DNA of 60,000 nucleotides from Strigamia acuminata. Taxonomy: Eukaryota > Arthropoda > Chilopoda > Geophilomorpha > Linotaeniidae. This document shows positions 1 through 60,000 of the stretch, one piece after another (position 1 is the stretch's first letter; every line of letters begins with the position of its first letter). A program made the translations under genes and the position numbers. The notes under the pieces are model-generated. The model saw only the letters and a list, made by a program, of their open reading frames with translations. It was not told the DNA's origin and searched no databases. The stretch is taken from contig OX442314.1 in the NCBI GenBank assembly GCA_949358305.1, positions 4,407,087-4,467,086 of the forward strand. Direction: 5' to 3'.

Positions 1-299
1 CAAACGCCGCTTCTTGTTGCGTCCCCCATCGGAATTCATTCTTGCCGCCCAATAGTTCATTCAACGGGTGTGCTTTTGTTGCCAAATTCGGGATGAATCT
101 ACCCAGGTAATTGACTGAACCCAGTAGACTTCGTAATTCCGACACATTTTCGGGTTTGCCCATTTTTCTAATGGCAACTATTCGATCATCATCGACGTGA
201 ACTCCAGCTTGATTGATGATGTGTCCCAGGAATTTTATCTTGGTTTTCCCAAACTCGCATTTCGCTACGTTCAACGTTATTCCAGCTGCTAGCAAGCGT
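1..299 (-). pseudogene. Mag-like retrotransposon pol, RT fragment left of insertion
   Basis: Read on the minus strand, this stretch is open throughout and encodes the part of a Ty3/Gypsy polyprotein just after the RT catalytic box. The C-F-G-type segment followed by F-L-G-H, then L-R-S-L-L-G, N-Y-L-G-R-F-I-P-N and P-L-N-E-L-L, is the usual RT to RNase H transition. It continues the frame that ends at 9711, on the other side of element I. The 4-bp GCGT at 296-299 is repeated at 9707-9710, so this is one Mag-type element split by a later insertion. The rest of pol lies beyond the left edge of the window. Confidence 0.85.
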
Positions 300-2202
300 T
301 GTGACGGTTTACAATGGCTATAAATGCCTATTTTCTTAGAAAGAAGCGCTGTTGCGCCATTATCATGATATCTCGAAGATATTCTGTGTAAAACTGATAA
401 ATGTCTGGAATAAAGTTATTTATGATGTTTCAAATACAAAGATGTTCGTTTATTAAGAATAAACACTCATTCCTACTTGATATCAAAGGATTCCGGCCGA
501 ATCACGAAGAGTCGTCTGCTAAAACCGCATTTGTCAATGCGCAATGTTGCCACAAGATGGCGCGATTACGATTTAGCGGCAAATTCAAGATATGAATATA
601 AAACATGTAAATAAATATAAAACTATATTTACTAGAATGAAACGAAGCTTTGTGAACATTAATATAAAGATATATTAATGTCTTGTGATGTTAAATACAA
701 TGTAACTTCCATTTTCTGCGGGACAGGACATTTGGTGATCAATCGATCAACCAATAGATCTGATTGGTGGATCCATTTCCGGTCCTGGGTATCCAGTTCC
801 GGTTGTGGTGAGAATTAGCACATTGTTCCTCCGTATCCACTTCCGGTGATACGGGATTGGAGGGATTCGTGGAACCCATGTTCCAATTGGATAACTGGAT
901 TAATCCTTAATCCAGTCAGGTTATATAAACCCAAACAACCGGCCATTCTGCAGCTCTGTTTGATTATTTTCTGTTTGGTATTGTTACTTAAGAAATATGA
1001 TTCGTTGTTCACGTAAAAAAACCTTTTGGTTCTTTGTTGATTTATTCGCAAAGAACCGTTGCATGATTCTACAGAATCATGCCACCGCCGGCAATTGAAG
1101 TCGAAGTGCTGGGATCATTATGTTGCATAAATGTTACAGTTTACGGTTGCGACGCCGAAGGAGAACCCGCCGTTGTGCAATTCAGTATCCTCCGGACAGG
1201 ACCAAGTTGTCTTTTTCGGTATGAACGTATTCCGTTACCACGAGTAGCATCGGTATTGTTGAGAATCGGTTCCTTCACCTGATGGTGCCAAAGCAGTCTG
1301 TTTTACAGTAACCACGAGTAGCACCAAGTGTTTGGCAAGCTGATTCTCATGGTATTCGATGCCAAAGCAGTCGGTCTATTATTAGTACCGCGAGAGATAA
1401 AACTGCTGTGCGGAGCCGCGAGCTATCGACCCCTGTGTACGTGGTACCGTCAACCACTCGATGGACGACCGTGCTGCGACGCCGGGGACGCTTGATACCG
1501 TTCTGCATGGCAAGGCGTATATTCTAATCGATGGCAATTGTGTGTTGCGACGGGAAGCTTAATCTTCATTTTATTTATAACAGCAAAACTTAAACTCGAC
1601 AACCAGTTGGACCAAAATCAAGTCAGAAGACTTAATCTCATATTGAACTCAATATAACCGATAAGTTGACGACAACTTATTCCCGAAATATCTAAATAAG
1701 AATTCACAACGATATGAATTAAATATAATTCATAAGTGGAATATTGATAAGTAAATGAATACATTTACTTACACCAATATCCTCCCAAAGTTGTGGCGGT
1801 GCAGACAAAGTCAACCGCAATGCTCAGATCATTCGATTTATCGACGTGCGATAGTTTACACAGCGAACCAAGGAAACCAGCGAAGCCGTATCGGACTCCA
1901 GGACACAGCCATCCGGCTTAAGATGACATCTATAATCAGGTCGAGCGATGGGGAAACCGCTCCCATATTCCAGACCCGTAGTGATATTATTCTAGGGCCA
2001 GTTGGCCAATTCTTTGTATAGTTTAATAGCTGATTTAACTTGCCAAATGTCGGCATTAGTCCTATGTATAATTTAGCCTTGATATTATTGTTTACCAACA
2101 ATAAACTGTCTTGTATTTATCTCGTATTGTATTCACTGTTTATTTATTGCGATCTCTTCCCGGTACCATTGTTAAATGGGAGTTGTGGTCGTCACCGTCA
2201 CA
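300..2202 (+). repeat. Element I 5' LTR (1903 bp)
   Basis: Direct repeat of 7804-9706 at an offset of 7504. It begins TGTGACGG and ends CCGTCACA. The length is unusual, since most Ty3/Gypsy LTRs are a few hundred bases. Small ORFs inside it (for example near 401-595 and 1755-2021) occur identically in both LTRs and have no recognisable domain, so I do not call them genes. Confidence 0.93.
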
Positions 2203-5200
2203 CGTGGAGGTCCCACCGAGATTAGGTTGCAATTAAATTCGATTGAATTGCAACAGTGAATATTGGAGATAAATATTTAACTAAAAGATTTAAGTTAAAA
2301 ATAGACAGATTAAATTTTCAGTTTATATTTCCATGTGAAGAAGTTAAACTGATGAAATAGAAATACGTAGTAGATTTTCCTTCATTATTTTCGTTTGAAG
2401 ATTTTAGGGATTTCAAAGACTACCACCTAATCTCACACGTGGAGGTCCCACCGAGATTAGGTTGCAATTAAATTCGATAGAATTGTAAAAGTGAATTTTG
2501 AGATAAATATTTAACTAAAAGATTTAGTTAAAAAACAGACCAGTTTCAAACCATGTTTATTTTCTTGAGAAACACCAAAACTGTCCTTTAACTAGGAATT
2601 TCGGAAGTTATAGACCTATCACACGATCACTGAAATAGGTTGCAAATTAATTCGATCGAATTGCAAAAGCGAATCTTGAATCCGATATTAACAAAAAAAT
2701 TTTAGTTAAAACAGACAAATAGATTTTCAGTTTATATTTTCATGTGAAAAGTTAAACTGACGAAATGGAAACGTTTAGTGAACTCTCTTTACTATTTTCG
2801 TTCGACAATTTAAGGAATACGAAGTATTTTAAATAAGAAATCAAAAAAAAGTTTCGAGTGAAATAAGAATACAGATATTTTTTTCGAAGTTTGTTTTATT
2901 TCGAAAAGCTAAAAACATACAAGTTTAGAAGGCGGACTTCTTACGAATTTATCTTTCCACCTGAAAAGTTAAAACGAAGAAAACACCGCAACTATTTGGA
3001 AATATTTACAAGAAATTAAGTTTCTTGTAACTGTACGTCGACACCGATAGCCAGCGACCACGCGCCATAGCAATACGCGTCGATCTCCGTATCAAACGCA
3101 GCAGGGAAGCTACTCAAACCTTCAACGCAAGGTGCGAACGAATGCTTGGAAATTATGGCGGACAACAGATAAAAGACAGCGGAGAAATGTTACAGAAGGT
3201 TCGTAGAGATTTATTTAAGTGTCGCGAACTAATTTTTCCACTGCCATCGGTACCAAAGATAATTTAGTTGTTGGAGAAAAACAACACACTCCATTTCGCA
3301 GAAAAGATTTGCAAATCGAAATGAATATTACCTTTATTTGAAGGAATTAACTATTTTCACAAAAAGGAAAATTTTTCCTTCGGGACAATGGAAATTAAGA
3401 AAATATAAAATGGCGGCGAATGAAGTTGCCGACCACGTAGAATAGTATTTTTTACATTGAAAGTTACGAATCACGATAAACGCTTTCCCTCGGAAAAGTA
3501 AAAGGATTTCATTCAATCTTTCCTTTCGGAAATTTAACAGTGTTTTAAGTTTCCAACGATATTTGGGTCTCCCAAATTTTGAGAATTTCTAAATGAAATT
3601 TAGCTGTTTGAAAAACAACGAATATTTTTAGTAATCTAATCGGACATTTTCCCACATGATTTCTTAAAACCGGAATAACAAATCCATTTGTGGCTATGAA
3701 CTTTGCCACATGAAATATTTACGGAGCGAATATTTTTTGATTGGATTGAAGCTTTAAAATCAGATAGCTGATTTAAACGAAGAAAATAAGTTTCAAAGTA
3801 ATTATTTTTCTTTCGGAAAAATCAAATAAATCACCGCTGATGAAAAGTTGTATTTTTCCATTCGAAAAAACTAAGAATTGCACAAGATTTATCTTCTATT
3901 TTGAACATAGATTTTATTCGGAAAAGGAAAGATTCTAGATACATTATTTTTCTCTAAAAATTAAGAATTTAGTCAATTTTCCTAAAGGTTAATGGAATGT
4001 CATCATATATTTCGTTCGTAATTTACGTGTTAAAGTTTAATCAGAAAAACGATTGAATATGTTTTATTTGCGATAAGTAAAAGAAAGGTTCTTTAAAAAT
4101 GGAATTTCGATGCAAATCCCACAGTAAAGGGAATGTTATGTGTGAGCAATTAACGAAAAGTTGGAATAACTTCATTTTATTTCATTCAAAAGTAGTTGTG
4201 AAAAATCAATTTCAAATATTTTTCAAAGAAAAATTATTTTTATCGGAAAAAAGTAATTTACATGTCCTCGCGCGGACCGAGTAGTAAACTGCTTAATTGT
4301 GACATCGATACTGTTATTGTGTCACGTGTTATACGGAATTCCAAACCAGTGAATTACGAATTTTGGCGCGATAGGAATAGAAGTTTGACAGTGAAAGTTC
4401 TCCAGATTTGTCTTTTCATTTGAAAAGTTCAAATTGAGGAAATGCTGCAGCAGATGAAGGTATTTACGACAATTGAGATTTAAATATTCTTTCATTCAAA
4501 AGATAAAAGATCTCTGCAAAAACATCTCGTTATTAGAGATAAGGGGGACGAAAATTATTAAAACGAATAATCAAAGACACGTCCTTCGTAAATATCGCAA
4601 AGGAATAACTAATTGTGAAAACAATTGTCCGCTCAGGAAAAGTGGAATTTAGCTAGATATTTTCTTTCGAAAAATCAAAGCAATTGTCATCAAAAAAGAA
4701 AGATTTGATGAATAATTTTTACCCAAAAGTCTAAAGGATTGTCGAATAGTTTTCTCCCGAAAAACAAGTACACATTTGTACCAATAACTTTATCGTTTAA
4801 AGTAAAATTTCGAATATTTTCTTTTGGAAGATTAGAGAATTAGATAATTTTTCTCGCAAAACAAATTTAAAGAATTTTAACGAATTTTTATTTGTTAAAA
4901 AAATTTGTTAAAAAAGGGGGAGATGGATGGTGAAAATTTATTTTTTCACACTCGAAAAATGGAATTTAAACCCGAAAAAGTAAAGACTTGGTCAAATTAT
5001 TCTTCCTATTGGAAATGAATACACAATGTTGGGAATCGAAAATAGATTTCAATTACAAAGGAATGATTATTTGAACGATAATTGAATAAGAATAAGAAAA
5101 ATTGAGAGTTTGAGAAAACTTTATTAAAACTGTGGTTGTAATGATATTACACACTAAACGGAATAATCAAAGAAAAATATTTTTTGAAGAAAAGTTATTT

Positions 5201-5715
5201 AATTATTTGGATTGGTAAAAATCCCAAAGTTCAAGAAGATTGAAGTAAGTTTATTTTATTTTCATTTGAAAAATACAATATTTTACGAATGTCTTCCCGA
5301 AGGAATTTTATTTTATCGGTAAAATTGAATCTCGAAGGGAACGGACTTAGTAGAGAACTACTAAATAGATGTAACGTCCTTTATACCATTGGCCGACACT
5401 AACATCCGCCAATCAGAAGTTGGGAGATCTAGGGATCCCCAGCCCCCTGCTATTAAAGGAGGACCAGATCAGATACTGATCATTCGCATCCAGACCAGAC
5501 CAGAAGACGTGTTCCAGAGTCATCTTGACCACGCCGTCCCGATTTCAGTCACGATTCGAATTTTGTGTGCCGTGTAACCTGCAAAAGCTAACACGTGTCA
5601 AACAAACGCGAAGTTTAATTTTATTTTGTCAAAAGTAAAGTTTAGAAGTGTTTCTTGTTGAAAAGTGTATTATATTCGTCTTCTTTATAAATTAAAGAAT
5701 TAAAATCGTCAGATT
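2203..5715 (+). other. Element I leader: 3.5 kb repetitive non-coding region
   Basis: No supportable ORF. The first ~600 bases are three degrading copies of a roughly 200-230 bp unit starting near 2203, 2437 and 2634. The first two include a full primer-binding site. The remainder to about 5300 is an AT-rich series of short degenerate units built around a half-palindromic core like TTTC-n-TTCGRAAAA followed by A-rich sequence. GGGGGA-type purine runs occur near 4544 and 4915. It could hold packaging or dimerisation signals, but that is inference. The last ~350 bases (5340-5715) are less repetitive and lead into the ORF. Confidence 0.7.
2205..2223 (+). promoter_or_regulatory. Primer-binding site for tRNA-Gln
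   Basis: TGGAGGTCCCACCGAGATT starts 2 nt after the 5' LTR. It is complementary to the 3' end of a eukaryotic tRNA-Gln (CCA, discriminator, acceptor and T-arm), as recalled from standard tRNA-Gln sequences. This is where minus-strand DNA synthesis would be primed. The same 19 nt recur at 2440-2458. Confidence 0.85.
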
Positions 5716-7209
5716 TTGAATTTTTTTATGGCTCAAAAACCATTGAATATGATCGATCCAAAAGGAAATAATAAGCAGACAAACTTAAATTTAAGTTCTG
5801 TACCACTTGGCGATCAAACAGAAAAGATTCCCGATCATTTTACTCTGTATTGTAATCGTCATGGACTGGATAAAACCAAGTTTAAAAATATAATCGAAGC
5901 TTCAGACTATGTAAAAGCTAGGAACTGGCGAGATCGTACCCAATCTCAATCTTCACATCAAGATCCAGTACGGAATCCACAAACATACAGCCGAAACTTA
6001 GTGAATCAAGATTCTCATACTATGTTTCAAACATCCAGTAGGGGATCTAAGTTAGAAAAGTTTAAACCACCTAATTCGGTAGATAAGGGGGAAGAGAATT
6101 ATAAACCTAATAATTCTCGTCCAGAGAGTTCGTTAACTAACCAGTCGGTTGTTCAGAACAAATTAAAACTCGTTTACAATCGAGATCAGCTAATTTCAGT
6201 TCGATATGCTAATCCAGCTGAAGCACAACGATATGTGGCTAGCCTTAATCTGTCGATTAACCTACCGCTATCAAAAGAATTGGGAACCGTAAACAAAAGT
6301 TTTGGGCCACCAATATCAACGCAAAGGAAAGATATTCGGACTCCAAACAAACATTTGCAGTCAAATAACGTACAACAACGTGCCCGATCGCCGATCACAA
6401 ACTCATGTTTGCGGACGTATGATTTGTCTACCAAGAAGAGTCCCCAGCCAAGACAATTCTACCTAACGCCCATTTCAAATCGAAAAAAGGTCAAGCAAAC
6501 TTTTCCCTTGAAAAAGTATTACCAACACGATAATGAGAATGATTTTAAACCTAAAAAAGAAAGTTTTTTGACTAACCCACGGGAGATCCGGTATCAATTC
6601 GAACAGTATTGTAAACAATACCAGTTAAATTCAGCTGAATTTAAAAATATAAACGAAGCGCAACAATTCGTATTTCGAAATCAATACCGTAACCAACGAC
6701 TAAAACCCGTCCCAGTCGTCAATCTGACGGAGATACAACAATTTGCGTCTGGAAAGCAACCCTGCAATATCCAGAATAATTCATCTCAACGAGAGGAATT
6801 AAGAACTTCAAAAAAGCGTTTTCGGTCACCAAGTCCAGCTGGTGATGAAGAAACTTCAAGTACAAACCAACATGTTCAAAAACTGACTGAAAACCCAGGT
6901 TTCCAATCATCAGTTCCACGACTTAGAGTCAAATATAGATCCCCTCGTTTGTTGCGGGATTTCACAATTCCAAATATGGGTCCTTTCCACGTATGGTTTT
7001 CCAATGAGGGTCCCATTCATGTATGGTTTTCCAGAGATGACCTAAAACAAAAAGTTGGGTCGTCACGGTCATTTACACTGCCAAGTCAGTACACTGTATG
7101 TAACTGCCCAAAGAAAAAACGTCGAAAGAAATCAGTACAGCAGGCTGAGAGATCTCGGAAATTTGCAAATATGCGAGCTCAATATTTAGCAAAGAATCAT
7201 GTTGATTAA
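5716..7209 (+). CDS. Element I ORF: basic protein with repeated FKNI-EA modules
   Basis: 497 residues; a second in-frame ATG lies four codons in. I do not recognise the family. It is very basic and rich in Asn, Gln, Ser and Arg. A module of about 35 residues occurs near residues 39-75 (YC-x4-GL-x4-FKNI-x-EA, then V-x2-R) and again near 293-330 (YC-x4-QL-x4-FKNI-x-EA, then V-x2-R). A shorter, weaker relative lies near residues 160-175 (NPAEAQRYVA). Near residues 416-435 an eight-residue GPFHVWFS-like unit is tandemly duplicated. The C-terminus carries a PKKKRRKKS-type nuclear-localisation or nucleic-acid-binding stretch. There is no zinc knuckle, DSGA or YxDD. As the only ORF between PBS and PPT it may be a divergent Gag-like or RNA-binding protein; that is inference. 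Confidence 0.7.
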   Translation: MNFFMAQKPLNMIDPKGNNKQTNLNLSSVPLGDQTEKIPDHFTLYCNRHGLDKTKFKNIIEASDYVKARNWRDRTQSQSSHQDPVRNPQTYSRNLVNQDSHTMFQTSSRGSKLEKFKPPNSVDKGEENYKPNNSRPESSLTNQSVVQNKLKLVYNRDQLISVRYANPAEAQRYVASLNLSINLPLSKELGTVNKSFGPPISTQRKDIRTPNKHLQSNNVQQRARSPITNSCLRTYDLSTKKSPQPRQFYLTPISNRKKVKQTFPLKKYYQHDNENDFKPKKESFLTNPREIRYQFEQYCKQYQLNSAEFKNINEAQQFVFRNQYRNQRLKPVPVVNLTEIQQFASGKQPCNIQNNSSQREELRTSKKRFRSPSPAGDEETSSTNQHVQKLTENPGFQSSVPRLRVKYRSPRLLRDFTIPNMGPFHVWFSNEGPIHVWFSRDDLKQKVGSSRSFTLPSQYTVCNCPKKKRRKKSVQQAERSRKFANMRAQYLAKNHVD

Positions 7210-7793
7210 CATGATATGATACACAAAGATTCCCCGATTATAGTGTAAACAGAAAATCCTCTTCTAAAAATCATGACCTCTCTTCTAAAGAAAAGGGGGA
7301 CAAAATATAAAAGTTAGAATTAACAAAATTTTGAAAAGTAATGCTACATTATTAAGACAACTAGTTTAATTAAATTAGTCAATTGTACAAAGAATACCAA
7401 GTGACTCCGGTCATGACAATTAAGGGGGACAATTATGATTTCTTAATTGTCAACTCTTATCATCTAAAAGCTATTTATTGTATATTTATAGCGATACATC
7501 TGACTAGGCATATGAAATAAATATTTTGTGATAACACAAATGATGATTTTATGTATGACGAAAGTTTCTTCAAAAAGAAGACTTGGAAATAAATTCTGGA
7601 CTTGAATTTAGGCTATTAGAAAAGATTATTTCGGCAGAAAATCAGAACTTAGATAATTCAAGTTAGTTTATGTAAGCTCAAATTCGAAATTGGAAGTCAC
7701 GGTATCTCCAAGATACATCAAGTCCGAAAATAGCATTTATGCTAATTAGGAGAATAACGAAAACTCTATAAAATTTTATATAATTGTGTTATT
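7210..7793 (+). other. Element I 3' non-coding region
   Basis: AT-rich, with no ORF of note. It contains three interspersed purine-rich AAGGGGGAC-type motifs (near 7291, 7422 and 7793) resembling the polypurine tract. These might serve as additional plus-strand primers; that is inference. Confidence 0.5.
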
Positions 7794-7803
7794 AAGGGGG
7801 ATG
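7794..7803 (+). promoter_or_regulatory. Polypurine tract of element I
   Basis: AAGGGGGATG sits directly before the 3' LTR start at 7804. This is the expected place for the plus-strand primer. Confidence 0.75.
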
Positions 7804-9706
7804 TGTGACGGTTTACAATGGCTATAAATGCCTATTTTCTTAGAAAGAAGCGCTGTTGCGCCATTATCATGATATCTCGAAGATATTCTGTGTAAAACTG
7901 ATAAATGTCTGGAATAAAGTTATTTATGATGTTTCAAATACAAAGATGTTCGTTTATTAAGAATAAACACTCATTCCTACTTGATATCAAAGGATTCCGG
8001 CCGAATCACGAAGAGTCGTCTGCTAAAACCGCATTTGTCAATGCGCAATGTTGCCACAAGATGGCGCGATTACGATTTAGCGGCAAATTCAAGATATGAA
8101 TATAAAACATGTAAATAAATATAAAACTATATTTACTAGAATGAAACGAAGCTTTGTGAACATTAATATAAAGATATATTAATGTCTTGTGATGTTAAAT
8201 ACAATGTAACTTCCATTTTCTGCGGGACAGGACATTTGGTGATCAATCGATCAACCAATAGATCTGATTGGTGGATCCATTTCCGGTCCTGGGTATCCAG
8301 TTCCGGTTGTGGTGAGAATTAGCACATTGTTCCTCCGTATCCACTTCCGGTGATACGGGATTGGAGGGATTCGTGGAACCCATGTTCCAATTGGATAACT
8401 GGATTAATCCTTAATCCAGTCAGGTTATATAAACCCAAACAACCGGCCATTCTGCAGCTCTGTTTGATTATTTTCTGTTTGGTATTGTTACTTAAGAAAT
8501 ATGATTCGTTGTTCACGTAAAAAAACCTTTTGGTTCTTTGTTGATTTATTCGCAAAGAACCGTTGCATGATTCTACAGAATCATGCCACCGCCGGCAATT
8601 GAAGTCGAAGTGCTGGGATCATTATGTTGCATAAATGTTACAGTTTACGGTTGCGACGCCGAAGGAGAACCCGCCGTTGTGCAATTCAGTATCCTCCGGA
8701 CAGGACCAAGTTGTCTTTTTCGGTATGAACGTATTCCGTTACCACGAGTAGCATCGGTATTGTTGAGAATCGGTTCCTTCACCTGATGGTGCCAAAGCAG
8801 TCTGTTTTACAGTAACCACGAGTAGCACCAAGTGTTTGGCAAGCTGATTCTCATGGTATTCGATGCCAAAGCAGTCGGTCTATTATTAGTACCGCGAGAG
8901 ATAAAACTGCTGTGCGGAGCCGCGAGCTATCGACCCCTGTGTACGTGGTACCGTCAACCACTCGATGGACGACCGTGCTGCGACGCCGGGGACGCTTGAT
9001 ACCGTTCTGCATGGCAAGGCGTATATTCTAATCGATGGCAATTGTGTGTTGCGACGGGAAGCTTAATCTTCATTTTATTTATAACAGCAAAACTTAAACT
9101 CGACAACCAGTTGGACCAAAATCAAGTCAGAAGACTTAATCTCATATTGAACTCAATATAACCGATAAGTTGACGACAACTTATTCCCGAAATATCTAAA
9201 TAAGAATTCACAACGATATGAATTAAATATAATTCATAAGTGGAATATTGATAAGTAAATGAATACATTTACTTACACCAATATCCTCCCAAAGTTGTGG
9301 CGGTGCAGACAAAGTCAACCGCAATGCTCAGATCATTCGATTTATCGACGTGCGATAGTTTACACAGCGAACCAAGGAAACCAGCGAAGCCGTATCGGAC
9401 TCCAGGACACAGCCATCCGGCTTAAGATGACATCTATAATCAGGTCGAGCGATGGGGAAACCGCTCCCATATTCCAGACCCGTAGTGATATTATTCTAGG
9501 GCCAGTTGGCCAATTCTTTGTATAGTTTAATAGCTGATTTAACTTGCCAAATGTCGGCATTAGTCCTATGTATAATTTAGCCTTGATATTATTGTTTACC
9601 AACAATAAACTGTCTTGTATTTATCTCGTATTGTATTCACTGTTTATTTATTGCGATCTCTTCCCGGTACCATTGTTAAATGGGAGTTGTGGTCGTCACC
9701 GTCACA
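7804..9706 (+). repeat. Element I 3' LTR (1903 bp)
   Basis: Same sequence as 300-2202. It ends CCGTCACA at 9706 and is followed by the GCGT target duplication. The long minus-strand ORF drawn through its right end at 9644-9706 is only an accidental extension of the disrupted Mag pol frame. Confidence 0.93.
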
Positions 9707-9710
9707 GCGT

Positions 9711-10939
9711 TGGAGTACTGCATGTAACCGCCTATCATGTTCCTCGATGGTGTCGCCATAAACCAATATGTCATCAAAGTTGACTTGCTTGCCTTCCAAT
9801 CTTTCGAGAATTTCGCTCATCCTCTTCTGAAAGAATTCAGGTGCTGCATTTATGCCGAAAGGAAGCCTTTTGAACATGTACCGGCCAAATGGAGTGATGA
9901 ATGTTGTCAACAGCCGTGATTCGGCATCCAACTGACACTGCCAAAAGCCATGATTGGCGTCGAGCTTTGAAAAATACTTCGCTTTTCCTAGTCGACCCAA
10001 CACGTTCTCAGTAACGGGCATTGGATGTGTTTCTCGCATTACGTAGCGATTAAGTCTCACATAATCCACGCACATGCAAATCGATCCGTCGGGCTTCGGT
10101 GCCAAAACCAGCCCAGAACACCAATCTGTTGATTCTTCTACCCGTTCTATTACTCCCAACAATACCATCTTGTCGAGGTTTGCTTTTATCTCGTTCAGTA
10201 GAAGAATCGGGACTCTTCGAGGTGTCATTAACGCGTATGGACTTGCATCAGGTTTCAGTCTAATTTTGTGCGGTATTTCAACGCGTCCCAGACCGCTGAA
10301 TAGCTTCGGATAAGCTGCCTTCGGATCGAATGACATCTTCGGTGTCTTTTCCGTTTTCACCGCATCAACCCCGCAACGTCTGATGATGTTCAACTCTTCG
10401 CAGGTGTCGCCATCCAGTAACGGCTGCATTAAACCTCGAACGACGTAGATCGCTGTTAATTTCGACAGTCCTCGGTACTCGATTTTCTCCCATAACATTC
10501 CTAATGTTTTCATTTTTCCTTTGGTCGCATTGTGCAAGTTCAGCTCGGGTTTCCGTAATTTTCTATCGGAAAAATAGTCTCTGTAGACCTCTTCGGGAAT
10601 ACACGTTGTTTCGGCGCCGGAATCTGCCTTGAATCCAATTCTTGCATTCCTGATCTCCACCGACACATGCCATCTTCCCTGTCGACTGGCTACACCGTTG
10701 ACTGATTCAACATATGCGTCCGTCGCCTCGCCGACCCTTTGAACCGCTGCGCTCCGACATACCCTCGCATAATGACCTTTGCGATTACAGTTGTGGCATG
10801 TCAACTTTGCTGCTGGGCAGTCCTTCATCGAGTGGACTTTGCCGCCACATCTGCCGCAACTACTCGAGTTTTTCGATGCATTTTTCGGCTGCGTCTTGGG
10901 ACCGCCGTCCGGTTTGCTCGATTTCCCGCTGTCGTCTGG
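9711..10939 (-). pseudogene. Mag-like nucleocapsid-protease-RT
   Basis: Reading leftwards from 10939: a first cysteine cluster (CGRCGG), then a CCHC zinc knuckle (C-x2-C-x4-H-x4-C). Next come a retropepsin core D-S-G-A-E with a downstream LLDG, and an RT palm with the CVDYVRLN, SKLDANHGFWQ and LPFGINAAPEFFQKRM boxes. The catalytic box reads NFDD where YxDD is usual. The first Asp pair is kept but the preceding Tyr is lost, so activity is doubtful. The frame runs into element I at 9711 and resumes at 299. Only the coding order is inferred from family knowledge; the motifs are visible directly. Confidence 0.88.
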
Positions 10940-11728
10940 TCATTCAGTCTTCTTTTTCCAGAAGTTGGATCGTTGCACCTTCTTGGAGTCAACTCGATCC
11001 ACGGACCTATTGGTCGATGACGCTTCCAGCAATGTTTTCGACTGCGAATTGACCTGTTCAGACTGTTTCGTCATCTCGATTGCCTTCGCCAATGTCAAGT
11101 TGCTTTGAAGCTGAAGTTTCTTCGCCATCGCCTTGTCCCTGATGCCATTTACTATCTTGTCGCGGATAAACTCGTCATACAATGCATCAAATGTGCAGTG
11201 TTTGGCCGCTGTGTGTAATGCCGTGATGTATTCGTCCATCGTTTCACCGTCCTTTTGCTGGCGGTTGTAGAACATGGCTCGCTCATAAATCACGTTTGTT
11301 GTCGTAACAAATTTTGCCTCAAAAGCTGCCTTCACTTTTGCGTAATCGTGTTTGTCCGGATCCGCCAATTTGAATGAAGCGTAAATGTCATTTGCTGTGT
11401 CCCCCATGTGGTAAAGGAGTGAAGCCACTTGCTTTTTTCCCGGTTGGGTGTCTAAATCCACCATGGAGCGAAATAACTCAAATCTGGCAATCCATCTTGG
11501 CCAATCTGCCGCATTTTTAAAGTCAAATTCGTCCGGTGGCTTGCAAATGCTGTGCTCCACTTTTGCCATCTTGTGAGGAATTTCTGCACTAATCACTGGA
11601 TCAAATTTTAGGCTTTTAGACAATTTTTCGCTCAATTCTTCAATATTTCTTTCTAATTCCAACTTCTCTTCATCTATTTCCTCTTGGTCTGCCAGTGCTG
11701 ACTCAATTTTGAGCGAAATAATGAGCAA
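10940..11728 (-). pseudogene. Mag-like gag capsid
   Basis: 262 residues: a charged coiled-coil-like N-terminus, then a capsid domain with W-P-R-W-I-x-R-F-E and the spacing Y-x-R-A-M-F-x-N-R-Q-Q-x-D-G-E-T-M-D-E-Y typical of retrotransposon Gag. It ends at an in-frame TGA (10940-10942); the zinc-knuckle frame continues beyond the stop without a shift. The TGA could be a leaky stop or a simple mutation (CGA to TGA). Residues upstream of the first Met also lack stops for a short way, so the start is approximate. Confidence 0.85.
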
Positions 11729-11910
11729 ATAATGTCAATTTTGATCAATCACGGGTAAACTGCTTGCTGCCCCTTGTAGTTGGCTTCCCACGATGCACTC
11801 CACACTTGTTTTTCTGCTATTTTCGATGCCTGGGTGCTTGTTTGCCACTTCAGTTGGGGTTTGCACAGTCCTTCCCATCAATATTAATCACACTGACCAG
11901 TTTTTTAGGT

Positions 11911-11928
11911 GTTTCACCGCTGCCACCA
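11911..11928 (-). promoter_or_regulatory. Mag-like element PBS (tRNA-Leu)
   Basis: On the minus strand the site reads TGGTGGCAGCGGTGAAAC. The first 14 nt match the complement of the 3' end of tRNA-Leu (AAG type), recalled from standard tRNA sequences. It directly abuts the LTR end at 11929. Confidence 0.65.
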
Positions 11929-12078
11929 TGTATTGTTTGTTGCTTAAATCAGGAGGCTGATGAAATCATGTGAGACATCCATTGTGTTAAAAACAACAAC
12001 TATCGCCACCTTTTAATGACACTAATAACTACTAATACAAGAACGCCATCTGGCGTGATAAATACACAACATATCACA
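11929..12078 (-). repeat. Mag-like element 5' LTR (about 150 bp)
   Basis: Bounded by TGTGATATG at 12078 (minus strand) and CA at 11929 next to the PBS. The partner LTR is outside the window, so the outer boundary is set only by the TG/CA rule and the position of the PBS. Confidence 0.6.
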
Positions 12079-12114
12079 CAAAAAGTAAAATAATTTTCTC
12101 TCCACTGTGTTTAG

Positions 12115-12530
12115 ATAAGAATTCTAGTAAATCGTTTGTTGGAAAACTACTAACAGTGGATTTTGAGAAATTTTATCAAGACATCTGCCCAGGATCTATG
12201 TACATGGTAATATAAACACAATTACAATCAAATAGCAACGAGAGAAGCAACATCCTTTTTTTTCACTGATAGATTAGGCTATCATTATATAATTTTGGAA
12301 AAATTTACTTCCAATTACTTAAATCCAGTAGTACCACATTGAAAATAAATTTGAGTTATAACAAAGTAACATTTAAAGTCGATTGAAATTAAACGACTAT
12401 TCTAAGTCTTCATTATATTTCAGTACATGTTTCTCAATTCATCGAAACGCCCGTGCTCCAGTGGAAATGAATACAGAGATTGCTACCAAAAGTGCTTGTT
12501 CAAAAGATTAGAAAACAACCTAACATGCAG
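12115..12530 (+). CDS. Gene A exons for extracellular domain 1, C-terminal half
   Basis: Three exons. 12115-12206 (phase 2 in, 0 out) and 12273-12365 (0/0, 31 codons) match in phase and rough length the exons at 51851-51930 and 51999-52094 of gene B. 12424-12530 (0 in, 2 out) carries the DEG/ENaC cysteine pattern P-C-x8-C-x3-C-x10-C ending at the intron. The sequence similarity of the first two exons is weak; their position and phase are the main support. Confidence 0.7.
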
Positions 12531-15500
12531 GTAAAAGCAATTTGTTCCTAACTAATCCTAAAAATGACATTTTATGACAAATTTGTTTAATTTACTAACA
12601 AATGTTACTATAAAGGTTTTTGCTAAATCAAACAACCAAAGCCCTGCATTTTTGCTCAAAATCAAAGCCACTGAACAAAACCATTATAATTTCATTAAAT
12701 TCTTTTTTTTTTCTTAAGATTTCCTTTTCTGAAGATGAATTTACCTCTCTGTGAATGTTCAGATGCTATACACGATCAATACAGCATAGTCAATAAATTA
12801 ATTGATACCACAGACCCAATTACTACTTGTGCTTGTCGACCTCCATGTCAGCAAATGGTTTTTACACCCTACACAGACTCCGGCAAAGCAGATGATAAAA
12901 AAATAATGTCTTTGACTTTAGCACTAACCAATGATAAAGTCACCGTGTATCAAGAGCGGTTCACTTACGACGTTATTGCTTTACTATCTGATTTAGGCGG
13001 CAATTTGGGACTATTTCTCGGCCTATCGTTACTTTCATTACCTGAAATCACTTGGTATTTATATTTTGTTGTGACAACTAAGCGCAAAATTACCAAACTT
13101 TATAAGATTCGACGTCTCTATGAGGAATCCAAGAAAGAAGTCACTGAGAGTGAAAAGAAGATCAAAACTAACGGAGTTTTAAAAAAGTTTAAGTTGCTGC
13201 TGGTTGTAATTAGTGCAGGATTCACTCTATACTTGTTGCTAAGTCGTTTAAACTACTATTTCGAAGAACCTATATCAAAAATGATTACCATAGATCAACG
13301 GCGCTACATAGAGTTCCCATCCGTGACACTCTGTGGTGAAAATCGCAGTGATGAGATGGAACAAGCCAGATTCCAGTTACTTAAACAACCAAACAAAACT
13401 TGCAATGACATATCACCGTGGCAATTGGTCAACAACAATTTGTCATTAGAAGATATTTGGAAGACCCTAAATATCCATCGAACAATGAGTGTTAAGGACA
13501 GGTTCAGCAAGGTATACATAGATTTAAAAAGCATACAATACAAAGTGGATAAAATATATATTTACAGTATTATTATGGATACACAACAATACTAAACATA
13601 GCAACGAGTCTCGTCCTACTTCCATTTGGTTATTGTTCACAAGTTAACACAGGTAATTCACATGGAAACCTTATCAGTTTAACAGAATATGACTACACTT
13701 ATAACAACTCCTATTGGTTGGCATATTTATTGTGTATATTGAAATATGACTAGTGCTTGTGACAAACAGATATGCAACCCAGACAAATTTATTGATATCC
13801 CTACAACATGTACTGAGAATTGCTGCCAGAGTTAACATTAGAGACATTGAACAAATCACCTTTTAGTTCTGTTTATCAATGATCTTACCAATTAATCATC
13901 TCCTTGAAAACGTTTTATAACGAATCGCAATATAAGGAATTATCCATATAACGAATTGTGAAAAATGACTTGGTTGGCCATCCATAGAACACCATGTTTA
14001 ATATTTTCGATATTACGAATTTAAATATAACGAATTATTCGTTATAACAAACAAGTTTTATGGACACTATCATACCCACAAGCTCTTGTTATAACATATT
14101 TTCAAAACTGATCACATGACTCACAACATCCTATGCCCATGTTTAGAACACATTTAAAAAAATAAAAAAAATTTTATTTCAAAATGGCTGCAAAACGAAA
14201 GGAAATTTTGATTGAGGACAAGTTGAACATTTTTAATGCCTTTGACAATGGCAAGAAGCCATCAATTGAAGCAGTTGAGTTTAATTTGTCCTGTTTTACA
14301 ATTTCAACAATAATTAACAAGAATTTATGAATAAATAATGTTGTATACCGGTATGATAAAATTTAATTTTTTTCATCTAATTTGTTTTAATGAACTCTCG
14401 TTAAAACAAACTGATTTTTCGTCTCTCTTGCGATTCGTTATAAAGAGTTTTGACTGTATACTGAATTGGAGCCCATATCACTAATAGAATACCATGCATA
14501 CAATTATTTTTTTTTTTTTTAGAAAAAACGAACCATATAACAGCAGATGTTACAATTGCTCTTACAAAACTTTTTCCTCCAGAAGTTTGTGAACAACATC
14601 TATGGGTAATATCAAAATAAACTTATTTTAGAACTAATAGTTAATATCAAGCAAACAAAAATGTGCGTGGATCTCAATCAGTATGCGAGGAAATCTAGAT
14701 TTTGGAATTAGAACATCCGCATTCTATTAAAGGACTTGCGGTAAATCTAAATGTTAGACTAGCCCAAATATTCTGTTGCAAAAGCGGTATTACAAGCAGG
14801 TAAGATAATATCACGAGTCGACTGCTTCGGTATTTCCCATTTGTCAAGAATCGATGAGCGATGTTATTTCATACATTTAGCTTATGCTTTCAAATTCTGA
14901 TTGTATAATAATTTAACCAAATTCTTTTTAAATCCAATTACAAAAATTTTCAGTTTTTTCTAAATAACCCAGAAGAGGAAGTCAATATTTTAGCACCCAT
15001 GTCTATGGCCTATGGTTCTATGACTATATTTGCTCTTCGTATATTTAAGGTAACATGCGGGTGCATTCAAAGTTTTAATTTTTACAGTCGTGGACAAAAA
15101 AAACTTTGCTTCAGTTTATCTACCGGGTGGCATAAAAATACATTGAGATTCAATGACATCAATCTTGACCTGATCTCTCGACTTGCTCTAATATCAGTAT
15201 TAAAAGATAAACCGAGCAAATAATGATAGGCAAACTTTATACACCTAAACTGAAAGGAAGTCGTTTTTTGTCCACGACTATACGACTGCTTTTCATAAGT
15301 TTGGAAAGGTGACAAAAATTATTGTGTTATAAACTTCAGGAGTTAAAAAATTAATAATAAATAAATTTGATGAACTTTTTCATTGATGAGTAAACAGGTC
15401 GATTCATATACATCAAATAAAGCCAAATACGCGATTCCAGTAGTGAATATTTTTTTCACAAAATCGTTCTTAGCAAAAACTATCTGTTTCAAAAGTTTGG

Positions 15501-18500
15501 AAAGATGGAAAATTTGTTTCATAAGTTTGGAAAGTTTGCTGAAATTAGCCAATAACAATGAAGTGACACAGGTTTATGCAACGTGACATTACTCCTGTAT
15601 ATAAGGAATCACCAGACACGGGAATTTTAAAAAACTTTCTTGTCAACATGGGAAGAACTGGCGCAACTGAAATTTCAAAATGCAACAGATTCAAACCCAA
15701 TTATCTCAACAACCTGACCACGGATTCTTTTTTTTCATAAAGCAAACTTTCTCCTCTACTTGACGAAAGTCGTCTATCGTTTGCCTTTTGAAAAAAAAGA
15801 ATCCGTGGTCAGGTTGTTGTGATAATTGGGTTTGAATCTGTTGCACCAAATCCGTGGTTTGAAATTTCAGTTGCACCACATTCAAACGGTCGCCACCGCT
15901 TGACAACCAAGAGGGGTCGAGCCTTGTCCTTTTCAGGATTTGTAGAGGAGAATCCCCTCTATCGTTGGCTTTTTGAAACAAAAGAATCCGTGGTCAGGTT
16001 GTTGAGATAATTGGGTTTGAATCTGTTGCATTTTGAAATTTCAGTTGCGCCAGTTCTTCCCATGTTGACAAGAAAGTTTTTTTTAAAATTCCCGTGTCTG
16101 GTGATTCCTTATATACAGGAGTAATGTCACGTTGCATAAACCTGTGTCACTTCATTGTTATTGGCTAATTTCAGCAAACTTTCCAAAATTATGAAACAAA
16201 TTTTCCATCTTTCCAAACTTTTGAAACAGATAGTTTTTGCAAAGAACGATTTTGTGAAAAAAATATTCGCTACTGGAATCGCGTATTTGGCTTTATTTGA
16301 TGTATATGAATCGACCTGTTTACTCATCAATGAAAAAGTTCATCAAATTTATTTATTATTAATTTTTGAACTCCTGAAGTTTATAACACAATAATTTTTG
16401 TCACCTTTCCAAACTTATGAAAAGCAGTCGTATAGTCACGGGACGGCCCCTAGAAAGTTGTCCGGTTCTGACAAGTTAAGCCAGCAAACTCACTAGTCTA
16501 GACAAATGTCACATATCCTGACTAGATAGAACAATAAAAAAAAGTTTCCAAATTCTTCTGATGAATTGCGGGTTAGTCATCAGAATAATGATAATACATT
16601 TGTCTAGTTGTGCCCTATCAAGCTTGTTTGGACAGTGCTGTGTACTGACCACACAGGATGCATTCCATATTAAACTATGATTATTTTATCAAATAGACCA
16701 TTCGAAGAAATACAAAACTTAATCCATGTGAACAAAATAAAACTGCTTATTTTATGTGTCAAACTGCTTGCATGCAAAACAATTTATTTCACAGGATCAA
16801 TTGCAGGTATTGTTGTAGTTCTTCTAGCAAATGCTGATAATATTTGAGTGTAATCTAGTAATCATTCCTTCTTTCCATCAATACTTTTATAAAATAAAAA
16901 TACCACCTTTAAAGGAGTTGCGACATGAAAATACAACAGGACTTTATATGATGTATTTTTATACATACTAGTAGTTATCAAATTTTTGGTCAAAAATTTG
17001 ATAACTACAACAATTTTGTTGATTTTAAGGGAATGCCCTTTGCGCTTCACTGCTTTGCTTCAAAATCAGGGAAACAACAAAATTCTGCCAATGACGTCAT
17101 TTAAGGTGTATCCAACAATGACAGTATTTGGAATGATATCAGTATGACGTCACACAGAAATAAAAACACACAATTGTTGAAAAATGTACATAAAACCTAA
17201 TGCTAAAACTTGGAAGTATATTTTGTGAAAATTAAATATATAAAACCAACAAATTGAAAAAAAAATGGCAATTTTTTTTTATAAATTTACTTAAAAAATT
17301 TAAAATCATTCTATTATAGAGTATAAAATTTGCTGAAGATTACAGAAGCCCCACTTCATCAATCACACAAAAAAATATACGATTCCTTTTCAATTTTTAG
17401 CCACAATATCGAACTTTTTGGTTTTTTCTGTATGCAGCTATTGAAATCTATTCTGCCTGTGACGTCATATCCGGTTTCTTGGAGTTTTTCAGAGGTGGCG
17501 GGGCTGAGCATTTTTAATTCTAGTTTGTAGTAAAACTATAACACTTAAAATTGTGAAAAATTGAGAAACATTTTGTTTAACAATACTTAATCATTTTTTA
17601 CAATTATAAAAAAAAAAAACTTTTATGTTGCAACTCTTTTAAAGCCTTGTTCACACTTACGTGTACGCTGCAGATTCACAGCTCAAAATGACGTCACTTC
17701 CTGTGAAGATGCGGTTTTTCTGCAGATTGTAAAAATAGGAATATTTTCTATTATTCTGTGCAATTTTTTCCTAAATTTACCAGCAGCCAATTACAGCTCA
17801 AACAATTCCATCTTGTGAGATTGTTTAGCAAAAACGTCTTTTTGAGCTGCGTATACACACGTTGGAACCAGCCTTTACATTAAGTAATCGGGACGTACAA
17901 GTATATGCAATATGTCCAGACTCCTGATTATGTAATGTAAAGGCTACTTTTGCTATTCATCAACCTCTCCAGAAGTCATAAAACCATTAACAGTTTCATG
18001 TTTGCACGTGACGTCATTCCCATTGAATAACATGTTATTCAATGGGAATCTTGGCGCCAAGTCTCTGTCGATTCATATACGGGGTTTTCAGGGCTTGAAA
18101 GTGTGTCTCAATGGCAGCCGTTAAATCTGCAAGGGTGGACGTCGTTTCCGCCTTTGGGTAGACCAATCTTTTCAACATTCCCATTGAATAACATGTAATT
18201 CAATGGGAATGGGAATGACGTCACGTACAAACACGAAACGAGTTTTGCATACGTTTTAGACTTATTGAATACACCTAGTGCAAAACCAAACAAACACCCA
18301 AAACTCAACTTTTTGCAGGCAGTTTGTATTTGTGAATTCAGTTCAATTAAACTATAGTGCTTGTTTCAGGTTGCCGTACATGTCATCATCAAGTATACCA
18401 TCTTGCAACACGATGGAAGACATTACTCGTGCCCATTCCCAGTATTTTAACAATTACAATTCCAATCAAAAAACTTGCAAATGTAAACAACCCTGTAAAA

Positions 18501-18742
18501 ATACTTATTACCAAGCTATCGAGCATGAAACTAAATTCAAATATAATCAATACACATTTATAAAGCTTCGTCCAGTTAACAGTTTCGACGAGACCACAAT
18601 AGACGACCTAAATTATCCAATATCTCGCTTGTTAAGTGATGTCGGCAGCATTGTAGGATTATCATTGGGAATGTCAATACTTTCTTTGCACATTTATCTT
18701 TTAAACATTTATAATTGGTTTCGCCTCAAACTGAGTGATTAA
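12115..18742 (+). CDS. Gene A: fused two-domain DEG/ENaC channel, 5' partial
   Basis: Nine exons assembled by splice sites and phase: 12115-12206, 12273-12365, 12424-12530, 12719-13511, 13568-13652, 14523-14605, 14954-15049, 16697-16806 and 18370-18742. Together they give about 609 open codons ending in TAA. The order is: last part of extracellular domain 1 (cysteine-rich), TM2 with G-L-S filter, a ~50-residue Lys/Glu-rich linker, TM1, complete extracellular domain 2, TM2 with G-M-S filter, short tail. DEG/ENaC subunits are plasma-membrane sodium or cation channel subunits with two TMs and cytosolic ends. Here two such units are joined in one frame. TM1 and the start of domain 1 lie left of the Mag insertion, outside the window. 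Introns contain only transposon debris. All phases fit, so the visible part appears intact. Confidence 0.85.
12719..13511 (+). CDS. Gene A fusion exon: TM2, linker, next TM1
   Basis: One 793-bp exon (acceptor ..CTTAAG, donor AAG|GTATAC). It begins with the F-P-F-L motif that follows the last cysteine of the previous exon, then the C-x-C and C-A-C-R-P-P-C cysteines before TM2. TM2 reads LGGNLGLFLGLSLLSLPE, with the canonical G-x-S filter and the conserved acidic residue after it. After ~50 charged cytosolic residues comes TM1 (KLLLVVISAGFTLYLLLSRL), then the post-TM1 block with Y-I-E-F-P-S-V-T-L-C. Membrane topology stays correct, since TM2 exits into the cytosol and TM1 starts there. The canonical His-Gly before TM1 is not seen. 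The homologous exon in gene B is 50864-51644. Confidence 0.88.
13568..15049 (+). CDS. Gene A exons for extracellular domain 2, first half
   Basis: 13568-13652 (phase 0/1) contains P-F-G-Y-C-S-Q-V-N, the family's G-x-C-Y-T-F-N signature. 14523-14605 (2/0) and 14954-15049 (0/0, 32 codons, N-N-P-E-E-E) follow. Each has a counterpart of matching phase and similar size in gene B. The introns between them hold a pogo remnant (13900-14458). Confidence 0.78.
13900..14458 (+). mobile_element. pogo/Tigger DNA-transposon remnant
   Basis: The right end reads ATAAAGAGTTTTGACTG followed by TA. The left end near 13909 has a related TTATAACGAATCGC in inverted orientation, and CGAATT/AACGAA repeats run inside. 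The TA flank, the CAGTCAAAA-type terminus and the enclosed helix-turn-helix remnant fit a deleted pogo/Tigger element in a gene A intron. The left boundary is approximate. Confidence 0.65.
14184..14330 (+). pseudogene. Tigger/CENP-B-type HTH remnant
   Basis: A 48-codon ORF from ATG to TGA. It has K-R-K-E-I-L-I-E-D-K-L-N-I, then F-D-N-G-K-K-P-S-I, then F-T-I-S-T-I-I-N-K-N. This is the first helix-turn-helix of CENP-B-like pogo transposases (KRK...K..I...F..G....I......S..T...I...). The catalytic DDE part is missing. It is a relic inside a gene A intron, not an exon, because it lies in no frame- or phase-compatible splice context. Confidence 0.7.
15085..15280. mobile_element. Short MITE with Tc1/mariner-like ends
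   Basis: About 196 bp with inverted ends AGTCGTGGACAAAAAA and TTTTTTGTCCACGACT next to TA dinucleotides. It lies in the gene A intron and abuts the fold-back element at 15276. The interior has no transposase. Confidence 0.6.
15276..16437. mobile_element. Fold-back (inverted-repeat) element, 1.16 kb
   Basis: The left arm from 15276 (GACTATACGACTGCTTTT) is repeated as reverse complement ending at 16437. Each arm is about 450 bp and near-identical, so the two arms encode mirror-image ORFs. Between them a ~245-bp spacer carries two further inverted or direct copies of an AAGAATCCGTGGTCAGG segment. A transcript through the gene A intron could form a very long hairpin. No transposase is present. 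Confidence 0.8.
16697..16806 (+). CDS. Gene A cysteine exon of domain 2
   Basis: 110-bp exon (acceptor ATCAAATAG, donor GCAG|GTATTG; phase 0/2). It encodes N-P-C-E then M-C-Q-T-A-C and I-N-C-R, i.e. P-C-x9-C-x3-C-x10-C. This is the same pattern and exact length as the gene B exon 52666-52775. It is too short for ordinary ORF lists and was found by looking for the missing exon between 15049 and 18370. Confidence 0.8.
16971..17008. repeat. Perfect 18-bp palindrome
   Basis: GTAGTTATCAAATTTTTG and its exact reverse complement are separated by GT. It lies in the gene A intron 16807-18369, function unknown; it may be a cruciform site or the centre of a small palindromic element. Confidence 0.85.
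17994..18238. mobile_element. MITE with TGACGTCA-containing inverted ends
   Basis: Inverted ends around CACGTGACGTCATTCCC (18005 onward) and GGGAATGACGTCACGT (to 18226), flanked by related TTTCATGTTTG and ACAAACACGAAA. Each end also holds a palindrome of CCCATTGAATAACATG. It sits just before the last exon of gene A. Confidence 0.6.
18370..18742 (+). CDS. Gene A last exon: TM2 of domain 2 and stop
   Basis: Acceptor TTGTTTCAG at 18361-18369. It begins L-P-Y-M, continues with C and the C-K-C-K-Q-P-C cysteines, then TM2 (VGSIVGLSLGMSILSLHIYL) and a 15-20 residue cytosolic tail ending at 18742. The filter is G-M-S. The acidic residue that normally follows the LS motif is absent here (H-I instead of x-E). 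No clear AATAAA follows closely; the nearest obvious one is near 19342. Confidence 0.85.
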
Positions 18743-19769
18743 TTTGTCTATTCAAGGACTGCATAAGATCGATCCAAATGTTTCTGCACCAATTATTGAC
18801 TAAAGTGACAAGTTACTTATCCACAAATTTATCAGGCAAGTCTACATGCAAATTACAAGCCATTACTACCTTTTTCTTTAGAATGCAGAGTAAAATGCAC
18901 TTACCACAGTATCATGTTCAGCTACCAACGCACCTAGATCGATCATGTGCTCTTACAATGGTAGAAATATTATCTTCAATGCACACTTCCAAAGCGTGAA
19001 TTAAGAAATTGGGTTTTCACTGGAGATGAGGATGAGATCCAAAATCTTTGTGTGAACAGGCCATAAGGTTAAGTTCGAATTGATTGAGTTAGATTCTATC
19101 CAAAACAGTCAAGTTTTGGTCACATTTGGTCACATTTGGTCACATTTCGATCACATCTTGGTCATGGTTCTATCACGTTTTTGTCATATTTCTGTCATGT
19201 TTTTATCATGTTTATGTGTATCTTAGCCACCATTTTATATACCTAGTGTTACTAAATAATCTGAGATCTAAATAGTACACTATTTATGTAGATTGTTGGG
19301 TTGCCTAGCATTTCCTAGGTATCTTTTTAATTCTTTAGCTAATAAAATACTTCAGTTAACTCCAAATCCTCATTTGTGAAGTGTAAATCTTGGTTCTTGC
19401 ATTCAGAAAAAAAAATTCAGTTTCTATCACGTTTTCTAAATGTTTTGTATTCTACATACTAGTACATTGTATTGTACATACATTTGGAAGAGAAGTTCAG
19501 CAATCGCCGAAAATGCCTGACAGGATTAATTAAAGCTTCCTTAAATAGACCATCCTTTCCAAAATGGCAAAAAAAATAAAATAAATAAATAAATAAAATA
19601 ACTTAGGGGTCGGAGTTTCCATCACCTGTGTTAGCAATGCCAAGATGGCTTGCCACACTACCTGCAACCGACTCATCACACACAGGGCGTGAGTCCGATG
19701 GGTGACGTGGTCGATAACACATGCAATTCTGCTGCAGCACTCACCTACAACCCACTTGACAACTCATGG
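18743..19769 (+). other. Gene A downstream region with degenerate tandem repeat
   Basis: No gene seen. 19107-19215 is an imperfect run of ~10-12 nt units like TTTGGTCACA drifting into TTTTTGTCATG. An A/T microsatellite lies near 19567-19602. From about 19610 the sequence becomes GC-richer and looks like an older repeat in which the MITE at 19770 landed; that older sequence resumes at 20217. Confidence 0.5.
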
Positions 19770-20207
19770 GGGGGCGTGTCATCTAGCGCGAAAATATAAT
19801 CCGCAAATCGATTTACCGCAAATCGATTTTTCCGCGAATCGATTTACCGCGAATTTCCTAGTGTGGGTTGCTTTCATTTGCCAAGTGACTTTTATTTAAT
19901 AATTGATTTCATTCAAATTACGTTGGTGTTTACACTCATTCAAATTCAGTCCGTTTTTCCAACTCCTCTATTTTCTCTTTGCTTTTCTGCCCAGCTTCGA
20001 CGGCAATCGAGAACCCCGTATGCAGCGTGTGATTTTATATTTTGAATTAAAAATTTGCGGTAATTCGCGGTAATTCGCGGTAATTCGCGTCGTCGTACTT
20101 CCAATCGCGGTAAATCGATTCGCGATAAATCGATGTCCGAGCACGAATTTTTTTTTCGCGGTAAAGCAAGGTCGCGGAAAATTGAGTCGCGGTAGATGTG
20201 CGGCCCC
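19770..20207. mobile_element. MITE with 9-bp target duplication
   Basis: AACTCATGG occurs on both sides (19761-19769 and 20208-20216). The termini GGGGCGTGTCATCTAGCGC and, inverted, GGGGCCGCACATCTACCGC form imperfect terminal repeats. The interior ends are built from repeats of CGCGGTAAATCGATT in opposite orientations. A 9-bp duplication suggests a MULE-like or related DNA transposon; the superfamily is not certain. There is no transposase. Confidence 0.75.
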
Positions 20208-20579
20208 AACTCATGGTGGTTGCAACAGGCCCCATGCCATGTTACTGAGCGTCACAGTGGTGAATGGGAGAAGAGCGGAGTCCACTTAGCTACCTGTCTA
20301 GCTGATCGGGACCTTCCAAGCACACATGCGAACATGCAAGAAATTCGATTTGAACAATAATAGAGCATTCTGAAAAATATTTTTACTTTAACAAATCGAT
20401 TGAATTATTACATACAATTTTAAATAAATAGAATATCATTTGTGTGTGAATATTCATAACTAAAATTAAAAACCCATAAATGATTCACAAATAAATACAA
20501 ACAATTCTTAATTAAAAAACAAGTCTAATTATATTTTTGATTTTGCCCATAAACTAGCTTTTGAATTGTGCCTCTAGAT
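20208..20579 (+). other. Intergenic, no gene seen
   Basis: The first ~120 bases continue the older repeat interrupted by the MITE. The rest is AT-rich single-copy-looking sequence. Confidence 0.5.
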
Positions 20580-20584
20580 TGTAG

Positions 20585-21730
20585 TGTTAGGACCGTGGCA
20601 GCTCACTGGCACGTCTTCACCCTCGGCTCTCTCAGCAATGTTTCTCTCTCACCACACCACTCACCACTCACTCCTCCCCTGCTAGGTCGGTCCATTCCTT
20701 CAAGAGGTGGACGGCTTGGAGCCACCAGGCGGTGTGTGGAGTGACGTAAGCCACTAGGGTGGCCTAACGGTCACATCTCCCCCCTTCAAAAAAGCAGGGA
20801 TGTACAGAGCCACACACCAGATCAACAGGCAAGCACGACAGGGATGCCGGTCATCGAAGGACAACCGCATGTCTGAACGTGCCACAACACACACACACCA
20901 ACACAGTCGTCTAGGATCACCTAGCCTACATGGCCGAAAATAAAAATAACTATTGTCGGCACAGGAATTAAATCAAAATATTAGAAGTCAATTTTTTTCA
21001 AATTTTTCGTCATTCCACAGACTTTTTGGACGCACCTTATAAGAAAAATAATTCATTGAGTCTGAGCTTAACAGACCCGGAACAAATCATAAACAAAAAA
21101 CACTTTAAGATAAACAAGGATGGTAGAGGTTGGTCAAGCCTCTAATAACAAAAATTATGTGACATCATTTAAATGCCAAATTCATTGTGTTAAATTTAAT
21201 TATTAGAATAATCTCTGATATTTTCACTTTAAGTTTGAGTTTGATTCCACTGTCAATCAATATCATGTCTGTTAAAAGTGTATTGGAAAAAAACTTGACA
21301 TTTGAGATAGATTATGATTCCTAACCATATCATTTTCTTCTACATCTAATCAGCTTAATGTTGTACACGGATGGATCGTAAAACAGAATTCACAGTTAAA
21401 TATACATTTTATCAAATCAACAGTTCCTGAAAAAACATTTTGCAGTGAATAATTCAAAACACACTAAAAAACAGCAATGTGTGAATCGATGTTAATCACA
21501 CAAAGTGCTCTTATTGGAAATAACATTAAACAAAAGTAACAGTCATTCAGGACTCGGTGCTGGTCCAACTGCAACTAACTTGCCAGTTTGATTTTCTTTC
21601 TTCGACACAACGTCACCTACAAGGTAGGTTTGGGACCAGGAAACAACGGTAAAGCCTAACGTCTTCACCCGAAAATAACAGGATGGTGTTATATTCGAGT
21701 TAGTCAAAAAACCTAGATTTTCTAAATATG
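20585..21730 (-). mobile_element. Decayed minus-strand LTR retrotransposon remnant
   Basis: An LTR-like segment of about 190 bp (20585-20775) ends GGTCACA. It is followed by TCTCCCCCCTTC, which on the minus strand is a polypurine tract directly before an LTR. This is the same arrangement as at 25474 and 59750. At 21551-21705 the minus strand is open and encodes a tail with T-V-V-S-W-S-Q-T-Y-L-V-G-D-V-V, resembling the C-terminal end of an integrase. The 770 bases between them are non-coding. The rest of the element is missing; the solo LTR at 21731 lies at its right side. Confidence 0.5.
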
Positions 21731-23392
21731 TGTGACAAATTAGCCATAGATGGCGCCACTAGTACTAGCGGCAAATTCAACCTCGAACTTACTATTTTGC
21801 GTAGAAATAGTTCACAAACATATTATTATGTTTGTTACGAATAAATGTGATTTAAATCGATAATATAAAGATATATTATCAATACTTAATAAGATAAAAC
21901 AGGTGTTGCTGCTTTATCACCGATACATGACGAGAAACCCATTTTCAGAATGTATTTCCGTTCTGTGTATCCATTTCCTGCCCCCGGTATCCAGTTCCGG
22001 TTTATGCTAAAAGATTAGCATAATCCCAATTTGCATCTCCGTATCCACTTCCTGCGATACGAGATTGGTGGAACCTAATCCCACCGAGTATAAAACCCCC
22101 TGACAACAGGAAGTTAGTTCTGTTTTCTGGTTATTTGGTATGTTCCGCATGTCAAATAACCGTTTCTCACTCAGGGCATGGTCCTACCGGACCATGCATA
22201 GCATGGCTCTGCTGAGCCATGCAACCCCCGTCAACTGAAGACGAAGTTCGGACTGTTAATGTTTCCGTCAAACGGTCTTGCCGAGGAGAAAGCCTCCCGC
22301 ATAAGTATCCTCGTGGTCGGACAATAGAATCAGGTGTGATACCAAAGTATTTAGTAACCGTCAGTAGCACTGTTACTGCAAGAGATTGACTCCATCACTT
22401 GATGGTGCCAAAGCAGTCTGCATGCAAAACATGTAGTAACCGCCAGTAGCACTATGTGTTTGGGAAAGTTATATCTCTTCGGTGATGGTGCCAAAGCAGT
22501 CTACTTATGAGTAGTATCTCGGGTGATTAATTCTGTTGTGCAGAACTGCGGGCTATATCCCCCTGAGTACCAGTGCCGTCTCTCACCGCACTGTTATTTA
22601 GGGCACGCGCGATACTGTTCTGCTCGGCAAGGTGAACTTTGACGGCAATTGTGTGTTGCGATGTTTAACCCTAACTTATTTTGTAGTTGATAATAAACCT
22701 TAATTGTTTTGAACTTGACAACAAGTAAACAACCGAAGTAAGTCACGAGGCTTATTTCTCTGTATGACGAATCAAATTCGTAACAATAAATTGAATACAA
22801 TTTATTGAGTTAATTTATTAAACTCACAACCTCGCGAATTAAATATAATTCGCAAACGGAACCTTGAAGAATAAATGACTTCATTTATTCATTACCAATT
22901 TCCAACCCTAGTTGTGGCGGTGCACATGAGTCAACCACACCTCTCGGATCGAACCAAGAAGCATTACACGGACCATTACACCAGATACGAACCAGGAACG
23001 CGAAGGAACGCGAAGGAACCAGTCTCACGATTACGGAGCGCCGACGGAAGCCGCAAGGACACAGCCAGCCCGGCTACGCGTAGATGACATCTTTAACTCG
23101 GTCGAGCGGGCGTTTTGCCGTTCCCGAACCCCGGATCACCAATAACCGTAATCATATTATTTTAGGGCTGTTTCACAGCCAATTATTTGTATAGTTTAAC
23201 TTGTAAATTAACTTGCCAAATGTCGGCATTAGAATTTGTATAACTTTTAGGATTGATTATATTGTTTAGTAACAATAAATGTCACGTTTTGAGAAACTCT
23301 GTTGTCTTTATTATCTCGTATTTTAATCACTTATTCACGCGACTTATACCCGGTACTATCATGCGATAGGAGTTGTGGTCGTCACCGTCACA
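21731..23392 (+). mobile_element. Solo LTR related to element I (1662 bp)
   Basis: Starts TGTGACAAATTAGCC and ends CCGTCACA, with a TATG target duplication (21727-21730 and 23393-23396). Much of it aligns by eye with the element I LTR: ATGGCGCCA near the start, the phrase GGTGCCAAAGCAGTCT several times, and the end GTTGTGGTCGTCACCGTCACA. It is diverged enough to be a sister family. It probably arose by LTR-LTR recombination. Confidence 0.88.
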
Positions 23393-23761
23393 TATGGTCA
23401 AAAAATTCCTATTGTAGTCGAATACAATTTGGCCGTCGCCAATTTGGTCCCCGCCCGAAGTAAGAACATAACAAATTATAATAAATAGTACCAAATAATG
23501 GGGTGGCGCTATTGTTGCGAAAATAGAAATCGCGAATTTCAGTAATCGCTAATTTCGCGATTGCTGAATTTAAAGAATTGTATCGCAAACTGGCACATTC
23601 GCGAATCCAAGAATCGCGAAAGTCACGTTTAAATGAAAAAAATGTTACTACACATGAAAGCAATTTGTATAATATGTCAGCTCACAATCTATTAAAGTAA
23701 TAAGTTAAATATTAATCTCAACAGCTTCGTACCACATCGATAACTGCACTTAAAAGAAACA
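23393..23761 (+). other. Gene B upstream region
   Basis: No ORF of interest. 23514-23630 has repeats of an AATCGCGAATTT-like motif, again resembling a small DNA-transposon remnant. The last ~130 bases are presumably 5' UTR or promoter of gene B; no convincing TATA box was identified. Confidence 0.4.
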
Positions 23762-24244
23762 ATGGAGAGAGAGAATTTAAATCGACCAGTAAGCCGACTT
23801 CAACAAACGAGAAGGCGAGAACTGCTTCAACTTGTTCACATAACTTTGTCGAAGCAACAGAGGACTCCGGCTTTCGTCAAATGTTTGACAAATATCTCGG
23901 AGAAGAAAAGAAATATCAAGATTTTGCTTTTTATGTTACTAATTATTAACTTAGCAGCTTGTGCTTATCAAACAGTAGATCGGGTCTTGTATTTTATGGA
24001 CGAACCCACAGCAGTTGATGCACACATGAGTGAAACAACGCATGGTTCATTTCCCTATGTGTATTTATATCCATATACTACGCAAGAATTTAACGATTTC
24101 ATTTTCAAGAAATCAAAAAAATCGGACTACAAAGATCAATGTAAATTTGGTCGAATGCATCCAGTATATTCAGTATTTAATTTAAGTGATATTCTACAAT
24201 ATTCTACCCTACATAGTTACATAACTGATGCCTACTTCAAAACA
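23762..24244 (+). CDS. Gene B exon 1: N-terminus and TM1 of domain 1
   Basis: 161 codons to the donor ACA|GTAAAT. There are ~55 basic cytosolic residues, then TM1 (IKILLFMLLIINLAACAY), then Y-Q-T-V-D-R-V-L-Y-F and the post-TM1 strand region. The end (F-N-L-S-D-I-L then Y-F-K-T) aligns with the ends of the corresponding exons in A, in B domain 2 and in C, and all finish in phase 0. The usual His-Gly gating motif before TM1 is absent. The ATG at 23762 is the first in frame. Confidence 0.82.
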
Positions 24245-27200
24245 GTAAATCATTTTCATTTTTGCTCGTAAGCAAATTAGAAAAATTTAATCGAATGTGG
24301 AAAAAAAATATATTTGCAGCCCAAAATGCGCATTAACCTTACAATTGCAAATTATGAGACTGTGAGTTATGCTACTGCACAAGTTACCAGTCGTAAGTCA
24401 ACAATCTTTCCTGTTTCTTTATTTTTACAAGTTCCTTTTTCCCATAGCAATTTCGTTTCCATATGGGAATGCTGCTTATAAGATGCTGCGATCCGGGTTA
24501 TTATCGCACTTATTTCTAATAAATAAGCACGAAACCGCAGGTGAATGCTAAAATAGACTTACAATCAGCGGCCTTAAACTTGTCTAGGGTTAAGTTTATT
24601 AAGTAGGAAAATAAAGACACAATTTTATGATAAAAATCACACAAAAGGTTTTATTCGTTATAAATTACAATGACTAGTATTATTATGAATTATATATTTA
24701 TTAATTAAAATAATAATATCACAGATGCGACAAGTCGCGAGAATGAGCGGGAAAACAATGGAGGGCTTGCAACGACTGTTGCAAGCTACAAAGCGCGGCG
24801 AATACGCTTGACAACCAAAGTTGTTAGGAAAATGGCTTCCGCTATTTTCCTCGTCTTCACTCACACGTACGATGATCCTCGGATGATGGTTCACGGTGAG
24901 TCTTCCACACGAAGTACGACGGCACGGGGCGGTGGTTCACGTTCGGGCAGGCGTCCGTTCACGTCCGATGGCGGTGGCAGCAGTTCGCGCTACTGCGACG
25001 GCGATGGTTCACGCGACACGGGAAACTTCTCGTTACGATAGCTGGAATTAGCGACGGCTAATTCAAGCTGAATTGCTGGCTTTGTGCGTTTGTTGCACAA
25101 AGATAGCAGGTGAAACTGAAGAACACGAGTCCACTATCAATACTTTTCTTTCAGGAGCAAAAGCAGTGATGCTTGTGGTTGTGTGTTATTTTTCAGAGTC
25201 CCGATTTGAGCCAAGGCGCGAGCCCAGCACGCTTCAATATTGCGCAGAAAACCTGCGCACTTAGCTCAAATGGGTGCAACTAGTGGTTATTACACCATAT
25301 TGCACCATAACGGCTAATAACCGTTTTCACCCCGGACAACCTGGGGTGATATGTGCCTAGAGAGGATTTCTCCCCTCGGTCACATGATCTGACTTGGCGT
25401 GTGCCACAGTCAAATTAATTAGAAGACAATTAATTTTATCTTCTAAGTTGGTGAATATTTTGAGATCACCACACATCCCCCCATTTAAGACGAATCTTAC
25501 ATGGAGAAAAATGAACGAATCCGATTTACGATTCGTCCATGCCCTGAGTTCGCTCAGGCGTCAACGGGCGCATCATGTCCGTGGCGTCGTCCCTCGGATT
25601 TGACCGCTCGTTAACCGTACACAGGTCGCGACCTGCGTTTGGTCCGGAGACCATTCCAGGGTTGACATGAAGCCAAACCTGGATGATTCTTGCCGAGTTC
25701 GCTCGGTTGAAAAATCCTAGCGCCGCAAACTCTATCGGATCCTCTGGCGCCAATCGTGCTCTCAGGAGTCGGTCGTGGAGCACCGATGGTGGGCTTAACA
25801 CCCGAATGTGGTCTTCGAGCCACATAAACACCTGCCTCCACAACTTGTGGTTGTTGCTTAGCAGTGTTCGCGTATCCGGCGTCAAATAGAAGTGCGGATA
25901 CAGGCGCATCAGAGTCTTGAAAGCCGACTCTTTCTTCAGCGGCTTGACTTTCGTCTCCGGCTTGGCTGGCGGCGGCGGCGGCGGTGGACGTGAGTCTTCC
26001 GTCGTGGCATCGTCGAAATGGCTCGGCGAGCCCAAGAAAACCAACGCGGGTGCGGAGGTTGACGAGGGTGTGACGCCTCGTCCCTGCGCTCGACCAACTC
26101 CGGTGAGCTTACGGGGTTCGACTACCCGTTGAACTCCGGCTGGAGTTTGAGAACTTCCGGCGTTCTCCGGCCAAAACGAACATCCAGCGCCCTCTTGAGC
26201 CGACTGGAAAACAGCTAGCGACGCGGCTGCTGTGGCGCTCGTAACTGGAAGCGTTGTTCTTCCGGCCATTTGTGCTGTGGCCTTCGCAAAGGACCACTCG
26301 GTTCGTAACCGAACGGCGGCCTCTTCTTCGGTCTCGCCGTTTGCTACGACTTGCTTAATGAGCTCGGCTAAGATCGTAGGCGGGTCGAGCCGGAGGTGGT
26401 ACCACAGCTCGACTTTCTTCTCCGACAGGCCCATCGGCGCGGTCCAAAGGTACGTAATGGCCGCTAATGCCTGTCCTGGCGAAGGAAGAACACCAGGGTA
26501 CAACACCCTAGTCATCCCCGGAATGAGCTGACGCTGAAAATCCATCAGGCGGGGATCATCAATGGTATTGATGTCGGAGAGTTCTAGCCTTTCAGCTAGT
26601 CTCTGCCAGTCCTTCTGCGACTCGGCGATCTGGGCGCTTTGGTATGCGTCCAGCTTCTGGAGCACTTCCTGCTGCGCTCTAATGGGTTGCTGCTCGTAGC
26701 AGGTCCATTGTGGTCCGAATGACTCACTAAAAAATGGCTGGAGTTGCAGGTTGCTAACTCCAGCCGGCAAGCGGGAAACATATCCATGTTCGGGCAAGCG
26801 GCTAGCGTGTCCAGGTACTGGCACGCTACAGTCGGGAGAGATATCACCGACGACACGTCTCATGGCGTATGGAGTAGCCGGGTTGTCCACTTTGAACGTG
26901 GAGGCGGTTCGGCTACTTTGGGCGGACTGGATTGTGGAGTCCGATTCGAAGCTCAGCGAGGACGACGAGCCAAACGTTTCTGGTGTCCGTCCTCGTCGCG
27001 ACTGCGGGCGTGGTGGCTGTGCTTCAGTCGAATATGGGCGCGATCGCTTCTGTCGCTCCTCTCGATCGCGGCTGGATTCTCGAAACATCGGGCGTGTTGC
27101 TTGATCCGGCGGAGGGAGTCTTCCCACCCTCAAATCCTCGTCTTGCGGCGGAGGATTGATGGCCGCTGGGGCCGGAATTTCATCTTCTCGATAGAAGGGG

Positions 27201-30200
27201 AGAGCGCATCGCGCTTGCTCTTCTGCCTCGTGTTCTCGAGCCAGTTGTCGATTTTCGTCGACGCGAAGCTGCGCTGCGGCGGCTCGGAGTGCTTTCGACG
27301 GGAAGAATCCCGGAAAATCGTTGAAGCACCCGGCGAGCGCCAACTGGTGGAGCTCGGTTTGTGTGGCGGGAAATTGCGGGTTCCCGTCACGAACGGACTT
27401 GCGGTACCGTTGCACGACTTCTCGCTGCGTCGTCTTGAGGTTTTTCCTCACTTGGTGGAGAGCACCGTAATTAATTCCGGTGCTCCTGAGCACTCTTCTG
27501 CGCTCGTGACGCTCTCGAGGCGTCACTGGCCATTGGTTGTGCAGCAACTCGGCAGCTAGTGGTCCTGGGGGGCTCTCGTCGAGCGTCCACTCGATTTCGT
27601 CGACTCCGTTGACGTGAAGGCGCTCGATGAACCGGCCTTTTGCTCCAAGACCTTGCAGGGCGGACTTCGAGAAGTCGTGGCGCAACTTCCACCACGTGTT
27701 GTTTGCCGTCTTCAGTCGCCTGATTTTTTCGGGCAACGCCGCCCGAAAAATCAGCGGGTGCTGAGTCGGCACGTGATCGGGAAGCGCGAATGGCGTTTCT
27801 CGATCCCTCTCGATCTATATTCGAAGAAAAATAAATAAATTAGTTTATTTAAAAATAAACAAATAATTTCTTATTTGAAATATTTTTTAAGCTTAGCGCT
27901 TGTGGCCGTGAGCCACTAAGGGATGTTGGTTGTCATGGCAACTCCCTTCGCACATGCTTGAAGCACGTGACTTTTATAGCCGCCATTTTTATTTTTTAGC
28001 GGCTTGTGTTTGAAGTCAGGAAAAGTGAATTTTCTCAATTTTTCTGACTGAAACACCAAGTGAAAATTATTTTAGTAATTTACCCTCTCTTGTAACGATA
28101 ATTGGCCATCGTTACCGGCACCTTCCATCGGAGTTTCTTCATCCGCATGGAGGTTTACTTCGTCGTCTGCCATTCGTTTTCTTTTTCGCGTCGAAAAAGA
28201 AATTCTTTCGGCTAGAAAGAATTAATAAAGTATATTAAATATATTTATCGAATTTTTCTATCAGAAAAACTACTTACAGTTCGTAGGTTCGCAAAAAACT
28301 GTCGTGTTATAACGCACTCGACGCATCCACTTTGGAAACTACTGAGAAAGTGGCTAAGTTCGTTGATTGGAGAAACGAACTTGTTTCGGTGACACCGAAT
28401 GACGTCACAAATTATAACGCATTGTGAACGTTGTCGTTCGAGTGTGAACTACGAATGACGTCACGAGATTGCTCTCTCGGATCTTTTGGGTAAACCCAAA
28501 AGGTGAAAGTCAACGCTATGTCTTGACTCGCGGAACGCGAGATCTCAAGTTGTACTTTGACTTTCGCGAAGTACAATCCAACTTGTTTAGATTGTCATCA
28601 GCATCGTCTCCAATGTCAGATGAGTTATTTTCTTCATTGTTTGAAATTTTCTCTTTTTCTAAAAACATTTCCTTTTCTAGATTTTCATCAAGAGAAACAT
28701 TTTCAAGTCGCTTGTTTATTTCATCGACTTCGTTATTTTTGAGTTTCGATTTTTCACTCGATTCCGTGTTTTCGACAGGAATTTTGGATAATTTAGCATC
28801 ATCCAAGGTGTTAACAATATTTTTTGTTTTTTGACCCACTTCCTCCCCTTCCAGCCAAATTTCTTGGTTGAAAACGGGAAAGTACGGCATTAATTCAGTG
28901 CCGTGAACAGCTGGATAAATTTTATTATCACTCAGCCGTCGAAGTTGAAAGGCGCCTCCTTGTAACCTTTTGACAATTACATAAGGCCCATTTCTTTTCG
29001 GTGAAATGCCTGCTGCTATTCCTTTAGCGGCATTTGAGAGAATATGAGACTCTCGCCAGACTAAATCATTTTGTCCGAAGTTGTCGAATTTCTTATCTGA
29101 TTTTTCAGCTTCGACACGGCGTCTCAAATCTAAGACGTGAGACATCATATGCTGATACGTCTCTGCAATTATTGCTTCTAATTTCTGAACATACAAATGC
29201 GGATTTTTTGGGTCAATGACTAAAATTCCTTCCGGAATTCTTGGATCCCAAGGAATTCTTAATTCTCGGAAAAAATTTAAGAAAGCAGGAGAATAATCTC
29301 TGCCTCTTGTTACAGTTGTTCTCAAACTGAATGCAAATTCGCGTAGATACTCATCCCATTGGTCATGAATATCTAAATAAATCGAAACTAAATATTTAAT
29401 ATCTCGATTGGTTCTCTCCACAGGATTGCTTTGTGGATGATAAATCGATGTCGGTGTTCGCGACATGTCGAATTTTTTGCAAAATTCTTTATAGACCTGT
29501 GATCGAAATTGAGGTCCATTATCACTTATGATTTGTCTCGGAAATCCGAAAGTCATTGATAAGTGATAAATTGTGTTGGCAACTTTTATTGCCGTTGGAT
29601 TACACATTGGAAATAATTCGGGCCAATGTGTAGCGACATCTACGATGACGCAAATGTGGGTATTGTTTTTTCTGGTTCTTGGTTTGGGACCAGACAAATC
29701 CACACTGAGGCAGTCGAATGGTCCAAATGGTCCAATCTGAGCGCCTTCAATTTCGGTCTTCGATCTCGGCTTACATGCCTGACATCCTTGACAATGCTGA
29801 ATAAAACGTGTAATATCACGTTTCATACCTTTCCAGGTATAAACTCTTCGAGTTCTGTACATTGTCCTCGCAATGCCTGGGTGGCCGGACAGTGGATGTC
29901 CGTGCATCAACCATATGATTTTATAAATCAATTTTCTTGGCACAACAACTTTAAGTGCCCTACCATCCTCTCCTAATTCATCGGTGGAGGTAGGATGATA
30001 ATGGAGTAACATATCTTCTTCAATGAGATAAGTACTCGCGTGTCTTTCAAAATTTCTTCTTTGAAGACGAGTTACTATGTAACTTGGATATTGCTTGTTT
30101 AACAAGTAATTGCGAATATGTTGGCAAAATTTGTCTGCTTTTTGCGCCGCAATAATGTCATCTCTCGTTGGAGGATCACATTCTAATTGTTTGGCAATTT

Positions 30201-33200
30201 TAGCTGCAAATGCTTTAATTAAAACATTTGTTGTTGGCAGCTCGAATTTTTTAGCCATCATAGCTCTTAATTCGACGTCAGGGGTTCCTGACGGATCATG
30301 CATGTTAATACAAAAATTAATTAATGCTTGATCGTCTTCATTAACTATTATCGACTTGGGTAATTCGTTCAATTTTCCCATTTGCCAACTTCGGCAAGGA
30401 GATGGACAATATGATAATAAATCATCATTATCGCCATCGTCTTCTGGTTCGTCAGGTGCGCTGACAGGTGCACGTGACAATGCGTCTGCTATTACATTCA
30501 GCGGACCTTTGACGTATTGTATTTCGAACGAATACGCCATCAGCTCCATTTGCCAACGAGCTAATCTGCCCGACGGGTCAGATAACGACATCAACCACTT
30601 AAGTGCTTGGTGATCCGTTTGTACAGTGAATGTAGTGTACTCTAAGTATGGGCGAAATTTGCGCAATCCCCATACTACTGCGAGACATTCCAATTCTGTC
30701 ACAGTATAATTCTTTTCAGCGGGTTGCAAGCTTCTGCTTGCATACACGCATGGCATTTCGACTTCTTGGCCATCCACAATTTTCTTTTGTGTAAGGGCTG
30801 CACCCAACCCTTGTCTACTGGCGTCAGTATGAACAATAAATGGCATGTACAAGTCAGGCATCTTCATTGTTTCAGCATTCGTAAGCAAGTCTTTTATTGC
30901 GTCGAATGCTGCTTGATGATGCAGTTCCCAATCGAACTCCGCATCTTTCTTCAAGAGAGGCCTTAATGGTTCTGCAACCGTGGCCAAATTCTTGATTAGG
31001 CGGTGAAAGAAATTCACCATGCCTAGAAATCTTTGTAATTCCTTAAGATTGGTAGGAGCCGGAAATTGCGTAATTGCAGCGACCTTTTTAGGGTCTACTG
31101 CAAGTCCTTCTACTCCTACTTTGTAGCCTAGAAAAATTAATTCCTTTCTACAGAGATGCGTCTTGCCAGGGTGCGCATGTAAATTAGCTTCTGCCAATTT
31201 TTTAAACACTATATCTAAATGTTTAATGTGTTCTTCGAACGATTTGGATACAACAATTATGTCATCCAAATATGCCCATGCAAATTTTCTGTAAACGTCA
31301 CCCAAAACTTTTTCCATCAATTCTTGGAAAGTAGTTGGTGCGTTTACTAATCCGAAAGGCATGACTAAAAACATTAGTCTTCCCATTGGGCTCCAGAAGG
31401 CAGTCTTTTCTCTGTCTTCAGGGCGCAATTCTATCTGCCAATATCCCTTGGTCAGATCTATAGTACTGACCCACTCGAATTCTCCGATTTCTCGCAGAAT
31501 TTCCTCAATTGTTGGCATTTGAGGTGGGTTGTACTTAGTATGTGTATTGATGGGGCGAAAATCAATGCACAAGCGTGGGTCGTTTCCTGGTCGCATGACT
31601 AGGACTGGCCGCATTCCGTAATCGCCTTCAGCTTTGACGACTACGCCTTTGTCAATCATGTCTTGACAAAGTTGTCTGATTATTTCCCTTTTTTGAGGGT
31701 TTATGCTCTTAAAGGGGACACGGATGGGTTTCTCCGTGTCAAGCTCAATTTTGTGCTTAACCAGGTGTGTTTTACCTGGATCTTTAGAAATAATCCTTTT
31801 ATGTTTGGATAACATCTTTTCTAATAATTTGGATTGCTCCAAATTTAAGTTAGCTTCTTCGACTAACTTTTGGATGAAATTCTCTTCATCAATTTTGCCT
31901 TGAGTTACACTTGCAGCGTAAGCTTTTGCAAAGGTCATAAATGAGGAATCGGGTTCCTCTATTTTCTCCAAATAACGATCCAGCAACGCTTGTGGAATGT
32001 AGGGTAAATCTGCATCCACAGGTTGCGTGAAATTCCAAGACATCGTCTGTGGATTAGGTTGGATTTTTAATTTATTCATAAAATCGCAACCCAATAGTAC
32101 CATTGGATACTTTGTCACGGTCCTGACTTTAGACAGTAATAATTTTCAAAATTTTAAGCGCATTTTGCGCCTTTCCTTTAAATTTTCCCCAATCATATTG
32201 AGAAATTGTTCTAGTTTCCCTAAATTATTTTATTTTTCCCAAATCTAAATTTATTATTTTATTTTATATTATTTTCCTTATTTTTGATATTTATCTTTAA
32301 TTTGGCCTGGTTTTAATCACCCCATCCAGACAATTCATGAGAATTCTGCAATAAGTTGATATAATCGCGCTCTAAATTTACATATTTCACCCCTGGTCGC
32401 CTGTTTTCTGCCCAGTCCCCATTGGGAATTGACTTGGCCTTTGACATGTGATCAGAGGTGACTTGTTCTGTCGGGACATTTTTGACAGAGAGAATAATTT
32501 TCGCCTTCGACTAGACAACAGCTCCTGTCTCAACTAGGAGATTTCCAAGTGCGATTATGTTGCGTCTCAACGCATACGGTCACATTGCAGCCCGAATTCT
32601 CATGTTAGTCTAACTAACCACAACATTTATTATTTGCCCATTATTTGCGTACGAATTACTGGAAAAAGGCGTATTCGACGGTCTCAATTCGTCAATACAT
32701 TTTATGCCACGACTGTGACTTCCTCCTCAGCCTAGACATTTTGAACTCATACTCGTCTCAATTGCGTATTCATTTCATTATCAACGGTTCGACGACGTTG
32801 TCTGCGGTTTGGTACCTGTTTGCGCGTTCACCCAACGTTTGCGCGTGTTCAGGAGAAGAAACATACTCTTCGTAAGTACGCCTAGCATATGACGACATTT
32901 TCCCTAGTGAAGAGCGATATTTTGGTCTTAAATTCGAAGTATCAACGTTCGCCATTTTGTACGGCGCCCGAATTGAATCCTGCACCCATAAAATACAGAT
33001 TTCACGAATAGACGCTGTCTTAACCTAGCTACCACCCCCGGCAAAGTTTTAAGAGTTGCAGCGCCTGCGAACCTAAATTTTCTGGTTATTACAATCCCTG
33101 GAAATTCTTAAATTTCCGAAACCATTGTTAAAGAGTCGACTACGACGTGACAATCTTGGCGAGCTAGACAGGATTCAACTCGAAACGTGTTCTAAGAGAA

Positions 33201-36200
33201 CACAAACCACCATTTTCTTCAGTGACGACTACGCAAGTATAGGTCGTTATATTTATTTAATTAATTACTTATTTTTGCCGGCACACATATTATTGTTTCA
33301 ACATGGCTTCACGCGACGCTTTGTCGCAATCCAGTGTTTCGGACGTAGAAGCCGAACAAGCGCATACTTTGCCACTTCCAGACTCACCAACACATGAGCC
33401 GGACCAACAGCAGGAACTACTAGTACAACCAATTTCTACAGACGTGCCATTTTCCAATCCTTGGAGGACATACGCTCAAATGGAAGCGGATCAACTCCAA
33501 CATGAACGGGAAGCGGCTGCGGCGCGGGATCAATGGGAGGAAAATAGACGCCATTTGCAGGACTCACTCATGGAAAGAAGTCAAATTGTGGACGGGATGC
33601 GAGCGGTTCGAGAAGACATTCAACGAGGACCGCCGCCTCCCTACCAACCTGCGTTTATGCAACCGGAACCACAACAACATCGAAGGAATCCACCTGCACT
33701 GACGATGGAAGCATTGATGAGAGTATTACGAGAGGATAGAAGGGAGTTACAACACGAACTTCGCCAGGAGTTGCTCGAATCGATGAGGCAAATTAGGCGC
33801 GAGCTGAACGACAGAGTGGAGGAATTTATCCATTCGCACAACGAGCGAACTCAGCCTGAACCACCAGCACCTGAAGCAGGTTCGGGGGCCACACGTCGTG
33901 GTCGAGAGGGCGCTCGGGGAGCCGATTTTTCTTTTGGAGATACTGGACGTGCATCGGGACCACGACGCACTGGCTCTTATTCTCCGAGACGACGCCAACA
34001 ACATTCACAACAGGGAGACACGACTTCCAATGTTCCACGGGACCCACCACCAAATCCTGACCCGGATTCCGCTCAAAGAGGTAGTCAAGGCATACCACTC
34101 AGCGCCTCAAGACAGCAGCCTCACACGAGATCTCAACTCTCGTTGGAGTCGGAAGATCAGCGTCAAGCCGCTCAGGTTGGAAGGTATAAACTTAAAGTTG
34201 AAAAAATTCCATACTTCGACCCGGATGAAGCTACTTTCGACACAGTGGACTTGTTCCTGGGTAAGCTATATGCGCACATGTTTACCATGGGAGCACCGGA
34301 AGGAATATATTTGAAAGTATACGTGGTTCTCGCGCTCCGAAATAGAGCGCAACGTTGGTGGATGGCTCTAACTCCAAAACCAAACAATTGGGAGGACTTT
34401 GAATTAATTTTCAGGCAGGTATTTTCCATTAATTCAGCTTTAGCTAATGTTAAGTTGTCTCAGCGCAAACAAAAGCCAGGGGAATCAACTATGTCGTTCC
34501 TCAGCGAGATGATTCATTATTTAAATATTGCTGGATACAAGGACAAGGGCTTGCAGTGGGAACGAGTTCAGGGCATGATGCAAACTCAAGTCGTACAATT
34601 AATGCGCTCTTGGTGCATCAGGACGATCGACGACGCAGTCAAAATGGGCAACGACGTCGATAATCGCCTTCAGTTGGATTCGTTGCGGACTTTTGAGTAT
34701 AAACAGTGCGGAGTTTCGGACCAAGAGATGCCTTTACCCGCAGGAGTGGGTCCTGCCACACGTACCAGAACAGAGGAGGAGAAGTTAAATCAACAATCTA
34801 CTTCGTCCAGGTCTGGTCATTTTTCAAGATTCAACAAAGTATTTACAGCATTGCTCGAGGACATGTTGGCGTGCGCGCTTGATCCAGAGGATCCCAACAG
34901 CGAGGAAACCAATAAGGACCCGCCAAAGGAGTCTGCATCAGCGGCAGCACAAAAGTCTGATGTCCACGCCATGACTGCGACTACTGCGCCAACACCTAGA
35001 ACGGATACACAGCACACATGTCCCAAGGACGTTGTCATTTTTCCAGCCGCTAAAGAAGCGCCTTCAGAGCCAAAGCTCCCGAAGAATGCTATGTGGAGAA
35101 AAACACCAACGGACAAATGGTTCATGTCTGACAGGCAATCATGGAGGCCTGTGTGCCCCGTTTGTGGCAAGGAATGGAGTCGTCAGTCGGGAAACGCAAG
35201 CGGCCTGCTCAAAGCATGAGTCCAGAGAGCGGGTCGGATATAAACATCAAGGACTCTACTGAGAAGAAGACTGAAGAATCACCAGACATCGATGGAAGTA
35301 CAAAACCGTCTACTCCGACACCAGAGGCGCCATCTGCTGTTCGAGAAGACAACAACAAATCATTAACCCCGTCTACGGACATTAAATTAACTACATTAAT
35401 CAAAACAGATTCAAGTAAATCAAAATCAAAAATACCCGGTGTCGTAACACCACAACCAACAAAATCAGCGCAACTTTCGTCTGTGAAAGCCAAGGAAACT
35501 CCCAAAAAACCAACTTCGTTGACGACACAGAGTGAGACGTTGAAAACAAACTTCGTTCTTTTGTCGCCCGAAGAATTGCAAAAATCTGAAGAGCCAATAA
35601 TCGAAATTACGAAGACTGATCGCTTCAACAGAGAAGCACCATACATTAAAATAACATGGGCTAACGTGAGTTTTGTCGCACTTTTGGATTCAGGCGCTCA
35701 GACATGTGTAATGTCAGAATCATTATTTAACAAACTTAAAGCCAATATGGGTTTGGAATTGCTCGAACTTCACGAAACAGTGCGTACAGCGGCCGATGAC
35801 AAAATTCCAGTTAAGGGATCTGTTAAACTGTCGGTGCGCGCACCTTTGGCCGTTATTTCTTTCATTTGCTTAATTATACCCAAAACATCAGAGGACCTTC
35901 TGCTGGGAAGAGATTTCTGCAGAGCGGTTGGTCTGTGCACGGACTTTGAATTGTGCCAGTGGTATTTGAAGGGATCGCCGGAGCGAAGACAATTCATGAC
36001 TTTAGAACAAGCTAACAAGTCAGAATCTGTTCTTTTATTTCCCATCAAGAAGCCCGATGATACAAAGGACAGCGCTAAGGATGTACCCAAGGTAGTAATT
36101 AACAACATTAATTGTATTCTTCTAGAACATCGACCTTTGTCGCAAGAGATTTTCGAATATCCAAATGACGATGCTCAGCACCAAATCAAGAGGATTCGGA

Positions 36201-39200
36201 ATCGTACGCGAGATCAATGGTCATTGATATGGTCACCAAAGAGGAAGGATTCCATTAAAAAATCAAGAAAATTCAATTCATCATTGTTTTCGACGCTTAG
36301 TCAACGCAGACGTGCAAGACGACAGCGAAGACGCCTTTATGAATTGTCACCAACAATAAAACAACTTAACACGCAGGGAAGACAGCTTTTGCGTCGTGTG
36401 GATGAAAATGCGCTCATGGCCAGAGTACACGATCATTCGACGATTTCGGAGCTGCCTTTGGATGTTAATGTACTACAATATCAACCAAGCAGTGATCCAA
36501 CACAACTGGATTGGATTTACGACCAGCTGTGGTCATCATTGACGGTACCCCAAATTCGTTTATTAATTCAGACTCTTCGACCAATTTCGAAAGTATTTCG
36601 CGAGGAGGTTGGATTATGCAACAACACTCAGTTTGAAGTAAATTTAAAACCGGACTTTAGACCAATTCATGTGCCTGTAAGACCCGTTAACCCAGCAAAA
36701 AAGATGGTGATTGACGCTTATTTGGACCAAAAACTAAAACAAGGCATTATTCGTCGATCAAAAAGTGATTGTGCGGTGGCGCCTGTTGTTGTTCCAAAGA
36801 AAACTGGAGACTGGCGTACAGCTATGGATTTTAGACCGATGAATGCTCAAACTTTACCAGATGTCTACCCATTACCCGACATCGATAATATATTTTCCTA
36901 TTTAGGAGGATCAAATTGGTTTTCGATCATAGATGGACGAGAAGCTTTCCACCAGATTGGAGTGCGTCCAGGTGACGAGAGATTTCTCGCATTTATTACG
37001 CACAGAGGACTTTTCGAGTATGTGAGAATGCCGTTTGGACCCATTAATGGCCCAGCAACTCTGCAGAGAGCCATGAACAAAACTTTGTCGAAATATCTTT
37101 ACAAGTTCGTGTTCGTTTATCTCGATGACGTCATAATTTTCAGCAAGACTTTCGAGGAGCATGTGCAACATCTCAAAATAATTCTTCAAGCCTTGGATGA
37201 AGCGGGATTCACGATGAACGCCAACAAGACGGAATTGTGCAGAACATCGCTCGAAGTTTTAGGACACATTGTGGAGGCTGGACACATTAAACCAAATCCA
37301 AATAAGGTGACGGCAATTCAATATTTTCCGGCGCCTACCAACATCAAAGAATTACAAAGATTCAAAGGAATGATTGGTTATTATCAGTCATTTTTTCCAA
37401 ATTATTCAAAAACATGCGAGGTGTTTCGCCCTTTACTCAAAAAAGATTCTGAGTGGAATTGGACGATCCAACACCAAGAAGCATTTAATTCACTCAAGAG
37501 AGGACTGGCTGAACCAACTCTACATCGAAGATTCCCGGATTGGACCAAGCCATATATACTACAAACAGACGCCAGCTATTCAGGTTTGGGCGCTGCACTC
37601 ATGCAATTAAATGATCAGGGTGAACGAACACCAATCGCCTTTGCATCACGTGCATTGAATTCTGCTGAAAAGAATTACAGCGTCACCGAAATTGAGTGCT
37701 TAGCGGCGGTTTGGGCGGTCAAGAGATTTCGTGTGTATCTTGAGATGATGAATTTTTATTTAGAAAGCGATCATTTGTCGTTAAAGTGGCTTTTCCAGCA
37801 GCGAGAACCAAAAGGACGCCTGGCACGATGGGTTCTGTCCCTCAGTGAGTACAGATTTACATTTCTTTACTGTTCAGGAGCACAGAATCGTGTTGCGGAT
37901 GCCCTTAGCCGTGCGCCTGTGGAACCATCGGAGCCATTGGATGCAGACGACTCGCCTCTCGTTGATGAAACATGCTACATCGCCTATTTTGACGACCCAA
38001 ATGATTGGCCAAAATTACCAATAATCAACATTATTGGAGTTGGATTGGCTGCGGCACAACAACGAAATAACGCAGCTGTGATGACAAGAGCGCAAAAACG
38101 ACAACAACAAATTAAACCAAAATTGGGCAGGCCAAAAGGTTCTAAAAATAAGAAGAGACCGCCACCAAATTATCAGGTATTAACTCGAGCCAGGGCACGT
38201 CAGCAAGCGCAAGTTTCGACGCCTCCTGGGGCTGTTGCACCATTGCCACCTTTGATGTCGCCTCTGCCATCGCCAAATGTGCCGACTGCATCATTTCCGA
38301 CCCCTAATATGTTGAGCCCACCTGCAGGACCATCTGGAGCTGCGCGACCGAATTATGACGGATATGGAGGTCCGGATTCGGATTCGTCGGACGATTCGAC
38401 AACTTATCGACCAGCATGGATGGGACGTGCAGGATTTATGCCACAGCAAGTGCGTCAAGATCGATCACAATTTCAAAGAAATGCGACGAGACGCCCTGTT
38501 GCTGATGAACAACAAGACGAAGAAGAGGACGAGGCCGAGCGACTCCATGAGGCGCCGCAAGACCACCAACCATTTCGTCTAATACCAACTATTAACGAAA
38601 TAATTCGTCGACAACACGAAGACACGTGGAGCGCCGAATTAATCGAATATCTTGATCAAGGACATTTGCCCAATGACCAAGTACAAGCAGCGCGTATCAG
38701 GTATCGTGCCGTAGATTTTGCTATTTATAAGGGAATGTTATGTCGTTATCCACCGATCGACATAAACAAAATTCGCCGTAGAAGACAAATCTATTTGCCC
38801 CTAGTGTTACGCGAACAATATTTCAAAGCTCTGCATTACCCGCCGAGCTGCGGACATTTAGGAGTTGAGAAAACACTTCATCGACTCCGGGCCCGAGTTT
38901 ATTGGCCAAAAATGAAAGAGGACGTCTTGCTTTGGATTCAAAAATGTGAACCATGTCAACGGGCCAAGCCGTTGAATCGCCTCCCATATGGACCAATGAT
39001 CATGGCCAAACCACGACATTTGTTTCACACAATTTACATCGATTATTATGGTAAAAAGCCCCGATCGATTGGAGGACATTGTTACGCATTAGTAATTGTG
39101 GATGCCGCCAGTCGGTGGTTAGATGTAAGATTGACCGAGACATCTGACTGGAAAACAACAATCAAACAATTGCAAGGATTTATTCAGCGATGGGCATTTC

Positions 39201-42200
39201 CAAAAGTTATTATAAGTGACAATGCGCCAGCTTTCCGTTCAATGGAATTCCAGGCTGCATGTCAGAGTTTTGGCGCCATCAATCGCTACACGGCTGTTTA
39301 TCATCCACAGGGGAACTTAGCCGAAAGATTAAACCAAGCATTAAAAAACTGCATTTTGGCATATATTGAAGAGCATGTGCGCTGGGACGTTCACATTGGA
39401 TATTTTGTGCTAGCAATCAACTCAGCATATCAAGCTTCGCTTCAATATTCTCCTTATCAAATGGTGACGGGACAGGAGGCGCGTTATCCAGGTGATTTCG
39501 ATTCGGACACCGACGATGGACAGCCGCTGCCACCAGCACGAGCGCGAGAGACGCATGAATTGATGAGAGAATTGCGAAATAATGCCACTGCAAATTTACA
39601 AAGAGCTCAAATTAGACATGAACGTTGGTTCGATCGAAAAAGAAGACCACATGATTTCAAACCAGGCGATTTTGTGTCTATTAAAAATCGACAATTGTCA
39701 TCAGCGGACCGACAGTTTGCTGCAGGACTTCGACAGAGGACGGAAGGCGTTTACGTAATCCATAAATTAACTGGACCCAACACTGTCATTCTTATGGACA
39801 AGGATGGTCGTCGAATGCTGCCGTATAACGTCGTGGAATTGCGCCATTGGTTCAACAATGATGATGATCTAGACCAAACAGACGCAACAATGATCGAAAA
39901 ACATGTTGCTGCGTTTACATCGGAAATTGAAACCATCATCGCTTCATTTTCGATAAAATAACTTAATTTCTTTTTATTTTATAATTTTATTTCTTTCTTT
40001 ACTTTACCCAACCTTCTTTCCTTCTTGTGTTTATAATTTTCCCTGCTTTAAACCAAATATTTACGGAGGATAGACGCTGAAAATAGTAAGTAAAGATTAG
40101 TTTAGGAATTTGAAATTCATCAATTTAAAATGATGATACAAAAATTTACTAAGTCCAAACTCATGCTTCTTCGAAGTGCGTGATTAAATCTCGTTCACGC
40201 GAGAGGTCCGTGTCATATTTTATGACGAGGCGACCCCGTAGCGAGACCGCGTGTATTAAAGACATGTGAGGGCACGACTTAGCCACATTTTAATTTGCGT
40301 CTGAATAGTCGCGCCTCAAAAACCTAACAATCATTTAAATTGGATGAATATTGTTAGAAACTGTGCGTCTATCACCCGTAAGTACTTTCTATTTCACAAC
40401 AATTCATTTTTAATTGAATATTTTCGTTAAAATAACTTTTTCTTTCTGGAAAATTTCCATTTCTTTTAGTTTCACTTTACGATAATTAATTATGGCGTCC
40501 TACGATCCAAAAGTAACAATTACGATTCCAAAACCAACCCAAAAAGGCTATCCAAAATACCTGCCGATGCCACCAATTGAAGCGTCGGGCGAAGGACTGG
40601 TGCCACGCTTTCACCCGGACCACCCAAACGACCAAAGTTTTCCAAATTATGAACTGTGTCCAGTTTGTAGTGGTACAGGATTTGAAATTTACCAACTGCG
40701 GGCGCCACGAGAATGCCGAGCGTGTCGGGGCGGCGGTGACTTGCGCCGTTGCAAATTTAGGAAATGGATGCGCCTCATGTTCGCTTATGTACTTGGTTAT
40801 GAGTCGATAGATAAAACTTTGTTGGCTGGAGTGGATTTTCCGCCGCCGAGGATTCCATTCGGCAGTGCAAACGCCATCGCTCGTTTTCGTCATGCACACG
40901 CGTCATATTTGGCACGCATAAAGCAATTGGCGAAGGAGAAGGGAATCCGGCCGTTGACTTGAAAATATCCAGAGGGAGCCTACATAATTGCCGGCGAGCA
41001 ACCTGCCGAGCTTCCGGACCAGTTTGTGACGCCTGAAGGAAAGACCTACGATGTGGAATCGGGCATAGAACTGTGTTTGACGGCGCCTAATGTAATCGCG
41101 GATGCGAAAAGAGCGTATTCGGAGCCGGAGAGAGTTGCGGCAGACTTGCCATTTCAACATTCAAATCTGCGCCCACGACATACGTACGAGGAGCGAAGCA
41201 CGCATCGTTTGAAAGAGTACACGCAGAAAGTAACAAAGAGAATTGGAGCGGAGGCGAACCGGGACACTCACTTCGTGACGGGACGATCCGGACCAACATC
41301 GAGCGCATCTTCGATTATAGTCGAGGAAGATGGAGCGGTTGGAGGAGCGCCTGCCGCCTTGCCTGTCGTTAAACCAACAGAAGAGCTTTCGTTGGGCGAT
41401 CAAGTGATTAAAAAGGTAAAGAAGAATGAAGAAAACAGAAGAGAGAGAGAGAAAATTAGTAATATCAACACGATGTCGACCCCGATCATCAAAACGGAAT
41501 CGAGTGTGACGGCGGCGGAGGCGAAGTTAACCAACGTTACAACGGTGACCACTGCTGCGCCGATCGTCATTCCTTATTTTTATGTCGTAAAAAACAAATC
41601 ATCTTTGATTGAGACGTCTGAATCGAGCCAGACTGCCCGACCTGTCGATGTCACCACTGTGACTCAATCGAATGTGACGCCCAAGATGATGACTTCAGTT
41701 GCTGCGACATCGGTGCCGATTACGTACTCCAAAATTGCAACTTCGAACACACAAATGGACACAATTGCTGATTTTAACAAAAAACTAATTAAAACTGATT
41801 TTTCCCCACAGGTTGACCGAGATATTAAGGCGTTGCTGAACTTCACACCGTCTTCGTCCATCGCGAATATCGCTGCCGAGATTGCGAGAGATGCGGAGGA
41901 ATGCGCAAAGATCCACGACGTCAAGAAATTGGAGAGCAAGATTTCTAATCCAATTGCTAAGGCCATTTCAGCGGTCTCGAGCGGATCGACGTCGTCGGAA
42001 GGATGCGCGTCTCTGAAGCCACGATATCTCCAGGGATTCGACCGAAACGGATGTACGATGCGCCCGGACCGTATTTTCACTCAGATGTCTGAAATATTCC
42101 GGCGCCACGAGCTTGAGATACTGTACCCCATGGAGAACAGGGGTCAAGGACGAATCAACCTGAGATCGGAGGGATGGAACGAACTTTTTAAGATGTCGAT

Positions 42201-45200
42201 TAATTTGGATTTCAACGTCAGCGCCTCGGACTTCAAGACGGTCGTCGGAACGATTTTCGGGCGCCTCGGAAACATCGCGAAGGAAATAGAGGCAAAGATG
42301 ACAAAAGACTGTACCGGAGACGAGCACGCGGTGCAGCACATCATCGTGCACGCCGTGCATTTTAATTTGAAGGAAATCATCACCCAAATGCATCAGAGTC
42401 GTCGCGACGCCGTTAAACGATTTCGAGAGGCCGACGCGCTCAAGGAGGCCCAGCGACTGGAGGACGAGAGAAATGCGCCCGCCAAACCACCGCTGGATCC
42501 GGAATTGATCATGACGGAGGATGAAATTAAGAACTTTTCAGAGAAGATTCTCATCGAACTGGCGCCTGAGAAATTGGTGCAACAATTCGAGGATGCGATT
42601 GCTGAGAATCCAAAACTGGCGGATCCCCGAACCAAATATTCGTTCAGATACGATCCCGTAATTGTGGCGGACACCGGAAAACTCGCCTCGGAGTTATCAT
42701 CGGATATGGGTTCCTCGATGTCGGATGTCGAGTCGCTTCGCGAATCAACGGGCGACGAGGAGAACCACAAGGCATTCCTGGCGGCGCAAGAACACAACAA
42801 GATTGAGGTAATTCAGGCCGACGAGCCCTTCAGACTTCCTGGAGTTGGACGGGGCGGTGCAAAGGCTGGACGTCGATCGCCGTTAATGTCAAAGATGCCT
42901 AAGATGATTTTGACACCGCCAAAGGAGAGTGACGACAGTGCAAGTGAGGTTGTCACACGTGAGAGTCTGCGTGAACCACCACAGCCCAAGGAAAAACGTC
43001 TCGTGGAGCCGACTTGCGCATTGGCAATCATGGAGGAAATCATCCCGATTGACGAGATTATTTATTCGCTTCCATGGGAACCAACTGTTAAATTGGTCGT
43101 GGATTGGAAGATTTTGTCACGCCTTTTCGAGACGATTATATTCTCGGACCTTCACCTGGACCACACCAAGGGAGAAAAGGTGTTGGCCGACCTTAAACAA
43201 TATTATATTGAACATTTCCTTTACCGAGTGAACCGAATTAGCCGGAAGTGCTACGCGACTTCTAAGCAACAGGTGAGAGTGATCCTCGTGAAAACAGCGC
43301 TTAGATTGATTTATTGTGCGATCGACGGTTCTGGCCCATCTGCATTTATGGATGGCAACGTCTAAAAGATTGTATTTGAAAACCTACAGTGACTTTGCGC
43401 CTTCTAAAAACCCATATACGAACTGTTGTGTGTGTGAACTTTATTGTGATAATTGTGATACAAACGATAAGTGTTATAATTGTTTAAAATGTGATTGTTA
43501 TGCGCCTCGATGAAGATTTTTTACGTAAAGTTCCGTGAAAACTCAAACGCCTACGAAAGAAAATAATATTCGTTTGCGAACTTTTTATTTTTTGATATTT
43601 ATATTTTAATAATCATTTTTTGCTAATCATTTTTATTAACCATTGTGATCATTGAAATTTTGCTATCCTTATATTGTGATAATTGGCGCCAAATCAGCGC
43701 CTAATCAATATTTTTATTTGCTAATAATTTACATTTTTATAGAGATTTTGCCACCCGTAGGCATTGTTAATTAATCTTGAGATATTTAATCCTCTAGTCA
43801 TAACAAAAAGTGTCATTGTTGATTCCAAGTGTTATCAAATAATTTAACAAATTTTATTATTTTGTTTAGAATTTAGTCGTAATTAGCGCCTAAACGTCTA
43901 TTGATTCTGTTAATTTTTAATCAAACGATTTTTTACAATATTCCTCTCCTAAACCCATTTGTTCGTGTTTGTTTGTTCTTGTCTGTAGTTGCGCCAAGTT
44001 GTGCGCCTGTTGCGTCTGTCCAAATAAATCCCTACCTGTGTTATGTGTTTATTATGAGATTAATGTTGTTGATTCATTATTTTTATTTATTTATATGTTC
44101 AAATTTTTATCAATCATGTTTGTTAACTCCATTTAGATGTTGATTATATAAAAACCATATAATAAACATCTAGGTGGGGGGGAATGTCACGGTCCTGACT
44201 TTAGACAGTAATAATTTTCAAAATTTTAAGCGCATTTTGCGCCTTTCCTTTAAATTTTCCCCAATCATATTGAGAAATTGTTCTAGTTTCCCTAAATTAT
44301 TTTATTTTTCCCAAATCTAAATTTATTATTTTATTTTATATTATTTTCCTTATTTTTGATATTTATCTTTAATTTGGCCTGGTTTTAATCACCCCATCCA
44401 GACAATTCATGAGAATTCTGCAATAAGTTGATATAATCGCGCTCTAAATTTACATATTTCACCCCTGGTCGCCTGTTTTCTGCCCAGTCCCCATTGGGAA
44501 TTGACTTGGCCTTTGACATGTGATCAGAGGTGACTTGTTCTGTCGGGACATTTTTGACAGAGAGAATAATTTTCGCCTTCGACTAGACAACAGCTCCTGT
44601 CTCAACTAGGAGATTTCCAAGTGCGATTATGTTGCGTCTCAACGCATACGGTCACATTGCAGCCCGAATTCTCATGTTAGTCTAACTAACCACAACATTT
44701 ATTATTTGCCCATTATTTGCGTACGAATTACTGGAAAAAGGCGTATTCGACGGTCTCAATTCGTCAATACATTTTATGCCACGACTGTGACTTCCTCCTC
44801 AGCCTAGACATTTTGAACTCATACTCGTCTCAATTGCGTATTCATTTCATTATCAACGGTTCGACGACGTTGTCTGCGGTTTGGTACCTGTTTGCGCGTT
44901 CACCCAACGTTTGCGCGTGTTCAGGAGAAGAAACATACTCTTCGTAAGTACGCCTAGCATATGACGACATTTTCCCTAGTGAAGAGCGATATTTTGGTCT
45001 TAAATTCGAAGTATCAACGTTCGCCATTTTGTACGGCGCCCGAATTGAATCCTGCACCCATAAAATACAGATTTCACGAATAGACGCTGTCTTAACCTAG
45101 CTACCACCCCCGGCAAAGTTTTAAGAGTTGCAGCGCCTGCGAACCTAAATTTTCTGGTTATTACAATCCCTGGAAATTCTTAAATTTCCGAAACCATTGT

Positions 45201-48200
45201 TAAAGAGTCGACTACGACGTGACAACTTATTTGGTATTACGATGAACGGATGACGTAACGTGCCATGTGTCCATCGAAATGAAAGATGGATAGTTCCATC
45301 TGGAGTGACTTCTTCACTTGCCGTCGTGACTCTGACACCAGGTCCGATAGGTCGTAGATATTTTTCTAGACCTAATTGATTAATAACTGAAGTGGCTAGG
45401 AAGCTTTTATTTGCTCCTGAGTCCAACATTCCAGTTATTACACCCTTTAACGTTTCTAACTTTAACGTCGGAAGGTCTTGGCTGTTTGGTATTCCAGCCA
45501 CTTTGCACTCAAACTTGCGCAATTTATGATGAACTGTAATTGGAGGCTCCAAAGGCAATTCATCTAATAACTCATTGGTATCAAGAGTTGTAGCTGCAAA
45601 TAACTTAATGCACTCCTCAATTCCAGGTGTCTCTGGAACTGAGCTTGGTCTATCGTTTTTAATTTCGCCTTTATCTTTAATATTGGAAGTGTCTTCTTCA
45701 GTCGGGGTTTTGCCGACAATCTCCTTTTTTACATCAAGAGATTCTTTTTCTTTTAGTTCTGTTTGACGAATTAATTCATCAATAACTTCTCCAACATCTT
45801 CCATTATCTTCAGATTTTTATTCTCTGATTCCGATTTCGGAGGTGACGCAGCGTCCACTAGACCTGATGGATCTGCGTCTACAAGTTTTTTCGAAACATG
45901 TCAGTTATGATCTTGACTGCTTTTTCAAACTCAGCTGTTGACACTGGTTTGTCCTTTTTAGAGGAAGGGCAGTCTTTTTGCCAATGCCCTAATTTTTTGC
46001 ATAAATTGCATGGATCAGTCGCAGGCGATTTCTTTTTCGTTGCTGCTGGTGAGGCAGAACGAGAACGAGCGTCAGACCGGCGCTCAGGCGACACCGCAGG
46101 TGACTTTGAATTTCTTTCGGTATTCACCTTTGATGCGTCAAAAGAAACCTTTTTTGATTTCATTTTTGGCTTCCATTTGCCTGCAACGGGGTTATTTTTT
46201 GCTAACAACGCCGCTGCTTTGGCCAATAAAGCCAACGTCTCATCTCCTGCTTCCTCCTCCTCTTCAGCTTCTTCAGCTTCAGACGACGGAGTTTCAGCTC
46301 CAGTTATATTTGCATGTAACTTAAAAACTGAATGAGGATTTTTGACGTCCTTTTTGGAAGATTCTTTTTTCGAACTCTTCCCTTCCACCTCGTCTAGAAA
46401 GTCTTCGTAACTAGGTGGCTGCAACAATTTCAAACCATTGAAGGTTTCATTGTTTTGCTCAGCGAGTCTTTTCTCTCGCTTTAAGTACGCTGACCTTTCG
46501 CTATCTGTAAGGTAAGCTTTGTACTTTTCGTCAATGCGCAATTGATTGACCTCCATGAACTCGTTTAACTCGGAGAATTTCCCCGGGTCGGGAGCGTCCG
46601 ACATCATCAGAATATTTTTACTATATTCTGTGAGGCCAGCTCTAAACTGATCATCTGCTGTTGCATCAGTAACAGCATGTGGCATTCTGCCAAGCAGATT
46701 CTCTGCTCTTAGCATGTACGAATGTAAGCTTTCGCCTTTTCGTTGCTTAAGACATCTCCAGAGCGTCTTGATGTCTTCGCTCGATTCACCAAATTTAAAC
46801 ATAAATTGTTTAACGAAGTCATCCCACTTCGTGAAGTCTTTCCTGCGAAACCACTCCTTGACATCGCCAACCAGTATTCTTGGTACTAGATGGGCCAATG
46901 CACCTTCACAGCCAAAACTGTGAACCTTGCCTAGTTCGAATATTTCCAGCAAGAGGTTTGACCCTGCTTGCCAATTTCCATTATAGGCATGTGGGATAAC
47001 TCGATCCCATCTAATGAACTTTTCATCTGTTGTTTGATGAGTCCATTTATCAGAAGTGAATTCATTTATTTTTTGCAAAATAATTTTATCCCTTCTGTTT
47101 TTTCGCTGTTGTTGAGCATTTTGCCTCAACAACTGGTCAATCTCATCCTTCGTGTAGAAATCGGGTCTTTGAGTTCTACTACGTGTTCTGTGACGAGATC
47201 GCCCTCTCACACTGGGGTGTGAGGAATCTGTATCTGACGCAGATTCATAATTCGGATTTGGCGGCGGATCGGGGTCCGGAGGATCGTCGCCATCTGGCGG
47301 ACGACGGTCTCCATTTGGTGGTCCCCTTCCACCTCGATTGCCATTCGAATTGTGGTCTCGTGAGTGGCCACCTCCATGTCCATCTGAACTATCTCCACCT
47401 GGTGGGTCACCACCTGGCGGATTTCCACGATATCTCGGTCCATCACGGATGTCGTTATGACAATCTCGCTTTGGTGAGCCTTCTCGCGGATTATCGTGTG
47501 ACCGTCCACGATCGTGTGGTTTCTCACGTTCTTTATTTTTTCTCTCTAGCAATCCGATTAATCGGTCACTATTGCTAAAGAATCGATCCGAATTTTGCGG
47601 AACGTTCGGGGAATGATATTCGGTCGGGTCTGGTTGTCGCTTTCGCTTTTTGCGACTGTGATGACTATTACGGCTTCCACGACTACTGCGTGAGTCATCA
47701 CTGTCAGTCCAACTTGATTGTCGACTGACTTTTGGTTTAGCTGATGTTAAATCAATCAACTCAGGTGATTTGGAAGCACCTTTTTGCAAAACTGGGGCTG
47801 GCTTTGCAAAATTATCTTCGCCGCAAACGTCTTGTACTTTTTGTACGACTACTGCAAAGTTTTCTTGCACCGTCAATAGATCTGCGCGAAGAATTTCGTT
47901 TTCACGAGCTTGCGCAGCTAAGTCGGCACGTAATAACTGCTCTGCAGTACTTTGACTTTTGGCGGCTTGACCAGCATCAATTACGGACTGCTGTCGAGCG
48001 AGAAATACTTCGTTTTCTCGTTGTGCTAATCTCTTAGCTCTTGCTGCTTGCTCTGCAGCATAATTCTCGTAATTTCGAGAAGTTGAGGGGATTGCTTCCC
48101 TCGCTCGAACTGGGGCGGTTAGTTCGGCAGTCATTAAATTTGTGTTGGCTTCTCGCAAATTTGCGTTAGCCAATCTCAAATTTTCATTAGCAATTTCTAA

Positions 48201-51200
48201 ATCTTTTTGTGCTTGATTTAGTTGCTCGAGCCTTTGTTGTTGCTCTTCGTCAGTAATTAGCCAGGAAGCTTTTTCCTGCTCTAATTGTAACAACTTAACA
48301 TGGTCATTCGCACGTTGTTGTTTTAGTTCGGCATTTTGCTGATGCATTTCTGCATGCATTCGCTCGAACTCTGCTTGCAAGCCTGTTCTGACGATTTCAA
48401 CGTCTTTTTGACATTGTTTGCGAACCATAGCTTTGTGGATTTGTTCCACAGTCATTTCGCTAGTGACTTTTACTCCCTCGAGCCTAGCTTGCTCACGGAG
48501 TGCGTCCATCATGGTTACACGCACGGGAGAATGAGAAACTTCCATATTGGAGTTCTCAGAATCTTGCTGTGCTGCACCTTGAACCGGTGATGAATTCAGC
48601 GAGTGCTCTGCACTTGACGATTGAATTCGTAAATTCAAATCATCGTTTTGCGTCTTGGAACGGCCACTTCCAGTTGGATTATTTAAGTCCAACTGGCCGC
48701 TTGGCGGGGATGGCTGTTGTCGCTCCAACGCTTGCGTGAATTCATTCACGATTAACTGTGCCGAGTCACAGTTAGCTGTTTGATCCATGGCTTCAAACAG
48801 TTCTTGTGACTCAGTCACTTCTTGATCTACGGCTGGTAGATCGATCGCCACTCGTCTCTTCGCCGGCCTTCCTCTCGGTCTCTTTTCGCCTGGAGTCGCC
48901 ATTTTTCAATGAAGACAAAGAAAGGATAGAGAAGAAAGATAAGCAAGATAAAAATGGCGGGTAAATTTTAAACTATCAAAATTTATACAATGACTATCCC
49001 GGACGGGCCCCCACGTGCTGCGATCCGGGTTATTATCGCACTTATTTCTAATAAATAAGCACGAAACCGCAGGTGAATGCTAAAATAGACTTACAATCAG
49101 CGGCCTTAAACTTGTCTAGGGTTAAGTTTATTAAGTAGGAAAATAAAGACACAATTTTATGATAAAAATCACACAAAAGGTTTTATTCGTTATAAATTAC
49201 AATGACTAGTATTATTATGAATTATATATTTATTAATTAAAATAATAATATCACAGATGCGACAAGTCGCGAGAATGAGCGGGAAAACAATGGAGGGCTT
49301 GCAACGACTGTTGCAAGCTACAAAGCGCGGCGAATACGCTTGACAACCAAAGTTGTTAGGAAAATGGCTTCCGCTATTTTCCTCGTCTTCACTCACACGT
49401 ACGATGATCCTCGGATGATGGTTCACGGTGAGTCTTCCACACGAAGTACGACGGCACGGGGCGGTGGTTCACGTTCGGGCAGGCGTCCGTTCACGTCCGA
49501 TGGCGGTGGCAGCAGTTCGCGCTACTGCGACGGCGATGGTTCACGCGACACGGGAAACTTCTCGTTACGATAGCTGGAATTAGCGACGGCTAATTCAAGC
49601 TGAATTGCTGGCTTTGTGCGTTTGTTGCACAAAGATAGCAGGTGAAACTGAAGAACACGAGTCCACTATCAATACTTTTCTTTCAGGAGCAAAAGCAGTG
49701 ATGTTTGTGGTTGTGTGTTATTTTTCAGAGTCCCGATTTGAGCCAAGGCGCGAGCCCAGCACGCTTCAATATTGCGCAGAAAACCTACGCACTTAGCTCA
49801 AATGGGTGCAACTAGTGGTTATTACACCATATTGCACCATAACGGCTAATAACCGTTTTCACCCCGGACAACCTGGGGTGATATGTGCCTAGAGAGGATT
49901 TCTCCCCTCGGTCACATGATCTGACTTGGCGTGTGCCACAGTCAAATTAATTAGAAGACAATTAATTTTATCTTCTAAGTTGGTGAATATTTTGAGATCA
50001 CCACAAAGATGGTCATAAATCTTAATTTTCCCAAACAATGTGAATATGTACACGTGAGTATTTAATTTCATCGACAATTATCACAATTTATTTTGCATTT
50101 CAACAACCACAAAGTTACACACTACATTTTTTCAAAAATGAGCTGTCAAAATTGTGAAATAGTCTGTAATAAAATTTGATAATCATTCTTGAAACCATTG
50201 CATTCAATTTCAAGGTGTTGATAGATCCATCAGCAGTTGTTTATCATTTATTCGCGGATTTGATGCAAACCCTACAAATGAAACATGGCAAACATACAGT
50301 TGGAATAAGAGTGCAAGAAGTAAGGATTAAATTAAAAATTAATTCAAACAGAAAAGAGAATTATTTTCTAGCCATTAATCAGAAGCATTTCTTCGATCTA
50401 TCAGCTTTATTTAAGCACAACTACTAATTATTTACTAACATGTAATAAGGGCCGTCCGTAATGTTGTGTTTTGGTTGACTAGAATTAATATCAACACATA
50501 ACATCAAATTTCTCTAACAAGGTCCAAACAAATTCCCTCCTTCCCTAGAAAATTACATAATAAAAAGAACCACCCAAAGATGCTACATAATAATATAAGA
50601 ATTTGAAACTTGTATTTTAGTATCACTATATCAACACTAAGAAAAATCCATGTGAAAATAATCTACATGAATGCCTACGCCCATGTCTGGTCAAACAAAT
50701 GAAATGCAAGTAAGTCTTTTAATTCGACTCAATAACAGAATTCGATAAAAGAATATTTATTTCTGTGCATAAATCTCAATTCAAAACATTTAAAAAATAT
50801 TTTTTTATCTGACTGTTTTTAATAAAAATTATTAGTTAACTTAAATAAAGGTTGTCACATTAGATTTCCATTTTATGAAGCGAGAAATATGCCCGAATGC
50901 AATGACAAAGACACTTTGATTCAGTACAAACAAATAGGAGACCTTACCTTAGGTGGTAGAGTATCAGAGTGTAGATGTGCTAATTTATGTGATGAGACAA
51001 GTTTCAGCCAAACATTCGACACAACACCTGGTGATGGAGATAAAATAGAAATTTATGTTGTCAATACTTTCGTTCGAACATTAGTCGAACACTTTTCTTA
51101 TGACATCATCAATTTGCTATGTGACATTGGAGGAAACATCGGCCTCCACTTCGGCATGTCTTGCTTGACACTGGTCGAAATATTCATTCACTTATGTAAA

Positions 51201-53912
51201 ATATGCATCAGCAAACCAACAACAGCAAATTCCAAGTTGACAGATAAAATTGAAATGACACTTGAAAAGATGCAGAATAGCCGAAAACCAACTTTCGTTA
51301 ACAAACTGATTAAAATCATAACATCACTATTCTTTGGCTGGATGTCAGTCTATTACATTTACCATTTGATTCATTCTTATTTTCAATTTCCACTCTTGAA
51401 AACGGTTAAACTCATTAGAGATGAAAAAATTCATTTTCCACTCATTATTGCATGTGCAGACAGTGAAAACATATCACATGCTAAAAGGGAATTAGCCCAA
51501 AAACTCAACACAACTGATTGTGATCATTTACAACTGTTCGATTTACTCCATCCACTATCTGAATTCGCAAATCAACCACTGCAATTGTGGAATGCCTCGT
51601 CTCTTCTTCATTTCTACGACTTAGATCGGAGAAATGCTCTCAAGGTAAAAAAGTCAGAATATTAAATTCTCAATTCAAACGTGAAGAAATATAACAAACT
51701 TATAGAATGGGGCAACAGCAGATCAAATTGAATTTATTTATGCCAAATTATCATTACAACCAACAGTGTATGGAATGTGTACTGCTTTTAATAAAGGTAA
51801 AAATAAAAACACAAGTCACTTTGAATTCTCACTAAAACATTTGCACACAGTTGACCGGCCGTTTGCTCGAAAGCAAAACTTTGTAGTGATTTTCAATCTG
51901 CGCAGTGTTCACTGTAGTCCTAAAACAGATGTGAGATAGAACTTCATCCTTCATACTGTTAATTGCAACAGTTACTAATTTGACTTTATGTATTCCAGTA
52001 CTTCATTTTGCCAACAAATCAATTTTTTCATCCGAAATATCGTTTAGATGTATCCAACAATTTAAGTGCTTATATCAACTTCGCCCCTCAAACGGTGAAT
52101 TCAAAAATGATGAATCCACTATACTTTAAACCGATACAATGTTGACCTTGAGCAGGATTACACCTAATGACCTAACTGTGAACTGTGCTCTACTTCGCGG
52201 AAAAGTAATTCTGCTCTTAAGAGTGTCAAAGCATCACGTTTGACAATGAAACAAGGGTTCTAATCGATCACAATGTCTGGAATTCGATTACAAATCTGGT
52301 GTTATGGATTACTTTTTTGTGCCAATACACCAGTGATGCGGCTGGAGTTACGTCAACATTGTATTGGTTTGAGTACAGGCGTATTCGAAAAGCCATTGCA
52401 ACATTTTAAATACTCTGTAGAGTGATTAGACTTCAAAAGTGGCACACAATTCAATCTGCATCAGTTGTAGTTTAAATCTCTTGATTAAAAAAAGTATAAG
52501 TAAAAATAAAAAATGTTTAACAAGTGCTTTTGAATGCGTTATTTGACAGGTTAATCAAATTTGAGAAATTGTTGTCACTTTTGAAAAAATCAAATTTTTT
52601 TTCGGTTTGTGGTCCCAAATTTTTTAATTTGTTCAAATTGCCACCCAGTTGATTAATCTTTCCAGCTTGTTCGATTAAATACTCCGAGAAGTCCTTGCAG
52701 ACCAAATGATGAAGTTTTAAGATGTGAAGAAAACTGCTATGAGAACAAACTTGAGCAACAACCTTTTAATTGCAGGTAACTTGTGTTAGAGAGTTTTGTT
52801 ACAATAATTACTTTATTAGAAAATATGTTGTTTTAAGGAATGAGTTTGTTATCTATGTTGATCGTAAGCATTGCATGGTGGGATTGTTGGCACTTGTGAA
52901 TGTAGGTGAAATTCAACGTGCACGACATTTATTGAGTTCTGTACAGCCATCAACTAATTAAGTGATACCTAGAAACCAACTAACCAACCATCCACCCACA
53001 CTCCCTCCCACCCAATCATTAACCCAGTGATCCATTATATACGCAATATTCGTACGCGCGACATGTAAGAATAATTCTTACACGCGATGTCGCGCGTATG
53101 AATAGCACTGCCATGCGTTACTGCGATATCGCATGTTCTGAAAAATTTAACTTAAGATAACTAAGATCAGTGGTATAGTACTGATTTAATGGTGCTCTAC
53201 AACTTTGTAATTGGAAATTTTGCTGTATCTTAAACGGTTTAAAAGTTAGCAAGTGAATGACCTTGAAAATGACCTTCAAGGTCAAATTTGATGACGTCAT
53301 TGGATTGCTCTCACCCAACTTTCTATACGATCGCTGCATCAAAGTTGGCCTAGATGCATTTGCTCAGGAAATATTTGGAGGGAACCAGACGTTTAGGACA
53401 CCGTGTATAGTAAAATGGTTAAACCAATAGGAGTTAGGACAACGTTGGGACTGTTTGGAATATACCTACAAACACTCAAACATACAAGTGTATGCCCAAT
53501 TTTTTATAACTGGAAAAAATCATGTGCCATGGCACACTGTATTTTTCCATTAAATATTGTTGTATTACTAGACTTCCATCCATGGATAAGAGTAAATTTC
53601 CTCTTTGCCTATCTCAAGAGACGGCTAAAACAACTTACGAGACATATTTGAAAACTCAGTTGAAGACAAACCCCCCAGGAAGACTGTTCCTGCGCAGCAT
53701 CTTGTCAAGAAACCATCTTCAATCCTTCAATCATCACCAACTTAGTCAACTTCGACATTTGGGCAGCCTTTGTTTGGTATAGCTTTGAAAATAACATCAG
53801 AGAAATAATTGAAGAACAGCAACAGGTTACCATTGTAAAGTTATTGTGTCAGATTGGATCTATTATTGGTATTCTCACTGGTTTCTCCTTATTTTCTCTT
53901 CTTCAATTTTGA
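23762..53912 (+). CDS. Gene B: fused two-domain DEG/ENaC channel, split by retrotransposon
   Basis: Exons: 23762-24244, 24320-24392, 24448-24483 plus 50010-50053 (one exon split by the 25.5 kb insertion), 50215-50319, 50621-50709, 50864-51644, 51706-51796, 51851-51930, 51999-52094, 52666-52775 and 53572-53912. Every junction is GT/AG with matching phase. The coding length would be 775 residues if the insertion and one extra C (53671-53676) are discounted. Layout: N-terminus, TM1, extracellular domain 1, TM2, linker, TM1, extracellular domain 2, TM2, stop. It is complete at both ends, so a two-domain subunit is the whole product. As it stands the allele is broken by the transposon. AATAAA lies at 53940-53945. 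Confidence 0.87.
24320..24483 (+). CDS. Gene B exon 2 and left half of disrupted exon 3
   Basis: 24320-24392 (phase 0/1) ends at AGTC|GTAAGT. 24448-24483 follows after a CCCATAG acceptor and reads I-S-F-P-Y-G-N-A-A-Y-K before the retrotransposon LTR begins at 24484. The frame resumes without loss at 50010. Only the last four bases (AAGA) are duplicated. Confidence 0.78.
24484..25473 (-). repeat. Element II 3' LTR (990 bp)
   Basis: Repeat of 49016-50005 (offset 24532). It starts TGCTGCGATCC and ends CCACA. It contains many short perfect hairpins, for example 24765-24773 with 24778-24786, 25045-25052 with 25057-25064, 25080-25087 with 25095-25102, and 25241-25247 with 25253-25259. Confidence 0.93.
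25474..25490 (-). promoter_or_regulatory. Element II polypurine tract
   Basis: On the minus strand, an AAATGGGGGGATG-type purine run ends exactly at the LTR boundary. Confidence 0.75.
25526..27772 (-). CDS. Element II ORF3: unknown 748-residue protein
   Basis: Lies between pol and the 3' LTR, where retroviral env would be, but has no signal peptide, TM segment or obvious fusion peptide. It starts with a basic, Trp-containing region (residues 1-130). An Arg/Ser/Pro-rich low-complexity middle (about 190-300) follows. Then comes a region with D-P-R-L-M-D-F-Q-R-Q-L and W-T-A-P-M-G-L (about 400-500), a P-P-P-P-P-P-P run, and a C-terminal block (about 620-720) with W-L-E-D-H and A-G-R-D-L-C-T-V. 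The C-terminal block is conserved in another copy at 59925-60000, so the ORF is maintained. I do not recognise a family. It could be an accessory RNA- or capsid-associated protein; that is inference. Confidence 0.75.
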   Translation of the reverse strand: MPTQHPLIFRAALPEKIRRLKTANNTWWKLRHDFSKSALQGLGAKGRFIERLHVNGVDEIEWTLDESPPGPLAAELLHNQWPVTPRERHERRRVLRSTGINYGALHQVRKNLKTTQREVVQRYRKSVRDGNPQFPATQTELHQLALAGCFNDFPGFFPSKALRAAAAQLRVDENRQLAREHEAEEQARCALPFYREDEIPAPAAINPPPQDEDLRVGRLPPPDQATRPMFRESSRDREERQKRSRPYSTEAQPPRPQSRRGRTPETFGSSSSLSFESDSTIQSAQSSRTASTFKVDNPATPYAMRRVVGDISPDCSVPVPGHASRLPEHGYVSRLPAGVSNLQLQPFFSESFGPQWTCYEQQPIRAQQEVLQKLDAYQSAQIAESQKDWQRLAERLELSDINTIDDPRLMDFQRQLIPGMTRVLYPGVLPSPGQALAAITYLWTAPMGLSEKKVELWYHLRLDPPTILAELIKQVVANGETEEEAAVRLRTEWSFAKATAQMAGRTTLPVTSATAAASLAVFQSAQEGAGCSFWPENAGSSQTPAGVQRVVEPRKLTGVGRAQGRGVTPSSTSAPALVFLGSPSHFDDATTEDSRPPPPPPPAKPETKVKPLKKESAFKTLMRLYPHFYLTPDTRTLLSNNHKLWRQVFMWLEDHIRVLSPPSVLHDRLLRARLAPEDPIEFAALGFFNRANSARIIQVWLHVNPGMVSGPNAGRDLCTVNERSNPRDDATDMMRPLTPERTQGMDES
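27773..28515 (-). other. Element II spacer between pol and ORF3
   Basis: 743 nt without a convincing ORF. It contains two CRE-like TGACGTCA octamers (28400-28407 and 28456-28463), and the GGTTTAC/GTAAACC-type ends near 28490 can pair. It may carry an internal promoter or splice acceptor for ORF3; this is inference. Confidence 0.45.
28516..32118 (-). CDS. Element II pol: protease end, RT, RNase H, integrase
   Basis: 1200 residues. It begins with the second half of the retropepsin (L-L-G-C-D-F-M), separated from the first half by element III. RT: C-I-D-F-R-P-I-N, Y-W-Q-I-E-L and A-Y-L-D-D near residue 282. RNase H: V-H-T-D-A-S, with D-A-L-S-R-A-P at its end. Integrase: zinc finger H-x3-(S)G-H-P-G with C-Q-G-C near residues 738-780, then the D, D-N-G-P-Q-F (about 865) and E (V-E-R-T-N-R) triad. 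A GPY/F-like module (N-G-P-Y-V-I-V) and an acidic Ser/Asn-rich tail follow. All catalytic residues are present. The frame is compatible with the protease segment at 45225-45885 because the nested insert plus duplication is a multiple of 3. Confidence 0.93.
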   Translation of the reverse strand: MTKYPMVLLGCDFMNKLKIQPNPQTMSWNFTQPVDADLPYIPQALLDRYLEKIEEPDSSFMTFAKAYAASVTQGKIDEENFIQKLVEEANLNLEQSKLLEKMLSKHKRIISKDPGKTHLVKHKIELDTEKPIRVPFKSINPQKREIIRQLCQDMIDKGVVVKAEGDYGMRPVLVMRPGNDPRLCIDFRPINTHTKYNPPQMPTIEEILREIGEFEWVSTIDLTKGYWQIELRPEDREKTAFWSPMGRLMFLVMPFGLVNAPTTFQELMEKVLGDVYRKFAWAYLDDIIVVSKSFEEHIKHLDIVFKKLAEANLHAHPGKTHLCRKELIFLGYKVGVEGLAVDPKKVAAITQFPAPTNLKELQRFLGMVNFFHRLIKNLATVAEPLRPLLKKDAEFDWELHHQAAFDAIKDLLTNAETMKMPDLYMPFIVHTDASRQGLGAALTQKKIVDGQEVEMPCVYASRSLQPAEKNYTVTELECLAVVWGLRKFRPYLEYTTFTVQTDHQALKWLMSLSDPSGRLARWQMELMAYSFEIQYVKGPLNVIADALSRAPVSAPDEPEDDGDNDDLLSYCPSPCRSWQMGKLNELPKSIIVNEDDQALINFCINMHDPSGTPDVELRAMMAKKFELPTTNVLIKAFAAKIAKQLECDPPTRDDIIAAQKADKFCQHIRNYLLNKQYPSYIVTRLQRRNFERHASTYLIEEDMLLHYHPTSTDELGEDGRALKVVVPRKLIYKIIWLMHGHPLSGHPGIARTMYRTRRVYTWKGMKRDITRFIQHCQGCQACKPRSKTEIEGAQIGPFGPFDCLSVDLSGPKPRTRKNNTHICVIVDVATHWPELFPMCNPTAIKVANTIYHLSMTFGFPRQIISDNGPQFRSQVYKEFCKKFDMSRTPTSIYHPQSNPVERTNRDIKYLVSIYLDIHDQWDEYLREFAFSLRTTVTRGRDYSPAFLNFFRELRIPWDPRIPEGILVIDPKNPHLYVQKLEAIIAETYQHMMSHVLDLRRRVEAEKSDKKFDNFGQNDLVWRESHILSNAAKGIAAGISPKRNGPYVIVKRLQGGAFQLRRLSDNKIYPAVHGTELMPYFPVFNQEIWLEGEEVGQKTKNIVNTLDDAKLSKIPVENTESSEKSKLKNNEVDEINKRLENVSLDENLEKEMFLEKEKISNNEENNSSDIGDDADDNLNKLDCTSRKSKYNLRSRVPRVKT
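32113..33152 (+). repeat. Element III 5' LTR (1040 bp)
   Basis: Direct repeat of 44185-45224 (offset 12072). It contains AT-rich sequence in the first third. Small internal ORFs are identical in both copies and are not called. Confidence 0.94.
33157..33175 (+). promoter_or_regulatory. Element III primer-binding site (tRNA-Arg-like)
   Basis: TGGCGAGCTAGACAGGATT, 4 nt after the LTR. It resembles the complement of tRNA-Arg 3' ends (TGGCGAGC..CAGGA) with a few differences, judged from recalled tRNA-Arg sequences. Confidence 0.55.
33303..35219 (+). CDS. Element III gag
   Basis: 638 residues. The N-terminal ~280 are Gln/Arg/Pro-rich with a coiled-coil stretch (about 140-185). The capsid-like region begins near residue 300 (I-P-Y-F-D-P) and has R-A-Q-R-W-W-M-A-L, then F-x-L-I-F-R-Q-V-F and the S-x2-K-Q-K-P-G-E-S-T spacing typical of Ty3/Gypsy Gag. 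There is no classical CCHC knuckle; near the end there is only C-P-V-C. Gag ends at 35219, 24 nt past a -1 slippery site through which pol is made. Confidence 0.88.
   Translation: MASRDALSQSSVSDVEAEQAHTLPLPDSPTHEPDQQQELLVQPISTDVPFSNPWRTYAQMEADQLQHEREAAAARDQWEENRRHLQDSLMERSQIVDGMRAVREDIQRGPPPPYQPAFMQPEPQQHRRNPPALTMEALMRVLREDRRELQHELRQELLESMRQIRRELNDRVEEFIHSHNERTQPEPPAPEAGSGATRRGREGARGADFSFGDTGRASGPRRTGSYSPRRRQQHSQQGDTTSNVPRDPPPNPDPDSAQRGSQGIPLSASRQQPHTRSQLSLESEDQRQAAQVGRYKLKVEKIPYFDPDEATFDTVDLFLGKLYAHMFTMGAPEGIYLKVYVVLALRNRAQRWWMALTPKPNNWEDFELIFRQVFSINSALANVKLSQRKQKPGESTMSFLSEMIHYLNIAGYKDKGLQWERVQGMMQTQVVQLMRSWCIRTIDDAVKMGNDVDNRLQLDSLRTFEYKQCGVSDQEMPLPAGVGPATRTRTEEEKLNQQSTSSRSGHFSRFNKVFTALLEDMLACALDPEDPNSEETNKDPPKESASAAAQKSDVHAMTATTAPTPRTDTQHTCPKDVVIFPAAKEAPSEPKLPKNAMWRKTPTDKWFMSDRQSWRPVCPVCGKEWSRQSGNASGLLKA
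35141..39961 (+). CDS. Element III pol: protease, RT, RNase H, integrase
   Basis: The frame is -1 to gag and overlaps it. True entry is probably at the slip site (35195) rather than the ATG at 35141. Residues counted from 35141: protease D-S-G-A near 183, RT catalytic Y-L-D-D near 659, RNase H T-D-A-S near 808 with D-A-L-S-R-A-P at its end. Integrase zinc finger H..C-G-H and C-E-P-C lie near 1231-1270; the catalytic D (Y-I-D-Y-Y-G, ~1300), D-N-A-P-A-F (~1359) and E (L-A-E-R-L, ~1393) follow. A GPY/F-like module ends the protein. Between RNase H and integrase is a ~230-residue Pro/Gln/Arg-rich insertion (about 970-1150), long for the family. All catalytic residues are intact. Confidence 0.94.
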   Translation: MEACVPRLWQGMESSVGKRKRPAQSMSPESGSDINIKDSTEKKTEESPDIDGSTKPSTPTPEAPSAVREDNNKSLTPSTDIKLTTLIKTDSSKSKSKIPGVVTPQPTKSAQLSSVKAKETPKKPTSLTTQSETLKTNFVLLSPEELQKSEEPIIEITKTDRFNREAPYIKITWANVSFVALLDSGAQTCVMSESLFNKLKANMGLELLELHETVRTAADDKIPVKGSVKLSVRAPLAVISFICLIIPKTSEDLLLGRDFCRAVGLCTDFELCQWYLKGSPERRQFMTLEQANKSESVLLFPIKKPDDTKDSAKDVPKVVINNINCILLEHRPLSQEIFEYPNDDAQHQIKRIRNRTRDQWSLIWSPKRKDSIKKSRKFNSSLFSTLSQRRRARRQRRRLYELSPTIKQLNTQGRQLLRRVDENALMARVHDHSTISELPLDVNVLQYQPSSDPTQLDWIYDQLWSSLTVPQIRLLIQTLRPISKVFREEVGLCNNTQFEVNLKPDFRPIHVPVRPVNPAKKMVIDAYLDQKLKQGIIRRSKSDCAVAPVVVPKKTGDWRTAMDFRPMNAQTLPDVYPLPDIDNIFSYLGGSNWFSIIDGREAFHQIGVRPGDERFLAFITHRGLFEYVRMPFGPINGPATLQRAMNKTLSKYLYKFVFVYLDDVIIFSKTFEEHVQHLKIILQALDEAGFTMNANKTELCRTSLEVLGHIVEAGHIKPNPNKVTAIQYFPAPTNIKELQRFKGMIGYYQSFFPNYSKTCEVFRPLLKKDSEWNWTIQHQEAFNSLKRGLAEPTLHRRFPDWTKPYILQTDASYSGLGAALMQLNDQGERTPIAFASRALNSAEKNYSVTEIECLAAVWAVKRFRVYLEMMNFYLESDHLSLKWLFQQREPKGRLARWVLSLSEYRFTFLYCSGAQNRVADALSRAPVEPSEPLDADDSPLVDETCYIAYFDDPNDWPKLPIINIIGVGLAAAQQRNNAAVMTRAQKRQQQIKPKLGRPKGSKNKKRPPPNYQVLTRARARQQAQVSTPPGAVAPLPPLMSPLPSPNVPTASFPTPNMLSPPAGPSGAARPNYDGYGGPDSDSSDDSTTYRPAWMGRAGFMPQQVRQDRSQFQRNATRRPVADEQQDEEEDEAERLHEAPQDHQPFRLIPTINEIIRRQHEDTWSAELIEYLDQGHLPNDQVQAARIRYRAVDFAIYKGMLCRYPPIDINKIRRRRQIYLPLVLREQYFKALHYPPSCGHLGVEKTLHRLRARVYWPKMKEDVLLWIQKCEPCQRAKPLNRLPYGPMIMAKPRHLFHTIYIDYYGKKPRSIGGHCYALVIVDAASRWLDVRLTETSDWKTTIKQLQGFIQRWAFPKVIISDNAPAFRSMEFQAACQSFGAINRYTAVYHPQGNLAERLNQALKNCILAYIEEHVRWDVHIGYFVLAINSAYQASLQYSPYQMVTGQEARYPGDFDSDTDDGQPLPPARARETHELMRELRNNATANLQRAQIRHERWFDRKRRPHDFKPGDFVSIKNRQLSSADRQFAAGLRQRTEGVYVIHKLTGPNTVILMDKDGRRMLPYNVVELRHWFNNDDDLDQTDATMIEKHVAAFTSEIETIIASFSIK
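35189..35235 (+). promoter_or_regulatory. Element III -1 frameshift signal (GGGAAAC plus stem)
   Basis: The heptamer G GGA AAC (35189-35195) is in the correct gag phase. After a 6-nt spacer, GGCCTGCTC (35202-35210) can pair with GAGCGGGTC (35227-35235) over 9 bp including two G-U pairs, with a 16-nt loop that contains the gag stop. Slipping back by one leads directly into the pol frame. GGGAAAC is a known retroviral -1 slip sequence. Confidence 0.8.
39962..40491 (+). other. Element III spacer between pol and ORF3
   Basis: 530 nt of AT-rich non-coding sequence, with a GTTTCACTTTACGATAATTA-like pyrimidine stretch and an AG just before ORF3a. A subgenomic promoter or splice acceptor is possible but not demonstrated. 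Confidence 0.45.
40492..40962 (+). CDS. Element III ORF3a: 156 residues with DnaJ-like zinc motif
   Basis: Starts M-A-S-Y-D-P-K-V after a spacer. Residues ~62-85 have C-P-V-C-S-G-T-G and, 11 residues later, C-R-A-C-R-G-G-G. This pair of CxxCxGxG-type motifs is like half of the zinc-binding centre of DnaJ. The remainder is basic and unrecognised. It ends at TGA (40960-40962), but the same frame is open on both sides of this stop for about 950 codons in all, so ORF3a and ORF3b may be one protein by readthrough or may have been split by mutation. Confidence 0.65.
   Translation: MASYDPKVTITIPKPTQKGYPKYLPMPPIEASGEGLVPRFHPDHPNDQSFPNYELCPVCSGTGFEIYQLRAPRECRACRGGGDLRRCKFRKWMRLMFAYVLGYESIDKTLLAGVDFPPPRIPFGSANAIARFRHAHASYLARIKQLAKEKGIRPLT
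40963..43365 (+). CDS. Element III ORF3b: unknown ~780-800-residue protein
   Basis: Open directly after the ORF3a TGA; the first ATG is at 41026 (779 residues). There is a Thr/Val/Ser-rich region near residues 150-250. A folded-looking segment (~330-480) follows, with R-Y-L-Q-G-F-D-R, W-N-E-L-F-K-M, and helices rich in Glu/Lys/Arg. After an acidic Ser/Glu stretch comes a C-terminal helical block (~680-770). No signal peptide, TM or glycoprotein features are seen, so it is not env-like. I recognise no domain and see no clear similarity to ORF3 of element II by eye. Its position after pol and its intact frame suggest a maintained accessory function. Confidence 0.7.
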   Translation, partial: KYPEGAYIIAGEQPAELPDQFVTPEGKTYDVESGIELCLTAPNVIADAKRAYSEPERVAADLPFQHSNLRPRHTYEERSTHRLKEYTQKVTKRIGAEANRDTHFVTGRSGPTSSASSIIVEEDGAVGGAPAALPVVKPTEELSLGDQVIKKVKKNEENRREREKISNINTMSTPIIKTESSVTAAEAKLTNVTTVTTAAPIVIPYFYVVKNKSSLIETSESSQTARPVDVTTVTQSNVTPKMMTSVAATSVPITYSKIATSNTQMDTIADFNKKLIKTDFSPQVDRDIKALLNFTPSSSIANIAAEIARDAEECAKIHDVKKLESKISNPIAKAISAVSSGSTSSEGCASLKPRYLQGFDRNGCTMRPDRIFTQMSEIFRRHELEILYPMENRGQGRINLRSEGWNELFKMSINLDFNVSASDFKTVVGTIFGRLGNIAKEIEAKMTKDCTGDEHAVQHIIVHAVHFNLKEIITQMHQSRRDAVKRFREADALKEAQRLEDERNAPAKPPLDPELIMTEDEIKNFSEKILIELAPEKLVQQFEDAIAENPKLADPRTKYSFRYDPVIVADTGKLASELSSDMGSSMSDVESLRESTGDEENHKAFLAAQEHNKIEVIQADEPFRLPGVGRGGAKAGRRSPLMSKMPKMILTPPKESDDSASEVVTRESLREPPQPKEKRLVEPTCALAIMEEIIPIDEIIYSLPWEPTVKLVVDWKILSRLFETIIFSDLHLDHTKGEKVLADLKQYYIEHFLYRVNRISRKCYATSKQQVRVILVKTALRLIYCAIDGSGPSAFMDGNV
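43316..43513 (+). CDS. Element III small Cys-rich ORF
   Basis: 65 codons overlapping the end of ORF3b in the +1 frame. The last 30 residues carry nine cysteines in C-C-x2-C-x3-C-x2-C-x6-C-x2-C-x2-C-x-C spacing, which looks metal-binding. It could be a separate peptide, or the C-terminal end of ORF3b reached by a frameshift. Confidence 0.4.
   Translation: MRSTVLAHLHLWMATSKRLYLKTYSDFAPSKNPYTNCCVCELYCDNCDTNDKCYNCLKCDCYAPR
43514..44171 (+). other. Element III 3' non-coding region
   Basis: Strongly AT-rich, interspersed with short GCGCC-containing phrases (TTGGCGCC, TTAGCGCCTAA, TTGCGCC). No supportable ORF. Confidence 0.5.
44172..44184 (+). promoter_or_regulatory. Element III polypurine tract
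   Basis: AGGTGGGGGGGAA immediately precedes the 3' LTR. Confidence 0.85.
44185..45224 (+). repeat. Element III 3' LTR (1040 bp)
   Basis: Same as 32113-33152. It ends CGTGACA and is followed by the ACTT duplication. Confidence 0.94.
45225..45885 (-). CDS. Element II protease, N-terminal part of pro-pol
   Basis: Entered from gag by -1 frameshift at 45885. About 150 Lys/Glu-rich linker residues lead to the retropepsin core (G-M-L-D-S-G-A-N-K-S-F). The frame runs to the ACTT duplication where element III interrupts it, and resumes at 32112. There is no good ATG near the start of this frame, which supports production by frameshifting. Confidence 0.88.
45845..45891 (-). promoter_or_regulatory. 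Element II -1 frameshift signal (AAAAAAC plus stem)
   Basis: On the minus strand the gag frame reads A AAA AAC (45891 to 45885) two codons before its TAG stop. After a 5-nt spacer, GACGCAG (45879-45873) pairs perfectly with CTGCGTC (45851-45845), and a CCA/TGG helix is possible inside the loop. Slipping back one base opens the protease frame. AAAAAAC is a classic retroviral slip heptamer. Confidence 0.85.
45879..48902 (-). CDS. Element II gag
   Basis: 1007 residues, long for a Ty3/Gypsy Gag. An AT-hook-like R-G-R-P near residue 10 is followed by acidic Gln-rich sequence. A long coiled coil with repeated N-L-R-L/E-A-N heptads spans about 165-300, and an R/S/H/D/G/P-rich low-complexity stretch about 390-550. 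The capsid domain (about 580-770) has W-D-R-V-I-P-x-A-Y and W-F-R-R-K-D-F-x-K-W-D-D-F. A CCHC knuckle C-x2-C-x4-H-x4-C lies near residue 965. The stop overlaps the frameshift region. Confidence 0.9.
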   Translation of the reverse strand: MATPGEKRPRGRPAKRRVAIDLPAVDQEVTESQELFEAMDQTANCDSAQLIVNEFTQALERQQPSPPSGQLDLNNPTGSGRSKTQNDDLNLRIQSSSAEHSLNSSPVQGAAQQDSENSNMEVSHSPVRVTMMDALREQARLEGVKVTSEMTVEQIHKAMVRKQCQKDVEIVRTGLQAEFERMHAEMHQQNAELKQQRANDHVKLLQLEQEKASWLITDEEQQQRLEQLNQAQKDLEIANENLRLANANLREANTNLMTAELTAPVRAREAIPSTSRNYENYAAEQAARAKRLAQRENEVFLARQQSVIDAGQAAKSQSTAEQLLRADLAAQARENEILRADLLTVQENFAVVVQKVQDVCGEDNFAKPAPVLQKGASKSPELIDLTSAKPKVSRQSSWTDSDDSRSSRGSRNSHHSRKKRKRQPDPTEYHSPNVPQNSDRFFSNSDRLIGLLERKNKEREKPHDRGRSHDNPREGSPKRDCHNDIRDGPRYRGNPPGGDPPGGDSSDGHGGGHSRDHNSNGNRGGRGPPNGDRRPPDGDDPPDPDPPPNPNYESASDTDSSHPSVRGRSRHRTRSRTQRPDFYTKDEIDQLLRQNAQQQRKNRRDKIILQKINEFTSDKWTHQTTDEKFIRWDRVIPHAYNGNWQAGSNLLLEIFELGKVHSFGCEGALAHLVPRILVGDVKEWFRRKDFTKWDDFVKQFMFKFGESSEDIKTLWRCLKQRKGESLHSYMLRAENLLGRMPHAVTDATADDQFRAGLTEYSKNILMMSDAPDPGKFSELNEFMEVNQLRIDEKYKAYLTDSERSAYLKREKRLAEQNNETFNGLKLLQPPSYEDFLDEVEGKSSKKESSKKDVKNPHSVFKLHANITGAETPSSEAEEAEEEEEAGDETLALLAKAAALLAKNNPVAGKWKPKMKSKKVSFDASKVNTERNSKSPAVSPERRSDARSRSASPAATKKKSPATDPCNLCKKLGHWQKDCPSSKKDKPVSTAEFEKAVKIITDMFRKNL
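48996..49013 (-). promoter_or_regulatory. Element II primer-binding site (tRNA-Pro)
   Basis: On the minus strand, TGGGGGCCCGTCCGGGAT, 2 nt from the LTR. It differs at one base from the well-known tRNA-Pro PBS of gammaretroviruses. Confidence 0.85.
49016..50005 (-). repeat. Element II 5' LTR (990 bp)
   Basis: Partner of 24484-25473. The two visible differences are T for C near 49703 and A for G near 49788; the latter breaks one base pair of the CTGCGCA hairpin. Confidence 0.93.
50010..50709 (+). CDS. Gene B exons 3 (right half), 4 and 5
   Basis: 50010-50053 completes the exon cut by element II and ends CAC|GTGAGT. 50215-50319 (35 codons, 0/0) has V-L-I-D-P-S-A. 50621-50709 (0/2) has the cysteine pattern N-P-C-E then E-C-L-R-P-C and K-C at the intron, like the other cysteine exons of genes A and B. 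No stop arises in the joined frame. Confidence 0.78.
50864..51644 (+). CDS. Gene B fusion exon: TM2 of domain 1, linker, TM1 of domain 2
   Basis: 781 bp, phase 1 base in, 0 out, donor AAG|GTAAAA. It starts F-P-F-Y, then the C-R-C-A-N-L-C cysteines, then TM2 (IGGNIGLHFGMSCLTLVEIF; G-M-S filter with following Glu). A ~45-residue Lys/Thr-rich linker leads to the second TM1 (IIKIITSLFFGWMSV region), then H-F-P-L-I-I-A-C and the end block L-L-H-F-Y. It is the exact structural counterpart of 12719-13511 in gene A. Confidence 0.88.
51706..52775 (+). CDS. Gene B exons of extracellular domain 2
   Basis: 51706-51796 (0/1) has V-Y-G-M-C-T-A-F-N, the G-x-C-x-T/A-F-N signature. 51851-51930 (2/0) follows, then 51999-52094 (0/0, 32 codons, donor ACG|GTGAAT). 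52666-52775 (0/2, 110 bp) has S-P-C-R, C-E-E-N-C and F-N-C-R at the intron. Reading past 52094 reaches a stop at 52144, which supports the donor there. Confidence 0.78.
53047..53102. repeat. Near-perfect long hairpin in gene B intron
   Basis: ATTCGTACGCGCGACAT plus GTAAGAAT pairs with ATTCTTAC plus ATGTCGCGCGTATGAAT with few mismatches and a small bulge (ACGCG). Followed by sequence resembling a DNA-transposon end (TTTAGGACACCGTG near 53391). Confidence 0.7.
53572..53912 (+). CDS. Gene B last exon: TM2 of domain 2, with 1-nt frameshift
   Basis: Starts after TATTACTAG with L-P-S-M, C and then, past a run of six C (53671-53676), the C-S-C-A-A-S-C cysteines and TM2 (IGSIIGILTGFSLFSLLQF) ending directly in TGA. 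The two parts are offset by one base. One C fewer would restore the frame and the family's cysteine spacing. The filter is G-F-S; the acidic residue after LS is Gln-Phe-stop, so TM2 has no cytosolic tail. Confidence 0.8.
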
Positions 53913-53939
53913 TTGACGTTGATTACAAGAGTTTAATAT

Positions 53940-53945
53940 AATAAA
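53940..53945 (+). terminator. Gene B polyadenylation signal
   Basis: AATAAA, 28 nt after the stop codon. Confidence 0.6.
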
Positions 53946-54341
53946 ATATTATTTAACGTATAACTGGAAGCATTGAATTTGTACTGTAAATGCACTAATA
54001 GAATGCGATATGTCCTTTACAACGCAGGTCAAAATTGTTAGTTCTCGTAATCATCTATTTGTGATTCTATTCTATTTACAATATGTGTGTTAGCCATTTC
54101 TTTGCGGTTTAGGATGGGCAGTGTTTTCGCCCATCTAACATTAGCTGATGTTGTGCCTTGCCAAACCTTGTTGTTAAATAAGTGCGTTGATATGTTTGGC
54201 TGCACACACCTTTTGTTACATGTTGCTTAGGAAAACGTTAAATGTAGATGGTTGCATTATGTCGTTATATTCTGTGTTTGTTTACCGTTTATTTATACAG
54301 CCATAGTCCAAAAGAATATGTAAAGACAGGCTGTTTCACAT
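53946..54341 (+). other. Intergenic, no gene seen
   Basis: Low-complexity, T-rich sequence between gene B and the TTAA-flanked MITE. No ORF or recognisable repeat. Confidence 0.5.
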
Positions 54342-54345
54342 TTAA

Positions 54346-54779
54346 CCCTTCCAACCCTGAGATGGGTCATTTTGTGACCCTGTTTTAAAAAAATCATTAT
54401 TTTTATAAGAAATAATTTTTTTTTCTTTCTGATTTTTGCTGACTATTCCTTTGAAACATCACTAGACACTACACCACAGTTGAAACTTTTTTAATTTTTT
54501 AAGTTTTTCTATAATTTGAACTCAAAGTTTAACTGGGTCAAAAAAGACCCATCTTAGGAGTCCAAAGGACATAAATCATGATCATCAGCAGGCTCCGCTA
54601 ATGTCAACCATTGCCACCAGGTGTCGCGGCGGCCATCTTTGTTGTTGTCAAAAACACACGTGTTGGCCAAATTCCTTCGGAAATCTTTAAGACCCGGATT
54701 TTGCGCATGCGCAGAATCTGGGTCATATAATGCCCATCTTAGGGAGAGATGGGAGGCCAATTCTTTCGGGTTGGAAGGG
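54346..54779. mobile_element. piggyBac-like MITE (434 bp)
   Basis: TTAA at 54342-54345 and 54780-54783 flank perfect 12-bp inverted ends CCCTTCCAACCC / GGGTTGGAAGGG. GATGGGTC/GACCCATC subterminal repeats lie inside. TTAA duplication and C-rich ends fit piggyBac-derived elements. No transposase. Confidence 0.8.
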
Positions 54780-54783
54780 TTAA

Positions 54784-57069
54784 TATCGTAAAGGATAAAT
54801 CTCCTATTCATCTTGTTTTACTATATGATTTGTCCTATCTTGCTTTAGTTGACCATGTAAATATGTGATAAAGCTCACTTGCTCACTTGTTCTTATGCTT
54901 TCAAAGAATAAAGATTTTCAAAATTTATTTCCCACTTAGTCAAGCGTGATGAGTTCAATTTTCATATAATTCTTGTGCTGACTAGAGAGCATTATGTTCG
55001 ATTGACGGATCATCCTTGGGCCCAAATAACTTACTGGTGTCCATCCTGTGTCGGGACCACACAGTACACAGAAGGTGCAATAAAAGTTTGAATTTATGCA
55101 CGGAAAAACAAACATTTTCCTTTTCAATTAATTTTTCCATTAAAAATTGCAAAACTAAAACTTTGAATGCACTCAGATGTTACCTTAGATATACGAAAAG
55201 CTACTACAATCCCTGTGCCATAGTTTAATAACATTGGTGCTAAAAAATTCACTTCGTCTTCTGGATTATTTAGAAAATACTGAAAATTATAGTAATTGGT
55301 ATTAGAAATAACTTGTTCAATTATTAGAAAAAGTTAGATGGTCTCTACGTTCTATCCAAATTAGTTAATTAATTCATTTATTTATTTATTTATGCAACTG
55401 TTGCACACGTGCAATTAAAACTGTTGGATAACTTTCTGTTTGTAATTTCAAACGACCAGCCACATTCGAGAATTCAAACGCAGACGAAATATCTCGAAAT
55501 ATCCAAATATTGCACAGCAGGCCGCATTTGAGCACTCGAATGTCCCCAAAATGTTTCGATTTTTTCTTTGCAAAAGCACGGCAGGTCATTTAATCAAATA
55601 AACTTTGAAAAGATGCAAATTAATGATAACTTAACCAAAAAAAACAAATTTCACGCTATTCCATCTATTTATGGAAGCACTAAATTTTGGCGTTTCATAA
55701 TAAGCGCGTAATGAATAAGCGTAGAAAAAATTTAAAGTAGACATTTAACAAAAAGACTTATTGAATTGAATAACCGCGGAATTACACAACCAACAATTGA
55801 ATAAGTGCGGAATGTAATAATTAGGAACTGAATAACCCCGGAATATTTGTTTAATTTTGATGAAAATTCAATTAAAACATCTTACAAATGTATGAAGCCA
55901 ATGATTATCAAACATGTTTTTATATAAATGTAAACCATACTTCGGAACAGAGGGAGTATTTTTTTGAAATAAATTTACTTTAATCCTACTTTAATCCTAA
56001 ATGGGGTGGGGTTAATCACAAACTTCCGGAGGATAAAGATCTATTAGTCCAGTTGTAGGAACTGCGGTTACATGGTGAGCTTTCTCTATAAAAATAAAAA
56101 ATAAAAAGTAATATACAGTATTTTTTTGTATACAACTCAAAGACATGAAATTAGAATACACACCTCTGTCAAAACAAAAGTTGTGTTTGAAATTACATCA
56201 CACAAAAAATAAGCAACATACAGCCAAATGTTTATTTTTCCCAATACAATGAGCAAAAAAAGAATTAATTAAACAAAATTTGATGGAAATTGATCAAATT
56301 TTTCAGAAGTTATCATGAAAAATGATTGGGCCCTGCAAGACTCTAAATTAGAATCCTCAAGAATTAGAGGCATGAAATTAGAATATTGAGCAGAAATGCA
56401 AATTATAACGTGTAGTCATCACAAACTCACCTGCAATTAATGAGCTAAGCCCAAATAGTGAATGTATAGTGTGAAAACCGAGGGTTTTACTCATGTATTG
56501 TTTTATTGTTGTTCAGTTTGTCATTTTATTACCATTTAATTCATTCAAGTTCAATTTTAACATTTTGTCATTTTGTATTTTATCTGGTGTTTATTATTTG
56601 CATTTATCTCCACTTTAAACTTCACCTATTTACTTAATTATAATCCCCACCTTCTCACCCTATAACTTCACTTCTTAAACTTCCACTTGACCTTTCTTGG
56701 AACCAGCTAATTGAGGTCAATTAATTCCGCTCTTTAATCAGAGAGCTCCACATACCCTTTTCCCCCCTTTTCTCTAGTCTAAGAATAAAATCACCAGTGT
56801 TCTTTTTAACAACTCAAGAGAAGGTCTCCTTTTATTTTCATCTCCACATCTACATTTCAAACCAAGCACTTTTAGTCAAAATTAAGAGTGTGCATTTCAC
56901 ATATAGTCATGATTTCTTATTACATTATGCCAATGTCACTTCAAATTTAATCCAAGATGGGAAAGCGATCAGACTTAACTGATCGTTGAAATACCAAAAT
57001 AATTATTTTATTTTAACCAAAACTGAAGCAAATTGACATAGTCAAAGCTATTCCTTGCTCCAGTCAACT
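54784..57069 (+). other. Intergenic region with small repeats
   Basis: No gene seen. 55370-55394 has a TTTA microsatellite. 55690-55860 has four degenerate GAATAACCGCGGAAT-like units suggesting a decayed DNA-transposon end. 56140-56395 has two ACATGAAATTAGAATA-type copies. AATAAA-like strings near 54907 and 56783 are not tied to a gene. Confidence 0.4.
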
Positions 57070-57412
57070 ATGTCAAAAGTTATAAAACAATTTAAGGCAA
57101 ATGGTGACGAGATTTTTATCCAGCAAAAATATAAACAACGCGCTCGTAAAACATCGAATACACGGACAACTCTCTTCCTGTGATTGTGAAGAAAAATAGG
57201 TTCAAGAATGCTGAATAAATAACTGAAGGATGGAAGCAAGCATCTAAAATCCAAGTGTCAACTCGCACAACATTAAAAAGGCTAAAAGAAATGGGATTCA
57301 AGTCTCGAGTTCCGAAACGCAAACCACATCTTAATGCAAAACAGCGAAGAAAACGATTATTGTTGGAAAGTAAACACATGAAATGAACTGTTCATCAGTG
57401 GAAAAAAGTCAC
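57070..57412 (+). pseudogene. Tc1/mariner transposase fragment
   Basis: From the ATG, M-S-K-V-I-K-Q-F-K-A-N-G-D-E is the N-terminal HTH of Tc1 transposases. After a stop and a shift, the frame from about 57228 gives V-S-T-R-T-T-L-K-R-L-K-E-M-G-F, then R-K-P-H-L-N and R-K-R-L, and after another stop Q-W-K-K-V. This is the usual block before the first catalytic Asp. The DDE core is missing, so it is dead. Confidence 0.75.
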
Positions 57413-57822
57413 CAGGAGGCTCCGTCCGTTCAGAGAATTAAATTCCCAGCTGAGCATGCGTGAAATAACTCATTTCGAAATTATTGCCCTCACCGACGCT
57501 TTTAAATAATTAAACAAATAATTCCCTTTGAATGAATCAATACAACGCACAAAATAGAAAAACAATTTTTTTCTTCTAAATTAAAAAAATATTGACTTTT
57601 CCTTTCTTATTAATTCCACTGCTCCTTTGAAAGTTCTCATTGCCTCCTACAACATGAAACCACCACGGGTTATCCGTATGTACCAAATCAATCCCAGCTG
57701 GCAAAAAGGTATCAACAAACAGCAAAATCCACTCAAATCTTATGCGTTCTAAATTTATTTCTCTTTCCCTAGGTGCCCCCAACTACGCAAAGAAAAAAAT
57801 TGCCTTCATCAATAACAAGAAA
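57413..57822 (+). other. Gene C upstream region
   Basis: AT-rich. A strong acceptor-like TTTCTCTTTCCCTAG lies at about 57757-57771, so exon 1 of gene C may begin in a 5' UTR intron. No other gene seen. Confidence 0.45.
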
Positions 57823-58655
57823 ATGGCGGACGCCAAGAATGATAAGATATCAATTCCGGGCTTCGATCGGATCCTCAATTCGAAGAAAAACATCGTTTAC
57901 AGTATCCCGTGGTTTTTAATCATTTCTTTAAGCGCTCTCACCTGTTCCTACCAAATTTACGACAGATTCTACATCTATTTATCTCGGCCGATCGAAACTC
58001 GAATCAATCTAATTCGAAATTCCTCCGTTAAATTCCCGTCCATAACCCTGTGTCCCGGACCCGGCAATTACATGCCATTGCTCCCCATGAGAATCCAAAG
58101 AGCAAAGGAAATGGGTGTTACATCATTTTGCCCAATAAGTATTTACAGTTTGCTCAATGCGACCTTCAACATTTCTACAGTGTGGGACCTAGTATCGTTT
58201 AATGGATCATTGCAATCGGCTTCGATAATTTCCGTAAAAAAAAAATATAAAAATACCGTATTTTACTGATTATAATAGAGCTGTGTTATTATTATGGGCG
58301 TTTCCAAAAGGGTATTTGCTACTTTTGGCCTTATTTTAAAAAATTGTACGGGTTTTATTTGACATTTAACATTGATTTAAATACAAACGGATTAGTCCTC
58401 GAATTGTAGCCACCCTTGAATAGTAGCTGCAACTGAGACACCAAGAATACTGTATTTTTGCAAAAATGGCAGTTTTGAATAAGAGACGCGGTTCTTAATC
58501 GATAAAATACCGTAATTCAAATTTATTGAAAATAATATTTTTTGGGCTTCAGAGGTCGACGACTCTTCTCGGAGTTGCATTATTCAAACCTCCTGCACTT
58601 TCACACGACGTTGTCACAAAAACTGTGTTCGGCTCGTGTCATACATATTCGTTCA
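57823..58655 (+). CDS. Gene C: DEG/ENaC channel, 5' part
   Basis: Exon 57823-58233 (137 codons, donor TCC|GTAAAA, phase 0) encodes a basic cytosolic N-terminus, TM1 (YSIPWFLIISLSALTCSY), Y-D-R-F-Y-I-Y and then S-V-K-F-P-S-I-T-L-C-P. Exon 58553-58655 (0/1) ends in F-G-S-C-H-T-Y-S-F, the G-x-C-Y-T-F-N signature. Lengths and phases match genes A and B. The start at 57823 has a good context (AAAATGG); an in-frame ATG at 57742 lies before the acceptor-like site and is less likely. The intron is entered by a retrotransposon at 58684 and the rest is outside the window, so whether C is also a two-domain gene is unknown. Confidence 0.82.
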
Positions 58656-58683
58656 GTAAGTTAATTAGAAAGCAATTGAACCT

Positions 58684-59749
58684 TGCGGCGATCCGGGTTT
58701 TTACTTATTAAATTATTTAAATTCAATAAGCAATCGTCGTAGAGATGCCGTACAGGACTTCTACTCTGTGGCCAAATGTTTGTCTAGGGGAATGATTTTA
58801 CACAGAGTAAAGGAAAAATTAGATAGTTTTAATCGTTCAAAATACAAAGGAGGTATTATTTAAAATGTTTGGGGTCGATCTGGCTTCTTCTTCAAATATA
58901 CACTCACAGTTGACCGTTGGCTCCAAGATGGCGTCGATGGCGTCGTGTGAGCGCGGGATTTTAGCGGAGTAAACTCAACGCTAAAATACGTTGCTAAAAT
59001 ATACTAAAAATCCTCGCGGAGCAAGCTCAACACGAGAATACGTCTTGCACACAGCGGTTTGATTATTACGGAGCAAGCTCGACGTAACAATCCGTCTTAA
59101 CACAATCCGCCTTGTGGAGTTAAACTCAACACAAAGCCTTCAAATTGACAGAGCAAGCTCAATGTCAATTTACACACAGAAATGGCTTAAATTACGTGTA
59201 GTAATTCAAGCTAGAAAGTTGCTATTCCGTACAGTGGGTACAGACCAGCGATGAAACTCAATTCGTCCAAGAATCACAGATCACACTTTGCAGTTTTGGC
59301 AGAAGTTTGACACGGTTGTGAACAGTTTGGAGGTGGAATCAAGAGTGCGGGAAGAGTGGGCCAAAACCGTTTGGCTCACTTCTAAATCTGCTCAGAAAAG
59401 CTGCGCAGATGACGAGTTGCACAAAGATCACACACGGCCGCCTTCGGGTCGTGTGCAACAATTGAGCCGGGCACGCGCGAGGGGAAGGGATGCTCCGCCC
59501 AGGCACACGCCTAGCAGCATCATCAAAGTAATGCACGCTGCAGCGGGATTGGTTGACGCTGTTGCTGGGCCAAAACTTGCTGCAAAACACAATATTATTT
59601 GGGTAATATTGTGTCTTGTTTTATATTTTATTAATGTATGTTTTATTTCAATTTACATTGAAATAAAACATATAGGCTTGTTGAATATGTTTAAAAGACA
59701 ATTTGGAAATATGGTGCGCACTCAAATAGGAATATTTGAGGTCACCACA
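58684..59749 (-). repeat. Element IV 3' LTR (1066 bp) with hairpin train
   Basis: Boundaries set by similarity to the element II LTR ends and by the adjacent purine tract. Beyond the five hairpins at 58958-59171 it has further perfect ones: CACAATATTA...TAATATTGTG near 59588-59613 and TATGTTTTATTTCAAT...ATTGAAATAAAACATA near 59637-59672. The plus-strand ORF 59288-59932 runs across the LTR and has no recognisable domain, so it is not called. Confidence 0.8.
58958..59171 (-). repeat. Array of five hairpins with conserved apical part
   Basis: Stems of 8-9 bp at 58958-58966/58979-58987, 59010-59018/59031-59039, 59062-59070/59083-59091, 59109-59116/59130-59137 and 59142-59150/59163-59171. Stem sequences differ, but the apical segment is nearly constant, GAGCAAGCTCAA, itself able to pair GAGC with GCTC. 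Non-Watson-Crick positions become G-U only when read as minus-strand RNA, the sense strand of the element. Confidence 0.85.
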
Positions 59750-59762
59750 CTTCCCCCCCTTT
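59750..59762 (-). promoter_or_regulatory. Element IV polypurine tract
   Basis: Minus-strand AAAAGGGGGGGAAG directly before the LTR end. Confidence 0.7.
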
Positions 59763-59924
59763 TAAGAAAGAATCTTATTCTTTTCCAAAAAGAGACAGGT
59801 AAGTATGAGAATAAATACACAAGGTTTCAAAGTAAAATGGAACAGGATATATATTTATTCTTTTTTATTACAGTAAAAAAAAATAAAAAAGGAATTATTT
59901 TCAATGAATGGGCATGTTCCCCAA

Positions 59925-60000
59925 TTATTTAGGCAACATGTCCGTTGAGTGATCGTTTGGATCTTTGTGCTCTGTGACGGTGCACAAAGGTCGGCCGGCG
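59925..60000 (-). CDS. Element IV ORF3, C-terminal end
   Basis: The minus strand is open from the window edge to TAA at 59927-59925. It reads A-G-R-P-L-C-T-V then D-P-N-D-H-S-T-D-M-L. The same block in element II ORF3 is A-G-R-D-L-C-T-V then N-P-R-D-D-A-T-D-M-M, shortly before its stop. The position between pol and PPT is also the same. Confidence 0.8.
   Translation of the reverse strand, partial: AGRPLCTVTEHKDPNDHSTDMLPK

What the first reader, a model, noticed from the sequence alone, without database searches (positions are those of the whole stretch)
12115..53912. Fused two-domain DEG/ENaC channel subunits
Genes A and B each join two DEG/ENaC domains in one reading frame: TM1-ECD-TM2-linker-TM1-ECD-TM2. 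Gene B shows both ends (initiator Met and stop), so the two-domain form is the full product. The family is known as single-domain, two-TM subunits that assemble as trimers. Two domains per chain do not divide into three, so assembly would need three fused chains forming two pores, or a fused chain plus single subunits. I am not aware of a description of such a subunit.
Basis: partly seen in the sequence, partly recalled or inferred. Interest (0 to 1): 0.92.

Follow-up and report, generated by a model that had tools for sequence, protein, structure and literature searches.

The report
Two-in-one DEG/ENaC channel subunits in centipedes
A centipede genome carries hundreds of gene copies in which two sodium-channel subunits are welded into one protein, although channels of this family are built from three subunits, so how these proteins assemble is an open and testable question.

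Summary
The fusion is real. The window lies in a 237.5-Mb genome that fits Strigamia acuminata, a centipede. Gene A is a complete 11-exon gene starting 3.5 kb upstream of the window: 785 aa, GT-AG introns, no inner stop, TM1-ECD-TM2-linker-TM1-ECD-TM2. Intron phases repeat between its halves (0,1,0,0,2), the mark of internal duplication; TM2, linker and next TM1 share one exon. Gene B has that exon, but its last exon is frameshifted and two exons were not located; A and an 801-aa paralogue are the better witnesses. At least 360 loci carry such an exon, 13 with an inner stop. Linker dN/dS is 0.50-0.67. First and second domains form separate groups, favouring one old fusion, with unstarred support. 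Strigamia maritima has it too. Transcripts and assembly were not tested. Most likely the chain fills two of a trimer's three places; the third goes to a single-domain subunit or to one domain of another chain. Nine searches of open-licence papers showed no description. A new variant of a known kind.

The parts
12115..12206 (+). Gene A exon 3 (domain 1 ectodomain; phase 1 to 0). Exons 1 (Met, TM1) and 2 lie upstream of the window at -3461..-3009 and -2937..-2865 (locus L069)
   Evidence: AG/GT borders, frame, match to paralogue and to P0004
12273..12365 (+). Gene A exon 4 (domain 1 ectodomain; phase 0 to 0)
12424..12530 (+). Gene A exon 5 (domain 1 ectodomain, Cys-rich; phase 0 to 2)
12719..13511 (+). 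Gene A exon 6, the fused exon: end of ectodomain 1, TM2, linker of about 36 aa, TM1 of domain 2, start of ectodomain 2 (phase 2 to 0)
   Evidence: one ORF; two Pfam ASC stretches, 83 bits
13568..13652 (+). Gene A exon 7 (domain 2 counterpart of exon 2; phase 0 to 1)
14523..14605 (+). Gene A exon 8 (counterpart of exon 3; phase 1 to 0)
14954..15049 (+). Gene A exon 9 (counterpart of exon 4; phase 0 to 0)
16697..16806 (+). Gene A exon 10 (counterpart of exon 5; phase 0 to 2)
18370..18742 (+). Gene A exon 11: end of ectodomain 2, TM2 of domain 2, stop
   Evidence: ORF 18269-18742, Pfam ASC 29.9 bits
23762..24244 (+). Gene B exon 1: initiator Met, TM1 of domain 1
   Evidence: paralogue exon in L073. 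This ORF alone gave no Pfam family
24320..24392 (+). Gene B exon 2, probable (73 nt, phase 0 to 1, same length as gene A exon 2)
   Evidence: AG/GT borders, phase and length only
24393..50214 (+). Very long intron region of gene B filled with retrotransposon-like DNA; exon 3 not located here
   Evidence: direct repeats 24484/49016 and 32113/44185, 100% over the 300 nt listed; long ORFs
50215..50319 (+). Gene B exon 4
   Evidence: AG/GT borders; weak match to S. maritima P0001 (E 0.47)
50621..50709 (+). Gene B exon 5
50864..51644 (+). Gene B exon 6, the fused exon: TM2 of domain 1, linker of about 33 aa, TM1 of domain 2
   Evidence: one ORF; two Pfam ASC stretches, 44.2 bits; 49-50% identical to S. 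maritima P0001 with the linker aligned
51706..51796 (+). Gene B exon 7 (exon 8 not located)
51999..52094 (+). Gene B exon 9 (3' border read by hand)
52666..52775 (+). Gene B exon 10 (5' border read by hand)
53572..53912 (+). Gene B exon 11: TM2 of domain 2 and stop; reading frame shifted by one base near 53670 relative to an intact paralogue

Best explanation
Gene A encodes a single polypeptide made of two DEG/ENaC subunits joined head to tail through a short basic linker, and belongs to a large family of such genes in the centipede genus Strigamia. Read directly from the DNA: two halves with the same exon layout, joined inside one exon. The simplest history is that a six-exon single-domain gene was duplicated in tandem and its last exon became fused in frame with the first exon of the copy; the two-domain unit was then copied hundreds of times. 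Supported by tree and substitution rates: one old fusion, since first and second domains form separate groups across three subfamilies, and the linker is kept as coding sequence. Inferred: each domain takes the usual DEG/ENaC fold and contributes a pore-lining TM2 with a G-x-S filter to a cation channel. The chain acts as a covalent dimer with fixed domain order that fills two of the three places of a trimer, the third being filled by a single-domain subunit or by one domain of a second fused chain (about 0.5 for this step, by judgement). The size and clustering of the family suggest sensory use, by analogy with the centipede antennal channel PDPNaC1; that step is a guess. The confidence below is for the fused product and the single-fusion history, not for the stoichiometry.
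For: Complete 11-exon gene A, 785 aa, all introns GT-AG, phases 0,1,0,0,2 in each half; same layout in a compact gene at C1:7778808-7782360, 801 aa, 51% identical to A over 783 positions. In L074 the stop exon of one two-domain gene is followed by the Met exon of the next, so there the unit is two domains; two genes of the C11 array show TM1 exon, fused exon and terminal exon in order, the Met being visible in one, the other running off the fetched stretch. 360 loci with a fused exon, 13 with an inner stop. Linker dN/dS 0.67 and 0.50 beside 0.15-0.16 in TM2. Splice acceptor in register in 59 of 60 loci. Tree: first domains one side of a branch 93/93, second domains 92/93, fused domains against the single-type rows 98/99. 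S. maritima P0001, P0004, P0010 and P0011 run TM2-linker-TM1; of 96 matches of P0011 in this genome 88 start at its residue 1-9 and reach residue 153 or beyond, that is across the junction, at up to 59% identity. Single-domain partners: 515-518 aa open frames on C10 in which both TM1 and TM2 matches lie.
Against: No RNA was available: an alternative promoter, a polyadenylation site inside the fused exon or proteolysis in the linker could still yield single domains. The two domain groups in the tree are not starred (93/93, 92/93), and the B-type second domain is a long branch (1.87). dN/dS in linker and ectodomain is not low (0.40-0.71; TM1 0.38 and 0.56), so constraint is moderate. A GT exactly at the reference exon end was seen in only 25 of 30 and 10 of 30 loci, which may reflect a variable end or lost sites. 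Gene B is frameshifted, and for C1:4742604 no terminal exons were found before the next gene's Met exon, so some copies are probably broken. B-type second domains end about ten residues after G-x-S (L075 and, nearly so, S. maritima P0002), so that TM2 may be short. The structure prediction failed (pLDDT 30.7), so nothing on assembly was tested.
Confidence: 0.85

Rival explanations
1. The gene is read as one transcript but the chain is cut in the linker, so the channel is an ordinary trimer of separate domains made in equal amounts (a polyprotein, in effect like a dicistronic unit).
For: The linker is basic (mean net charge +4.6 to +5.1) and varies faster than TM2. Co-transcribed DEG/ENaC genes are known in Drosophila (llz, abstract start of PMC2827562 in the listing).
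Against: Linker length stays within 32-36 aa in the 60 loci measured, though ORFs were chosen for being open. No cleavage motif was sought.
Confidence: 0.15
2. The fused chains assemble without other partners into something other than one trimer: three chains forming two linked pores, or two chains forming a four-domain pore.
For: Two domains do not divide into three; first and second domains are distinct types, as expected if each has its own place. In potassium channels two-domain subunits pair up (recalled).
Against: The 22 solved chains matched at E of 0.01 or better are all DEG/ENaC channels, a family of trimers (recalled), and PDPNaC1 of a centipede is a homotrimer (abstract and passages of PMC12714832). 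No structural evidence was obtained here.
Confidence: 0.2
3. The fusion is a decaying by-product: tandem duplicates fused by chance and most copies are pseudogenes.
For: Gene B frameshift; C1:4742604 incomplete; 13 of 360 loci with an inner stop; high dN/dS in ectodomains.
Against: 347 of 360 loci without an inner stop in the fused exon; two genes rebuilt in full are intact; TM2 dN/dS 0.15-0.16; presence in two species. Only two genes were rebuilt in full, so the share of intact genes is unknown.
Confidence: 0.05
4. Assembly or gene-prediction artefact joining two neighbouring single-domain genes.
For: Some S. maritima models look merged (P0004 carries a repeated piece).
Against: The junction lies inside one exon of raw DNA in a HiFi long-read assembly, if the genome is S. 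acuminata, and recurs at 360 loci.
Confidence: 0.01

Closest known systems
[quoted passage not shown] PMC12714832)
   Same: Best solved-structure match to gene B's fused exon (E 3.2e-8); centipede; similar size per domain (421 aa against about 390-400 here)
   Different: One domain per chain, nine exons, homotrimer (passages)
BRTNaC1, broad-range thermal receptor 1 of the same centipede (PDB 8ymx, 8ymr)
   Same: Next best match (E 3.6e-5); centipede DEG/ENaC (passage of PMC12714832)
   Different: Solved chain is a single domain of 431 residues
ASIC, ENaC and FaNaC channels
   Same: Same Pfam family PF00858; G-x-S in TM2; a Pro-x-x-x-x-Cys stretch after TM1 (motifs recalled, seen in the sequences)
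   Different: Single-domain, two-TM subunits forming trimers (recalled)
Two-pore-domain potassium channels (recalled, no call)
   Same: Natural fusion of two pore-forming units in one chain
   Different: Unrelated fold; there two domains divide evenly into a four-domain pore
Strigamia maritima proteins T1IVW1, T1JEH2, T1JEG4, T1IYF0 (P0001, P0004, P0010, P0011)
   Same: Same TM2-linker-TM1 junction; P0004 57% identical to gene A in the alignment
   Different: Listed as uncharacterized proteins; models partial or apparently merged

Membership tests
DEG/ENaC (Pfam PF00858 ASC) | Match to the family profile above the curated cut-off | tested here: met
   L074 gene 2: 139.5 bits, 3 stretches, cut-off 23.6; gene A exons 6 and 11 83 and 29.9 bits, gene B exon 6 44.2 bits; gene A exon 1 50 bits; gene B exon 1 alone gave no match
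DEG/ENaC (Pfam PF00858 ASC) | Two TM segments flanking a Cys-rich ectodomain in each domain | tested here: met
   Order read in gene A and L074 gene 2; the simple hydropathy scan of L074 gene 2 flagged 3 of the 4 TM segments, TM1 of domain 1 not passing its threshold
DEG/ENaC (Pfam PF00858 ASC) | G-x-S selectivity filter in TM2 (motif recalled) | tested here: met
   First-domain TM2: strict pattern in 30 of 30 B-type and 23 of 30 A-type loci. Second-domain TM2, read by eye: GMS in A and L074 gene 2, GLS in two C11 genes, GFS in the B paralogue
DEG/ENaC (Pfam PF00858 ASC) | His-Gly motif before TM1 (recalled) | tested here: not met
   Not seen before either TM1 of gene A by reading the sequence; other members were not scored for it
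DEG/ENaC (Pfam PF00858 ASC) | One domain (two TM) per chain | tested here: not met
   Two domains in one spliced open frame
DEG/ENaC (Pfam PF00858 ASC) | Trimeric assembly | not testable with these tools
   Fold of S. maritima P0005 failed, pLDDT 30.7; no complex prediction is offered
DEG/ENaC (Pfam PF00858 ASC) | Cation conduction | not testable with these tools
   Needs expression and recording

The most novel reading that the evidence does not exclude
The two-domain chains do not fit into a single ordinary trimer: they form a new DEG/ENaC architecture, either a double-barrelled channel of three chains or a four-domain pore of two chains, and this release from trimer symmetry allowed hundreds of receptor genes to diversify in centipedes.
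Probability: 0.2. Interest if true: 0.95.

Novelty: new variant of a known kind. Interest (0 to 1): 0.87.

Why it matters
DEG/ENaC channels are textbook single-domain, two-TM subunits that form trimers (recalled). A natural, apparently old and hugely expanded two-domain form breaks the match between chain and symmetry, gives a fixed pairing of two subunit types, and makes a clear question testable: how does an even number of domains build a three-fold pore? With 360 or more loci it would also be a very large ion-channel gene family for an animal (Drosophila has 31 DEG/ENaC members according to the abstract of PMC12304301 in the listing), and a candidate receptor family in a soil predator.

Tried and rejected
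Three-domain chains: S. maritima models P0005, P0006 and P0008 read as parts of a three-domain protein, which would be a whole trimer in one chain. The shortest distance between neighbouring fused exons in my union, 3546 bases, proved to be two separate genes; other neighbours were not read.

Folding: AlphaFold2 on P0005 with 6 sequences gave mean pLDDT 30.7; no fold search was run on it. The second fold job was not used.

Spread beyond Strigamia: three protein searches returned only S. maritima. The collection may lack other centipedes and the search needs shared exact words, so absence elsewhere is not shown. The profile search scored only the 7990 candidates sharing most words.

Single-domain genes: TM2 exons that stop just after TM2 were seen in 5 of 8 Pfam loci (the other three gave no frame with the pattern used), and a TM2-exon search gave 150 matches, but last exons of two-domain genes also stop there, so neither was counted as evidence for single-domain genes.

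Gene B exons 3 and 8 were looked for by eye and not found. A first exon for gene A was first looked for inside the window and found upstream of it.

Paper searches in whose listings I saw no description: (served to name the genome); several had hundreds of hits of which only the top rows were shown. The S. maritima genome paper has no occurrence of ENaC, sodium channel, amiloride, pickpocket, degenerin or ion channel in its main text (PMC4244043, word search only). Of other papers I saw: PMC12714832 abstract and passages, PMC10556566 abstract start and passages, PMC2827562 and PMC12304301 abstract starts in listings.

Full report
What was checked. 12699-13595 and 50826-51665 are open and each gives two Pfam ASC stretches (83 and 44.2 bits, cut-off 23.6). 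In each, the end of an ectodomain, TM2 with a G-x-S motif, a linker and the next TM1 follow in one exon.

Where it comes from. The window is C1:4407087-4467086 of a 237,517,015-base genome in 157 contigs with C1 66,985,994 bases long. The Strigamia acuminata assembly is 237.5 Mb (237,534,282 bases in one legend) in 158 scaffolds, longest 67.0 Mb, made from HiFi reads at 98-fold (abstract and passages of PMC10556566). The identification rests on these figures and on the S. maritima matches; the genome itself is unnamed here.

Gene A. With the 4.5 kb upstream of the window (L069) the gene is complete: Met at -3461, stop at 18742, 11 exons, 785 aa, every intron GT-AG. Intron phases are 0,1,0,0,2 in the first half and 0,1,0,0,2 in the second, with similar exon sizes (73/85, 92/83, 93/96, 107/110). 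The simplest reading is a six-exon single-domain gene duplicated in tandem, the last exon of copy one merged in frame with the first exon of copy two. A paralogue at C1:7778808-7782360 has the same 11 exons and phases in 3.6 kb and encodes 801 aa, 51% identical to gene A over 783 positions, Pfam ASC 139.5 bits in three stretches.

Gene B. Exons 1, 4, 5, 6, 7, 9, 10 and 11 and a probable exon 2 were located; exons 3 and 8 were not. The last exon is shifted by one base near 53670; the paralogue at C1:4750651 has it intact. B is therefore a weak witness for the full product, though its fused exon is intact. Its long intron (24393-50214) holds nested retrotransposon-like DNA flanked by direct repeats identical over the 300 nt listed.

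How many. Three searches with the fused exons of B, A and a C11 gene gave 147, 146 and 142 matches; 147, 131 and 142 of these reach from TM2 into TM1, and together they mark 360 non-overlapping loci on 14 contigs, 13 of them with an inner stop in some match. Each search scored only its best candidates (147 of 1441, 145 of 1714, 142 of 1578), so 360 is a lower bound for such exons; on the other side, some near-identical neighbours may be segmental copies or unresolved haplotypes, which I did not test, and a fused exon is not yet an intact gene. The loci fall into 97 groups at a 150-kb spacing, the largest with 34.

One unit is two domains, where read. In L074 the terminal exon with its stop lies between the fused exon of one gene and the Met exon of the next. 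In the C11 array two genes show TM1 exon, fused exon and terminal exon in order, the Met being visible in one. In L073 no terminal exons were found after the fused exon at C1:4742604 before the next gene; that copy is probably incomplete.

Is the linker protein? In 60 fetched loci linker lengths are 32-36 residues; dN/dS is 0.67 (B-type, 30 loci, 174 pairs) and 0.50 (A-type, 30 loci, 119 pairs), beside 0.40-0.71 in the neighbouring ectodomain, 0.38 and 0.56 in TM1, and 0.15-0.16 in TM2. Pairs share loci and so are not independent, and ORFs were chosen for being open, so lengths in particular are biased. The splice acceptor is in register in 59 of 60 loci; a GT exactly at the reference end was seen in 25 of 30 B-type and 10 of 30 A-type loci.

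One fusion. A tree of 16 rows (6 first domains, 5 second domains, 5 rows of the single-domain type, 245 columns) puts all first domains on one side of a branch (93/93), all second domains on one side (92/93) and fused domains apart from the single-type rows (98/99). The first two are below the starred level, and the B-type second domain is a long branch. This favours one fusion before the A, B and C11 subfamilies split. Four of the five 'single' rows are pieces of S. maritima models, three of which span more than one domain; the fifth, gene C, fills 47% of the columns.

Second species. S. maritima P0001, P0004, P0010 and P0011 run TM2-linker-TM1; P0002 runs TM2 into TM1 with the linker missing from the model. 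P0011 gave 96 matches at E of 1e-20 or better in this genome, 88 of them across the junction, at up to 59% identity. Nothing outside Strigamia was returned.

How it most likely works. Shown: the DNA encodes a chain with two DEG/ENaC domains. Inferred: both termini of each domain are cytosolic, as known for the family (recalled), so a basic linker of about 33-36 aa can join neighbours in a trimer. G-x-S was seen in both domain types, so both can line a pore. The simplest assembly is a trimer in which the chain fills two places, completed by a single-domain subunit, for which the genome has candidates, or by one domain of a second chain. A double-barrelled or four-domain channel cannot be excluded. 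The nearest solved relatives include the centipede homotrimer PDPNaC1. Expression, cleavage and stoichiometry are open.

Novelty. No description was seen in the listings of nine searches of an open-licence library; subscription papers and preprints were not searched. I rate it a new variant of a known kind: the domain is ordinary, the chain architecture and its scale are not.

Noticed in passing
S. maritima proteins P0005, P0006, P0008: Gene models with two to three DEG/ENaC domains in the same order; if real, a whole trimer in one chain. No fused exon of this type appeared in a capped search of the S. acuminata genome.
   Followed up: partly
   Followed up: no
window 57811-58266 and G000:C1:4479013-4479576: Gene C: Met and TM1 exon of the single-domain type, with a TM2 exon of that type about 12 kb beyond the window that may be its end.
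   Followed up: partly
window 300-599 / 7804-8103, 24484-24783 / 49016-49315, 32113-32412 / 44185-44484: Three pairs of direct repeats identical over the 300 nt listed, around long ORFs: look like recent LTR-type insertions, one nested in another, inside introns of genes A and B (ORFs not domain-searched).
   Followed up: no
G000:C1:4742604-4751430 and 4767091-4775917: Two pairs of B-type exons with identical spacing, 24,487 bases apart: a recent segmental duplication or an assembly duplicate.
   Followed up: no
L073:565-6966: A B-type gene for which no terminal exons were found before the next gene's Met exon: probably truncated.
   Followed up: partly
L075, window 53664-53912, and the end of P0002: B-type second domains stop about ten to twelve residues after G-x-S in both Strigamia species, a shortened TM2.
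   Followed up: no
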